Shown here: positions 1-64,000 of the stretch, piece after piece | Layout of the letters: every line of letters begins with the position of its first letter | Numbering within the stretch: the first letter of the stretch is position 1 | Origin: Halichondria panicea | Taxonomy: Eukaryota > Porifera > Demospongiae > Suberitida > Halichondriidae | NCBI RefSeq assembly: GCF_963675165.1 | Contig: NC_087381.1 | Coordinates: forward strand, 3,038,001 to 3,102,000 | Length of the DNA stretch: 64,000 nt | Direction: 5' to 3' | Position numbers and translations under genes: made by a program | The notes under the pieces: model-generated | The model's database searches: none | Told to the model about the DNA's origin: nothing | The model's input: only the letters and a program-made list of their open reading frames with translations

Positions 1-1262
1 CCTTGAACATTTGGATTGGCCCCTTTTTGAAGAAGGATTTGTACACACTCTAAGTGTCCTTGTTCGGCTACCAGGTGTAGAGCTGTGAGGTTGTCCTGTA
101 TAATTAGTCAGATTTATGGGTTTGGGTTTCGTAAATACGTGCATATACAGTACTTAAATTAATATAATTATAACATGTATATACATGTACCTTAATCAAC
201 GAGTCCACTTGTACGCCAGGTTCCTTCAATAACAGTTTTAGAGCTTCAGTGTGGCCATACATTGCAGCAGTCTGAAAAGGCAGCCTCCCTTTCTGCAAAG
301 AAGTCAGTCTATTATTGGAGACAGTAAACTGATCAACAAAATTAAGTTGACGTTGTACATATAATACTTATATATAATATGTCATGCATAACAAGTATAT
401 TTATGGTATTATAATAATGATGACTGACCTCGTCTTTGCTTTTCAGGTCACACTCAGCTATCACTTGAAAGGAAGGTTTAAGCTCCTTCAGCAGAAATCG
501 TATCAAATTCGGGCTACCACTTGTAGCAGCAAAATGGATAGGTGTAGTTCCATCGATGGCCTTCTCATTTACATCAAGTAGTTCGTGTTGTTGAATCTCA
601 GACATCAAGTACTTTACTACATTGACGTTCCCACTTCTGCAGGCATTGTGTAGTGGAGAGCAATCATTGTTATCCAGACAACTACTTGTAGGATCTACTT
701 GCTGAGAACCGACAAGATATTTAACGATGTGTAGATGTCCGTTAAGAGCAGCAAGATGAAGTGGTGTTTCTTTATTCATGGATTCAGTTGCCGCATTGAG
801 TTTCCTGTCTTCAATGAAGTACCTAACAATATTGAGATCCCCACAAGCTGCTGCAGTGTGAAGTAGATCATGAAACCTAAGGTCGAAGTGTAAAACTTCA
901 ATCAGGAACCGGACTTGGGTTATTTCTCCATTGAACACGGCTGAATGAATCTTGATTGGTGGTACTTTATTCCATTTGGCATGAAACTGTATGTATGCTG
1001 GGAAGGAGTTAATGCCTGACAGCAAACTTGTTATCAAACGTGAAGCTATGTCGTTAACCTGCAAGATAATTATGACAAAGATGGTGGCTGTGGAAAATAT
1101 ACAATGTCATGTATACCTCTATATCTGTGTTAAAATCGCTTTCAAGACTAGTACTGTATCCAGAGTCAGAATGAGAACTCTTTGATTTCACAACTATTGA
1201 CTGATCGTCGAGTTCCACAGATGACTGAGCACTTTGATTGTTATCGTTGTCCGAGTCAGTAT
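1..1262 (-). CDS. Gene F DSG exon (1117-1262) and first ankyrin exons
   Basis: The DSG exon is shorter than in the paralogues (146 bp against 194) and carries SHSDSGYSTSLES. The main ankyrin exon 429-1058 codes 210 residues with repeats such as KETPLHLAALNGHLHIVKYL and CSPLHNACRSGNVNVVKYL. Exons 191-292 (RLPFQTAAMYGHTEALKLLL) and 1-96 follow, and more repeats should lie left of the window. Confidence 0.85.
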
Positions 1263-4200
1263 CTGAGAGTACGAGAACAGAAACCTTCTAGCATGATTAT
1301 AGCGTGATTATAGTTTATCGTCAACAGCTATTAATGTATCTGTCAATGCACAAAAAAACTTACCGCTATCTGAACTGCTTGAATTGGCATCCTAATAAAT
1401 TAGCAAGAGTAAATTAATGTCGTGTATAATCATCACTAAAGAGCACATTCATTAATGAAAATGTTAGCTGAATACTGATCATCCATGCAGTTTTGTAGTT
1501 TCGCATATCAATGGTCAGTTTAAGTGGCCGCTATACATAATGAAAGCACCGCGGGTGCTGATGCCTCGGTTGAGGTGCCAAACCTATACATAACATAAAG
1601 CTACTAATAGCGTTTTATACACACACATTATAATTATCATGAATTTGATGAAAAATCTTGCATTGATTAATTTTAATTTGCTGCATGCAGGCAGAATCCA
1701 GAATCACAGGGAAACACAAAGAGTGGGTAATGATCGACCATGATTATTGTTAAAAACGATCGATGCCAAAAGTTCAAGCCAAGATTAATGGCTGCATCAG
1801 TAGAGCCTTGCAGCTCTCTTCTCACTGTTGCAGCTACCAATAGCTAGCGTTCTAGTGCAGAGCTAACTACTATAAGTAGAGTAGCAACACTCCATGGACA
1901 ACTTTCGCTACGCACTCTTCTGAAAAGGCTGCAATGGCATTCCAAGTAAGCAAAACTAGGCATACCTCGAGAACGAAGCATTATTTTGCAAATCCACAAA
2001 TTACAATCCAAGTAAACATGACTAGAAGCCTATAGAAACTCTTACTTGCACTTGATTCATCCTTGAGCAGCTGTAGCAGTCTACACAGACACACACACAC
2101 ACACAAACACACTACCGTATACCTCGCTTACGCATGTGCACCGAGGCATAATTATGCCAATGTCCCCCACTTTCTCTTTCCTCAGATATATATAATATAT
2201 AGAACATTGAAAAACGAAAGCCGAAATGTTACCTCATCTGCTTTTTTGGGCATAATATCATCGCATGATATACCAAGAGATGGGGACAACTTCTTGGGTA
2301 GGGAGGATTGTTGTCGCTCTTCATCCTCCGGTTTGGGTGGTTGCTCAGATGTGGTTGCTAGTTGGGGATCCAGGTTTTCAGTTGTGCGTGGCCCTCTTTC
2401 TTTAGATATGGGATATAGTTGTGGTTCCTTTTCATCGGTTGTAATCTGTTGTTGCTCTTGTGTGTGGGATGACTGGGGCAGGTTCTCAAGAGGAGTTGGG
2501 GTTGGTCGAGGATCCATGTCTTCGTCCTGCCTGAGAAACATATTTTAGGCAGAACAAATTTATATGATACTACCACACATTAAGCTTACTTACGTATACC
2601 TTTTGTTTTCCTTTTCCTTTTCTTCGTCAAATGGGAGAAGCCGCGCTCCAATCTCACTGAGTGCCAACTGTTGAGAAGGGGACAGAGGGAAGATATGCTC
2701 AGCAACAGCTGCAGAAACCAAGAAATGTAACTCAACACAGCCTTTCTTGACGGAACAAAGTTGTAAAGCATTGAATTCCAGGCCTAAGATTTCAGCAACT
2801 TTGTCTTGTAGCACTATAACCCCGTTTAGTGTTAATGTCGACTCCGTGCATTTTAGCGCAAACACTTTGGCCATCTTACGAGACCTGCATGACGAAAAAG
2901 CAGACGGAGGAACTTCGAAAACACTTCTCTGGCAGAAAGTTTTAAAATCATCAAGGTATTGTTCGAGCATTTTGTGATCGACAGCAGAACCAGAGTGTTG
3001 AATAAGCAGCTCAATGATTTGGTAGTTCAAGAATGATATATAATTGTAGGTTCGAAGTGTGGAGAATATTCTGGCAAGGCTGTTAGCAGCAAGGACCATC
3101 ACTTTGTGCTCAGTATCAAGTGCACTCACATCTTGATCTTTTGGAAGAACAGCACTCAGTACACAATCCCGTAGATTGTCTAAGGTATCTCTTCCTTCAA
3201 TTGACTTCCGAATACACAATGAGAAATCAGAAAACTTGATCATAATCTTTCTTGTATCGAGTATCAATTTTTCTTCCAAATACTTGACATATTCATCATC
3301 AAGACCGGCAACATCAAGATAAGGAAAGAGGGTGGTAGTTTCCACAGATATTGTTTTCTTGGGGCAACCTTCTTTGGAGAAGAATTGTTGTGGAGAACAC
3401 TCTTTGCAGTAAGGACACACAAAAATGTCACGATTATCGGTGGCAGAATGAAACGACTCATCTCCAGAAGAAACGTCACCATCGTCTGCTGGCTCAGCTG
3501 GGTGGTCAGGTTGGAGTGTGTCACTCCTTTCTAGTGAGTCTTGCAACCACTTGGCAGAGGAGAGTGTTTCCTGGGCACAGCCTCCTGGTATACTAAATTC
3601 TGAGAATGGAGAATAATTTATAGTGATTGACCAATATCATAGACCAACCACGTGGAATACTCACCTTCAAGGTCATTGTGTGTGTCAGATGATTCTTGAA
3701 TACTAGAAGACTGAGTTGGAAGTGAATTGAATAAATCCTTAGTCCAGTTCTCTGATTTCAAAGATTGGGTCGTGGTGGTGTCATTCGGTATTGTACGTTC
3801 CTGCATGGAGACAATCAGGTAAGAGTATACGTAGGTGTGGTTAATTATTCCAGGATAAAAATCATCACTGAAACATATACATATAATTATAATAGTCTAG
3901 AGATACGAAGTGTACACACAAACTCACTTTTAAGTACTGACAGATTTGATCGGCAATCTCTTCCTTCCTTAACTTTACCAACATCTCCAGAAGCGTCTTG
4001 AATGTCGCTTGTTCAGGATTCTTTCCTTTCCAGATTTTCAAGCACTTAATCACGGCTAATTGATTAGTTTTTGCACCTTTGACATCGGTTTGTTCACCAG
4101 GGGTTAATTCCATCACATCGACATAAAAATCAACATCATCAAAATAGGCAGCCAAATAGGGTATGTCTACTTGTTGAATTTGACAGTCGACTTGAGAAGG

Positions 4201-5769
4201 ACTGAGTTGATATTTGTCCAATAGCCCTTGAAGAACTGTACTCACTGCAGTTCATTGTAAACATAATTATATAATTATAACAGGTTGTTAAACAGAAAAC
4301 AGCATAGGGCATGATTACTTATACATAACATTTTATATGCACTATTATAGCGACAAACATTAAAGTAACTTGCATACCATACTGAGTTAAACCTAAATTA
4401 AGTAACTCCTTCCAGGTTAGAAGAGGCCCTGATTTCAAACGGTGATCAAGCATTTCACGAAGACAGTTGCTGTCATCATTAGCCTACTGCTTTCTGATAA
4501 TATCTAGTGTGACAATATGAGCTTTCCCAATCTCTGTTCTGAGAGTAGCACAGTTTATGATGAGCTTCGTTTACGGTGTGAGCACTATAATGTATATACC
4601 GTAGTTAAACGTTAACGGGCGTCACCGTCCTCATCGTTGCACGGAAAGAGAATGGGAGCCAAGCCTATAGCTACAGTTTTGTTCTGGCCTGTTACAGAAT
4701 AGCATTATGAATCTCATTATTTTAAGTGGGTGTTAGCCAATAGTAAGTGTGCCTCTCAGTCAATAGCATGTACAAAATTCACACTCGGTAAAGTTAAGTG
4801 GGTGTGTCCATTTGAAATACTGTAATCTGATTGGAGCCGGTGGAATTCCACGGACAGAATAAAACTGTATTGGGTTCCGTCCTCTTTTCGTACAACAGTA
4901 GAGGCGGCGCCGGGTCTAGTTAAATTCCAAACCACCCATATCAAATAACCGCCCATCCCATACTTTTGCCTGATCGTAGAAGCGCGCATGCGTATAATTG
5001 GGTCAAATGTCAACATGATGGAAGATTTTTCATTGATAAATAGCTATATATATCAGAAACGTAAGACTTAAAACTTGCTAGAGACTTATACAACTTTGTT
5101 AAATCTATCTTAGAACAAACAACAATCATTCAACTTAAGATGATCGAGACTATACTTCCAGCTCAGGCCCCTTTCTCTCTTGTGCCAGGGTGTCTTCGAT
5201 CTGTGATCTGCATGTAACTGTACAGAAGATGGAACTGGGTCGTTTTCACAGTACCATAGCTAACTCTCTTGGATGGGCGCTTGCACGGTTCAGTAGCCAC
5301 ATAATCAAATACCTGCCCACCCCTTCTTTAGCCTAAATACATATAGCTATCAGAACAGGTGGGCGGTTCGATGGTTAACTATGGTATAGATCTACATATA
5401 AGAGTACCCCCATGCAGTTATTTGGCACCGACATTAAATCTTACCCATTCGAGGTCCAGGATTGCTCTCAATGTCTCCAGCTAGCAGCAAGAGGTGGGAA
5501 AGAGAGTGGAGCAACACAACAATTGATATCACCAGAAGACCAACGTTCCTTGTATGTTTTAGGAATTTGTTTTTATCTTGAGAGCTCAGAAATGTGAGAA
5601 TATATAATAAAAGCAATCCTCCTTGAACCACTTTCGCAGTAGTACCCACTGTATCACTGAAGTGTAGAGGCTGGTGTTTTGTCGAGGGAGCTTTACTGTG
5701 TGGTCGTGATCCCCTCCCACCACTGAACAGCCCAATGCGAGCTCTCCACAACTCCACAGAGATCCCCAT
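1..5769 (-). CDS. Gene F: 2A - Death - mid-domain - ankyrin protein, 3' end outside window
   Basis: Exons from 5' to 3': 5445-5769, 3928-4244, 3665-3800, 2594-3599, 2233-2530, 1364-1391, 1117-1262, 429-1058, 191-292 and 1-96 (incomplete). All junctions have GT/AG signals and phases agree, giving about 1028 codons in the window with no stop. Order: two hydrophobic segments plus a 2A-like motif; one Death domain (DD3); linker; a divergent mid-domain; a Pro/Gln/Glu-rich exon found only in this copy; Ser/Asp-rich DSG exon; ankyrin repeats. DD2 is decayed and the phases allow it to be skipped. F is the most divergent copy. The role in Death-domain signalling is inferred from architecture. Gene span and most exons are firm; the exact splice sites rest on signal and frame only. 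Confidence 0.8.
1561..2149. mobile_element. Terminal-inverted-repeat element, ATGCCTCGGT family
   Basis: It lies in the gene F intron. It begins ATGCCTCGGTTGAGG and ends, after an AC-rich tract, with a small hairpin (CCTCGC ... GCACCGAGGCAT); the outer 10 bp are inverted copies. Related full or shortened copies lie at 16090-16354, 39561-39825 and 45300-45838, and end-only copies near 36483-36516 and 50322-50352. No coding capacity seen. Confidence 0.6.
2233..3599 (-). CDS. Gene F divergent mid-domain and unique Pro/Gln-rich exon
   Basis: Exon 2594-3599 opens EFSIPGGCAQETLSSAKW, resembling gene A, then diverges: an acidic Ser-rich stretch, a Cys cluster CPYCKECSPQQFFSKEGCPK that could bind metal, and a C-terminal half matching the family mid-domain (KGCVELHFLVSAAVAEHIFPL). 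It ends in phase 2. Exon 2233-2530 (about 99 residues) restores phase 0 and is rich in Pro, Glu, Gln, Ser and Thr, so probably disordered. It is absent from the other five genes. Function not recognised. Confidence 0.75.
3928..4590 (-). CDS. Gene F Death domain DD3 (3928-4244) and decayed DD2 (about 4390-4590)
   Basis: DD3 is intact, with the helical pattern DVMELTPGEQTDVKG then LKIWKGKNPEQATFKTLLEML and KLRKEEIADQIC typical of Death domains. Its exon begins later than in the other copies (after CTGCAG at 4245), and its first bases TG join the phase-1 end of exon 1 to give Val. The DD2 homologue upstream has several small deletions and in-frame stops, so it is a relic. Skipping it keeps frame, leaving F with a single Death domain directly after the 2A peptide. 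Confidence 0.75.
4591..5444. other. Gene F intron 1, upper part, no coding feature
   Basis: 854 bp between exon 1 and the DD2 relic. The ORF at 4756-5016 has no Death-domain or other similarity that I can see and no paralogous counterpart. DD1, present here in genes A and B, is not detectable. Confidence 0.5.
5445..5769 (-). CDS. Gene F exon 1: double hydrophobic segment plus 2A-like peptide
   Basis: The exon starts at the MGISVELW methionine shared by all six paralogues and ends GDIESNPGPRM plus one base, in phase 1, at a GTAAGA donor. Residues about 47-62 and 76-96 are hydrophobic; the second runs straight into the 2A core. A conserved acceptor (TTCAG then CTAC) lies just before the ATG at about 5774, and a GTGAG donor lies at 5824-5828, so a short 5' UTR intron is likely. 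Confidence 0.85.
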
Positions 5770-6293
5770 GTAGCTGAATAATTATTAGATTGTACATAGA
5801 TCAAGGAAAAATTATTATGAGTTCTCACCTATATTTAATATTTTATGGCCATCTCTTTGCACTCTGATCTCACTGTACTGTGTGTTAGTTTGGTAAAGAT
5901 GGTTAATTCTCCTAATAGTAAATTTTTTGGCTTCTGTGGTTTGGAAGAAGTTCTGCCATATCAGTGTGTAATTTTATGGCACATGTATACCCTAAAAGCC
6001 ATACACCTAGAGATTTCCAAAAGCTAGCTATAGCCTCCATAAGGCACCATAATTAATTATATGACTATTTCTTGTTTTGCATATAGATCTATATAGTAGC
6101 CTCGAAAACGTAATTACTAAAATGTGAGTAAAAAGCATGCGCAGCGCCTTATTTAGAAGAAGTACAGTAATACACTGTAGACAAAAAAGTATCGACAAAC
6201 TAGTTATAATTATAGAGTCTATACATGTCATGCACATAATTGTAAAGCCGGCCGAGTGTGCATAATTCATAGTTAGCAATAATAATCCATACA
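5770..6293 (-). promoter_or_regulatory. Spacer between genes E and F with likely promoter and 5' UTR exon of F
   Basis: Only about 524 bp separate the stop codon of E from the start of F, so 3' UTR, promoter and 5' UTR must all fit here. The region closely matches the spacer at 23131-23653. A GTGAG donor at 5824-5828 and the acceptor before exon 1 outline a short 5' UTR intron. I see no clear TATA box or poly(A) signal. Confidence 0.4.
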
Positions 6294-9200
6294 CTACTTC
6301 CTGTTGAACAGCACACTAGCTACTTGGTATACCAATAGCATCTGGTATATAAGAAAGTGACCACACAATTTTGCTGTGTCCATTGCTGTTATTCCCATCT
6401 GCATAAAAATAATAATTATGATAAAAGAGATGCTGATAATTGTTGAAGTGCAGCATTTACCTTATCCATAACTTTTGGATTGGCTCTATTCTTGAGGAGA
6501 ATACTGACAATCTCTATTTGTCCCTTGATAACTGCTAGCTGTAGAGCTGTCGTTCCTCTGGCATTCTGGACATTGACGTGAGCTTTCGCACCAACCAATA
6601 GTTCCACTATAGCGAGATTACCTCTTTGAGAGGCAAGCATTAAAGGGCTCCATCTCTCCTGCATGTATACATATACAAATAAGTCGGGTTACAAAATATT
6701 TATTCAGCATACAGCATACCGCTTTTGTACTACGTAAGTCTTGGACAAAAACTTGACAGAAGCAATGATTTTGATATAGTATGCAAAAACGGTGTATTAC
6801 ATGTGCTATTATATAAGGGTTCTTTATTTGATGATGTACATGGCAAAGACAATGCACCTTGAGGTCATACGTAATATTAGCATCAGCTCCATTGTTAAGG
6901 AGTACACGGACACACTCTGTTTGTTCATTGTCAGTGGCTTGAAATAGAGCTGTAGATCCATTGATGGAGGAAGCATAATTTACTGGAGCCTTCGCAGCAA
7001 GAAGAAGTTTAACCACAGACGAATGACCCTTTTGTGCCGCTTTCATGAGGGGACTCCACCCACTCTATACAGACAATAATGCACCATAAAATTTATATAT
7101 TATAGGGGATCAAAATTAATTATGATAGCATAAGCATGCATTAATTCACATGCACTAAAAATTAACCTGCATATAGAATGTATCACGTACAACTTTAATA
7201 CACAACAATTAAAGAAAATGTTGGCACGTAATTAGTGCCACAAGCTGTTTATTGGCCAGGTATAGTAGATCGTGGTCAAGGGCCTTTACATAGCCATGTA
7301 ATAACTATTACATACAGTATGCACTCTTACTTTGTCCACAGCTTTTAGATCGGCTCCATTTTTAAGGAAAACTCGGGCACACTCTGTTCGTCCATGAAAA
7401 GCAGCTATTAATAGAGCAGTTGCTCCATGTGGTCCTTGAGCATTAACGCGAGCTTTGGCAGCAACCAATAGTTTCACTATCGCAAGATGACCATTTTGTG
7501 ATGCTATCAATAGAGGGCTCCATCTTTCCTGTATATGTATTATAATTATATACACCACATAATTAGCACACATTTATTAAAACTGAGTCACTCTAATAAT
7601 TAATAGTATGGCTAAGCACGAGTAGCCATACTATTGATTGTTAATTGTTTGTGATGCAGTTTTAAGAACATTTTTAACTGCAGTTTCAGTAAAAACATTA
7701 GCCGCGGCCGTTATTCGAACGTGCGGTCGTCAAGGCAGTAATTGCACGTCGTTAATGACGACGTGCAATTACTAATACGCGATTAATCACTGTACGAATC
7801 ACAGTGAATAATAGGACAACATGCGATTATTATGAATATAGCATTGTAACGACAAAAATTCTGTGTTAATATACTGCACGTATAGCACACATTGTACTCT
7901 CTCTTGAGTGAAAAGCCCTGTTGTATATTATATATATATATATATAGCTGTTGATACCTTGTCGGCAATATTGGCGTCAGCTCCACTCTTAAGGAGTACA
8001 TGGACACACTCTGTATGACCTGCACCAGTGGCTTGAAATAGAGCCGTAGATCCATCCAATAATTGAGCATTAAGTGGAGCCTTTGCATTAATGAGTAAAT
8101 CAACCACAGTGGGGTGACCAAAGTGAGCCGCTGCCATGAGAGCAGTGCCTCCATTCTGCATAACACAAGCAGACAATAAGTATACGTAATTATAATAAGG
8201 TGTCTTACTTCGTCTTTTAGTTTGGCATTGGCAGCATTCTTTAGGAGAACTCTGACACACTCTGTCTGACCGCCAATGGCAGCCAAATGGAGAGCTGTTC
8301 CATTCTTGACACCTCGTGCATTGACAAGAACATTTGCAGCAATCAAAAGTTTCACAATCTTGAGATGACCATCTCGAGCAGACATCATAAGAGTAGTGAA
8401 CCCCATCTATATAATAGTTAGATACTGTTTGGAGGTGTCTATGGGATTTAGAAGCCCAAAGGCACTGATTTAGTATCACGAGCGTAGCGATAAAACAGTG
8501 TCCTAACTCATTTATATACTATTGTAGTTTTTTTGTACAAAGATCAAAGGAAAAACTATGCTAACTAGTGTTCAAGCTGGCGCTGTGCTAATGCCTCTCG
8601 CCATGTTTTTGCTTTCGCTGAAAAGTATTAGAGTGTTATATTAGTTTCTATAATGAATTTTATATTAAAGTTAGCTTATCTATATAAAGTCACTGAGAAG
8701 AAAAGACTTATTTACATGCATCTATTGTTGTATTATGTGGCTTACTAGGACCTCAAGAAAGAAGAAAATTATTTCTTCCAAGATCTGTAGTTCAGTGTAT
8801 ATAATATCTAAGAAGAAAAGACCTGTGTACATGCATATTGTTATCTATATTGTTATATGGTAGTGTTTTGTGGCTTACCAGGCCTTCAAGACAAAGATGA
8901 TTCTGCCAGGAGGATCTGGATCTGGATCTTGGATATTATTATTTTCTCACACGTGGGGAATGAGCGCGCATGCGCATTACATACACAGGAATAATTAAAG
9001 GGTGTGTCCAAAGAGATCAATTTCACAAATGGCTACTGCTAGCTAGCTGTTTTAACAGATATTTTCTGAGTATTGTAGCTAACAAAAAGCTAGCGCTTTA
9101 GTGCAAGGCTAACTCATATGTTGAATAGAAAGTTTGTGAGAACAGATGATGCTATGAAAGATTCTGAAGAGACTGCAACAGCCTTCAATGTGAGTCAAAC

Positions 9201-12200
9201 TAGCCATAACTCGAGAAAGAAGCTTTAGTTTGCAAATCCACGAATCAAAATCCAAGAGAACGTGGCTAGAACCCTATAGAAGCTGTTAGTTTTCGTCGCA
9301 TTGCAACCGTTGAGCAGTTACAGCTGGAACAGACACACAGACACACACACGTATCCCTCGTGCGGCTACGCCTCGAGGCATAACAAATGCTATAATTATA
9401 GACTAGGATCTACAACTGTAACCACAGACCGTGCTCTATTATTCTGTGGTTGGCATTTTTGGAACAGTTTGGTAGTTAGAGCACTGCGGGGTAGTTAGAG
9501 CACGGTTGGTGGTCAAAATAATTGATTTTTAAGCCATAGAATTGTATAATTGCTCCATGGTTGCAATGCGAGTACAGCTAAGTGATTCTATAAGCTTCTA
9601 GCAATGCCATCTTGCTAACAAAGGCTTTATTCTCGTGTGAAGGCTAGTTTTGCAGTACGTTGGAGGCCATTGCAGTCTCTCCAGAATCAGGAATAGCAAA
9701 ATCTTTTCGTAAAAGGTTGATAATTCTACTTAGTAGTTAGCTCTATACTAGAGCCGATAGCTATTGGTATATAGCTGCAAGAAGCTAAAAACTACAAACC
9801 AGTTAATGCACTGTTTTTAACTCATTTATATACTAGTGCGAATGCGCACACTTTGCCCTCGAGGCGCCTTACTACAATACAATTACTTGAAAACTGGAAA
9901 CTAGGTATATACTAAGTAAATTGCAGGTCTCTGCCATGTACATTACTTCCCATGTATTCTAAATATACAGTGCCAGAACAGTTAAACGATGTTACTTGTA
10001 ACATGTTCACAGTCTTACAACCTTGTCTATTGAATTTGGGGATGCTCCATTCTTGAGAAGAACACTAACACACTCCGATTGTCCTTTGAAAGCAGCCATG
10101 TGGAGAGCTGTATGACCATACTGATTGCGAGCTTTGATCTGAGCCTTGGCAGAGATAAGTTGCATTATAACTTCAGGATGACCTTCTTGAGCAGCAGATA
10201 TTAGAGCTGTGAATCCATGCTGTACAAAAATGATATAAATTAATACAACTTACAAGTGTAACAGGAGAGTTTTAATATGTAAAAAAGACTTACTTTGGTC
10301 TTAGCATTGACCCGAGCCCCATTCCTTATGAGAACATCGACACACTTTGATCGTCCTCGACCAGCAGCCAGCATAAGAGGCGTTGAATCTTTTAGAGAAC
10401 GGCCTTCAATTTGAGCATTGGCAGCGATCAGTAGCTCCACAACTCTAGCATGGCCCTCAAGACAAGCAACCATAAGAGGAGTGAACCCGGCATACTGTAC
10501 ACAAAAAATGTTGATAGATTATTATTATTTTAGTTTTACCCTATTTGGATCTTTGTATCATGCATGGTACACTCTCTAGCGAAGTGAGGCCCATTGTTTA
10601 TCAGCTGTTTATACTTTATACTCAATGTGCATGAGGGAAAGTATGGGACACGTATTATTATAGGCTGCTCAATTATATGCACATGCATGGTAAAGAAGAT
10701 GGGCACCCCCTATAGTTAATTTTGATGTTGAATCTTTATTTGGCGATCATTATTGCTAAGCTCACCGTATTTGACAGATGAACACTTGCTCCAGCAGAGA
10801 TCAACAGATTAACAATATCTTTGGCCCCGTTTCTACTAGCCAACCAGAGAGGAGTGAATTTCTTCTACATAATTAGACAAATACGTGACGACAAATCTTA
10901 AGACTTACAGAATCTACAAAACAGTATTTATAGATTCTAAATATAATCAAAAAGGCATGCAACTGACTATCAACCCTACGTGTGAGCAAAAACCAAGGCC
11001 ACAGACCAGATATACTATATGTACTATACACAAAAAAAATCTATTAATAGAATATAGATATTACTGTACGTTTCCACTACCCCCTTCGGTTTTTGCTCGC
11101 AAGCTATTGCACATCCTCTCTCATTTTATACGCTCTTGATATAAAATACTCACAGAGCTTTGAAAATTTGGGTTAGCCCCTTTTTGAAGAAGAATTTGAA
11201 CACACTCCAAGTATCCTTGTCCGGCTGCAATGTGTAGGGCTGTGAAATCGTCCTGGTGTGGTATAAAATGTGACTGTTATAAACGCATCAGTTCTGCAAT
11301 AACTAAATTACTACACATGCATGTACATGTATAACTATACATGTACCTTCATCAACGAGTTAACTTGTACGCCAGGTTCCTTCAATAATATCTTTAGAGC
11401 TTCAGTGTGGCCATACATTGCAGCAGTCTGAAAAGGCAACCTCCCTTTCTGCACAAAGTAGGAAATTGGAGACAGCAAACTGATCAACAAAATTAAGTTA
11501 ACGTGGTACATGTATAATTATTGTTGCATGTCATGTATTATATACCAGTATTAACTAGAGCACTAAAGTGCAAACCCTCGGCTGGTGACGTGACATGATT
11601 ATAAAGAAACCAGAAGAGTTATTTATAATTATAGAGTAAACAATGGAACTTCGAACAACACGGATTTTCGAACGATTTAGCACCACGGTAAGCAAAAACA
11701 AACAGCGATATGCAGAATCTGGCCCTACACAAGCCGACTTACATGCCTTAAGAACAAGCTGGGTTGAATAGCAACGTTGTAGCTCTTGCAATGATGACGT
11801 AATAATCCAGAAAACAAAAGTGTGCGATAGTTGGAATTTCAAAAAGTAATGTATCCCCGAACCGAGGTACTTGCCGCTTTAATTAGCTAATATTGAGCTT
11901 CCCATCAGCTTTAGTATGTCCTATTTAGTATGTAGTGAACATAAGCAACACTAAAATTACTTCACTGCTACTCAAAACAACAATAAACTTTCGAACATGC
12001 AGTAAGTGCTGAATCAGTACTTTTAACACCCACGTGGATGGTTGTATAATGTATACATAGATTGAATAGAGAGAGGGATTGGAAACGGAAGTTACCTCGA
12101 ATTATATCCGCGTTACGCCAGGGTTTAATCGAGGCTGTGTATCTAACGTTGGTAAAATCTTGTCTGCTAGATTATACTACATTTGTACTAAAACTTGCAC

Positions 12201-15029
12201 TTCCAACTGACACTTGAGACCATATGGGACACAGTACACCGATGAGTTGCACAGTCTTAGCTATTATTAGAAGCATTCTAGGTACATAAAGATCTCATAG
12301 CATGTTTTGTACCTCTAGCTCTCTTCACAAAAGTCAAAAATGTATTTTTTCTTTTCCAACTGATGCTCACCATTAGGGGGCATGAGAATGACGTTTTAGG
12401 GGGGCTCAGAATATCTTGTAGTGATCATAATTCATGAAACATTGTTTCCCGCGTGTTGAGCAACCGTAACACGGATTGACATCAAAGGCTCTCTGGTGCC
12501 ATGCTGCAAATTCAATGTAAAATGTCACGTGACGCTACTTCCGTTTCCAATCCCTCTCCCTATTCAATCTATGATGTATACAACCATCCACGTGGGTGTT
12601 AAAAGTGCTGATTCAGCACTTACTATTCCAAAGTTTATTGTTTGTTTTGAGTAGCAGTGAAGTAATTTTAGTGTTGCTTATGTTCACTATACTAAATAGG
12701 ACATACTAAAGCTGATGGGAAGCTCGATCTTAGCTAATTAAAGCGGCAAGTACCTTGGTTCGGGGATACATTACTTTTTCCGAAATTCCAACTATCGCAC
12801 ACTTTTGTTTTCTGGATTATTACGTCATCATTGCAAGAGCTACGACGTTGCTATTCAACCCAGCTTGTTCCTAAGGCATGTAAGTCGGCTTGTGTAGGGC
12901 CAGATTCTGCATATCGCTGTTTGTTTTTGCTTACCGTGGTGCTAAATCGTTCGAAAATTCGTATTGTTCGAAGTTTCATTGTTTACTCTAATGCAGTGCA
13001 TGTAGTAATGAATATCATGTACGACTTATTAAACTGTCTAGCACAGCAACTCAGGAGCTAAACCAGACTGGAGGCATGCTGAAACATTTGAGAACAGGGT
13101 TTTATATGCACTGTGGACTAGGATCACAGCAAAGAAGCCTGGAGTCTCATGCAGAGAAGTACGGCTCCTGGAGTAGGATCCCAGAGTCAGCTAACAGAGA
13201 CAAGCCAGACACAATTCTAGATTTCTATTGTATCGACCCTTTTCCACAAACATCAGTAATTATTGGCTTATGTTTTGAATAATAGCCGCATATAGCTGGG
13301 CTAATTATATTGTGGTTTATGTTTCAAATAATAGTCGTGTTTAATAGTACGCAAAAAGCTTCTTAGATTTAGCTCGCCTTTTCTGCGAAACAAAGACTTC
13401 TTTGCAAAATCTGCCAAATTTTAAGCCTTAGTTTTAATGCTACAAGTTTCCTTACAGAGACAGTAGAATCCTGACGTTACATACAAATTGTGATGCCTAA
13501 ATCACCAGGTAAGCCAAACTGAGCGACAGACACACGGACACACAGACAGACTGACAGACTACTGTAACCGAGGCCGCTTACGCGCCTCGGGTTAATTATG
13601 CATTGAAGTGCTACCCTCGGCTGTTTACACAAATAATTATATATAGCAACCAAAAGGGTGTTATACAATAAATACTGGGCAAAGCAGCAAAAAACAGGAG
13701 CAATGCTGAAACTTTTGAAAACAGTAGTGTATGATATATGCATTGTACTAGGGTCACAGCAAAGTTAGCAAAGAAGCCTGGAGTTTTATAAATAAGGCTC
13801 CTGGTATGTTTTTGGGGCTAGGATAAGTAAAGAAGCAAAGAAGCAACAACCACAATTATAATTCTAGCTTTTAGTGACCCTGTTCCATTGTTCCTGGTAT
13901 GGGGTCACTTCAGCTGTAAATACGTAGTCTACCTCGAATAAAGGCCGCGCGTAGCTAGCTGCTAACGTGCAAGCAAGTTTTTTATTTTGCTCGACTTTTA
14001 ATCTACCACTATTAAAGTTGTGTGGAGGCTATCCATGCCGTAAACGCTGAGTATAGCCTCAGATGTCACATACAAACAAACAAACAAACCAACGGATACC
14101 CGTGGCCGCTCGCCCATGCACCTCGGGTAATGATGACTAACCTCGTCTTTGCTTTGTAAGTCACACTCAGCCACTTGAAAAGAAAGTTTAAGCTCCTTCA
14201 GCAAAAATCGTATTAAATTTGGGCTACCAGTTGCAGCAGCAAAATGGATAGGTGTAATTCCATCGATGGCCTTCTCATCCACATTCAGTAGTTGGTGCTG
14301 TTGAATCTCAGACATCAAGTACTTTACTACATCGACGTTCCCACTTCTGCAGGCATTGTGTAGTGGAGAGCAATTATTGTTGTCCAGACTCGCGGGATCG
14401 ACCAGCTGAGTGCTAACAAGGTACTTAACGATATGCAGATGTCCATTGAGCGCAGCAAAATGAAGTGGTGTTTCTTTGTTTGTGGATTCAGTTGCCGCAT
14501 TGAGTTTCCTGTCTTCAATGAAGTACCTAACAATATTGAGATGTCCATAAGCTGCAGCAACGTGAAGTAGAAATTGACCTTGCTCAACAGAATTGTTGCA
14601 GTATAGAACTTCAATCAGGAACCGAACTTGGGTTATTTTTCCATTGAATACGGCTGAATGAAGCTTGATTGGTGGTATTTCATTCCATTTGGCATAAAAG
14701 TGTATGTATGCTGGGAAGGAGTTAATGCCTGACAGCAAACTTGTCAAACGCAAAGCTATGTCGTTCAACTGCAGGAGAAAAACATGATCATGATCGACAA
14801 ACATGGTGGCTGGCTGTATATAGGGTAAAATATACCTCTGGATCTGCGTCGAGGTCAATTTCCAATTTGGTATGTACTGTTGATGAGGTTTGGCTAGGTA
14901 GACGTTTTGATGACACAGTATTATATCCAGAATCAGAATGAGAACTCTTTGATTTCACAGCTATTGACTGATCGTCGAGTTCCACAGATGGCTGAGCACT
15001 TTGATTATCATCGTTGTCCGAGTCAGCAT
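6294..15029 (-). CDS. Gene E DSG exon and ankyrin repeat region
   Basis: The DSG exon 14836-15029 has SSHSDSGYNTVSS. The ankyrin exons are: 14142-14768 (about 6 repeats), 102- and 99-bp single-repeat exons, and about 200-bp double-repeat exons down to 6461-6658. Three of the double-repeat exons (7331-7528, 6858-7064, 6461-6658) open with (E/S)(R/G)WSPL, where D and C have one, so this end grew by tandem exon duplication. The last exon 6294-6398 codes MGITAMDTAKRCGHFLIYQM and ends at a TAG stop. Confidence 0.85.
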
Positions 15030-18000
15030 CTGAAAGTACGAGAAAAAAACCGTGCAGCTAGATTATAGTGCTATAGATTAGCATGTATATATATATATAT
15101 ATACTCCATCAAGCAGCTATAGTGCATAAAATTAATGATCTGTCCATGCTTCAAGAAAATGTATGTAAAACTTACCACTATCTGAACTGTGAGAGGTGAC
15201 ATCCTAATTAAAAAAGAAAGACACTAAGTTCACAGTGATTGCACACACATGCATCAATGATAACATTACTGCACTGATCATATCCAGCTTTACATCTTAA
15301 TGAGTAATTATTTACCTGTACTTCGAAATGATAGTCCTCGCAGTCCAATTGGATTACCCCAAGATCCTTTAGTTCTGCTTCTTGATTGGGTGTGAGTGGG
15401 AAGATGTCGGGAGGAATGAAAGAGGGTACCTCAAACACAAGTTGAACGCAGCCTTCATTAATTCCACAAAGTATTAACGTTTTTACATCAACTGCAAGTA
15501 TTTTTGCTAGATTTTCTTCAAATTGTTTCAAGTAGAGAAGCTCACATTTGTCATAAGTAGAGTCAAGCTTCACGATCATCGTAGTACTATCATCTCTGGA
15601 ACCACAATCAAACTTCGTCGGGTACTGAACCCTTCGTTCCGCATACTCTTTAAACTCTTTAACATAGACTAAAAAGTTGTCCTTGTCTTCATCACTTCCA
15701 AGATGGTCAGTGAGATGCTCAATCAATCCATACGAAAAATATGAAAAATAGCCACGGATAACATCCCATACATCATAGATATCGCTCGCCTTTTGTAGAT
15801 CCTCTTGTTTCTCCCAAAACAAACACTGGTTGGGGCTTTTGAACACTTGCTTGTAGCAGCTCACATCCATTAAACAAGTGGTCAACTGCTTTAAAACAAT
15901 TCGACTTTCCAAAGACTTCCGAAGTTTCATTACCAAATTTGAGAACTTTTTATCCATTTCTAGTGAGTCCAGCTCCCACTTGGCCCATTTGGCAGAGGTG
16001 AGTTTTTCCTGCATACATTTTCCTGATACCACATTAGATTCTGAGAATAGAGAAATGATTGACGGTGAATAAAAGCACAACAGGTACTGATGCCTCGGTG
16101 GAGGTGTCAAAGCTACGTAACATAAAGCTACCAAGAGTTCATAAAGAGCACTGTATAGTATGGCAGCTGTAGTACAAACCACGGTACGTTACATACTATG
16201 TCACTCTCAAACCACATTTTAAGTGGGTGTATAGGTGTAGTGGTTAATTATGACATATCAGCATACACATGCATACGTGGCAGCTGCATGTAGCAGTCTA
16301 CACACACACAAACACACTACTGTATACCTCGCTTACGCGGACGTACCGAGGCATAATGAAGACGTGTCAAAGCTACGTAACATAAAGCTACTAGCTAATA
16401 ACGAGCTGCACTGTGCTAATGCCTCTGCCTTTCGCTCAAAAGTATTGGAGTGTTATAGCATATAGATAAACGAATAGAAAGGGATTGGAAACACCTCACG
16501 TGATCGATTGCAATCTCAACATGTAACGTCACACCCTCAAAATATAGGCTAGTTACACTCCAGAATCTATGCACTGGTGAGCTCTGCCGCTTTTCTCTTC
16601 AGCCGATTTCTACAGGGGAAATCCAGATATGCACTGGGTTTCTAGCATCCACATGGTTTCCCAGATAGCTCCAGCTGATGTTCTAATGTTCACTGGCTGG
16701 GTTTGTGCTCAAAACAGCTACATTCAGTTTAAGGTTTTGTTCCTATATCTCACTTTCGCAAGTCTATTACTTACTGAATGCTGCATTATATGAAAGCCTA
16801 TATTCAGGGAATAACCATCAATGCTGCATTCTATTATAATTGGTAACTACTTGTAGTAAATTTTCTCTATCATGTTTCCGTTCCTTTACAGTGACTTCTA
16901 AGTTAGGGTGAGTATAGCGTTTAACGTGTGTTTATAGTAGAACAGGAATATGACATTTATTTTTTGTATTGCTTTAACACCTGGATATGAGCCATGAATA
17001 CGTTTCGTTACATACATTTTTGACGCTGTGTGTGTATATATCCTCCGTAATAATTGTAAGTATGTCATGTTTGTACGTACGTATTGTGTTAATTTTGTGA
17101 TTCATAATTAATAATTATTACAGAGGAGTTATCAATGACAAGCCTCTCCCAGAGACCCAGGAAAAAATGTTTATACAATCTTACAACAATGTATTAGACA
17201 ATAATAATCGATCTAATTAATTTTTCAAAACAATTAAAAATTATGTCCAATGTTGTAGTGTCTCTCTACCTTTAATACACTTTGCTTCTTGCTTCGAGCA
17301 AAATTGTACTAGTGTAACTACATCTATTATTTTAACAAGTTGGACACAACAACATATCCTCCTCTCATTATCAGTTACACACAATTATCATTATCAATTA
17401 TAAGTTCAGCAGATGCATCTTCTTCTTCAGGGATGTAAACAGTAGCATGCTCCACTAGAGTTGAACCTCCATTACAGTCTATTGACATTCTAGTCCCACA
17501 TAATTTTACAGATTCTATAGGGTCGTTGTCAGAGGAGGTTGGACACGCATCATCATGGCGCCTTCAGTCATGTGATAATTATAAACCTTTATAGAATTCT
17601 TTTGAGGTCAAAGGTGAGAATGTAAAAGCTTGTCAGTGCAAGTAAGAGCTAGAGAACGCTAAAGAGAAATAGATTAATGGTGCTCTGACCTCCTCTGCTC
17701 ATATAGATCATAATCCTGTTAGATAAAAATTGGAAAAGTGCCAAAAAAATCTAAATACTAGTCTAGATCCATCTTGGACTATTTTCAGCAGGGTGAGAGG
17801 GCGGTGGGAATGCTACTGATATCACTACACTAACAAATGACGTGTACGGAATTTTTGGACTAGACCACTTCTGGCTACTTGCAGTGTCTCTGTACAGCCT
17901 GCAGAACAGTGGAGAATCGAGGTGCCTAATGGTGCCTAATCAGTCATTTTAATTAGATTCTTATGAGCGCACGTGATAAAACCTGACGATGGATGACGCG

Positions 18001-21000
18001 CGTCCAACCTCCTCTGGGTCGTTGTTATGGGCTTGCAGCGGAAAAAGAGTTAATTTCTCAACATTTAACCCTTTCCCCATTGAAGCCGTCATATGACGGC
18101 CACTCTAGTGGTCATTTTCAAAAATTCTTTGTGCACGCTGTGTTCGAGCTATGTGCACGCTGTAGGTACCAGCACATGCGCATTGAGCTGCTCTTTCACA
18201 TGGTATCTTTAATATGCTCCCTTGCGGTACGCTTTGTACAGTAATGTCAAAAGAAAAGTGACCGTTTGATAATGTTTCAAGATCTTCGTAAGTACAACCT
18301 CAGTGGGGTTCTAGAGTAGCTAGACAGTGAGAATATCGATGCTTACGGCCTTGTTGAGTGAGAGGACAGTGACTGGGATCATAGCTAGATAAGAAGCTAC
18401 CTTAAGCTAGAGCCTGAAGGCCTGAGGAAGAAGCTCTTGTGATGTACCAACTTCTTGGATCTGGTATAAGTCTAGAGTATAGCATCTGTAGTCTTGATAG
18501 CTTCAGTATAACTGTATTTAGGCTAGTTAGTACAGCATTGGACATCATGAGCCACCATTGAACTTGTAAACTGTGTGTAGGTGCATGGAGAAAACATTTC
18601 CCGGGAAAAGGGCGTCTGCTGATACGACCTCGCAGAGAACGTTTTGCAGATCCTGATTGAACCATGTCACCGTGAGAACATTGAGAACACTTATTTAGCA
18701 TAATTATTTAGCCACTCTGTGCCCTCATACAATATTACATAATTGTGAATGTTTGTAAACAATTGCTAATTAGTGGGGGTGGTCAGTTGCTAGGTAACGA
18801 AGATGGTGTCAAGATACCTCTGGGGTCTGCGCTACCTGTAGGAAATAGTTACAAGTCATTTCAATGTATGGTTCATGATATATGAATTTTAAAAGAAATT
18901 GTGATTTATTCTGTATTTTCTTGTTTTAAAAAACAGGGAAAGGGTTAACCTCCCCCGCACGGAATTTCACACATCTAATAGAGCTTCCTGTCATGTGACT
19001 GTAATAATACATTGGCCAGATAGGTGTTTCCAATCCATTCCTATTCGTTTTTCTATGGTTATAGTAGGGGGAATAAATTTTTCTATAATGATTAAAATAT
19101 TTGCATTTTAAAAGAAAGTGATTATCTATTACGAGTGATGCAAGCTGCGCTGTGCTAATGCCTCTCTCCTTTGTTTTGCTTTTGCTCAAAAACTATTAGA
19201 AGAGGTGAAGAGGTATAATGTTACGTTATTATTGTTGATTGCAATTGTTGACAGAATTGAATTCCCCACAAGAGAGGGAAACAGAAGCCTATCTGATGGC
19301 TTGATAAATAATCTTCAACAATACTGATCGAAGCAACGAGTGTTGCAAGCGTGCGCTTGCTAATGCCTCTCGCCATGTTATGCTTTCGCTCAAAGAGTAT
19401 TAGTGTTATAGTAGTTTCTATAATATTAAAAGTTAGCTTATCTATATAAAGTCACTGAGAAGAAAAGACTTACCTATTTACATGCATCTATTGTTGTATT
19501 ATGTGGCTTACCAGGACCTCAAGAAAGAAGAAAATTGATTCTTCCAGGATCTGTAGTTCAGTGTATAAAATATCTAAGAAGAAAATACTTGTGTACGTGC
19601 ATATTGTTATCTATATAATAGTTAGACACTGTTTTGGAGGTGTCTATGGGATTTAGAAGCCCGAAGGCACTGATTTAGTATCCCGAGCGTAGCGAGGGTA
19701 CTAAAGTGGCTGAGGGCTTCTAAATCACATGGACACCGACAAAACAGTGTCTAACTCATTTAGATACTAGTGCGCATGCGCAAACGCTTGACTACAATAC
19801 AATTACTTGACAACGGAATACTAGGTATACTAAGTAAATTTGCAGGTATACTAAGTCCCATAGTATACCTGCTCTGAGGCACTTTTCCCATGTACTTCCC
19901 ATGTACTTCCCATGTAGATCTTATCAACTAGTGTCTAAATTGTTATATGGTAGTGTTTTGTGGCTTACCAGGCCTTCAAGAAAAAGATAATTCTGCCAGG
20001 ATGATGGATCTGGATATCACACATGAGGAATGAGCGCGCATGCGCATTACATCCACAGGAATAATTAAAGGGTGTGTCCAAAGAGATCAATTTCACAAAT
20101 GGCTACTGCTAGCTAGCTGTTTTAACAGATACTTTCTGAGTCTTGTAGCTAACAAAAAGCTAGCGCTTTAGTGCAAGGCTAACTCATATGTTGAATAGAA
20201 AGTTTGTGCGGACAGATGATGCTGTGAAAGATTCTGAAGAGACTGCAACAGCCTTCAATGTGAGTCAAACTAGCCATAACTCGAGAAAGAAGCTTTAGTT
20301 TGCTAATCCACGAATCAAAATCCAAGAGAGCGTGGCTAGAAGCGTATAGAAGCTGTTAGTTTTCATCGCATTGCAACCGTTGAGCAGTTACAGCTGGAAC
20401 AGACACACACACAGTCCGCTTTATCGTATCCCTCGTGCGGCTACGCCTCGAGGCATAATTATATAAGTATAATTATAACTGAGAAGAAAAGACTTATGTA
20501 CTAATTGTATATGTCACCGTTTATGGAATGTTATCAGTGACAATAATACCAAGGGCGTATGAAGAGAAGAGGGCATGCAACTACAATCTATCAAATTACA
20601 AATGGGAGGGGTGTGTGCACTAAAAATAGATTGCACGTGCACTTACTCCATAATAGTGACCAAGCAAGCTAGCTAGCTAGCACTGTACTGTTAGGTAGAG
20701 TTAGCCACAAAAGTGAAGAGAAGGACCAATGCTATAGACTAGAAGTAGCCATTGATCAATTCTAAGCTCTTCTAAATTAATTTTGCGGTACATTTCTAGT
20801 ATAACAGTGTTCACGCCCACTATCACGCCTATTTACGTGTGGGCGGTTGGCTAAATATAGTATATCCTGCTGACTCATCAGTTTTTTGACGACTATGCAG
20901 TATACATTGCGAGTTGCATGCCGTCTTCTCTTCATACGCCCTTGATAATACCCACCAGAAAATGCTAACCCTGACACTGCAAAAAGGACACTGAAGTTGC

Positions 21001-23130
21001 AGAATCAGACCCCCCACAAAAACTTACCCTCCAGAAAATCATACCCAAAAGTTAAACAGGTAAAATACACCCGTGCACAAAAATTATTACCCTCGAGGAA
21101 ATCATATCGTGTTGGTGCGTGGATATAGCAGGGCCGTAGACAGCGGGGAGCCAGGGGGGGCCAACTGCCCCCCCTGGCATTCTAGACGTGTCAAATTTAT
21201 TGATTTGCACATCCAATGCTTTAGTGATTAGAATCATGAAATGTATATGTGGGCAGGGCTATCTGATGCGCATTTGACTGCGGAAAATAAGTTACGACCT
21301 TTTTTTAAGGAAAAACTCTGAGCTCCACAGGAAGCAGGAGCACCTTCCTAGTTCAAGCTACCTTGTTTTAGCTGCTCTAAGTTGGTGCCATACTCAGAGA
21401 ACATGAAATAACAGTTGACGTGCTTTAATTTTGGAAAAAATATACTAGAGAGGTATAGTGCTATTACTATAAATAAATGCAGACAGAATAGCTGAAGCAC
21501 TCCTGTTTTAATCAGCTGTCTCATATAATTGGTTCCGTCTCATAATACCTTCTTATACAATAATGATATATATACAATAATGATAGCTAGTGTATAATTA
21601 TGTGTAACTCTATATTAAAAGAACTTTAACTCAGCGGCATGTGAGAAACAAAATCTCGTTCTTAATACTAAACTGACCTTCAGGTGAGTTAGATGCTCCT
21701 TGAATACTAGACTGTGTTGGAAGTGAGGTGATGATATCCTCCCGTGTCAAAGAAGGAGTGGTGGTGTCATTAGGCAACGTAAACCATGAGTTATGGTTAA
21801 GCATTACTGAAGCACCGGTATATAATTATAATTATTGTTATAGAGTGTACACACAAACTCACTTTTAAGTACTGACAGATTTGATCGGCAATCTCTTCCT
21901 TCCTTAACTTTACCAACATCTCCAGAAGGGTCAAGAATGTCGCTCGTGCAGGATTCTTTCCTTTCCAGAGTTTCAAGCACTGGATCACGGCTAATTGATT
22001 AGCTTCTGCACCTTTGACATCGGTTTGTTCCCCAGGGGTTAATTCCATCACATCGACATAGAAACCAACATTATCAAAAAAGGCAGCCAAATATGGTATG
22101 TGCGTTTGTTGAATTTGACAGTCGACTTGAGAAGGACTGAGTTGATATTTGTCCAATAGCACTTGAAGAACTGTACTCACTGGTTGAGCAGATGATCCTA
22201 ATGACAGATATGCTATAACAATTGAACAGTAATTAATATCAAATAGCACCATGCAATAATGTACAAAACGTCGATATAGAGATCCTCCTGTCTAATAATT
22301 GCTTTCCCAAAATTGTGTGATATTGAAGCAGTTTTTGGATAATTATAACAGCATGAGTGTAGGGCAATACATAAAATTGTACGCACTGACAACAAACGCA
22401 AATGCAAGGAATCGTACGTTAAATTAATAAGTATCTTGCATACCATACTGAGTATTAAGTAACTCCTTCCAGGTTAGAGGAGGCACTGATTTCAAACGGT
22501 GATCAAGCATTTCACGAAGACAGGTGCTGCCATCATTAGCATACCGCTTTCTGATGCTATCTAGTATGACATCCTCAACATGTAGAGCTTGTCCAATCTC
22601 GAACCATTTGTTCCGAGAGTCGTACAGTTTAGTGTGAGCTTCGTTTAAATCATCCATTTTTAGTGCGTCATCTGTATATATAATACAAAAAACTGACCGG
22701 CACTATAATTATATGTACATACCGCGGTACATGTAGCTATACTGTATAAGAGTACCCCCATGCATGCATGTAGTTAATTGGCGCCAACATTAAAGCTATA
22801 ATTACCCATTTGAGGCCCAGGATTGCTCTCAACGTCTCCAGCTAACAGCAAGAGGTGGGCAAGAGAGTGGAGCAACACAGCAATCAGTATCACCAGAAGA
22901 CCAACGTTCCTTGTACGTTTTAGGAATTTGCTTTTATCCTGAGAGCTCAGAAATGTGAGAATATACAATAAAAGCAATCCTCCTTGAACCACTTTCGCAG
23001 TAGTACCCACTGTATCACTAAAGTGTAGAGGCTGGTGTTTTATCGAGGGAGCTTTACTGTGTGGTCGCGATCCCCTCCCACCACTGAACAGCCCAATGCG
23101 AGCTCTCCACAACTCCACAGAGATCCCCAT
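6294..23130 (-). CDS. Gene E: 2A - DD2 - DD3 - mid-domain - ankyrin protein, intact, 19 coding exons
   Basis: Exons 5' to 3': 22806-23130, 22444-22671, 21863-22197, 21678-21738, 15316-16040, 15176-15203, 14836-15029, 14142-14768, 11347-11448, 11154-11252, 10766-10864, 10294-10494, 10022-10219, 8209-8406, 7958-8155, 7331-7528, 6858-7064, 6461-6658, 6294-6398. They total 4326 bp (1441 residues) with consistent phases, GT/AG junctions and one terminal stop. E is the longest copy because it has two extra ankyrin exons near the end and introns swollen by transposons (5.6 kb at 15.3-21.7 kb, 2.7 kb at 11.4-14.1 kb). Linker exon 4 uses a weaker acceptor (GGGAG at 21739) than genes C and D. Likely a Death/ankyrin signalling protein; cellular role inferred. 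Confidence 0.85.
7598..7790. repeat. Double-hairpin insertion in gene E intron
   Basis: Two near-perfect hairpins: AATAGTATGGCT with its inverse around 7606-7640, and GTAATTGCACGTCGT with its 15-bp perfect inverse around 7739-7772. Absent from the matching introns of D, C and B. Probably a small non-autonomous transposon; no target duplication identified. Confidence 0.5.
8540..9480. repeat. Dispersed repeat R1, copy 1
   Basis: About 0.9 kb in the gene E intron, repeated with high identity at about 19330-20460. Part of it (8560-8840) recurs in inverted orientation at about 42840-43110. It ends in an AC tract and a CCTCG...CGAGG hairpin at 9351-9382. No coding capacity seen. Confidence 0.6.
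11632..12990. mobile_element. Large fold-back element in gene E intron
   Basis: The arms are about 460 bp (11632-12092) and 454 bp (12537-12990), inverted and highly similar, around a spacer of about 444 bp. Inner arm ends read GGGATTGGAAACGGAAG. ORFs in the arms (11555-11842 minus and 12831-13061 plus) are the same sequence in mirror image and are not genes. Similar ends (GGGATTGGAAACACCT) bound the element at 16462-19056. Confidence 0.75.
13440..14130. repeat. Repeat block downstream of the main ankyrin exon
   Basis: It matches 51878-52565 (gene A) and 47450-47960 (gene B). It includes GCATTGAAGTGCTA(A)CCCT, CAACCAAAAGGGTGTTATAC, AC tracts and CTCG hairpins, and sits right at the donor of the main ankyrin exon. 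It was probably inserted before the array duplicated. Confidence 0.55.
15316..16040 (-). CDS. Gene E mid-domain exon, conserved domain of unknown function
   Basis: 242 codons running from ESNVVSGKC to the phase-0 end. Blocks shared by all copies: IRGYFSYFSYGLIEHLTDHL, IVKLDSTYDKCELLYLKQFE, GCVQLVFEVPSFIPPDIFPL, and LGVIQLDC near the end. Predicted mixed helix and strand, no transmembrane segment. I recognise this block as recurring next to Death domains in invertebrate proteins but cannot name it. Exon 15176-15203 (28 bp, Ser/Asp-rich) follows. Confidence 0.8.
17530..18016. mobile_element. Mutator-like element with 9-bp target duplication
   Basis: Begins CAGAGGAGGTTGGACACGC and ends with the inverted sequence. 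The 9-bp direct repeat GGTCGTTGT flanks it at 17521-17529 and 18017-18025. 487 bp, non-autonomous. It shares the terminal 9 bp CAGAGGAGG with the element at 30712-31395. Confidence 0.8.
18065..18948. mobile_element. piggyBac-like element with TTAA flanks
   Basis: TTAA CCCTTTCCC on the left and GGGAAAGGG TTAA on the right give the TTAA target site and CCC-type ends known for piggyBac elements. Near the left end is CCGTCATATGACGG, a perfect 14-bp palindrome. Internal ORFs (18402-18701 minus) show no transposase motif that I recognise, so it is probably non-autonomous. Confidence 0.65.
19330..20460. repeat. Dispersed repeat R1, copy 2, with a hairpin element inserted
   Basis: It matches 8540-9390, but 19615-19936 is extra. 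At 8838-8850 the sequence reads straight from TTGTTATCTATA to TTGTTATATGG, an apparent empty site. The insertion contains the hairpin 19621-19755 (GTTAGACACTGTTTTGG with its inverse). Confidence 0.6.
20550..20944. mobile_element. hAT-like miniature element
   Basis: Inverted ends of about 33 bp beginning CAAGGGCGTATGAAGAGAAG are flanked by a 7-bp direct repeat ATAATAC (20543-20549 and 20945-20951). Relatives sit at equivalent places in the introns of D (25823-26036), B (45841-46034) and, damaged, E (10945-11142). hAT assignment rests on end sequence and repeat length only. Confidence 0.6.
21863..22671 (-). CDS. Gene E Death domains DD2 (22444-22671) and DD3 (21863-22197)
   Basis: DD2 reads DDLNEAHTKLYDSRNKWFEI then CLREMLDHRLKSVPPLTWKE and lacks the last helix of a full Death fold. 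It ends in phase 1 at Gly. DD3 continues in frame with GSSAQPVSTVLQVLLDKYQL and has the LKLWKGKNPARATFLTLLEM core, ending in phase 0. No DD1 exon is present between the 2A exon and DD2. Confidence 0.85.
22806..23130 (-). CDS. Gene E exon 1: hydrophobic segments plus 2A-like peptide
   Basis: It codes MGISVELW through to GDVESNPGPQM, ending in phase 1. The donor is GTAATT rather than the GTAAG(A/C/T) of the other copies, so it may be weaker. An in-frame upstream ATG exists 36 bp earlier (23166), but the family-wide start at 23130 is preferred because the paralogues align only from there. Confidence 0.85.
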
Positions 23131-23653
23131 GTAGTCTAGCTGAATATTAGATTGTATATAGATCAAGCTAGCTCAATGAAAAATTATTGTGAGTACTCAC
23201 ATACCTATATTTATGTGTCCTAGTGCACTACTCTGGATCTCACTGTACTTGTGTGTGTTAATTTGGTAAAGATGGTTAATTCTCCTTATGCTTTAATAGG
23301 AAATTTTATGGCTTCTGTAGTTTGGTAAAGAAGTTCTACTATGTAATTAATGGCACATTATACTGTTAAGGCGCCCCCAGCCTTCTAATAATAAGGTGCC
23401 ATACACCTACAGATTTCTCCCGTAAGGCACCGTATATAAGGCTATTCCTTGTTTTGCATAGTAGCCTCGAAAACGTAATTACAGCAGCGCCTTATTTAGA
23501 GGAAGTATATACAGTAATACACTGTAGACAAAATAATAATAATAAGTATCGACAAACTAGCTAGCTATTATAGAGTGTATAATTATAGAGTCTATACATG
23601 TCACAACTAAAGCCGGCCGAGTGTGCATATAGTTAGCAATAATAATCCATACA
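23131..23653 (-). promoter_or_regulatory. Spacer between genes D and E with likely promoter of E
   Basis: 523 bp, closely similar to 5770-6293. Likely 3' UTR of D followed by promoter and 5' UTR of E. A CTAGACTAC extension separates the conserved TTCAG acceptor from the ATG. No named promoter motif seen. Confidence 0.4.
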
Positions 23654-26600
23654 CTAGTTCCTGTTGAACAGCACACTAGCTACTTGGTATACCAATAGCA
23701 TCTGGTATATAAGAAAGTGACCACACCTTTTTGCTGTGTCCATTGCTGTTATTCCCATCTGCATAAAATTATGATAAAAGAGATGGTCTATAATTGTTGA
23801 AGTGAAGCATTTACCTTATCCGTAACTTTTGGATCCGCTCCATTTTTGAGGAGAACACTGACAATCTCTGTTTGCCCTGTGGCAACTGCTAAGTGTAAAG
23901 CTGTTACTCCTTGTGGTCTATTTTGGGCATTGACGTCAGCTTGGGCAGCAACCAGTAGTTTCACTATAGCGAGATGACCAAGTTGTGACGCTATCATTAG
24001 AGGGCTCGCTCTCTCCTGTACATGCACATGACATTGCACCATTGAACCATCAATCGATTGAATAATTATACGTGCATGTATGTATACACCAATGACCAAA
24101 CTTTCTACCAGTTTTTGTGTCAACATTAAAAATCTACACGTACACATTGCACGTTGTATATAAATTCAGTGAAAGCTAACTTTGATGTAAAAATTTAAAC
24201 CGTTACTTTTATACCTTGTCAGCTATATTGGCGTCAGCTCCACTCTTGAGGAGTACACGGACACACTCCGTACGACCTCCAGTTGTGGCATGATATAGAG
24301 CCGTAGATCCATTCAGTGTTTGAGCATCAAGTGGAGCTTTTGCATCAATGAATAAAGCAACCACAGTGGGGTGACCAAAGTGAGCCGCTGCCATGAGAGC
24401 AGTGCCTCCAGTCTGCACAACACAAGCACAAGCAGACAATCAGTATATGTAATTATAATTAAGTGTCTTACTTCATCCTTTAGTTTGGGATTGGCTCCAT
24501 TGTTTAGGAGAACACTGACGCACTCCGTCTGACCACCAATGGCAGCCAAATGGAGAGCTGTTCCATTTTTGACACCTCGTGCATTGACATGAACCTTTGC
24601 AGCAATTAACAGTTCCATAATCTTGACATGACCATCTCGAGCAGACATCATAAGAGTAGTGAACCCAATCTATATAATTACACAGCAAAAACACTTGTTA
24701 TAGGAGATGCATCATCGTATTTTAGTGTTAAAATACAGAAATGTATGTCATTAAATTTCAAAAGATGCGTTTTATTTAACATGTTTTATGTTACTATAAC
24801 GAATATGTTTTACTGTGTATAATTATACAGTGCCAGAATAGTTAAACAATCATGATTCATCACTTAATTGTAACATGTTCACAGTCTTACAACCTTGTCT
24901 GTTGAATTTGGGGATGCTCCATTCTTGAGGAGAACACTAACACACTCTGATTGTCCTTTGAAAGCAGCCGTGTGGAGAGCTGTATGGCCAGACTGAGTGC
25001 GAGCTTCGATCTGAGCCTTGGCAGAGATAAGTTGTATCATAACTTCAGGATGACCTTCTTGAGCAGCGATTATTAGAGCTGTGAATCCACGCTGTACAAA
25101 AATGATAAATTAATACAACTTACAAATGTAACAGGAGAGTTTTAATATGTAAAAAAGACTTACAATAGTATTTGCATTGACCCGAGCCCCATTCCTTATG
25201 AGAACATCGACACATTTTGATCGTCCTTTACTAGCAGCCAGCATAAGAGGCGTTGAATCTTCTTTTAGAGAATGGCCTTCAATGTCAGCTTTAGCAGCAA
25301 TCAGTAGCTCTACAACTCCAGCATGGCCCATAAGACAAGCAACCATAAGAGGAGTTAACTGCACACAAACAATTATGTTGATAGATAATTATTGTACTCT
25401 ACTTGGACCTTTGCATCATGCATGGCACACTCTCTATGCAGAGTGAGGCCCATGGTTTTTCAGCTGTTTATACTCAATGTGAAGGGAAGTACAGGACACG
25501 TATTATGATAGGCTTTCAATTATATGCACATGGTAAAAAAGATGGGTCAAGTCGACACCCCTTATAGTTAATTTTAAGAGATGTTGAACTTTTATTTGGC
25601 GATCATTATTGCTAAGCTCACCGTATTTGACAGATGAACACTTGCTCCAGCAGAGATCAACAGATTAACAATGTCTTCGGCCCCGTTTCTACTAGCCAAC
25701 CAGAGAGGAGTCAATTTCTCCTACATAATTAGACAACTATATATACATTTTGACTTGCTTTCAAGTGATGACAAATCCTAAGACTTACAGAATCTACAAA
25801 GCAGTAGACACTAAAATATAATCAAGGGCGTATAAAAAGAGAGAGGGCAAGCAACTGACTATCAACCCTATACGTGCGAGCAAAAACCAAAGCCACAGAC
25901 TGGATATATTATACTATGACATTGTGCTGTACACAAAAATCTAGATATTACTGTTACAGTAGCTTTACACTGCCCCCTTCGGTTTTTGCTCGCAAGCTGT
26001 TGCATGCACGCCCTCTCTGATTTTATACGCTCTTTATATAATTACTCACAAAGCTTTGAACATCTGGATTGGCCCCTTTTTGAAGAAGAATTTGCACACA
26101 CTCCAAGTTTCCTAGTCCGGCTGCAACGTGTAGTGCTGTGAAATCGTCCTGGTGTGGTATAAAATGTGATTGTTATGATCTACAAAAACTGCTCATGCAT
26201 GTACATGTATGATGTACCTTCATCAACGAGTCAACTTGTATGCCAGGTTCTTTCAATAACAGCTTTAGCGCTTCAGTGTGGCCATATATTGCAGCATTCT
26301 GAAAAGGCAACCTCCCTTTCTGCACAAAGTAGCAGACAACGTTGTACATGTACATAACAATTATTATAGCAAAAAGGCCGCATGTAGCTAGCTGTAAGTT
26401 CAAGCTTCTTAGCACTTTTATTTGACAATTAACCCGCATAATTTTTAAGGTACTAAATTTTCGCGAATTTCTCAAACAAATTTTACAATACCCCTGAAGT
26501 AAACCAATTTTCGAGGTCAATCCTCGAAAACCTCGAAAATAACTTGTGCTGTAAACGCAGCGCTATGGCATCCAGGTGACAAACAAACAAACCAACGAAT

Positions 26601-27526
26601 ACTCGTGCCAGGCCACGTGCCTTGGGTAATGATGACTAACCTTGTCTTTGCTTTGCAGGTCACATTCAGCTATCATTTGAAAGGAAAGTTTAAGCTCCTT
26701 CAGCAGAAATTGAATCAAATCCAGGTTACCAGATTCAGCAGCAAAATGGATAGGTGCATTTCCATCGATGGCCTTCTCATTCACATCGAGTAGTTCGTGT
26801 TGTTGAATCTCAGACATCAAGTACTTTACTACATCGATGTTCCCACTTCTGCAGGCATTGTGTAGTGGAGAGCAATGATTGTTGTCCACACTCGTGGGAT
26901 CGACCAGTTGACTGCCGACAAGGTACGTAACAATATGTAGATGTCCATTGAGCGCGGCAAAATGAAGTGGCGTTTCTTTGTTCGTGGATTCAGTTGCCGG
27001 ATTGAATTTTCTGTCTTCAATAAAGTACCTAACAATATTGAGATGTCCATAAGCTGCTGCAGTGTGAAGTAGAAATTGACCTTGCTCAACAGAATTGTTG
27101 CAGTATAGAACTTCAATCAGGAACCGAACTTGGGTTATTTCTCCATTAAATACGGCTGAATGAAGCTTGATTGGTGGTGGTACTTCATTCCATTTGGCAT
27201 GAAGGTGTATGTATGCTGGGAAGGAGTTAATGCCTGACAGCAAACTTGTCGCACGTAAAGCTATGTCGTTCAACTGCAGGAGAAAAATAATTATGATCGA
27301 CAAACATGGTGGCTGGCTGTAGGGTAAAATACCTGTGGATCTGCGTCGAGGTCAATTTCAAATTCGGTATGTACTGTCGATGAGGTTTGGCTAGGTAGAC
27401 AATTGGATAACACAGTATTATATCCAGAATCAGAATGAGAACTCTTTGATTTCACAGCTATTGACTCATTGTCAAGTTCCACAGATGGCTGAGCACTTTG
27501 ATTGTCATCGTTGTCCGAGTCAGCAT
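23654..27526 (-). CDS. Gene D DSG exon and ankyrin repeats
   Basis: The DSG exon 27333-27526 has SSHSDSGYNTVLS. The main ankyrin exon 26641-27273 carries about six repeats, then single-repeat exons of 102, 99 and 99 bp and double-repeat exons of 195-201 bp. Exon 25164-25358 lacks the YAGF start seen in the other copies and has one extra codon (SLKEDSTPLM). The last exon ends QVASVLFNRN. Confidence 0.85.
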
Positions 27527-30500
27527 CTGAGAGTACGAGAACAGAACCCGTGCAGCTAGATTATAGTGCATGCATGTACACTCCATCAAGCACCTAGTAT
27601 ATATGTATATCTGTCAATGCTTCAAAAAAGTGTACGTAAAACTTACCACTATCTGTACTGTGAGAATTGTCATCCTAATTAAAAAAGAAAGACAGTAAGT
27701 ACACCATACGATTGCACACACATGCATGCATCAATGATAACATTACATCACTGATCATATCCAGCTTTACATCTTAATGGTAAAATAGAGAAACTTATAA
27801 TTATATACCTGTAGTTGGAAATGATAGTCCCCGCAGTCCAATTGGATTACCCCAAGATCTCTTATTTCTGCTTCTTGATTGGGTGTGAGTGGGAAGATGT
27901 CGGGAGGAATAAAAGAGGGTACCTCAAACACAAGTTGAACGCAGCCTTCATTAATTCCACGAAGTAATAACGCATTTGCTTCGACTTTGAGTATTTTTGC
28001 TAGATTTTCTTCAAATTGTTTCAAGTAGAGAAGCTCACATTTGTCGTAAGTAGAGTCGAGCTTCACGATCATCTTAGTGCTATCTTCTCTGTAGCCCGAA
28101 CCAAACTTTTTCGGGTACTGAATCCTTCGTTTAGCATATTTTTCAAATTCTTTCACATAAGCTATTAAGTTATCCTGGTCCTCCTTACTTCCAAGATGGT
28201 CAGTGAGATATTTAATCAAGCCATACGAAAAATATGAAACGTAGTCTCGGATAATATCCCATACATCGTAGAAATCGCTAGCTGCACGTAATTCTTCTCG
28301 CTTGTCTCGAAACAAACACTGGTTAGGGCCTTTAAATACTTTCTGGTAGCAGCTCACATCCATTAAACAAGACGTCAGCTTCTTCAAAACAATTTGAGTT
28401 TCCAAAGACTGCTGAAGTTGGAGCACAAACTTTGAGAAAGCTTTATCCATTTCTAGCGAGTCTAGTTCCCACTTGGCAGAGGAGGGTGTTTCTTGGGTAT
28501 AACGTCTTGAAACACTGGAATCTGAGAATAGGGTACAAGAGTGAGACATCTAAATGTTTCTGACCCCCCAGTCTTGCAGTAATCTTGAGGGAGCTACGTA
28601 AATGCCTGTTCACTAACTACTATGGTCAATAGGTTTTGCATGCAAGCAAAAAAAAGTTGTGACAGCGCTTTGTTTGCAGCTAATGCTAGCATTTAGTGTT
28701 CAAGAGACAGGGGGTATTATGAGACAGGGGGGGGACAGGGGGATATTATGAGACAGGGGGGTATTATGAGACAGGGGGATATTATGAGACAGGGGGGTAT
28801 TATGAGACAGGGGGGGCATTATGAGACAGGGGGATATTATGAGACAGGGGGGCATTATGAGACGGGGGTATTATGAGACACCATTGCAATTAACGCTAAT
28901 TGGCTACTCTAACATATCTGATACTAAAATAATTATAGTGATTATTCTGTCCTATAAAAACTGTTACTCCTGTTTTAACAGGTAGTTAATTTTACTACAA
29001 AACATAATTGATTCCGTCTTATAATACCTTCTTATACCCTACATGTATATATACAATAATTACGGTGATTGATAGTGTATAATGTGTAACTCTATATTAA
29101 AAGAACTTCAACTCAGCGGCATGTGAGAAACAAAATCTCGATCTCAATACTAGACTGACCTTCAGGTGAGTTAGATGCTCCTTGAATACTAGACTGTGTT
29201 GGAAGTGAGGTGATGATATCCTCCTGTCAAAGAAGGAGTGGTGGTGTCATTAGGCAACGTAAACCATGAGGTAAGGCTAAGCATCACTGAAGCACCGGTA
29301 TAATTGTTATAGAGTGTACACACAAGGTCACCTTCAAGTACTGACAGATTTGATCGGCAATCTCTTCCTTCCTTAACTTTACCAACATCTCCAGAAGGGT
29401 CATGAATGTCACTTGTTCAGGATTCTTTCCTTTCCAGAGTTTCAAGCACTTAATCATGGATAATTGATTAGCTTCTGCACCTTTGACATCGGTTTGTTCA
29501 CCAGGGGTTAATTCCATCACATCGACATAGAAACCAACATTATCAAAAAAGGCAGCCAAATATGGTATGTGCGTTTGTTGAATTTGACAGTCGACTTGAG
29601 AAGGACTGAGTTGATATTTGTCCAATAGCACTTGAAGAACTGTACTCACTGGTTGAGCAGATGATCCTAATGACAGATATGCTATAACAATTGAATAGAA
29701 ATTAATATCATTACACCAAATAGCACCATGCAATAAATAATGTACAAAACGTCGATAGAGATCCTCCTGTCTAATAATTATTTTCCCAAAATTGTGTGAT
29801 ATTGAAGCAGTTTTTGGATAATTATAACAGCATGAGTGTAGGGCAATACATAAAATTGTACGCACTGACAACAAACGCAAATGCAAGGAATTGTACGCAT
29901 TAAATTAACAAGTATCTTGCATACCATACTGAGTATTAAGTAACTCCTTCCAGGTTAGAGGAGGCCCTGATTTCAAACAGTGATCAAGCATTTCACGAAG
30001 ACAGGTGCTGTCATCATTAGCATATCGCTTTCTGATGCTATCTAGTATGACATCATCAACATGTAGAGCTTGTCCAATCTCAAACCATCTGTTCCGAGAG
30101 TCGTACAGTTTAGTGTGAGCTTCGTTTAAATCATCCACTGTTAGTGTGTCATCTGTATATATAATACAAACAACTGGCCGGCACTATAATTATATGTACA
30201 TACCGGTACATGTATACTTTTTTTAGCTACTGTATAAGAGCACCCCTGTGCAGTTAATTGGCACCAACATTAAAGCTTACCCATTCGAGGCCCAGGATTG
30301 CTCTCAACGTCTCCAGCTAACAGCAAGAGGTGGGAAAGAGAGTGGAGTAACACAGCAATCAGTATCACCAGAAGACCAACGTTCCTTGTACGTTTTAGGA
30401 ATTTGCTTTTATCCTGAGAGCTCAGAAATGTGAGAATATACAATAAAAGCAATCCTCCTTGAACCACTTTTGCAGTAGTACCCACTGTATCACTAAAGTG

Positions 30501-30605
30501 TAGAGGCTGGTGTTTTGTCAAGGGAGCTTTACTGTGTGGTCGCGATCCCCTCCCACCACTGAACAGTCCAATGCGAGCTCTCCACAACTCCACAGTGATC
30601 CCCAT
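23654..30605 (-). CDS. Gene D: 2A - DD2 - DD3 - mid-domain - ankyrin protein, intact, 17 coding exons
   Basis: Best-preserved copy and reference for the family. Exons: 30281-30605, 29925-30152, 29332-29666, 29160-29223, 27809-28521, 27647-27674, 27333-27526, 26641-27273, 26218-26319, 26050-26148, 25622-25720, 25164-25358, 24894-25091, 24472-24669, 24215-24412, 23815-24015, 23654-23758. They total 3915 bp: 1304 residues and a TAG stop. Every junction has GT/AG and phases follow 1,1,0,1,0,1,0 then 0 throughout the ankyrin part. If skipping works, the products would be a peptide of about 105 residues and a protein of about 1199 residues starting with Pro. Role as a signalling protein is inferred. 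Confidence 0.88.
27809..28521 (-). CDS. Gene D mid-domain exon
   Basis: 238 codons from DSSVSRRYTQETPSSAKWEL to the phase-0 end QLQ. Conserved blocks: LMDVSCYQKVFKGPNQCLFR, IIRDYVSYFSYGLIKYLTDH, KLDSTYDKCELLYLKQFEEN, EGCVQLVFEVPSFIPPDIFP. The 28-bp exon 27647-27674 (DDNSHSTDS) follows. No known catalytic motif seen. Confidence 0.82.
28703..28880. repeat. G-rich minisatellite, unit about GAGACAGGGGG(G)TATTAT
   Basis: About ten tandem units of 16-19 bp just upstream of the gene D mid-domain. The matching site in gene C (40006-40055) has two units and in gene B (near 50045) one remnant. G runs of 4-8 recur at even spacing. Confidence 0.85.
29160..30152 (-). CDS. Gene D Death domains DD2 (29925-30152), DD3 (29332-29666) and linker (29160-29223)
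   Basis: The codon split across exon 1 and DD2 gives Asp (DDTLTVDDLNEAHTKL). DD2 ends LLNTQYG and joins SSAQPVSTVL of DD3. DD3 closes EEIADQICQYLK. The linker appears to start at GAGGATATC after TTTGACAG. A 2-bp deletion just upstream, relative to C and E, therefore falls in the intron, not in coding sequence. Confidence 0.82.
30281..30605 (-). CDS. Gene D exon 1: hydrophobic segments plus 2A-like peptide
   Basis: Residues 47-62 (VVQGGLLLLYILTFLS) and 76-96 (VGLLVILIAVLLHSLSHLLL) are hydrophobic. The core AGDVESNPGP occupies residues 97-106, with the skip bond between Gly105 and Pro106. Basic residues lie between the two segments (KSKFLKRTR). The exon ends in phase 1 at GTAAGC. A GTGAG donor at about 30666 and the TTCAG acceptor suggest a 5' UTR intron. 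Confidence 0.88.
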
Positions 30606-31842
30606 GTAGCTGAATATTAGATTGTACATAGATCAAGCTAGCTCAATGAAAAATGATTATGAGTACTCACCTATATTTATGTGTCACCTATCTCACTGCA
30701 CTACTCTGGATCAGAGGAGGGAGGACACGATTAACCTTAGCAATTAGCTAATTATCGCGACCTTTTATCTTTGAACGATTCATCTTTTCTTTCTTTATAA
30801 CCTCTACATATTGGGACACACAGAACAGTACTGTAGTATGAGTGACAGGCAATTCTTGCAGGCACAGAGCAAACCATACAAATAAAGGGGTGCTAGAAGC
30901 TGAGACTGTTAGTGTCATTGATGTTCTTCATGTTGGAGACACTCTGAACTAAACAATTCCATGTTGCAGCTTTATCACAGAGACAGGAGTGCCTGGGGTG
31001 CTTCTCACAGGGATCTTGGAGAGTGCCTGGGGTGCTCCTCATAGGGATCCTGTCTCCAGGATCAAGAGTGCTTCTCACAGAGACAAGATCAGAGTGCCTG
31101 GGATGCTTCTCACAGGGATCTTAGAGATAGGAGTACTTGAGGTGCTTCTTATAGGGGTCCTATTACCTTCAGGTCCTGACAACTTGGCCATAGGGGTACC
31201 AGTAGGAGAAAAGGCTTACTTTGCTCTAGCATAGATTGAAGAGTTAGACTCTTCAATCTATGGCTCTAGCTAGCTCTTGTGTCCAATATGTAGAGGTTAC
31301 AAAGAAAGAAAAGATGAATCGTTCAAAGAATGTAATTAAAAGGTCGCGATAATTAGCTAATTAGAGCTAAGGTTAATCGTGTCCTCCCTCCTCTGACTCT
31401 GGATCTCACTGTGCATGTGTGTTAATTTGGTAAAGATGGTTAATTCTCCTTATGCTTAATAGGAAATTTTATGGCTTCTGTGGTTTAGTAAAGAAGTTCT
31501 GCTATAGACTCTATATGTAATTTTAATGGCACATTATACCATTATATTGGCCTTCCAATAATAAGGTGCCATACACCTACAGATTTCCCCCATAAGGCAC
31601 CATAATTGTATATAAGGCTATTCCTTGTTTTGCATAGTAGCCTCGAAAACGTAACTACAGCAGCGCCTTATTTAGAAGAAGTATATAATAATACGGTAAT
31701 ACACTGTAGACAAAATAATAATAATAAATATCGACAAACTAGTAGCTATTATAGAGTGTATAATTATAGAGTCTATACATGTCATGCACATAATTGTAAA
31801 GCCGGCCGAGTGTGCATAAAGTTAGCAATAATAATCCATACA
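30606..31842 (-). promoter_or_regulatory. Spacer between genes C and D with promoter of D and a Mutator-like insertion
   Basis: Without the insertion at 30712-31395 and one copy of the duplicated target, the spacer would be about 550 bp, like those at 5770-6293 and 23131-23653. The insertion sits about 100 bp upstream of the start codon, inside the likely promoter or 5' UTR intron. Confidence 0.4.
30712..31395. mobile_element. Mutator-like element with long inverted ends and 9-bp target duplication
   Basis: Ends of about 110 bp beginning CAGAGGAGGGAGGACACGAT are inverted copies. ACTCTGGAT flanks both sides (30703-30711 and 31396-31404). The centre holds imperfect direct repeats of a GTGCCTGGGGTGCTTCTCAC-like unit. 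ORFs inside (30989-31234 plus, 30893-31078 minus) are repeat translations, not a transposase. Confidence 0.85.
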
Positions 31843-34800
31843 CTAGTTCCTGTTGAACAGCACACTAGCTACTTGGTATACCAATAGCATCTGGTATATA
31901 AGAAAGTGACCACACCTTTTTGCTGTGTCCATTGCTGTTATTCCCATCTGCATAAAATTATGATAAAAGAGATGGTCTATAATTGTTGAGTGAAACATTT
32001 ACCTTATCTGTAACTTTTGGATCCGCTCCATTTTTGAGGAGAACACTGACAATCTCTGTTTGCCCTGTGGCAACTGCTATGTGTAAAGCTGTTGCTCCAT
32101 GTGGTCCATTCTGGGCATTGACGTGAGCTTTGGCAGCAACCAATAGTTTCACTATAGCGAGATGACCATTTTGTGACGCTATCATTAGAGGGCTCCATCT
32201 CTCCTGTACATACACATGACATTGCACCATTGAACCATCAATAATTATACGTGCATGTATGTATACACGTTAAATGATTACAATGACCAAACTTTCTACC
32301 AGTTCTTATGTCAACATTAAAATTCTGCACGTATACATTGCACGTTGTATAAATTCAGTGAAAGCTAACTTCGATGTACAAATTTAAAACCGTTACTTTT
32401 TATACCTTGTCAGCAATATTGGCGTCAGCTCCACTCTTGAGGAGTACACGGACACACTCCGTATGACCTTCATCAGTGGCTTGATATAGAGCCGTAGATC
32501 CAAACAGTGCTTGAGCATTAAGTGGAGCTTTTGCATCAATGAATAAAGCAACAATAGTGGGGTGACCAAAGTGAGCCGCTGCCATGAGAGCAGTCCTTCC
32601 ATTCTGCACAACACAAGCAGACAATCAGTATATGTAATTATAATGAAGTGTCTTACTTTGTCTTTCAGTTTGGGATTGGCTCCATTGTTTAGGAGAACAC
32701 TGACGCACTCCGTCTGACCACCAATGGCAGCCAAATGGAGAGCTGTTCCATTCTTGACACCTCGTGCGTTGACATGAACCTTTGCAGCAATTAACAGTTC
32801 CACAATCTTGACATGACCATCTCGAGCAGACATCATCAGAGGGTTGAATCCCTCCTAAAACATAGAAAATCAAATCTAACAATACAAAAACTGAACAATG
32901 TATAGTTGTATGCTAATTACTTTGTCTATTGAATTTGGGTCCGCTCCATTATTAAGGAGAACACTAACACACTCCGTTTGTCCTTTTGAAACTGCTATGT
33001 AGAGAGCTGTGTGGCTATACTGATCGCGATCGTTAATCTTAGCATTGGCAGCAATCAGTTGTATCACAACTTCAGGATGACCTTCTTGAGCTGCAGCTAT
33101 TAGAGTTGTGAATCCAAGCTGTAAAAAAAATGATACATATAATTGTATAATTATAAGGTGTGCTTAATAATTATTACTGCAATTGACCTGAAATACGTAT
33201 AACCAATTATTTAACTACTTACGTTCGTCTTTGCATTGACCCGTGCCCCATTCCTTATGAGAACATCGACACATTTTGTGTGTCCTTTACCAGCAGCTAG
33301 CATAAGAGGCGTTGAATCTTTTAGAGAACGACCTTCAATGTCAGCTTTAGCAGCAATCAGTAGTTCTACGACTCTAGCATGGCCCTCAAGACAAGCAACC
33401 ATGAGAGGAGTGAATCCAGCATACTGCATACACATAATATTAGGGTGTCATACAGGATTTGGGGGAGAATACAGCACGCGCAGTGTGTCGCCGGCTAGGG
33501 GAACCCAGTCCCCTGGAAAATATTTATTAATCCGATGGTCTTAGGTGAATTCGGCGGTGTTTTGGGGTTATAATTATGTTATAGTTATAATACAGGCACG
33601 AGGGATGTATGGCATATATTGCACTAAAGCACGAGGGCTGAGTGCAATATATGCCATGCATCCCGAGTGCAGTGTTATAACTAGTTTATATCCCGAGGGC
33701 ATAGCAACATAAACTGCACAAAAAGATGACAAAGACAACTCTAGACACAGCTCCATCTCGATCTTCTCTCTTATAGACGCCAGTATCTGCAGCGTATAAG
33801 ATTGGCATGACCAACGAATGGCTTGACACAAAATTGTTGGAGTTTCAATGCCGACATGAAACAAGTACAGCTGCAAAACAGCCCATGCACCCCACTTCTG
33901 GTGCTGCAAAACAGCCCCACCCCACTACTGCTGCAAAGAAACAGCCCCACTCCACTACTCAGTGTAACTGCTGCTCGAACAGTCCTCCACGGTACGATGG
34001 TGAGGTCTATCCTCGGCCTCATAACCAAGCCAAAGAAGCTCGCCTCTACACCGCTGCAAAACAGCTCAAGTCCCCAGCAAAAACAGCCGCTTCTAGTGCT
34101 ATGGTGAAACAGAATTGACATGCATCACGAGGACTAGGTCTAGGAACACAGAATCTTCCACAAAATGAACCTTGGACAATTTTAAAACCTGCATATGGTT
34201 GCAAAAAAACTCCACCAGTGTTGAACATTCCTGCATGGCTGGACTTACTTTGATACTTGTTATTTCTCATGATATTATTTTAATTTAATTGTCTGTCTAA
34301 TGTCAGAGGGGCGTTTTGTGGTCAGTGCATTATGACTTTCAGCAGTGCATTATGCTGCATATTGCATTTGGCAACAACGTAGCAACGGGATATAAACTCA
34401 GTTAGTGCTGATCACATGATCTCCAGCCAATCAGCTTATCTGAAAGCAGTCAGGTGACCATGGATTAATCCACACTTAAGTGTGCTTTAAGTTGGTTTGT
34501 TAATGCACACTTTTTATCAAACAACCATAATACAAGCAGATTGAATCTGAATGTCATCATAATTATAATAATAATACAAGCAGATTGAATACGTACACAA
34601 GCAAAGCTGAAAAGTATTAGAAAGTTGAATGTTATTAATTGTTTCGACTTGTTTCATGTGTACCGAATTGCTGACTTGACCATAGCATCACTTTTTCGTC
34701 TGGAGAAATAGGCTCAGCTTGCTTCGAAGATGTACGTACCTGTACCTAGCCAGATCCATATAATTGTTTCATCAAAGGTGCTTCGAATATCATAGCGTTC

Positions 34801-36416
34801 CAAAAGAGCAAACCAGATACTCATTGCCATATAGTTTGCGCACAAAGTTTCCCATCCAGTAAGCCAGATCAGCTGGAGGCATATCAGGCCAGTAGTATAG
34901 TGAGATAGGGACTGTTGGTCAGCAGGAGAAATAAGTCGAGAACATGCCCAGTCAGTCCAGATAGCTTTAGATAGTATCTCTTTCTCCTTTGCATCAGTTA
35001 CTGGATCTACAAACCTACTAAAACTTGCTATTACGTCTAGCTAGCTAGATAGCCACCAGCAACTGATTTAAAATGTAGCTAGATCTAGCTGCCACGAGGC
35101 TAGAGCTCACGTGACAGCACTAGAACACACCTAGCCAAATCATTAATCTTGGCTAGGTGTGTTCTAAATAATACTTATACTATAGCTTATACCTATAGCT
35201 TATACAACTATAGTACCTAAATGCAGATTTTATAGGGAGGGGAAATTGAGCCAGGGGGGATATCCCCCTTTCCCTCTCTCTCTCTCCTAGTCTCATGAAT
35301 CAGCCGCACTTGGAAAGTCTGTCTGAGCACTTTAGTCATGACTTTTTTGGCCAGGTTGGAATTCCAACCTGGCCAATCAGATCAAAGATTGACAAAATTA
35401 AAGGAAATAAAGAATGAAAAGAAGCGTATGCGTTCTATACAGTAGGACGCATTTATAGCTAGCCGCTAATCAGCCTAACTGTGGCTACTGCATGTTAGCC
35501 AGTCTATAATAAGTTGAGTTGACTGCACAATAGTGCTGTGCAACCTTTTCTTGTTCTTTTAGCAACGTTCTTGGAGCAATTAAGCCAAACTTAAATCGCG
35601 GTTGACCTTTTGCATGCGTTAAATTCTTTTGGTTTTGACACTGACGTAATGACAATTAACATTCCATTGTGGAATGACCTCTAGACTAAAGTGCTCAGAC
35701 GGACTGGACTTTCCAAGTGCAGCTGATTCATGAGACTATCTCTCTCCCTGTATGACAACCCTGTTGTGTGAAAACTTATTTATAGCTATACCCTTAATTC
35801 TCAGGTATAAATTATTAAGGACTGGGACCTTCAATTATTGCTGAATCAGCTAAAACGCAGCCACGCCCACGATTTTTAATATGTTTTGTGTGTAAAAATT
35901 TTGTGCAGCTACTGATCTTTTTTAGTTCTAAAAACGGTGTTCTAAACCTTCCTTTTAGCTCTTAATTCTTAGTGTAGTAGGTAGTTCAAAGGCTTAAGCA
36001 GACATATCCGCTGGGAGAGAGCATCATGTTCTATTTAGAGTAAGTTATTAGCCTATAAAAATAAAAATGTCACTTATTGTCAGCTGTAAGACTAAGTTTT
36101 GTGCAAAATCTCACCTTTGGCCAAAGAAGTGGCTCTCTCCCAGCAGATATGTCTGCTTAAGCCTTTGAACTACCTACTACACTAAGAATTAAGAGCTAAA
36201 AGGAAGGTTTAGAACACCGTTTTTAGAACTAAAAAAGATCAGTAGCTGCACAAAATTTTTACACATAAAACATATTAAAAATCGTGGGCGTGGCTGCGTT
36301 TTAGCTGATTCAGCAATAATTGAAGGTCCCAGTCCTTAATATACCTGAGTTGATCTCATTGGTCAACAGCTGTGTATGATACATGAATAACATATACAGC
36401 CCCACAGGCACGCACG

Positions 36417-36484
<68 letters not shown>

Positions 36485-38556
36485 CGTATACCTCGCTTGC
36501 ACATGCGCACTGAGGCATAAAAATGATATCAGCATTCACATACATGCATGGTGCTGTGGTTTGTACCTCCAGCCCATTTATTCACGGGTAACAGTTTACA
36601 CAACTACAATTAAGCTATTATCAAGAGCGTATAAAAGAAGAGAGGGCATGTAACTCACTATCTAGTACACGTAGCGAGCAGAATTCAAACGTGGGCGGAT
36701 GAATGTGCATGAAGTGCTAAAATAGAAATTGCTGGAGAGCCTGGACGAGGCCTTCTTGCTTCAGCAAGACAATGTATATATATACAGTATAGACTTTAAT
36801 CTGAACTTGCCATAGCTATAGCTAGTAACTAGCTATAGTGCATGGCTATATATATAATAATATAGATCGTAGTAATACACGGAGCTAAATTAGGGCTTAG
36901 ACGGGGAAAAACTACAGGAAATAAAATATGAAGAATCTCTGCTTCTGTTTCCGGTTCCTAACCACGCCCAGATACAAACAATACCAGGCCGTATTTTTAA
37001 CTTCAGAAAAATTGGCCTGAGAACGGGGCTAGTCGGCACCCTAATAATTTGATGTTGGACCATTACAACATGTTAAAACTTGGCAATAATTATTGTGCTA
37101 AGCTCACCGTATTTGACAGATAAACATTTGCTCCAGCAGAGATCAACAGATTAACAATATCTTCGGCCCCATTTCTACTAGCCAACCAGAGAGGAGTGGA
37201 TTTTTCCTATATGTACATATTGAGATAATTATACATGTTGACTTACGTAGCTACCTAAAAATTTACGGAGAACAATTGACACAGAAAGATCCAATTGTAT
37301 TTAAATACTCACAGAGAATTGAACATCTGGATTGGCCCCTTTTTGAAGAAGAATTTGTACACACTCTAAGTGTCCTTGTTCAGCTGCCAGGTGTAGAGCT
37401 GTGAGATTGTCCTGTATAATTATAAAGTTAGTTTAAAGCTTCGTGCACGTGCATTGAATTACCCCATGCATAATTAGGTACATGTATATCGTACGTAATC
37501 TCACGATATATACCTTCATTAAAGAGTCCACTTGTACGCCAGGTTCCTTCAATAACAGCTTTAGAGCTTCAGTGTGGCCATACATTGCAGCATTCTGAAA
37601 AGGCAGTCTTCCTTTCTGAAAAGAAGTGATACAGTAAACCAATTAATTAACAAAATTATTCTATATATTTTACAGGACTGTATAATTATGTCTACAACTC
37701 AAGTCAAGGTATAATTATAGTACTATAATAATGATGACTATAACCTCGTCTTTGCTTTGCAGGTCACACTCAGCTATCACTTGAAAAGAAGGTTTAAGCT
37801 CCTTTAGCAGAAATCGTATCAAATTCGGTCTACCAGTTGCAGCAGCAAAATGGATAGGTGTAATTCCATCGATGGCCTTCTCATTCACATCCAGTAGTTG
37901 GTGATTTTGAATCTCAGACATTAAATACTTTACTACATCGACGTTCCCACTTCTGCAGGCATTGTGTAGTGGAGAGCAATTATTGTTGTCCAGACTCGTG
38001 GGATCTACCAGCTGAGTGCTAACAAGGTACTTAACAATATGTAGATGTCCGTTGAGTGCGGCCAGATGAAGTGGTGTTTCTTTGTTCATGGATTCAGTTG
38101 CAGCATTGACCTGCCGGTCTTCAATGAAGTATTTTACAATAATGAGATCTCCACAAGCTGCTGCAGTATGAAGAAGAAAATTGTCGCAGTGTAGAACTTC
38201 AACTAGGAACCGAACTCGTGCTATTTCTCCATTGAACGCGGCTGCATGCAGCTTAAACACTGGTATATCACTCCATTCAGAATGGGGCAGTATGACCATG
38301 TATGCCAGGATGGTGTCATTGCCTATTCTAAGATATATGTCATCATTATGGTATTTAACAGTTGCTCTGGTGTATGTGTTTCTGTCTATATTACTGGTGT
38401 GTATATACATTGTTGATGAGGTTTGGCTAGATGGATGTTTTGATGGCAGAGTGCTGTATCCAGAATCAGAATGAAAACTGCTAGATTTCACGGCTATCGA
38501 CTCATTGACAGATGGTTGAGTGTTTTGATCGTCATCATTGTCATCTGAGTCAGCAA
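31843..38556 (-). CDS. Gene C fused DSG/ankyrin exon and remaining ankyrin exons
   Basis: Exon 37745-38556 (812 bp) joins the DSG region (SFHSDSGYSTLPS) directly to the ankyrin repeats with no intron. The other copies have an intron of about 50-70 bp here. The junction reads NTYTRATVKYHNDDIYLRIG and is divergent. Distal ankyrin exons are intact; a 3.7-kb intron (33424-37107) full of repeats splits them. Confidence 0.75.
33582..33681. repeat. Hairpin repeat
   Basis: Arms of about 40 bp including GGCATATATTGCACT and its inverse, with GAGGGATG / CATCCCGAG and GTTATAA / TTATAAC at the outer edges. Confidence 0.55.
33680..34405. mobile_element. Element with ACTAGTTTATATCCCG inverted ends
   Basis: The left end ACTAGTTTATATCCCG and right end CGGGATATAAACTCAGTTAGT are imperfect inverted copies. 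It holds an open frame (33807-34118 plus, 103 residues) with internal AAKQP repeats that I do not recognise; other frames here are also open because of the repeats. Confidence 0.4.
35288..35738. mobile_element. Fold-back miniature element
   Basis: TAGTCTCATGAATCAGC and its inverse GCTGATTCATGAGACTA form ends of about 50 bp. TCTCTCTCC flanks both sides, which would be a 9-bp duplication, but the left flank is low-complexity. Inside is a perfect 26-bp palindrome GGCCAGGTTGG/AATTCC... at about 35351-35376. Confidence 0.6.
35815..36339. mobile_element. TTAA-flanked near-perfect hairpin element
   Basis: Arms of about 204 bp (35819-36022 and 36132-36335) are inverted copies with very few mismatches, around a loop of about 109 bp. 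TTAA flanks both sides (35815-35818, 36336-36339). Ends read GGACTGGGACC. TTAA suggests piggyBac-type mobilisation. Confidence 0.75.
36411..36516. repeat. CA microsatellite with CCTCG hairpin tail
   Basis: About 35 CA units (36419-36480) followed by the CCTCGC...GAGGCAT tail that forms the right end of the ATGCCTCGGT family. Confidence 0.9.
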
Positions 38557-38787
38557 CTGAGATAAAGGTACGTGAAGAGGAACTATGGTATTAAACACAG
38601 TACGTCATGTCAATGCATTAAGAATCGGAACTTACAGCTATTATCCTTTGAGGAAGTATAAGAGTTGGCATCCTATAATCAGGAATTAAAGAAGACACTA
38701 TACTATAGTAATGTCAAATAAAACAATATTACAGTAATCATCCAGTCATCTCAATAGACATAATATAATATACAAACACTTATATAC

Positions 38788-39511
38788 CTGTACTCTGAAA
38801 TGATAGTCCCGCAGTCCAATTGGATTACCCCAAGATCTCTTAGTTCTGCTTCTTGATTGGGTGTGAGTGGGAAGATGTCGGAAGGAATGAAAGAGGGTAC
38901 CTCGAACACAAGTTGAATGCAGCCTTCATTAATTTCACGAAGTAATAACACATTTGCATTGACTTTAAGTATTTTCGATAGAATTTCTTGGAATTGTTTC
39001 AAGTAGAGAAGCTCACATTTGTCATAAGTAGAGTCGAGCTTCACGATAATCTCAGTACTATCATCTCTGGAATCAGAACCAAACTTTTTCGGGCAATGAA
39101 TCTTCCGTTTAGCATACTCTTCAAACTCTTTCACATAATTTATGAAGTTTTCCTTGTCTTCTTCACTTCCAAGATGGTCAGTAAGATGCTCAATCAATCC
39201 ATATGAAAAATATGAAAAATAGCCACGGATAACATCCCACACATCATAGATATCGGTCGCCTTTTGTAGATCCTCTCGTTTCTCCCGAAATAAACACTGG
39301 TTAGGGCTTTCGAACACTTGCTTGTAGCAGCTCACATCCATTAAACAAGTGGTCAACTTCTTTAAAATAATTCGGCTTTCCAAAGACTTCCGAAGTTTCA
39401 TTACCAAATTTGAGAACTTTTTATCCATTTCTAGTGAGTCCAGCTCCCACTTAGCCCATTTGGCAGAGGTGAGTTTTTCCTTTGTACATTTTCCTGATAC
39501 CACATTAGATT
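38788..39511 (-). pseudogene. Gene C mid-domain exon with terminal 1-bp deletion
   Basis: Open from ESNVVSGKCTKEKLTSAKW to LGVIQLDCG, then TAGTCCCGCAG replaces TAGTCCCCGCAG and shifts the frame. Otherwise close to gene E, including YFSYGLIEHLTDHLG and FVFEVPS-type blocks. Confidence 0.75.
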
Positions 39512-39560
39512 CTGAGAATAGAGAAATGATTGACGGTGAATAAAAGCACCACAGGTACTG

Positions 39561-39825
39561 ATGCCTCGGTGGAGGTGTCAAAGCTACGTAACATAAAGCT
39601 ACCAAGAGTTCATAAAGAGCACTGTATAGTATGGCAGCTGTAGTACAAACCACGGTACGTTACATACTATGTCACTCTCAAACCACATTTTAAGTGGGTG
39701 TATAGGTGTAGTGGTTAATTATGACATATCAGCATACACATGCATACGTGGCAGCTGCATGTAGCAGTCTACACACACACAAACACACTACTGTATACCT
39801 CGCTTACGCGGACGTACCGAGGCAT
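39561..39825. mobile_element. ATGCCTCGGT-family element, gene C copy
   Basis: Same position and nearly the same sequence as 16090-16354 in gene E, just upstream of the mid-domain exon, so it was present before E and C separated. Confidence 0.6.
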
Positions 39826-40162
39826 AATGAAGACGTGTCAAAGCTACGTAACATAAAGCTACTAGCTAATAACGAGCTGCGCTGTGCTAATGCCTCTGCT
39901 GCGAATGGCATTGTCACAACTTTTTTTAGTCAATAGGTTTTGCATGCAAGCAAAAAAAAGTTGTGACAATGCTATTAGCAGCTAATGCTAGCATTTAGTG
40001 TTCAAGAGACAGGGGGTATTATGAGACAGGGGGGGTATTATGAGACACCATTGCAATTAACGCTAATTGGCTACTCTAACATATCTGATACTAAAATAAT
40101 TATAGTGATTATTCTGCCTATAAAAACTGCTACTCCTGTCAGATACCTATACTGGTAGTTAA

Positions 40163-40912
40163 TTGGGGCGAGCGTAGCGAGCCCTATCTTAGTGACCTCG
40201 GTAGACAATTTCTCTGTATGTATGTATGTTATGGTAATGGTACGTCCGTACGGCCTGATAGCCGGTTTTTACGCACGCGGTCCTTACCAATTTCGTGTAT
40301 TCCTCGTGTATTTTACAACTGGAGGCATAAGAAAAAGTTGCATAAAATGAATACTGACAACGAACGCAAACAAGAAAGGCTTCGAATAAGGAGGGATCGA
40401 GAGAGACAAGCAAGAGCCCAAGAAACAGCTGAAGAGAAAGAAGTCAGGCTAGCCAAACGCAGAGAAAAGCACAGGGCACTCAAGATTCAAGGTAACCATT
40501 GCACTGGATGCCAATAGAGCATCCCAGCAACTGAGACGGGACACAGAGACTCCTGAGGCCAGGCAGGCACGCCTACAGCAAATGGCTGCTTCCACCCAAA
40601 CCAGCAGAGCTTCAGGTAAGTACAGGCGGCGTACAGGTGATATAAGCCAGTGTAATTTTCATACAGATACTCCTGAGGCCAGACAGGCACGCCTACAGCA
40701 AATGGCTGCTTCAACTCAAACCAGCAGAGCCTCGGGTAAGTGCCACTGACAAGTGGCGTTCATGATGATAAGCCAGTGTTTTTTTTCTACAGAGACTCCT
40801 GAGGCCAGACAGGCACGCTTGGAACAAGACAGGCATAGGTATTCACAACACATAGATGTGAACCACCTGTACTGCTAACACGCTCGCCCCATGACACCTT
40901 GTGTCACCCTAG
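40163..40912 (+). mobile_element. Helentron-like (Helitron-type) non-autonomous element
   Basis: The 5' end GGGGCGAGCGT (40165-40175) has its inverse (ACACGCTCGCCCC) at 40879-40890, just inside a 3' hairpin TGACACCTTGTGTCA (40892-40906), then CCCTAG. Short asymmetric inverted repeats, a terminal hairpin and insertion at TT are known Helentron features. The empty site is visible in gene D (GGTAGTTAATTTTACTAC near 28990). The plus strand codes Arg/Glu-rich fragments: MNTDNERKQERLRIRRDRER (from 40347), then three tandem exon-like repeats TPEARQARL(Q/E)Q separated by introns of about 50 bp. Confidence 0.75.
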
Positions 40913-41073
40913 TTTTACTACAAAACTTAATTGGTTCCGTCTCATAATACCTTCTTATACCCTATATACAATAATCACGGTGATTGATAGTGTATAATGT
41001 GTAAGTCTATATTAAAAAACTTCAACTCAGCGGCATGTGAGAAACAAAATCTTGATCTCAATACTAAACTGAC

Positions 41074-42084
41074 CTTCAGGTGAGTTAGATGCTTCTTGAA
41101 TACTAGACTGTGTTGGAAGTGAGGTGATGATATCCTCCTGTGTCAAAGAGGTGTCATTAGGCAACGTAAACCGTGAGTTATGGCTAAGCATCACTGAAGC
41201 ACAGGTGTAATTGTTATAGAATGTACACACAAGTTCACCTTCAAGTACTGACACATTTTACTCACTTTTAAGTATTGGCAGATTTGATCAACAATCTCTT
41301 CCTTCCTTAACTTTACCAACATCTCCAGAAGGGTCCTGAATGTCGCTCGTGCAGGATTCTTTCCTTTCCAGAGTTTCAAGCACTTGATCACGGCTAATTG
41401 ATTAGCTTCTGCACTTTTGGCATCGGTTTGTTCACCAGGGGTTAATTCCATCACATCGACATAGAAACCAACATTATCAAAAAAGGCAGCCAAATGTGGT
41501 ATGTGCGTTTGTTGAATTTGACAGTCGACTTGAGAAGGACTGAGTTGATATTTGTCCAATAGCACTTGAAGAACTGTACTCACTGGTTGAGCAGATGATC
41601 CTAATGACAGATATGCTATAACAATTGAATAGTAATTAATATCATTACACCAAATAGCACCATGCAATAAATAATGTACAAAACGTCGATAGAGATCCTC
41701 CTGTCTAATAATTGCTTTCCCAAAATTGTGATATTGAAGCAGTTTTTGGATAATTATAACAGCATGAGTGTAGGGCAATACATAAAATTGTACGCACTGA
41801 CAACAGACGTAAATGCAAGGAATCGTACGTATTAAATTAACAAGTATCTTGCATACCATACTGAGTATTAAGTAACTCCTTCCAGGTTAGAGGAAACACT
41901 GATTTCAAACGGTGATCAAGCATTTCACGAAGACAGGTGCTGCCATCATTAGCATACCGCTTTCTGATGCTATCTAATGTGACATCATCAACATGTAGAG
42001 CTTGCCCAATCTCAAACCATTTGTTCCGAGAGTCGTACAGTTTAGTGTGAGCTTCGTTTAAATCATCCATTGTTAGTGTGTTAT
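41074..42084 (-). CDS. Gene C DD2 (41857-42084), DD3 (41266-41600) and linker (41074-41137)
   Basis: Both Death exons are open and close to gene D. DD3 has two donor sites 27 bp apart: QYLK then GTGAGT, and a repeated CQYLK then GTGAAC, produced by a local duplication. Use of the second would add nine residues in frame. Confidence 0.7.
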
Positions 42085-42202
42085 CTGTATATATAATACA
42101 AAAAACTGGCCGGCACTATAATTATATGTACATACCGGTACATGTATAGCTACTGTATAAGAGCACCCCATGCAGTTAATTGACGCCAACATTAAAACTT
42201 AC

Positions 42203-42522
42203 CCATTCGAGGCCCAGGATTGCTCTCAATGTCTCCAGCTAACAGCAAGAGGTGGGAAAGAGAGTGGAGCAACACAGCAATTGATACCACAAGAAGACCA
42301 ACGTTCACGTTTTAGGAATTCAGTTTTATCTTGAGAGCTCAGAAATGTGAGAATATACAATAAAAGCAATCCTCCTTGAACCACTTTCACAGTAGTACCC
42401 ACTGTATCACTGAAGTGTAGAGGCTGGTGTTTTGTCGAGGGAGCTTTACTGTGTGGTCGCGATCCCCTCCCACCACTGAACAGCCCAATGCGAGCTCTCC
42501 ACAACTCCACAGAGATCCCCAT
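42203..42522 (-). pseudogene. Gene C exon 1 with frameshifted 2A motif
   Basis: 320 bp against 325 in the other five. The sequence ACGTTCACGTTTTAGG near 42301-42316 lacks five bases present in the paralogues (ACGTTCCTTGTACGTTTTAGG). The open frame from the usual ATG ends shortly after. The GDIESNPGPRM frame has an upstream TAA and no ATG after it, so no 2A product is expected. Confidence 0.8.
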
Positions 42523-43260
42523 GTATAAACTGCAAATTATAACTGACAGAATAATTATAGAGATCGACAAATTTTTTCAATGAAGATGCTAAATCTAGAA
42601 ATGTACAAGTCTAGATCTACATCTATTATATTCTCACCTATTCAATATTCTTATGCAGAGATTCTTATGTGCTGTTTATAGATGTAATAATTATTATTAA
42701 GCACATGCAGACCATAGATCTAGATAGTGTAGCTACGAGTTAAGTTACTGAGTACAGCTATAGCAGATCTAGAGGAGGTTCCACATTTCTTACATCCAGT
42801 ATCAACCATAGATGGGCGTGGCCCGCCTCCAAAAGGTCTTTTCTTCTTAGATAATTATTATATACACTGAACTACAGATCCTAGAAGAATCAATTTTCTT
42901 CTTTCTTGAGGTCCTGGTAAGCCACATAATACAATAAATAACAACAATAGATGCATGTAAATAAGTCTTTTCTTCTCAGTGACTTTATATAGATAAGCCA
43001 ACTTTAATATAAAATTCATTATAGAAACTAATATAACACTCTAATACTTTTGAGCGAAAGCAAAAACATGGCGAGAGGCATTAGCACAGCGCCAGCTTGA
43101 ACACTAGTTATAATTGAATCAACATAATATCCATACAGTACTGTAGTGCACACAATAAAGATTGTCGATAATTATATAAAATTATTTAATGATCATGATG
43201 TGTAGTTGGCCCGGCACGTACAACATCACACTAGCCACTAGGTACATACACCAATAACAT
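42523..43260 (-). promoter_or_regulatory. Spacer between genes B and C
   Basis: 738 bp. It includes an inverted copy of part of repeat R1 (about 42840-43110). A GTGAG donor (revcomp of CTCAC near 42637) could define the 5' UTR intron of C. No other feature seen. Confidence 0.35.
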
Positions 43261-46200
43261 CTAGAATGTATAAGCGTTACTTAAACTTTTTGCTGTGTGC
43301 AGTGCTGTCATTCTCATCTGCAAAAATTCTGTACTGGTTTTTAAGTTTGAAAAGCAACATCATTTACCTTATCCTTGGATTGGCTCCATTTTTGAGAAGA
43401 ACACTGATAATCTCTGTTTGCCCTGTGGCAACTGCTATGTGTAAAGCTGTTACTCCATGTGGTCCATTCTGGGCATTGACGTGAGCTTTTGCAGCAACCA
43501 GTAGTTTCACTATAGCGAGATGACCAAGTTGTGATGCTATCAGTAGAGGGCTCCATCTCTCCTGCATGCACATGACATTGCAAATCGAACCATCAATCGA
43601 TCTACATGTATACATGTTACACGAACAAATTACAATGACCCAAAAAGTTCTTGTGTCAATATTAAAATTCTGCATGTATACATAATTATACTCTTAAGTG
43701 AAAGCTAACTTCGATGTATAATACATTGAATTTTTATACCTTGTCAGCAATATTGGGGTCAGCTCCACTCTTGAGGAGTGCACGGACACACTCTGTATGA
43801 CCTCCAGTTGTGGCTTGATATAGAGCCGTTGATCCACGCAGTGTTTGAGCATTAAGTGAAACTTTCGCAGCAATGAGTAAATCAACAATAGTGGGGTAAC
43901 CATAGCGAGCCGCTACCACGAGAGCAGTGTCTCCATTCTGCACAACACAAATTAACAATGATGGAATACATGTATATAAGTTGCTAAAAGATTAAGTGTC
44001 TTACTTCGTCTTTTAGTTTGGGATTGGCTCCATTCTTTAGGAGAACACTGACACACTCCGTTTGACCGCTAAAGGCAGCCAAATGGAGAGCTGTTCCATT
44101 CTTGACACCTCGTGCATTGACAAGAACATTTGCAGCAATCAAAATCTCCACAATCTTGACATGACCATATCGAGCAGACATCATAAGAGTAGTGAACCCC
44201 ATCTATATAAATACACAGCTATATGTTATAGGAGATGCATCATCGTATTTTAGTTTTAAAATGACAGAAATGTACATATGTCATTTCGATACAATGTACT
44301 ATTATGATTCATCACTTAATTGTAACATGTTCACAGTCTTACAACCTTGTCCGTTGAATTTGGGGATGCTCCATTCTTGAGGAGAACACTAACACACTCT
44401 GATTGTCCTTTGAAAGCAGCCATGTAGAGAGCTGTATGGCCAAGCAGATTGCGAGCTTTGATCTGAGCCTTGGCAGAGATAAGTTGTATCACAACTTCAG
44501 GATGACCTTCTTGAGCAGCGGATATTAGAGCTGTGAATCCATGCTGTACAAAAGTAATACATACCGTAACTTACAAGTGTAACAGGAGAGTTTAAAAAAG
44601 ACTTACTGCAATGGTCTTGGCATTGACCCGAGCCCCATTCCTTATGAGAACATCGACACACTTTGATCGTCCTCGACCAGCAGCCAGCATAAGAGGCGTT
44701 GAATCTTTTAGAGAACGGCCTTCAATGTCAGCTTTGGCAGCGATCAGTAGCTCCACAACTCCAGCATGGCCTTCAAGACAAGCAACCATAAGAGGAGTGA
44801 ATCCGGCATACTGCACACAAACAATTGTGTTGATAGATAATTATTGTACCGTACTTGGACCTTTGCATCATGCATGGCACACTCTCTATGCGGAGTGAGG
44901 CCCATGGTTTTTCAGCTGTTTATACTCAATGTGAAGGGAAATACGGGACACGTATTATGATAGGCTTTCAATTATATGCACATGGTAAAAAAGATGGGTC
45001 AGGTCGACACCCCATATAGTTAATTTTGATGTTCAACCTTTATTTGGCGATCATTATTGCTAAGCTTACCGTATTTGACAGATGAACATTTGCTCCAGCA
45101 GAGATCAACAGATTAACAATATCTTTGGCCCCGTTTTTACTAGCCAACCAGAGAGGAGTGAATTTCTCCTACATAATTAGACAAGTATATACATTTTGAC
45201 CTGCTTTCAAGTGACGACAAATCCTAAGACTTACAGAATCTACAAAACAGTATATTTATAGACACTAAAATATATAAAATGAAAGCACCGCAGGTGCTGA
45301 TGCCTCGGTGGAGATGCCAAAGCTACATAACATAAAGCTACTATTAAATACACATGATAAACAATTTAATTTTGCTGCAAAAACTCAGGGAGTGGGTAAT
45401 GATCGACCATGATTGTTGTTAAAAACGATCGATGCCAAAAGTTCAAGTCTAAAATGAATGGCTGCATTAGCAGAGCCGCCTTGCAGCTCTCTTCTCACTC
45501 TTGCAGCCACCAATAGCTAGCGTTCTAGTGCAGAGCTAACTACTAAGTAGAGTAGCAACACTCGGTAAACAAGTTTGGCTACGTGCTCTTCTGAAAAGGC
45601 TGCAATGGCATTCCAAGTAAACAAAACTAGGCATAACTCGAGAACGAAGCATTATTTTGCAAATCCACGAATTAAAATCCAAGTAAACATGACTAGAAGC
45701 CTATAGAAACTCTTACTTGCACTTGATTCATCCTTGAGCAGCTGTAGCAGTCTACACACACACACACACAGACACACAGACACACAGACACACAAACACA
45801 CTACCGTATACCTCGCTTGTGCATGCGCACCGAGGCATAATCAAGGGCGTATAAAAAGAGAGAGGGCATGCAACTGCATGACTCTCAACCCTACGTGCGA
45901 GCAAAAACCAAAGCCACAGACCGGATATACTATGTACTACTATATATACACAAAAATCTTAAATATTACTGTAGCTTTACACTGCCCCCCACAAGCTGTT
46001 GCTGCACGCCCTCTTTCTTTTTATACGCTCTTTATATAATTACTCACAGAGCTTTGAACATCTGGATTGGCCCCTTTTTGGAGAAGAATTTGAACACACT
46101 CCAAGTATCCTTGTCCGGCTGCAATGTGTAGTGCTGTGAAATCGTCCTGGTGTGGTATAAAATGTGATTGTTACGCATCTACAGTAACTGAATTGCTGCA

Positions 46201-48859
46201 TGCATGCACATGCATGACTGTACATGCATGTTCATGTATAACTATACATGTACCTTCATCAACGAGTCCACTTGTACGCCAGGTTCCTTCAATAACAGCT
46301 TTAGAGCTTCAGTGTGACCATACATTGCAGCAGTCTGAAAAGGCAACCTCCCTTTCTGCACAAAGTAGTAGTAATTGGAAATTGGAGACAATAAACTGAT
46401 CAACAAAAATTAGGTTAACATGGTACATATAATAGTTAGTATCACAACCTCATGCACGTAATATTGGACAAAGCAAACCATGGGTGTATTGGATTTGTAC
46501 TACCGAGGGCGCAGCCCGAGGGAATACATACAACTGCACAAGGTAGTACAATACCGTATATCTTCTAATTTATCGGACACTTCTAATTACCCCGGACACT
46601 CTTTTGGGCAATTTTCGTTGTTCTAATACAACGGACACTCCAGTACTTTAATATTACATTTGTTCTAAATATCCGGACAATACCTTGAAAAGTTGAGTTA
46701 CCATTCATAGACGGCAAGTAAGACTTGGAGTGCTGCAGTTAGATAGCTTTGAGTAGCTAGTTTTAGAAGTTAGTGCAACTATTCAGTCGTACCTTGTTCT
46801 ATTAAACCTAGCTAGCTCGCATGCAGCTGCTTGCTTGTTCTAATTATTCCGGACACTTCGCATGCTCTATAAAAATCTGTTCCAATTATACCTGGACAAT
46901 TTCCAAAATAATTATTTTTTTCTGTCCGATAAATTAGAAGATATACGGTAACAATACACACGCAGATATCCGCATTGATATCGCAGATAGGTATAGTTTG
47001 TACTATGAACACGTATTGATTAGAAGCTGTTATCCAACCCATTTACATGCCGTGCCATGCACTGTGCACATTTTGCACTGTCCACATTTTGTGTGCGTGT
47101 GCTTGCACTTGACAAACCACATTTACAACTTCACACAATCCAGTTCCAATGCACTGATTGGATACTGAAGAATTGATCTTCACAATGTGATCCTAGTGTG
47201 TCACAGTAGTGTTCTATAAAAGATTGAGTGGCTCCCTTAAGGGTGGAGGGTGGGCTTTAGCTAGGGTATATGAATGTACACCCTAGCTAGGGTACATGGG
47301 ATTTGTACCCTGGAGTATCCTGAGAGTTTCACTGGATATTCCTTAGTGTCAGAGCACATCATGGTACAAGTATATAATTACGTCATTTTATGCATGTGAT
47401 TGTCATGTACTATAAGTCAAGTATAATTATGGTAAGAGCGTGCACTGAAGTGCTAACCCTCGGCTTTTACAATATATACATGTAGCAACCAAAAGGGTGC
47501 ATGTTATACAATAAATGCTGCAAAGCAACAAGTAACAGGAGCGATGCTGAAACTTTGATGTGTGTTTTAGTAGTGTATGAGAGACATGTATTGTACTATA
47601 GGGTCACAGCAAAGTCAGCAAAGAAGCCTGGAGTTTTAGAAATAAGGCTCCTGGTATGTTCTTGCATGAGACTAGAATAAGCAAAAAAGCAATAACCACA
47701 ATCATAATTCTAGCTTTTAGTGACCCTGTTCCATTGTTCCTGGTACGGGGTCACTTCAGCTGTAAATACGTAGTCCACCTTGCCGTGTAGCTATAGCTAG
47801 CAACCAACGTGCGAGCAAGCTTCCTATTTGCTCGACAAAAAAGCTCAAAATCTAGGATATCCATGCTGTAAACGCTGAGTAGACTCGGATGTCACACACA
47901 AACAAACAAACAAACCAACGGATACCCGTGGCCGCCCACGCGCCTCGGGTAATGACGACTAACCTTGTCTTTGTTTTGCAGGTCACACTCGGCTATCACA
48001 TGAAAAGAAGGTTTAAGCTCTTTCAGCAAAAATTGGATCAAATTCGGGCTACCAGTTGCAGCAGCAAAATGGATAGGTGTAATTCCATCGATAGCTTTCT
48101 CATTCAAATCGAGTGGTTGTTGTTGCTGAATCTCAGACATCAAGTACTTTACTACATCAATGTTTCCACTTCTGCAGGCATTGTGTAGTGGAGAGCAATC
48201 ATTGTTGTCCACACTCGTGGGATCGACCAGCTGACTGCCGACAAGGTATGTAACAATATGTAGATGTCCATAGAGTGCGGCAAAATGAAGTGGCGTTTCT
48301 TTGTTCGTGGATTCAGTTGCCGGATTGAGTTTCCTGTCTTCAATGAAGTACCTAACAATATTGAGATGTCCATAAGCTGCTGCAGTGTGAAGTAGAAAAT
48401 GCCCTTGCTCAACAGAGTTGTTGCAGTATAGAACTTCAATCAGGAACCGAACTTGGGTTATTTCTCCATTGAATACGGCTGAATGAAGCTTGATTGGTGC
48501 AGGTACTTCATTCCATTTGGTTTGAAGGTGTATGTATGCTGGGAAGGAGTTAATGCCTGACAGCAAACTTGTCAAACGCAAAGCTATGTCGTTCAACTGC
48601 AGGAGAAAAAACACGATAATGATAGACAAACATGGTGGCTGGCATGTATATAGGGTAAAATATACCTCTGGATCTGCGTCGAGGTCAATTTCAAATTCGG
48701 TATCTACTGTTGATGAGGTTTGGCTAGGTAGACGTTTTGATGACACAGTATTATATCCAGAGTCAGAATGAGAACTCTTTGATTTCACTGCTATTGACTG
48801 ATCGTCAAGTTCCACGGATGGCTGAGTGCTTTGATTGTCATCGTTATCTGAGTCAGCAT
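43261..48859 (-). CDS. Gene B DSG exon and ankyrin exons
   Basis: The DSG exon 48666-48859 has SHSDSGYNTVSSKR. Main ankyrin exon 47964-48596. Exon 44607-44810 is 204 bp, one codon longer than in C or E (NAKTIA). The last exon has a different tail (MRMTALHTAKSLSNAYTF) from the other genes. Confidence 0.8.
45300..45838. mobile_element. ATGCCTCGGT-family element, gene B copy
   Basis: Close match to 1561-2149, with an expanded ACACAG tract before the right-end hairpin. Confidence 0.6.
46554..46948. mobile_element. TA-flanked element with perfect 26-bp inverted ends
   Basis: CCGTATATCTTCTAATTTAT plus CGGACA is perfectly inverted at both ends and bordered by TA, as for Tc1/mariner-type targets. 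At least five internal copies of TTCTAAT...CGGACA occur (near 46563, 46584, 46621, 46662, 46837). Non-autonomous. Confidence 0.75.
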
Positions 48860-49131
48860 CTGAGAGTACGAGAACATGCAGAAACCATGCAGCTAGATTA
48901 TATAGTTATGCGTATACTCCATCAAGCAGCTAGTATATAAAATTAATGTATCTGTCAATGCTTCAAGAAAATGTATACGTAAAACTTACCACTATCTGAA
49001 CTGTGAGAATCAGCATCCTAATTAAAAAATAAGTACATGTACATCATAAATGTCGATGATTACACACGCATCAATGATAACATAATTATTACATCACTGA
49101 GCTTTACTTGTAAAATAGATAATAATTATAC

Positions 49132-49852
49132 CTGTACTCGGAAATGATAGTCTCTGCAGTCCAATTGGATTACCCTAAGATCTCTTATTTCTGCTTCTTG
49201 ATTGGGTGTGAGTGGGAAGATGTTGGGAGGAATGAAAGAGGGTACCTCGAACACAAGTTGAACGCAGCCTTCATTAATTTCACGAAGTATTAACATTTTT
49301 ACATCAACTTCAAGTATTTTTGCTAGATTTTCTTCAAATTGTTTCAAGTAGAGAAGCTCACATTTGTCGTAAGTAGAGTCGAGCTTCACGATCATCTTAG
49401 TGCTATCTTCTCTGTAGCCCGAACCAAACTTTGTCGGGTACTGAATCCTTCGTTTAGCATATTTTTCAAATTCTTTCACATAAGCTATTAAGTTATCCTG
49501 GTCCTCTTTACTTCCAAGATGGTCAGTGAGATATTTAATCAAGCCATACGAAAAATATGAAACGTAGTCTCGCATAATATCCCATACATCGTAGAAATCG
49601 CTAGCTGCACGTAATTCATCTCGCTTGTCTCGAAATAAACACTGGTTAGGGCCTTTAAATACTTTCTGGTAGCAGCTCACATCCATTAAACAAGACGTCA
49701 ACTTCAGAATTTCTTCAAAACAATTCGAGTTTCCAAAGACTGCTGAAGTTGGAGCACCAACTTTGAGAAAGCTTTATCCATTTCTAGTGAGTCTAGCTCC
49801 CACTTGGCAGAGGAGGGTGTTTCTTGGGTATAACGTCTTGAAACACTGGATT
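49132..49852 (-). pseudogene. Gene B mid-domain exon with 8-bp insertion
   Basis: 721 bp, that is the 713 bp of gene D plus 8. Before the insertion it reads ESSVSRRYTQETPSSAKWEL; after it, in another frame, LMDVSCYQKVFKGPNQCLFR to the normal end. The remainder is open and very close to gene D. Confidence 0.8.
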
Positions 49853-50088
49853 CTGAGAATAGGGTACAAGGGGGGGTATTACGAGACATCTAAATGTTTC
49901 TGACCCCCCAGTCTTGCAGTAATCTTGAGGGAGCTAAATAGCCTGTTCACTAACTACTATGGTTAATAGGCTTTGTATGTAAGCAAAAACAAATGTGTGA
50001 CAGTGCTAATTTGTTTGCAGAGCTAATGCTAGCATTTAGTGTTCATGAGACACCATTGCTTTTAACGCTAATTGGCTACTCTAACATA

Positions 50089-50296
50089 CCGTATAGCGCG
50101 AGGGACTTACATTTCGTGGATTGGCCTCTAAAAGCTATTTCGTTGCACAATGTTCGCGGAATGACTGCTTACCGGAAGCCACGCCTTTAAATCTTTGCAT
50201 GCTATAGCAGGTAACTCTGTGAACATAATTTTCGTGTAGGATTCTATCCACAAAATCTGCGAAAATTAAGCCCATCGAAAATTTCGCGCTATACGG
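50089..50296. mobile_element. TA-flanked CCGTATAGCGCGA miniature element with empty sites
   Basis: 13-bp inverted ends CCGTATAGCGCGA flanked by TA. Genes C (about 40078) and D (about 28914) read CTCTAACATATCTGATAC through the same point without it. Confidence 0.85.
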
Positions 50297-50565
50297 TATC
50301 TAGCTGATACTAAAATAATGAAAGCACCGCGGGTGCTGATGCATCGTGCCAAATAACACCATGCAATAATGTACAAAACGTCGATAGAGATCCTCCTGTC
50401 TAATAATTGCTTTCCCAGATATTGAAGCAGTTTTTGGATAATTATAACAGCAAATATGCATGAGTGTAGGGCAATACATAAAATTGTACGCACTGATGAC
50501 AAACGCAAATGCATCAAAGTGGTAAAAGGAATCGTACGCATTAAATTAACAAGTATCTTGCATAC

Positions 50566-51133
50566 CCGTATTAAGTAACTCCTTCCAGGTTAGAGGAGGC
50601 CCTGATTTCAAACGGTGAGCAAGCATTTCACGAAGACAGGTGCTGTCATCATTAGCACACTGCTTTCTGATGCTATCTAGTGTGACATCATCAACATGTA
50701 GAGCTTGTCCAATCTCAAACCATCTATTCCGAGAGTCGTACAGTTTAGTGTGAGCTTGGTTTAAATCGTTAAGTGTCAGTGTCTCATCTGTATAATACAA
50801 AACAGGGCTGTTATTCGAGCACTGCGAGTAAGTAATTTAAGTAAATACCTGACACGACAAATCCCTCAATTTCATCGGCCACGTCGCTGCGTCCTATTGT
50901 GACATGTCTAAGACTCCTACACAGATCTCCCCAAGTCAGTGAATTATCTGTTGCCTTGATACAATGAGCCAACATTTCTCGGAGACAGTCACCATGGTCA
51001 CTTGACTGCTTCTGAATAGCAGTAAGAGTGTCGTGATCGACTTTGAGAGTTAGCCCAATATTGAACCATTTTGTACGAGCCTTGAACAGCTTGCTGCAAG
51101 CGTCCTTTAGATGGCCAAGAGTCAGAACTTCAT
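50566..51133 (-). CDS. Gene B Death domains DD1 (50849-51133) and DD2 (50566-50787)
   Basis: DD1 is a complete Death-type domain: LKDACSKLFKARTKWFNIGL, GDCLREMLAHCIKA, SLTWGDLCRSLRHVTIGRSD, DEIEGFV. DD2 reads DLNQAHTKLYDSRNRWFEIG and ends LLNTG, six bases shorter than in C-E. Both exons are symmetric in phase 1. Confidence 0.85.
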
Positions 51134-51215
51134 CTGTAAGTAAGATAGGAAATTCAGTTTCCAGGTCCAAACCCACCTTAAAATCTTCACGATTATAATT
51201 CATACTAAATCTTAC

Positions 51216-51540
51216 CCATTTGAGGCCCAGGATTGCTCTCAATGTCTCCAGCTAACGCCAAGAGGTGGGCAAGAGAGTGGAGCAACACAACAATCGATAT
51301 CACCAGGAGACCAACATTCCTTGTATTTTTTAGGAATTTATTTTTATCTTGAGAGCTCAGAAATGTGAGAATATATAATAAAAGCAATCCTCCTTGAACC
51401 ACTTTCGCAGTAGTACCCACTGTATCACTGAAGTGTAGAGGCTGCTGTTTTGTCGAGGGAGCTTTACTGTGTGGTCGCGATCCCTTCCCACCACTGAATA
51501 GCCCAATGCGAGCTCTCCACAACTCCACAGAGATCCCCAT
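51216..51540 (-). CDS. Gene B exon 1: hydrophobic segments plus 2A-like peptide
   Basis: Intact, ending GDIESNPGPQM in phase 1 at GTAAGA. The open frame extends 23 codons upstream of the family start, so an earlier in-frame ATG (51609) exists in this copy only. Confidence 0.85.
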
Positions 51541-52575
51541 GTATAGAGCTGCTGATAGAAAAATTATAGATACCAGATCTACGTACGTACATATACATAG
51601 GCTAGACAAATTTTTTCAATGAATGGTAGATCTAGTCTATATAAACTTATAGACAATTCTAATTAAACTAATATATANNNNNNNNNNNNNNNNNNNNNNN
51701 NNNNNNNNNNNNNNNNNNNNNNNNNNNNNNNNNNNNNNNNNNNNNNNNNNNNNNNNNNNNNNNNNNNNNNNNNNNNNNNNNNNNNNNNNNNNNNNNNNNN
51801 NNNNNNNNNNNNNNNNNNNNNNNNNNNNNNNNNNNNNNNNNNNNNNNNNNNNNNNNNNNNNNNNNNNNNNNNNNNNNTACAAGTTTCCCTACAGAGACAG
51901 TGGAATCCTGATGTTACGTACAAATTGTAATGCCTAAATCACCAGGTAAGCCAAACTGAGCGACAGACACACGGACACACAGACAGACTGACAGACTACT
52001 GTAACCGAGGCCGCTTACGCGCCTCGGGTTAATTATGCATTGAAGTGCTAACCCTTGGCTGTTTACACAAAATAATATATATAGCAACCAAAAGGGTGTT
52101 ATACAATAAATACTGGGCAAAGCAGCAAGAAACAGGAGCAATGCTGAAACTTTTGTGTATGATATATGCATTGTACTATAGGGTCACAGCAAAGTCAGCA
52201 AAGAAGCCTGGAGTTTTATAAATAAGGCTCCTGGTATGTTTTGGGGGCTAGGATAAGTAAAGAAGCAAGCAAAGAAGCAACAACCACAATCATAATTCTA
52301 GCTTTTAGTGACCCTGTTCCATTGTTCCTGGTATGGGGTCACTTCAACTGTAAATACGTAGTCTACCTCGAATAAAGGCCGCGCGTAGCTAGCTGCTAGC
52401 GTGCAAGCAAGTTTTTTATTTTGCTCGACTTTTAATCTACCACTATTAAAGTTGTGTGGAGGCTATCCATGCCGTAAACGCTGAGTATAGAGTCAGATGT
52501 CACACACAAACAAACAAACAAACCAACGGATACCCGTGGCCGCTCGCCCATGCACCTCGGGTAATGATGACTAAC
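51541..52575. other. Gene A/B junction: intron-type repeats and assembly gap
   Basis: 51678-51877 is 200 N. 51878-52565 matches the intron sequence that follows the main ankyrin exon in gene E (13440-14130). The expected nine or so distal ankyrin exons of gene A are missing, so the gap probably stands for several kilobases or for a collapsed duplication. Confidence 0.75.
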
Positions 52576-53442
52576 CTCGTCTTTGCTTTGTAAGTCACAC
52601 TCAGCCACTTGAAAAGAAAGTTTAAGCTCCTTCAGCAAAAATCGTATTAAATTTGGGCTACCAGTTGCAGCAGCAAAATGGATAGGTGTAATTCCATCGA
52701 TGGCCTTCTCATTTACATCGAGTAGTTGGTGCTGTTGAATCTCAGACATCAAGTACTTTACTACATCGACGTTCCCACTTCTGCAGGCATTGTGTAGTGG
52801 AGAGCAATTATTGTTGTCCAGACTTGTGGGATCTACCAGCTGAATGCCGACAAGGTACTTAACGATATGCAGATGTCCATTGAGCGCAGCAAAATGAAGT
52901 GGTGTTTCTTTGTTTGTGGATTCAGTTGCCGCATTGAGTTTCCAGTCTTCAATGAAGTACCTAACAATATTGAGATGTCCATAAGCTGCAGCAACGTGAA
53001 GTAGAAAATGACCTTGCTCAACAGAGTTGCAGTGTAGAACTTCAATCAGGAACCGAACTTGGATTATTTCTCCATTGAATACGGCTGAATGAAGCTTGAT
53101 TGGTGGTACTTCATTCCATTTGGCATGAAGCTGTATGTATGCTGGGAAGGTAATGCCTGATAGCAAACTTCTCAAACGCGTAGCTATATAGTTCAACTGC
53201 AGAAGAAAAACATAATTATGATCGACAAACATGGGTAGGTAAATATACCTCTGGGTCTGCGTCGAGGTCAATTTCAAATTCGGCATGTACTGTTGATGAG
53301 GTTTTGCTAGGTGGATGTTTTGATGACACAGTGCTATATCCAGAATCAGAATGAGAACTCTTTGATTTCGCAGCTATTGACTCATCATCGAGTTCCAGAG
53401 ATGGCTGAGTGCTTTGATTGTCATCGTTGTCCGAGTCAGCAT
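52576..53442 (-). CDS. Gene A DSG exon and main ankyrin exon
   Basis: 53249-53442 carries KSSHSDSGYSTVSSKHPPSK. 52576-53196 codes 207 residues of ankyrin repeats, with small in-frame deletions relative to gene D. Confidence 0.85.
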
Positions 53443-55706
53443 CTGAGAGTACAAGAACAGAAACCGTACAGCTGATTATATTCATGCCCAACAAGCAGCT
53501 ATAGTATTAGCCTCGATCCCAGGCCGAGTTTTCGCTTTTATAACGGTTAGGTGAACAACTAGTTGTTCGCCTAACCGTTATAAAAGCGAAAACTCGGCAA
53601 CCGTTATAAAAGCGAAAACTCGGCCTGGGATCGAGGCTACTATAGTATATAAAATTAAGGTATATCTGTCAATGTGACAAGAAATGTATGTAAAACTTAC
53701 CACTATCTGAACTGTGAGAATTGGCATCCTAATTAAAAAAGAAAGACAGTAAGTACATGACTGATGTACATCATAAATATCGGTGATTGCACACAGTCAC
53801 ATGCATCAATGATAACATTACAGCACTGACAATATCCAGCTTTACATCTGAATGGTACATACCTGTACTTGGAAATGATAGTCCCCGCAGTCCAATTGGA
53901 TCACCCCAAGATCCTTTAGTTCTGCTTCTTGATTGGGTGTGAGTGGGAAGATGTCAAGAGGAATGAAAGAGGGTACCTCGAACATAAGTTGAACACAACC
54001 CTTGTTAATTTCGCGAAGAAACAAAACTTTCATATCAACTTTGAGAGTTTTAGAGATTTTTTTTTGAAATTTTCTCAAGTGTTCAATCTCACATTTGTCA
54101 TAAGTAGAGTCGAGCTTCACAATCATCTCAGTACTATCATTCCCGGAACCAGAACTAAACTTAGTCGGAAACTGAATCCTTCGTTTCGCATATTCTTTGA
54201 AATCTTTCACATACGCTATGAAGTTGTCCTTGTCTTCTTTGTTTCCAAGATTATCAGTGAGATACTTGATCAAATCATACGAAAAATAGGAAACATAGTC
54301 TCGAATAATACGCCATACAGCATGGATATTGCTTGCTGCTTCTAAATCTTGTCGTTTGTCCTTGAAAAAACACTGTTTTTCACCTTTGAACACTGGAGTG
54401 TAGCAACTCAGGTTCATTAAGCAAGACTTTAAATCCTCTAAATCAATTCTCTTGAAAGATTTTTGAAGGTTTGTCTGCAAACTTCCAAACTTGTCATCCA
54501 TTTCTTGTGAGTCTATCAGCCACTCAGAAGAGAGTGTTTCCTGGGTACAGCCTCCTGGTACACTAAATTCTGTAAATAATAAAGAAATGAGTGACCGTGT
54601 GAAGCTTAATGATCTAAGAAGTGTGTAGAAAGATAATTATAGGTGCCACGTGCGACGTACGTTAATTATGATCTATGAGGAAAATTGGAAAGGAGCTTTC
54701 CGCTAAATTCAGTTGGGTCAGATGTTCTTGCATACACACATGTACAATTATTGAACCTAAATTAAGTAATTCCTTCCAGGATAGAGGAGGCCCTGATTTT
54801 AAACGGTGAGCAAGCATTTCACGAAGACAGGTGCTGTCATCATTAGCACACTGCTTTCTGGTGCTATCTAGTGTGACATCATCAACATGTAGAGCTTGTC
54901 CAATCTCAAACCATCTGTTCCGAGAGTCGTATAGTTTAGTGTGAGCTTCTTTTAAATCACCAAGTGTCAGCGTCTCGTCTGTATAATACAGCTGTTAGTG
55001 AGCACGTTATTATAAGTATTTACCTGACACGACAAATCCCTCAATTTCATCAGCCACGTCGCTGCGTCCTATTGTGACATGTCTAAGACTGTTGCACAAA
55101 TCTCCCCAAGTCAGTGAATCTGTTGCCTTGATACAATGAGCCAACATTTCTCGGAGACAGTCACCATGGTCACCAGACTGCTTCTGACTAATAGCAGTAA
55201 GAGTGTCGTGATCGACTTTGAGAGTTAGCCCAATATTGAACCATTCTGTACGAGCCTTGAACAGCTTGCTGCAAGCGTTCTTCAAATGGCCATGGAGAGT
55301 CAGAACTTCATCTGTAAACAAGATAGGAAATTCAGTTTCCAGGAACGAAATCCACCTCTTCACAATTATACTAAATCTTACCCATTCGAGGCCCAGGATT
55401 GCTCTCAACATCTCCAGCTAGCAGCAATAGGTGGGTAAGAGAGTGGAGCAACACAGCAATGGCAATCCCCAGGACACCAGCATTCCTTGTATGTTTTAGT
55501 AAACGTGATTTATCTTGAGAGCTCAAAAACTTAAGAATATACAATAAAAGCAATCCTCCTTGAATCACTTTCGCAGTAGTACCCACTGTATCACTAAAGT
55601 GTAGAGGCTGGAGTTTTGTCGAGGGAGCTTTACTGTGTGGTCGTGATCCCCTCCCACCACTGAACAGCCCAATGCGAGCTCTCCACAACTCCACGGTGAT
55701 CCCCAT
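52576..55706 (-). CDS. Gene A: 2A - DD1 - DD2 - mid-domain - ankyrin protein, 3' part lost in gap
   Basis: Exons: 55382-55706, 55024-55311, 54757-54978, 53863-54569, 53701-53728, 53249-53442, 52576-53196, all in frame (795 codons). No DD3 or linker. The donor after 52576 (GTTAGT) points into the gap, so more ankyrin exons are expected. It is the first gene of the array; its upstream neighbour on the genome is unrelated. Confidence 0.8.
53508..53639. mobile_element. TAGCCTCGAT hairpin element with 9-bp target duplication
   Basis: Near-perfect palindrome TAGCCTCGATCCCAGGCCGA... with part of one arm duplicated. CTATAGTAT flanks both sides (53499-53507, 53640-53648). The paralogous site in gene E (15110) is empty. 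Related hairpins: 58252-58304 and 61320-61415. Confidence 0.8.
53863..54569 (-). CDS. Gene A mid-domain exon
   Basis: 236 codons opening EFSVPGGCTQETLSSEWLID, like gene F, then CLMNLSCYTPVFKGEKQCFF, IIRDYVSYFSYDLIKYLTDN, KLDSTYDKCEIEHLRKFQKK and KGCVQLMFEVPSFIPLDIFP. Intermediate between F and the C-E group. Exon 53701-53728 follows. Confidence 0.8.
54757..55311 (-). CDS. Gene A Death domains DD1 (55024-55311) and DD2 (54757-54978)
   Basis: DD1 carries HLKNACSKLFKARTEWFNIG and GRSDVADEIEGFVVSG. It has one codon more than gene B, through small compensating changes (LTLHGHL, AISQKQSGDHG, ATDSLTW). DD2 ends LLNLG before a GTTCAA donor. Confidence 0.8.
55382..55706 (-). CDS. Gene A exon 1: hydrophobic segments plus 2A-like peptide
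   Basis: Intact. Starts MGITVELW, ends AGDVESNPGPRM in phase 1. The first hydrophobic segment differs from the others (VIQGGLLLLYILKFLS). A GTGAG donor near 55884-55888 and the acceptor before the ATG suggest a 5' UTR intron. Confidence 0.85.
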
Positions 55707-56617
55707 ATACGTAGCTGCATAATGGAGTTTAATATAAAGAATTCAATGACAGTCTGTAGACCTATAAATCAGGTAACTAATGTGAGTGAGTGTGTTCACA
55801 GATACAGACACTAAATACATGGCATAGATCTATTATAATCAACCTGTTGTATATCTATCAAGGTATTATGATTAAACGTAAGTTCTCACCTCTTTGGTTG
55901 GATGTTTAACTAACCACGCACATGCACACACTTCCGCAACATTTCAGACAAGTACACAACGCATGGTTCTTTGTCCTTTGTCACAGAAAATTAGAGGAAC
56001 AAAGAAAGAAAGAAAGAAGCGACGTCTCTTCCTTCTTTCTTTCTTTGTTCCTCCAATTTGTCCACTGCTGTGACAAAGAACAGAAAAAGGAGAGGCTGCG
56101 AAGGAGGCTAGTGCAATGTGTGGGTAGACAAAATTAATGTGTGTGGGGGGGGTACGGGTAGACTAGACTATGTGGACCTGGTCTTATGACGTTTTTTGCT
56201 ACAACAATAATAATTATAGATCTACTCAGTGCCAGTATTGCTCTAGAGTCCAGTGGCGTAGCCAGGATTTTGGGAAGGGCAGAGCTGAAATCGGTTGAGC
56301 AGGGCCAGAGCAGGCGCTGAATAGCATGAAATTTTACCTAGGTCATTACTATCACGGTACGGTGATTCAAGCTGATCGATGAGTTGGAGTTGATGCAGCA
56401 CAAAAGGGGGGGGGGCTCTAGCCCCGTCGCCCCCCTCTGGAGTCTAGATTTCCAGACTGAGCTATAAATCGTTGCATGCGTTGACCTTCACTGATAATAA
56501 ACAGTAAACAGATAAAAATACTTTGTTGACACGGAAAAAAAAAGGAAACAGTCACAATAGTCTGTGTCGCAGTGGCATTACAAAATTATAGTCTCTGACA
56601 AACAGTCAATTAGTAGA
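55707..56617. other. Intergenic region between gene A and the 150-residue gene
   Basis: Contains the likely 5' UTR and promoter of A, a hairpin at 55966-56081 with GGAACAAAGAAAGAAAGAAA arms (about 50 bp each), and a GGCGTAGCCAGGATTTTGGG repeat (56263-56450) also present at 57085. No gene seen. Confidence 0.5.
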
Positions 56618-58170
56618 CTAGGAGTGTTCTGAACTTGACTGTGACCTCACTGAGAGTTTCCGATCATTGATTGTATCCTCCTGAGCACCTGCATACAACA
56701 AACATGGGAAGTTCAATATAAATATATTCTTCATGTAAATTAAAAAATGACTGTAATCTAGAGCGATAATTGTATAATAATTATTATATCTACAGTTAAA
56801 AAAATCATTATATATAGTACTAGTACTAGAAAAGTTTCTTATACCTAGTGCTTTCCTCTGAGATGATGAGCGTGTGGGGGAGGGTGGTGGATAGTAGGGG
56901 TCTTGATACCGGTGGGTGTGTCTGTGTTCACTGGCTTGACGAAATTCCTTCAACTATAATTATAAGAGAAAAATGAGTGGAACAAAAATTTAAATGGTGA
57001 CAGACCAACTAGAGAACATTCTTTTGAAGCACGTAACAATAAAATACAATCTTGCGGTGTTGAGCTATTTAGCTGTACACAGGGGCGTAGCCAGGATTTT
57101 GGGTCGGAAAAGGTTAGGGAGTGCTATTTATAAATGAAAGAGGGCGTGAAGAGCCCGTTTTTTGAGCCGTGCAGTGTCTAAATTTTGTTGACCAGAAGCC
57201 CCTGGCTCTAGATCTAACATTGATCTGTACATGCATGCATGCGCAGTTACAGTGAGTGCAACTAGGTTGGTACCATGGCTAGTTAGAAGTTGCCATGAAC
57301 ATCAGAGGATATGAAATAACAATTGACATTTTTTAGTAAAAATGTACAGCTATAATTTTGCGACCCCTATAAACCTAATAAGTTATCCACGGCTCTGATC
57401 TGCCTAGTTGGGCATGGCCCAATCTTGTATCATTAGAGAAACCTATTAAGCTTTATAGTACGAAAGAGAACTAGTCTATAGATTTAGGCCAGAATAGCTC
57501 ACAGTTTAGACTGAATAGTTTTACTTGCCTACTATAGCTAGCTAACTGCAGCAAGATATGGAAGAGAAGGGGGTGCTCAGCTAGATAATCAGATACACTA
57601 ATTTCTTTGTGTTTTGTACTAAATCAGGTTGGCTCAAGCACCCCAAGCACCCCAAGCACCCCCTGGCACACAATAAAATCACTGTAGTTGGCCAAGCTCC
57701 ACAAAGTGAAACTTATACAGTATAATAATCATTAAATTCCATACCATTATTTGCTGTTTAGACTTGAGTAGGGAGTTGTCTGAGAACTTGGGAACACCCC
57801 ACCCTATCTCTCCCACCCTGGCCGTCTTTGGAGGTGGATAGGGACAATTCTGTATCGGGAAATGAGCCGTGAATAGAAAATTTCCAAGCCAGATAATGGA
57901 GGTTCTACAATAAAATACTGATGTTCACTAACAGTTGCAGCTCTGCAGAGGTACTTAGTATCACTAGAGGCCTCAGGGGACATGGAGCCGTGACCCACAC
58001 AGAATTGTTCCTCAACATGTGTCTTGAAGTCACTGATTCCATCTGGACCTGTGGTATAAAAAATTATTTTAAAGAGGACATCATTAAGAAGGCTTTTCCT
58101 TGGATGATCAATTCTCACCAGTAAATAATACTGCTCCATTTGGTTTCCTCTCTGCACTAACTGTGCTCAT
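56618..58170 (-). CDS. Unrecognised 150-residue protein, five coding exons
   Basis: Exons 58119-58170, 57933-58048, 57745-57849, 56845-56953, 56618-56688 have GT/AG junctions and fitting phases (1,0,0,1), and end at TAG. The protein starts MSTVSAERKPNGAVLFTG, has a central PPPKTARVGEIGWGVPKFSD then LKSKQQIMLKEFRQAS, a His/Tyr/Pro-rich part (HRHTHRYQDPYYPPPSPTR) and a Ser-rich end. No signal peptide, membrane segment or known domain. The size and short basic/aromatic motifs resemble small ciliary or cytoskeletal proteins, but this is a guess. An alternative read-through of exon 2 would add a different tail and is less likely. Confidence 0.6.
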
Positions 58171-60814
58171 TTTTGCTGTATGGATCTCATGAAGGTAACA
58201 TAGCAACCGAAAAACGTTGCCTCTTCCTTTATTCCTCCGTACATTGTGCTCTAGCCTCGATTCCACGCCGCCCATAGCTTTACTGGCGGCCTAAAATCGA
58301 GGCATAATCGTGGTGACAGCTTGCACATGCGCATGAATTCAGTCCACTATAATTATTACCACTGCAGGCTGTCCTTAGTCCAGTCAAAGCACCTCTCCAC
58401 AGTACCACTAGATGATAAGTCAGCCAGCATATCTGTGGGTCGGGTCAAAGGTCCCAGAGATTATTTAACACTCTCCGGAACCTCCGGCTCCGACACACCG
58501 ACATGCTAGGCAGTTGCAGTGGATTTAGCGGCCATGTTAACATCTTCCCTGCTGATGGCTAGTAAAGTCTTGAGTCTCTGAATAATCTTTTTAATGAATT
58601 TCTTGTTATAGCTGTAGTCACGCCATTGACAAGCTGTTGACGAATGAAAGCGTATCGATTAATGATTCCACTGATATTGCAGTACATATATACTGTAGAA
58701 CTATAAGCTGTACTTAATCAACAATCAATTCATGTTGGCTATGAACTCACCCGGTTACAGTGATTTAAATTATAGCGGCTCAGCTGAATTAAACTAGGAT
58801 AAACAAGCTGACTATTTCCCTGCAAGGGTAAACCATAATAATATAGGTTTATAGGGAGTTAGGGTGTGTGTGGGCAAGGCACTCTATATGCCACTGTGAC
58901 AAAGGATTCCTATAGCCACTGCATGCCTTTGTGTCAATTGTTGGATGATAATAGGAGTAGTTAGATGAGCCAAACTATATCAATGCAAGTAAATACAAAT
59001 AACTCACCTTTTGTTGTTAACTTGGCTGTGTGAGATATTCGAAAAATCAATGACTTTTCATTACTGGTCGAAGACTTATATGCACAGCTTATATTGAAAC
59101 TATACAGTCAGAAAGTTTGATCTAACTAATATATAGGCTATACAATAATAGTCATGCAAACTGCTCGTTTCATGTGGGTTGAGTTACTTTCATTTCCAAC
59201 AACAACAATGAGAGAGCTTGGTGGGCGTTCAACACAAACAACTTTATCATTATAGGAACATATAAATGAGCTATAGACCTTTACATTTCCAAAACTCCTA
59301 TGTTGCTACTATACTTAGCTTTCTAACTGACTATCAATACACTGTCAGATGCTCTGTTGGATTATCTTTCATTTTTGATTGCATATATACCCATCCAATG
59401 TCCATATGCTTACTGTTAGGCTTTCAATTATGTACAGAAACATTCAACAACTGGCACCAACTACACCATATGCAATGATAATACTTGAGTAGTGCTTACA
59501 CAGTTATCTCAATACAAGCATGTATAGCAACAAGCTGAAGGCATTTGTTGTATATAGGGACAAGGGAAAGTACAAGTTTACCTTGCAACTGAACGCATCT
59601 TATACATGCAGCGCACATGCAACATTGAGTACATGCACAATTGCTTTCACCAACATAATTCTACACGTGCAATGTCATGTATAGCTCACCTTAATTAAAA
59701 TATAGATTCTTCAATTTCGATCAATCTTTGTTCAGGCATAAAATCCATGTTACACTAGTCTACATATACAGTAGTACACTGATGAATATTGTGATTTGTC
59801 ACAAAGCCTATAGCTGTGTGTATACAAACGACATTCCTGACAAAGAGGTATTTGGACTACATTAGGTTGGGCTTGGCGACCACATGAAGGCAAAACATGT
59901 CGACCCTAATTCCATAACAGCAACTCCCATGTTTTTTTTCTAATTCTACTGTACAGCTCCCCTCCGCAACATCATACCATACATTGCATGCCTATATATA
60001 TGCATGGACCTTTCTAATCATCGTATAATATTATTAGCCAATTATTAATTGCCTAACTTGGCTACGAAATGTTTTGAGTTGGAGGGTTTACAGAAATACT
60101 ACCGCCATATAGAACAAACCCACTCATTATTTTCCAGTTAAGAGCAGTATAATTGCACATTCATGTATACAAGAGAACCTGATTACGAAGACTTGCATGC
60201 ACGATTGAATTCTGCACTGAGTCTGCTCAACTGGGCTACAGTATACTCATCCTCATAACTTTAGTGCAAAATATGCCATGTAATTTGTGATTTCCATGTA
60301 AGGCAATATTTATATCTACCTTAGCTTTCTAAACCCTCTGTGCTCAAAGCCACAAAACTGCCAGTATAGCCTCGATTCTACGCCGCTTGAATTCGCTTTC
60401 AATAAAACCGCGGTGTTTATCAAGACCGATAGGTCAAGGTTCACTAACACTGTCAATCACATGACAGTCATGAGTTCGAGTGTAAACAAAACTTGTGCTT
60501 AGTTCCAATGACTCACCAAATACAGTGACTGCAGTACTTTATAGGGTAGGTTATGATCTTAGCTCGATCTGAATAAGAAGACTTGTATTTCAGAGACAGG
60601 AGAAGAAATCATTGTGAGTGCCTGGTTGTATAATAATTATAATTATCTGTCTCTGTACAATTTAATTATAATAATATAGTCCTTGTCCTGGGTCTGTAAG
60701 ACAGAACATGATTTACCATGGCGGGTTACAGTAGGTTTACTGTACTTAATATATTCCCATACTGTCCTGTAGATATCAGTACAGTACAATTTTCAAGTGT
60801 GATTACAAGCAAGG
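58171..60814. other. Intergenic region, no gene supported
   Basis: Holds the hairpin 58252-58304 (TAGCCTCGATT...AATCGAGGC), one half of a similar element at about 60366, and low-complexity AT-rich sequence. The ORF 59266-59478 has no supporting features. The last few hundred bases should hold the CHMP2A promoter and 5' UTR. Confidence 0.5.
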
Positions 60815-62966
60815 ATGGCTCTAGCAGCACTGTTTGGTAAGAGGAAGACTCCTGAGGAGATGCTCAGACAAAACCAGAGGGCTCTCAACAAGGTAAGTAC
60901 GTGTGGTGGGGAGGAAAGTGTGTGTACAAGTGCAGACGACAATCACTGAGAAGAGGTGCAAAGTATTTGATCATTGGTAACTTCTAGTGTCTATATTATA
61001 AGCTTTAAAGCGTTATTTTTCGGGGGGCAGGGTTTCATCTAGTGGGGGGGCACGGGTGAACCTTCCCCCCCAAAAAATGCTCAGCTTCCCCCCAAAATGT
61101 TGTAGAAAACGACATCATCCCGTTAGTACTGTCTATGATGTGTAACTACATCTACTGTGATGCACTAGCATGTAATAGGGGTAAGGGGTGTGTGATCAAA
61201 CATTTTGCAGCGTGTTTACGCGTGCCCAAACCTTCTCCCCCAAACATTTAATCCTAGATGAAAGATTTATTTTCACCAATGTTGCTCAGAAGCAGAGATA
61301 CAAGTCAGTTTTCTTGTGCTAGCCTCGATACCATGAGTGGCTTATTGAGATACAAGGCTCGCTTTGTGTTGACCTCGAGAACAAGCCGCTCACGGTATAT
61401 TGAATATTGAGGCTAGGAAACAAAAATATTACCCCCTGAAACTACAGTACACTAATAATTATCTCGGCTAGAAGTAGTCTGAAAGAGAAGTTAGGAGACC
61501 AATTAGTTACCTTAATTAGCTAAGATCAAGTACTTCGCTCTGGATTAAGATTAGATTGTCGATTAATTTATAGTTTCCTCTTGGGACGTACATGGCACAT
61601 GTACCTCAAATTCAATACCTCTGACTTGCAAAAATTAATCATTTTTTAATAGACCCTAGTCAAAAAAGGGTATCCTTGTAGTGCTAATCTTTATACAAAG
61701 GAATTGTTGGTCTACAGGCAGAAATTTTCCCTTGACGTTATTGATCTGCCCTGTTTCCATCACACACTCACTCTCTGAAATAACTGTTACGTTTGCCCGT
61801 GTGTACATTAGGTGATTCGTGAATTGGACAAAGAGAGGACGCAGTTGGAGAGACAAGAGAAGAAGTTAGTCACAGACATCAAGAAAATGGCAAAGAGTGG
61901 ACAAATGGAGGCAGTGAAGATTATGGCAAAAGACCTAGTGAGGACGAGGAATTTTGTCAAGAAGTTCATCCTGATGAGGGCGAATATACAAGCAATATCT
62001 CTCAAAGTGCAAACTCTCAAGTCTCAAGCAGCAATGGCTAATGCTATGAAAGGTGAGTGTGTGTACAAGTATCTGGTACGGCCACCATTTATAATCATGG
62101 TAAAGTTCTTTCCAGTACTTTGTTGATTGTAACCATAATTATTAACCATCTTGCTTGCGTCCTTTTGGGGCTGGAGCCGAACCCCATTCTTTCATAGAAT
62201 GTTTTTTGCACTTATATTTGGGAAATTTTCACGGGTGCAAATTTTCGCTATTTGGCTACAGAGCCTTCAGCAGAAATTTTCGTTGGTTCTAATATTCGCA
62301 CTTCAATATCAGGAAACCACACCCACCAATAGCTTTGCATGTGAAATACCGGTGCGTAGGAGTTTCTCCCAGTTTTAATTTTCGCGTTAATTGCTCTGCC
62401 CTTTAAAAAACTCAAATTTGCACCCCACAAAAATTTCCCGCCATTTGGTAAGAAGTTGGGCTTTCTATGATGCCTGTACTGTGTCCCCTGCATTAGCTAG
62501 ACTAGAGAAGTGGCACCCTAAGTATGGACGGCCTAAAGTACATGTAAGGACATCTCAATAACACTCGATCTGTACACATACGTACTCTGATTTGTAGTTC
62601 CCAAAGGTGGCTGCATATTTTACCACAGTAGAGCAATACACGATAGATATAGGATGCAGTGGTACTTAATTGTAATTTGCTGTACCTCGATATAATTATA
62701 GCTACACCTATATCCGGCTACATACATGTATATATCTAAGCACACACACGCACTGTGCAATGTTATGAGTGGCTGTTGATGTTACTCCTCTCTAATGCCA
62801 TGCAGGTGTGACCAAAGCTATCAAGAACATGAACAAGCGTCTCAACCTGCCCTCTCTGCAGAAGATCATGATGGAGTTTGAGAGGGAGTCTGAGATCATG
62901 GACCTCAAAGAGGAGACCATCTCTGACACTATCGATGATGTCATAGGAGAGGGTGATGATGAGGAG
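60815..62966 (+). CDS. CHMP2A: CHMP2A, ESCRT-III subunit, first three coding exons (3' end outside window)
   Basis: Exons 60815-60892, 61812-62052, 62806-62966 in phases 0, 1, 0 give 160 codons. The start MALAALFGKRKTPEEMLRQN, the block QMEAVKIMAKDLVRTRNFVK and IMMEFERESEIMDLKEETIS are diagnostic for CHMP2A/Vps2. The protein assembles into ESCRT-III filaments on endosomes and at membrane-scission sites and is handled by VPS4. The exons cover the basic N-terminal helical core. The C-terminal part with the MIT-interacting motif is not found up to 64000. Confidence 0.93.
61033..61262. repeat. C/G-run repeat in CHMP2A intron 1
   Basis: TTTCATCTAG...GGGGGGG at the left and CCCCC...CTAGATGAAA at the right are imperfect inverted ends. 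Confidence 0.4.
61320..61415. mobile_element. TAGCCTCGAT-family hairpin in CHMP2A intron 1
   Basis: TAGCCTCGATACCATGAGTG is inverted at the right with a short insertion (AAGCCGCTCACGGTAT...ATTGAGGCTA). No target duplication visible. Confidence 0.5.
62215..62448. mobile_element. Miniature element in CHMP2A intron 2
   Basis: TTTGGGAAATTTTCACGGGT followed by GCAAATTT at the left, and the imperfect inverse (AAATTTGCACC...AAATTTCCCGCCATTTGG) at the right. Confidence 0.45.
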
Positions 62967-64000
62967 GTGGGTGGGCGCTGTTTGTAGTGTCTAGATTGTA
63001 TCCATCTTATGTACAGTATGTTGCAAGTTGCAAAGAGCAAAGCACATAATTATGTGGATGCTGTAGGCTTAATTTAAAAGTTTGCCCGCTTCGGGTAGCT
63101 TCGTGTAGCTTCGTGTAACCCTAACCAAGGAAGGCCTTCCTGAAGATAATGAAACTACGAAGCTTTATAACTTCATGAACCTTTGCAAGTTCACATAAGA
63201 TATTCGTTAAACTTTGCAAACTTTTTTTCTTTGCAACGTACACTGTACAAACTAAACCTCTCATGTTGTTGAGGGACAAACTTCCCCAGCTTAAGTGCAC
63301 TATGTACAACGTCATGTGCTTTACTATACTGATCACCCGTCTTAATATATTGGGTTTCCAATGCGTACTTAATCTTAATAAATTGCAAATGACATAATTG
63401 TTTGTAAAAGCCTTACTGCTTTTCCTCTCATGCTAATTGTATGCACATGGCATTGCTTTGTTCATTGCGAGTCTTTCATTTAACTACCTACATGTATGTG
63501 AACACTCGCAATTAGCAATAGAAAGAGTTTCGCATTCGGTATAATGATAGTATCGAATCTACTGCACGCATGAGGAATTTGAGTGCAAACTGAGTAAATT
63601 CTTCCATACTGCTGCTATGTCACACATGTACATGAACAACTGTACAATCATGTATGTACTATGTAATCGTGTGTGCTTTCCTCTTCACTGTAACTGTGCT
63701 ATCCTCAGTATGCATGCTTTACTCTAACCGTACATGTAGCCGTACATCACAGTACAGAGTTGTTACATGTATCAGGAATTGAGTCCTTAGCTTTTGAAAG
63801 GAATTAATAATTATCCCTTGTACATGTATGTATTGTATAGCGCAAGAAATTGGGTCTTAGACATCATCACAGGTGCCTTTTCATCATTTATACGTGTAGC
63901 TATATCCGAAATACTATTACATAATGAGACATGCTTTACAAAACTGGTAGGTTACTTTATTGATTCACAACACCACTCCCCTAGCACTGTGTATACCACT
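62967..64000. other. CHMP2A intron 3, no exon found
   Basis: The expected next exon, coding an acidic stretch then the C-terminal helix, is not visible. The ORFs at 63121-63388 (minus) have no supporting features. Confidence 0.5.

Follow-up and report, generated by a model that had tools for sequence, protein, structure and literature searches.

The window, the whole 64,000-nucleotide stretch analysed here, carries on its minus strand six paralogous genes, designated A to F, each of which opens with a leader exon of about 325 nt or 108 codons (A, 55382..55706; B, 51216..51540; C, 42203..42522; D, 30281..30605; E, 22806..23130; F, 5445..5769). All six exons close with a 2A-like motif, LLxLAG-D(V/I)ESNPGP-(R/Q)M, followed directly by a phase-1 splice donor. 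On the minus strand the motif lies at 55390-55412 (LLLLAG-DVESNPGP-RM), 51224-51246 (LLALAG-DIESNPGP-QM), 42211-42233, 30289-30311 (LLLLAG-DVESNPGP-RM), 22814-22836 (LLLLAG-DVESNPGP-QM) and 5453-5475 (LLLLAG-DIESNPGP-RM); the third, that of gene C, lies in a frameshifted exon with its 2A core, DIESNPGP, intact. The core octapeptide D(V/I)ExNPGP was present in 6/6 copies, a six-frame search found NPGP at exactly these sites, and none of 100 dinucleotide shuffles matched the 2A motif, which bears out the first-pass annotation that a 2A core ends exon 1 of all six paralogues. When 18 sites of the window type were examined, all 16 distinct ones showed 7 nt after the 2A and then a GT donor in phase 1, and the hexapeptide upstream of the core was LLLLAG in 15 and LLALAG in one.

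Within its 108 residues the leader combines a conserved motif at the N-terminal side, ELWRARIGLF, with a pair of hydrophobic helices and the 2A. In gene A it begins MGITVELWRARIG..., contains two hydrophobic segments and forms an open frame from the shared ATG to the GT donor. Its membrane character was judged by hydropathy and by a structure model of low confidence (pLDDT 63.4, pTM 0.27) with helices at residues 37-63 and 66-102. A 17-residue hydrophobic stretch (residues 80-96, mean hydropathy 2.32) stops two residues short of the core, which starts at residue 99.

In five genes, including gene C despite its frameshifted leader, the next exon starts with ...ACAG|AT and the frame is restored as Asp. 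This first Death exon is located at 55043..55311 in gene A, where it is in frame with the leader and 95% identical to the modelled exon of gene B (50865..51133). It was placed by splice acceptor phase and alignment in genes C (41867..42084) and D (29935..30152), and by alignment in gene E (22454..22671), where the exon alone has no Pfam Death match. In gene F, it lies at about 4.4-4.6 kb, degraded across two frames, approximately 0.95 kb from the 2A at 5453 and with the frame broken. Second Death exons of genes A (54761..54978) and B (50570..50787) were assigned by alignment with Death exons, and further ones lie in genes C (41264..41595), D (29287..29661, an ORF resembling genes C and E), E (21800..22192, an ORF) and F (3868..4248). 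Scores of the window Death exons against PF00531 ranged from 18.5 bits (first exon of gene B) to 21.1 bits (further exon of gene C), with 20.9 bits on 21800-22291 in gene E, all under the cut-off of 22.6. The AlphaFold model of the first Death exon of gene B (pLDDT 79.5) had Death-domain structures from the PDB as its leading 23 Foldseek matches (best E 0.06, probability up to 1.0), and the Death fold of the exon after the leader is supported by this prediction.

An open leader from the shared ATG is found in five of the six genes, the exception being gene C; open leader and phase-matched splice sites occur together, at the sequence level, in four. The initial claims that five copies are in frame and that the motif stands straight before Death domains hold in so far as five leaders are open and five genes have a phase-matched Death exon, but they need correcting for gene F, a second defective gene with its degraded first Death exon. 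Some window copies are thus decaying: one of the six leaders has lost its frame, and in one gene a Death exon is degraded.

Each gene continues on the same strand with a middle module, whose TRADD-N-like part was located by alignment in genes A (53845..54636), B (49129..49773), C (38754..39659) and E (15211..16188). Four of the six members match PF20694 (TRADD-N), the best being gene D (27770..28549) with 16.7 bits and gene B reaching 13.1 bits, both below the cut-off of 23.7; the diverged middle ORF of gene F (2590..3636) gave no Pfam match at E 0.05. The TRADD-N assignment rests on these weak Pfam scores and on a Gly-Cys that may correspond to the turn expected there. C-terminal ankyrin repeats were identified in gene D (26563..27351; Ank_2, 102.1 bits), and the ankyrin-like ORFs of genes A (52432..53373), B (47892..48905), C (37715..38590), E (13998..14954) and F (342..1106) were named by resemblance to it. 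A further ankyrin ORF (7783..8406; PF00023, 46.9 bits) lies between genes E and F. Carrying Death, TRADD-N-like and ankyrin parts, the window genes are not NLRs by the NACHT criterion.

Database proteins were searched with the joined product of leader and Death exon. A single protein, P0031, spanned nearly all of the query, and it is an in-frame intron read-through and not a transcript. Among the matches read that cover most of the query, P0031 and P0040-P0042 are such read-throughs, while P0050 and P0065 have no 2A. P0037 (66% coverage) has a decayed 2A whose core is lost, and P0001 is a copy reading NPGA.

Conservation was measured among copies of this one genome. The residues shared without exception by 23 leaders are ELWRARIG.F close to the start and, at the end, LL and AGD.E.NPG. 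The 2A is kept in all 17 stop-free full-length copies of the window type, which were found by protein similarity and not by the motif, as well as in 28 of the 30 relatives that the protein search drew from databases, the misses being one frameshifted copy and one with NPGA. Only 2 of 14 columns vary in hexapeptide and core, versus 44 of 92 elsewhere in the leader (Fisher one-sided p 0.016). The proposal of selection on the motif agrees with a dN/dS of 0.14 in hexapeptide and core, compared with 0.35 over the leader as a whole (pairwise counts without confidence interval, 17 open of 18 copies), and the 2A segment shows the signature of purifying selection. Gene conversion could inflate the apparent conservation because the copies are close: the stop-free ones share 81-98% identity with the query copy, and most lie in clusters. 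Further window-type copies carry stops.

The leader is not peculiar to the window. Leaders of the same type with a strict 2A occur 12 times on the window's contig and seven times on other contigs (one with a stop), so that the array of six, as it had been described, is correct for the window and too narrow for the genome. Strict D(V/I)ExNPGP sites number 116 genome-wide (45 + 71), against no match to reversed-pattern controls over the whole genome; the pattern with Gly at position 12 occurs at one site only. A Death-type exon follows about 76 of the 116. In the C14 array, all 41 2A sites precede a Death-type exon, 38 of them within 500 nt (random mean 1.1, maximum 6), with NACHT within 3 kb at 28; these copies were picked by the motif, and their octapeptide conservation partly reflects site selection. 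Within the C14 stretch, 15 of the 53 Death exons lack a strict 2A in the 500 nt upstream. A phase-1 donor 1-10 nt past NPGP was found at 59 of 60 distinct sites from seven gene groups; in one of the groups, C7, the strongest hydrophobic stretch does not adjoin the 2A. Similar leaders precede NACHT, P-loop GTPase-like and metalloprotease ORFs elsewhere in the genome, and unlike leaders on other contigs carry the identical octapeptide in different codons.

We consider it likely that the leader of the window genes is a module set free by StopGo, so that the receptor is mostly cytosolic and in part membrane-fused. Exon 1 would be a self-contained cassette of N-terminal motif, two hydrophobic helices resembling a signal anchor or hairpin, and StopGo (2A), with the putative NPG|P break a few nucleotides upstream of a phase-1 intron. 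In most rounds of translation the Gly-Pro bond would be skipped, a leader of about 105 residues would be freed as a separate membrane-seeking peptide, and the ribosome would continue to a cytosolic Death/TRADD-N-like/ankyrin protein beginning with Pro. Where skipping failed, the receptor would still be fused to its leader and be routed to the membrane or secretory pathway. Since the leader appears to be a two-helix membrane-type peptide, its release or retention would alter location, beyond trimming the N-terminus. For the window genes, splicing and expression, and likewise skipping, membrane insertion and a dual location, are all predicted here from sequence.

An ordinary signal or anchor leader, with NPGP inert or weak and one full-length membrane-tethered Death/ankyrin protein as product, would account for the hydrophobic segments, and an L-rich h-region with small residues after it can mimic the L-rich 2A context. 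We regard this as unlikely: hydrophobicity suffices for an anchor and D(V/I)ExNPGP is unneeded, yet the octapeptide is kept in leaders with hardly anything in common except at their two ends and in nearly all protein-search relatives, and the lowest dN/dS of the leader falls at the 2A. It is less probable still, and very doubtful, that the leaders are copies, now drifting, of an exon active in the past, with the motif kept by gene conversion and recent tandem duplication and not by selection. The close, mostly clustered copies, the frameshifted window leader, the others with stops and the database copies P0001 and P0037 fit such drift, whereas an open leader in 17 of the 18 copies checked, the dN/dS values overall and in the 2A, and the recurrence of the octapeptide in different codons speak against it.

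A mobile origin, in which exon 1 derives from the captured 5' ORF of a non-LTR retrotransposon and the 2A is a relic, draws on the 2As already known from such elements (PMC4981915) and on at least six 2A sites of this genome in LINE-like elements, with an EN/PHD-type ORF or RT downstream. As far as APE-type non-LTR retrotransposons with a 2A are described, they share the identical octapeptide with the window genes, which differ in having a splice donor at the 2A and no endonuclease or RT match. The five LINE-like sites read continue into an ORF, with no donor within 36 nt at four and one at 28 nt at the fifth, and the open frame that was read shows no ELWRARIG motif. By tblastn, EN/RT pieces of the LINE-like loci match those loci but nothing in the window; among 150 scored of 616 candidates, the nearest RVT_1 match listed for the contig is about 295 kb off. 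This origin is improbable, ranking between the ordinary anchor and drift, though an ancient capture is conceivable. The first-pass annotation is supported in that a canonical 2A core sits in putatively spliced host-type genes with no reverse transcriptase match.

2A leaders are a known kind of device, here unusually broad for a cellular genome. According to a 2026 report, StopGo is rarely used in cellular genes, sea-urchin proteins being the worked example (PMC12846837); 116 strict sites in one probably sponge genome contrast with this stated rarity. A wider reading has somewhat less than an even chance: StopGo would be a standard exon-shuffled innate-immune part in this genome, spread as phase-1 membrane-helix and 2A cassettes over at least seven Death-type, NACHT, GTPase-like and metalloprotease groups, each mRNA giving free cytosolic and membrane-held receptor, and the balance between the two would be open to change by the cell or by a pathogen that targets translation. 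An active StopGo would provide many Death-domain receptors of one animal with a built-in membrane/cytosol switch. The sites would then offer up to about 100 natural cellular 2As for studying efficiency tuning, and would allow one to ask simply if the device was inherited or re-invented in urchins and in this animal.

Sea-urchin NLRs had rightly been named as precedent. According to PMC4981915, leaders of the SpNLR2A kind skip and target in cells; those tested have 26 residues, and 2A leaders were counted in 14 of 87 NCBI entries and, earlier, in 85 of 241 NLR proteins. As in Strongylocentrotus purpuratus SpNLR2A, the window genes are host genes rather than mobile elements and place an N-terminal 2A and a signal-type hydrophobic segment before an innate-immune Death-domain receptor. 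They differ in the length of the leader (108 residues), its conserved N-terminal motif and its pair of hydrophobic helices, in its form as a single phase-1-donor exon on Death/TRADD-N-like/ankyrin genes instead of NLRs, and in being known here from sequence, whereas activity of SpNLR2A was demonstrated in cells. Amphimedon has lineage-specific TRADD-N proteins with one to three Death-like domains, TRADD-N and often ankyrin repeats, as outlined in the main text of PMC8195603, which does not contain the terms NPGP, 2A-like, 2A peptide or signal peptide; the window genes share this domain order, with a weakly scored TRADD-N part.

With the viral L-rich 2As of PMC12846837, the window copies share the core D(V/I)ExNPGP with a Gly preceding its Asp, an L-rich hexapeptide ending in (A/S/C)G and Ser at position 15; unlike these, they are N-terminal and lie in cellular spliced genes. 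The 'LLLLSG-like' viral class comprises motifs 2 and 6 of that report, an example of motif 6 being active in vitro, and the window hexapeptide, with class assigned by eye, appears to fit it.

The octapeptide D(V/I)ESNPGP, the core of a ribosome-skipping 2A (StopGo) motif, is found in six minus-strand copies in the window. An all-frame search gave no further NPGP, and none of 100 dinucleotide shuffles of the window contained the motif. Each copy forms the 3' end of an exon opening at a common ATG. The first-pass annotation was correct as to the 2A and its position in exon 1, but this exon is longer and richer than described (~325 nt), with an N-terminal motif and two hydrophobic stretches. Its product, the leader, begins MGI(S/T)VELWRARIGLFSGG(R/K)GSRPHSKAP..., and continues with two hydrophobic stretches that flank a short basic loop; LLxLAG then leads into the 2A core and (R/Q)M, beyond which lies a GT donor. 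Five of the six leader frames are open, the number given in the same annotation; the copy at 42211 is frameshifted. The donor is in phase 1, with one base left over. In genes A-E, introns of ~70-130 nt separate the leader from the next exon, which begins with AT after ACAG, giving Asp as the junction codon and keeping the frame, while in gene F (2A at 5453) the first Death exon lies ~0.95 kb downstream and is divided over two frames. From these junctions in the DNA we infer that the leader exon is spliced to the Death exon. The window leader was modelled with low confidence only (pLDDT 63.4). The MGI start was also weighed as a candidate for N-myristoylation; the small residue usual at position 6 of such starts is missing.

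The 131-Mb genome contains 116 sites of the strict pattern D(V/I)ExNPGP; at 45 of them the codon for x starts with G, at the other 71 it does not. The reversed pattern gave 0 sites in the same genome, and the position-12 Gly variant of the motif occurs at a single site genome-wide. The sites were sorted into groups. The window type (a) comprises 12 sites on contig C5, which holds the window, one on C6, five on C10 and, on C13, a stop-bearing copy (C13:4031031). The C11 type (b) has 11 sites, in seven of which an ELWRARIG-type motif shares the open frame of the 2A. The C14 type (c) has 41 sites in one 1.1-Mb stretch (C14:500842-1625904; loci L069-L071 and L086-L105) and four elsewhere, including C7:3176807 with a Roc-like ORF scoring below cut-off. 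Group (d) is an array of 11 sites on C2; at L072, the single locus read far enough downstream, a P-loop GTPase-like ORF with every Pfam score below cut-off follows the 2A. Group (e) consists of three C15 sites with NACHT 1.3, 1.4 and 4.8 kb downstream and two C1 sites, one with a listed NACHT match and the other with an ORF judged NACHT-like by eye. Group (f) contains the C7 genes L081 and L082 (C7:4.93-4.95 Mb); L081, the only one of the pair scanned, encodes an astacin-type metalloprotease downstream of the 2A (PF01400, 30.9 bits, cut-off 22.5), a domain that one would not expect behind a StopGo leader. Group (g) is made up of four C10 sites, of which two were read, and a C6/C10 trio, the next exons being mostly without clear assignment.

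At least six sites (h) are non-LTR retrotransposon-like (LINE-like), so that LINE-like and host-gene 2As occur in one genome: C1:10392692, C2:5497498, C3:1931384 and C11:6417779 have a reverse transcriptase domain (RVT_1) downstream, and C2:6752716 and C6:6716505 have endonuclease/RT-like ORFs. The LINE-like elements L012, L014, L016, L028 and L079 have an endonuclease-like ORF and, immediately behind the 2A, a zinc-finger-like stretch. Sites neither sampled nor assigned a domain are C11:4571341, C12:5109224, C12:5112012, C13:4058165, C16:2730885, C16:2740084, C17:4071217, C17:4085157, C10:4324135 and C10:4383805; L015 and L078 are unclassified among the 116.

Across seven gene groups, 59 of 60 distinct sites have a phase-1 donor 1-10 nt past NPGP. 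No donor was found within 36 nt of the 2A at four distinct sites of group (g), and of five LINE-like sites four have none in that span and one has it at 28 nt. WRARIGL or near variants form an N-terminal motif common to the window type, the C11 type and C15, with the variant WRVRTGL in L010, one of the C1 pair, while most of the C14 copies that were read, and also the C2 locus L072, carry VDLSWTG(V/L)FPC(E/N)LGWRGSAL as their N-terminal motif. Nine host leaders were scored for hydrophobicity. In eight, a 17-residue hydrophobic stretch (mean ≥1.58) either reaches into the beginning of the core or ends at most 10 residues away from it; the leader from C7 has its strongest stretch further upstream. 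Since donor phase, N-terminal motifs and hydrophobic stretch recur across groups, it looks as if a leader cassette had spread by exon shuffling onto different receptors.

The ELWRARIGLF motif and its variants (L039-L045, L074, L010) start 2A leaders of differing middle length and sequence, and the motif was modelled, with low confidence, as a short helix. Copies of ELWRARIG without a strict 2A were found at L047 (C4:4050687, none in the 3-kb locus) and at the stop-bearing L064 (C5:3.03 Mb). A short putative intron seems to divide the C14 leaders, and in several C14 copies a stop codon precedes the VDLSWTG motif.

Exon queries from the window, C11 and C14 gave Death-type matches, many of them within-group, at 76 of the 116 sites (the 41 in the C14 stretch, 18 of the window type, 11 of the C11 type, four of the C14 type elsewhere, L074, and L083 by a single match at 40% identity). 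Across groups, the C14 exon matches exons of at least six window-type and at least nine C11-type sites (150 of 576 candidates scored). The Death exon of L074 exceeds the Pfam cut-off unaided (25.1 bits); no Pfam Death match was obtained for the C14 exon or for the C2, C1 and C7 group exons, and matches to queries from the latter three, drawn from their own groups, show exon recurrence only. No Death match was obtained for L073, L076, L084 or L085. In the C14 stretch, a same-strand Death exon follows all 41 sites, at 38 of them within 500 nt, compared with a mean of 1.1 and a maximum of 6 for random positions in the same test, and 15 of the 53 Death exons there have no strict 2A within 500 nt upstream. 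NACHT lies within 3 kb of 28 of the 41 sites, and a 2A is present for 28 of the 31 NACHT matches in this stretch (E ≤1e-60).

Within the window, the exon after the 2A of gene B reached 18.5 bits for Pfam Death, below the cut-off of 22.6. The top 23 Foldseek matches of its AlphaFold model (pLDDT 79.5, pTM 0.67) were all Death-domain structures (FADD, PIDD complex, ankyrin, RIPK1, TRADD and others), the best E being 0.06 and none below 0.001. Later exons encode a second Death-like domain, a module with a weak resemblance to TRADD-like_N (PF20694, matched by four of six members at up to 16.7 bits, under the cut-off of 23.7), and ankyrin repeats; the repeats were scanned against Pfam in gene D and in the ORF at 7783-8406. 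For the sponge Amphimedon, 357 TRADD-N proteins are described, most of them with one to three Death-like domains followed by TRADD-N and a variable end, ankyrins being among the commonest ends (PMC8195603). The window genes show the same order, which, like the introns of ~70-130 nt, is in keeping with a sponge genome. The main text of that paper contains no occurrence of NPGP, 2A-like, 2A peptide or signal peptide.

Among copies found by similarity and not by motif, a strict 2A is present in all 17 stop-free full-length window-type copies of the genome and in 28 of 30 database relatives, the misses being one frameshifted copy and one NPGA. Of 18 window-type leaders examined, 17 were open, and in these dN/dS was 0.35 overall, 0.20 for the N-terminal motif and 0.14 for the core plus the hexapeptide preceding it. 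Variable amino-acid columns numbered 2 of 14 in hexapeptide plus core versus 44 of the remaining 92 (one-sided Fisher test, p 0.016), and in 23 C14 copies, chosen by motif, the octapeptide carries synonymous changes and zero replacements. Selection on the 2A, which the first-pass annotation had proposed along with a dN/dS check, is supported by these tests but not decisively, because the copies share ancestry and sequence exchange among them is possible.

Could the Met after NPGP serve as an alternative start? It is present in some C11-type leaders, e.g., L045, but absent from the C14 group and most C11-type leaders, and this explanation was rejected. The idea that the leader came from a virus or a bacterium was likewise rejected, as no tblastn-confirmed relative was found in bacterial/archaeal genomes or in the viral contigs of the one collection searched; for animal viruses the result extends only to those in that collection.

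Database proteins were searched with the joined leader and Death query (24 matches) and the joined C14 2A and Death query (104), and the 11 matches read gave no transcript evidence. P0031, the only protein spanning nearly the whole joined leader and Death query, and P0040-P0042 keep extra intron-encoded residues, which marks them as read-throughs of genomic sequence; no 2A is present in P0065 (94% coverage) or P0050 (83%), and in P0037 (66%) the 2A is decayed. The 27-codon (81-nt) intron of P0031 is open in frame, and therefore 2A and Death would stand in one frame even with the intron retained. Among close relatives of the window leader, P0001 (ten member sequences) has NPGA instead of the core and P0037 has lost NPGP.

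No report of 2As in sponge genes was found among the matches listed in the open-licence PMC literature (the best 20 of 46, 15 of 142, 15 of 627 and 10 of 86), which is not proof of absence; the main text of a sponge NLR paper (PMC12909245) likewise contains no NPGP or 2A-like. In sea-urchin NLRs, N-terminal 2As are able to work as skip elements and signal sequences, yielding cytosolic and exocytic pools (PMC4981915). The most economical reading is that the sponge leaders follow the same putative skip and signal logic, their function and location being predicted from the DNA of one genome. An L-rich class ending in (A/S/C)G has been described upstream of viral D-type StopGo; an example of motif 6 showed activity in reticulocyte lysate, and the motifs tested there, with few exceptions, lost nearly all activity when their characteristic residues were mutated (PMC12846837). 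The sponge hexapeptides LLLLAG, LLLQSG, LLLQCG and LLILSG fit this L-rich class by eye.
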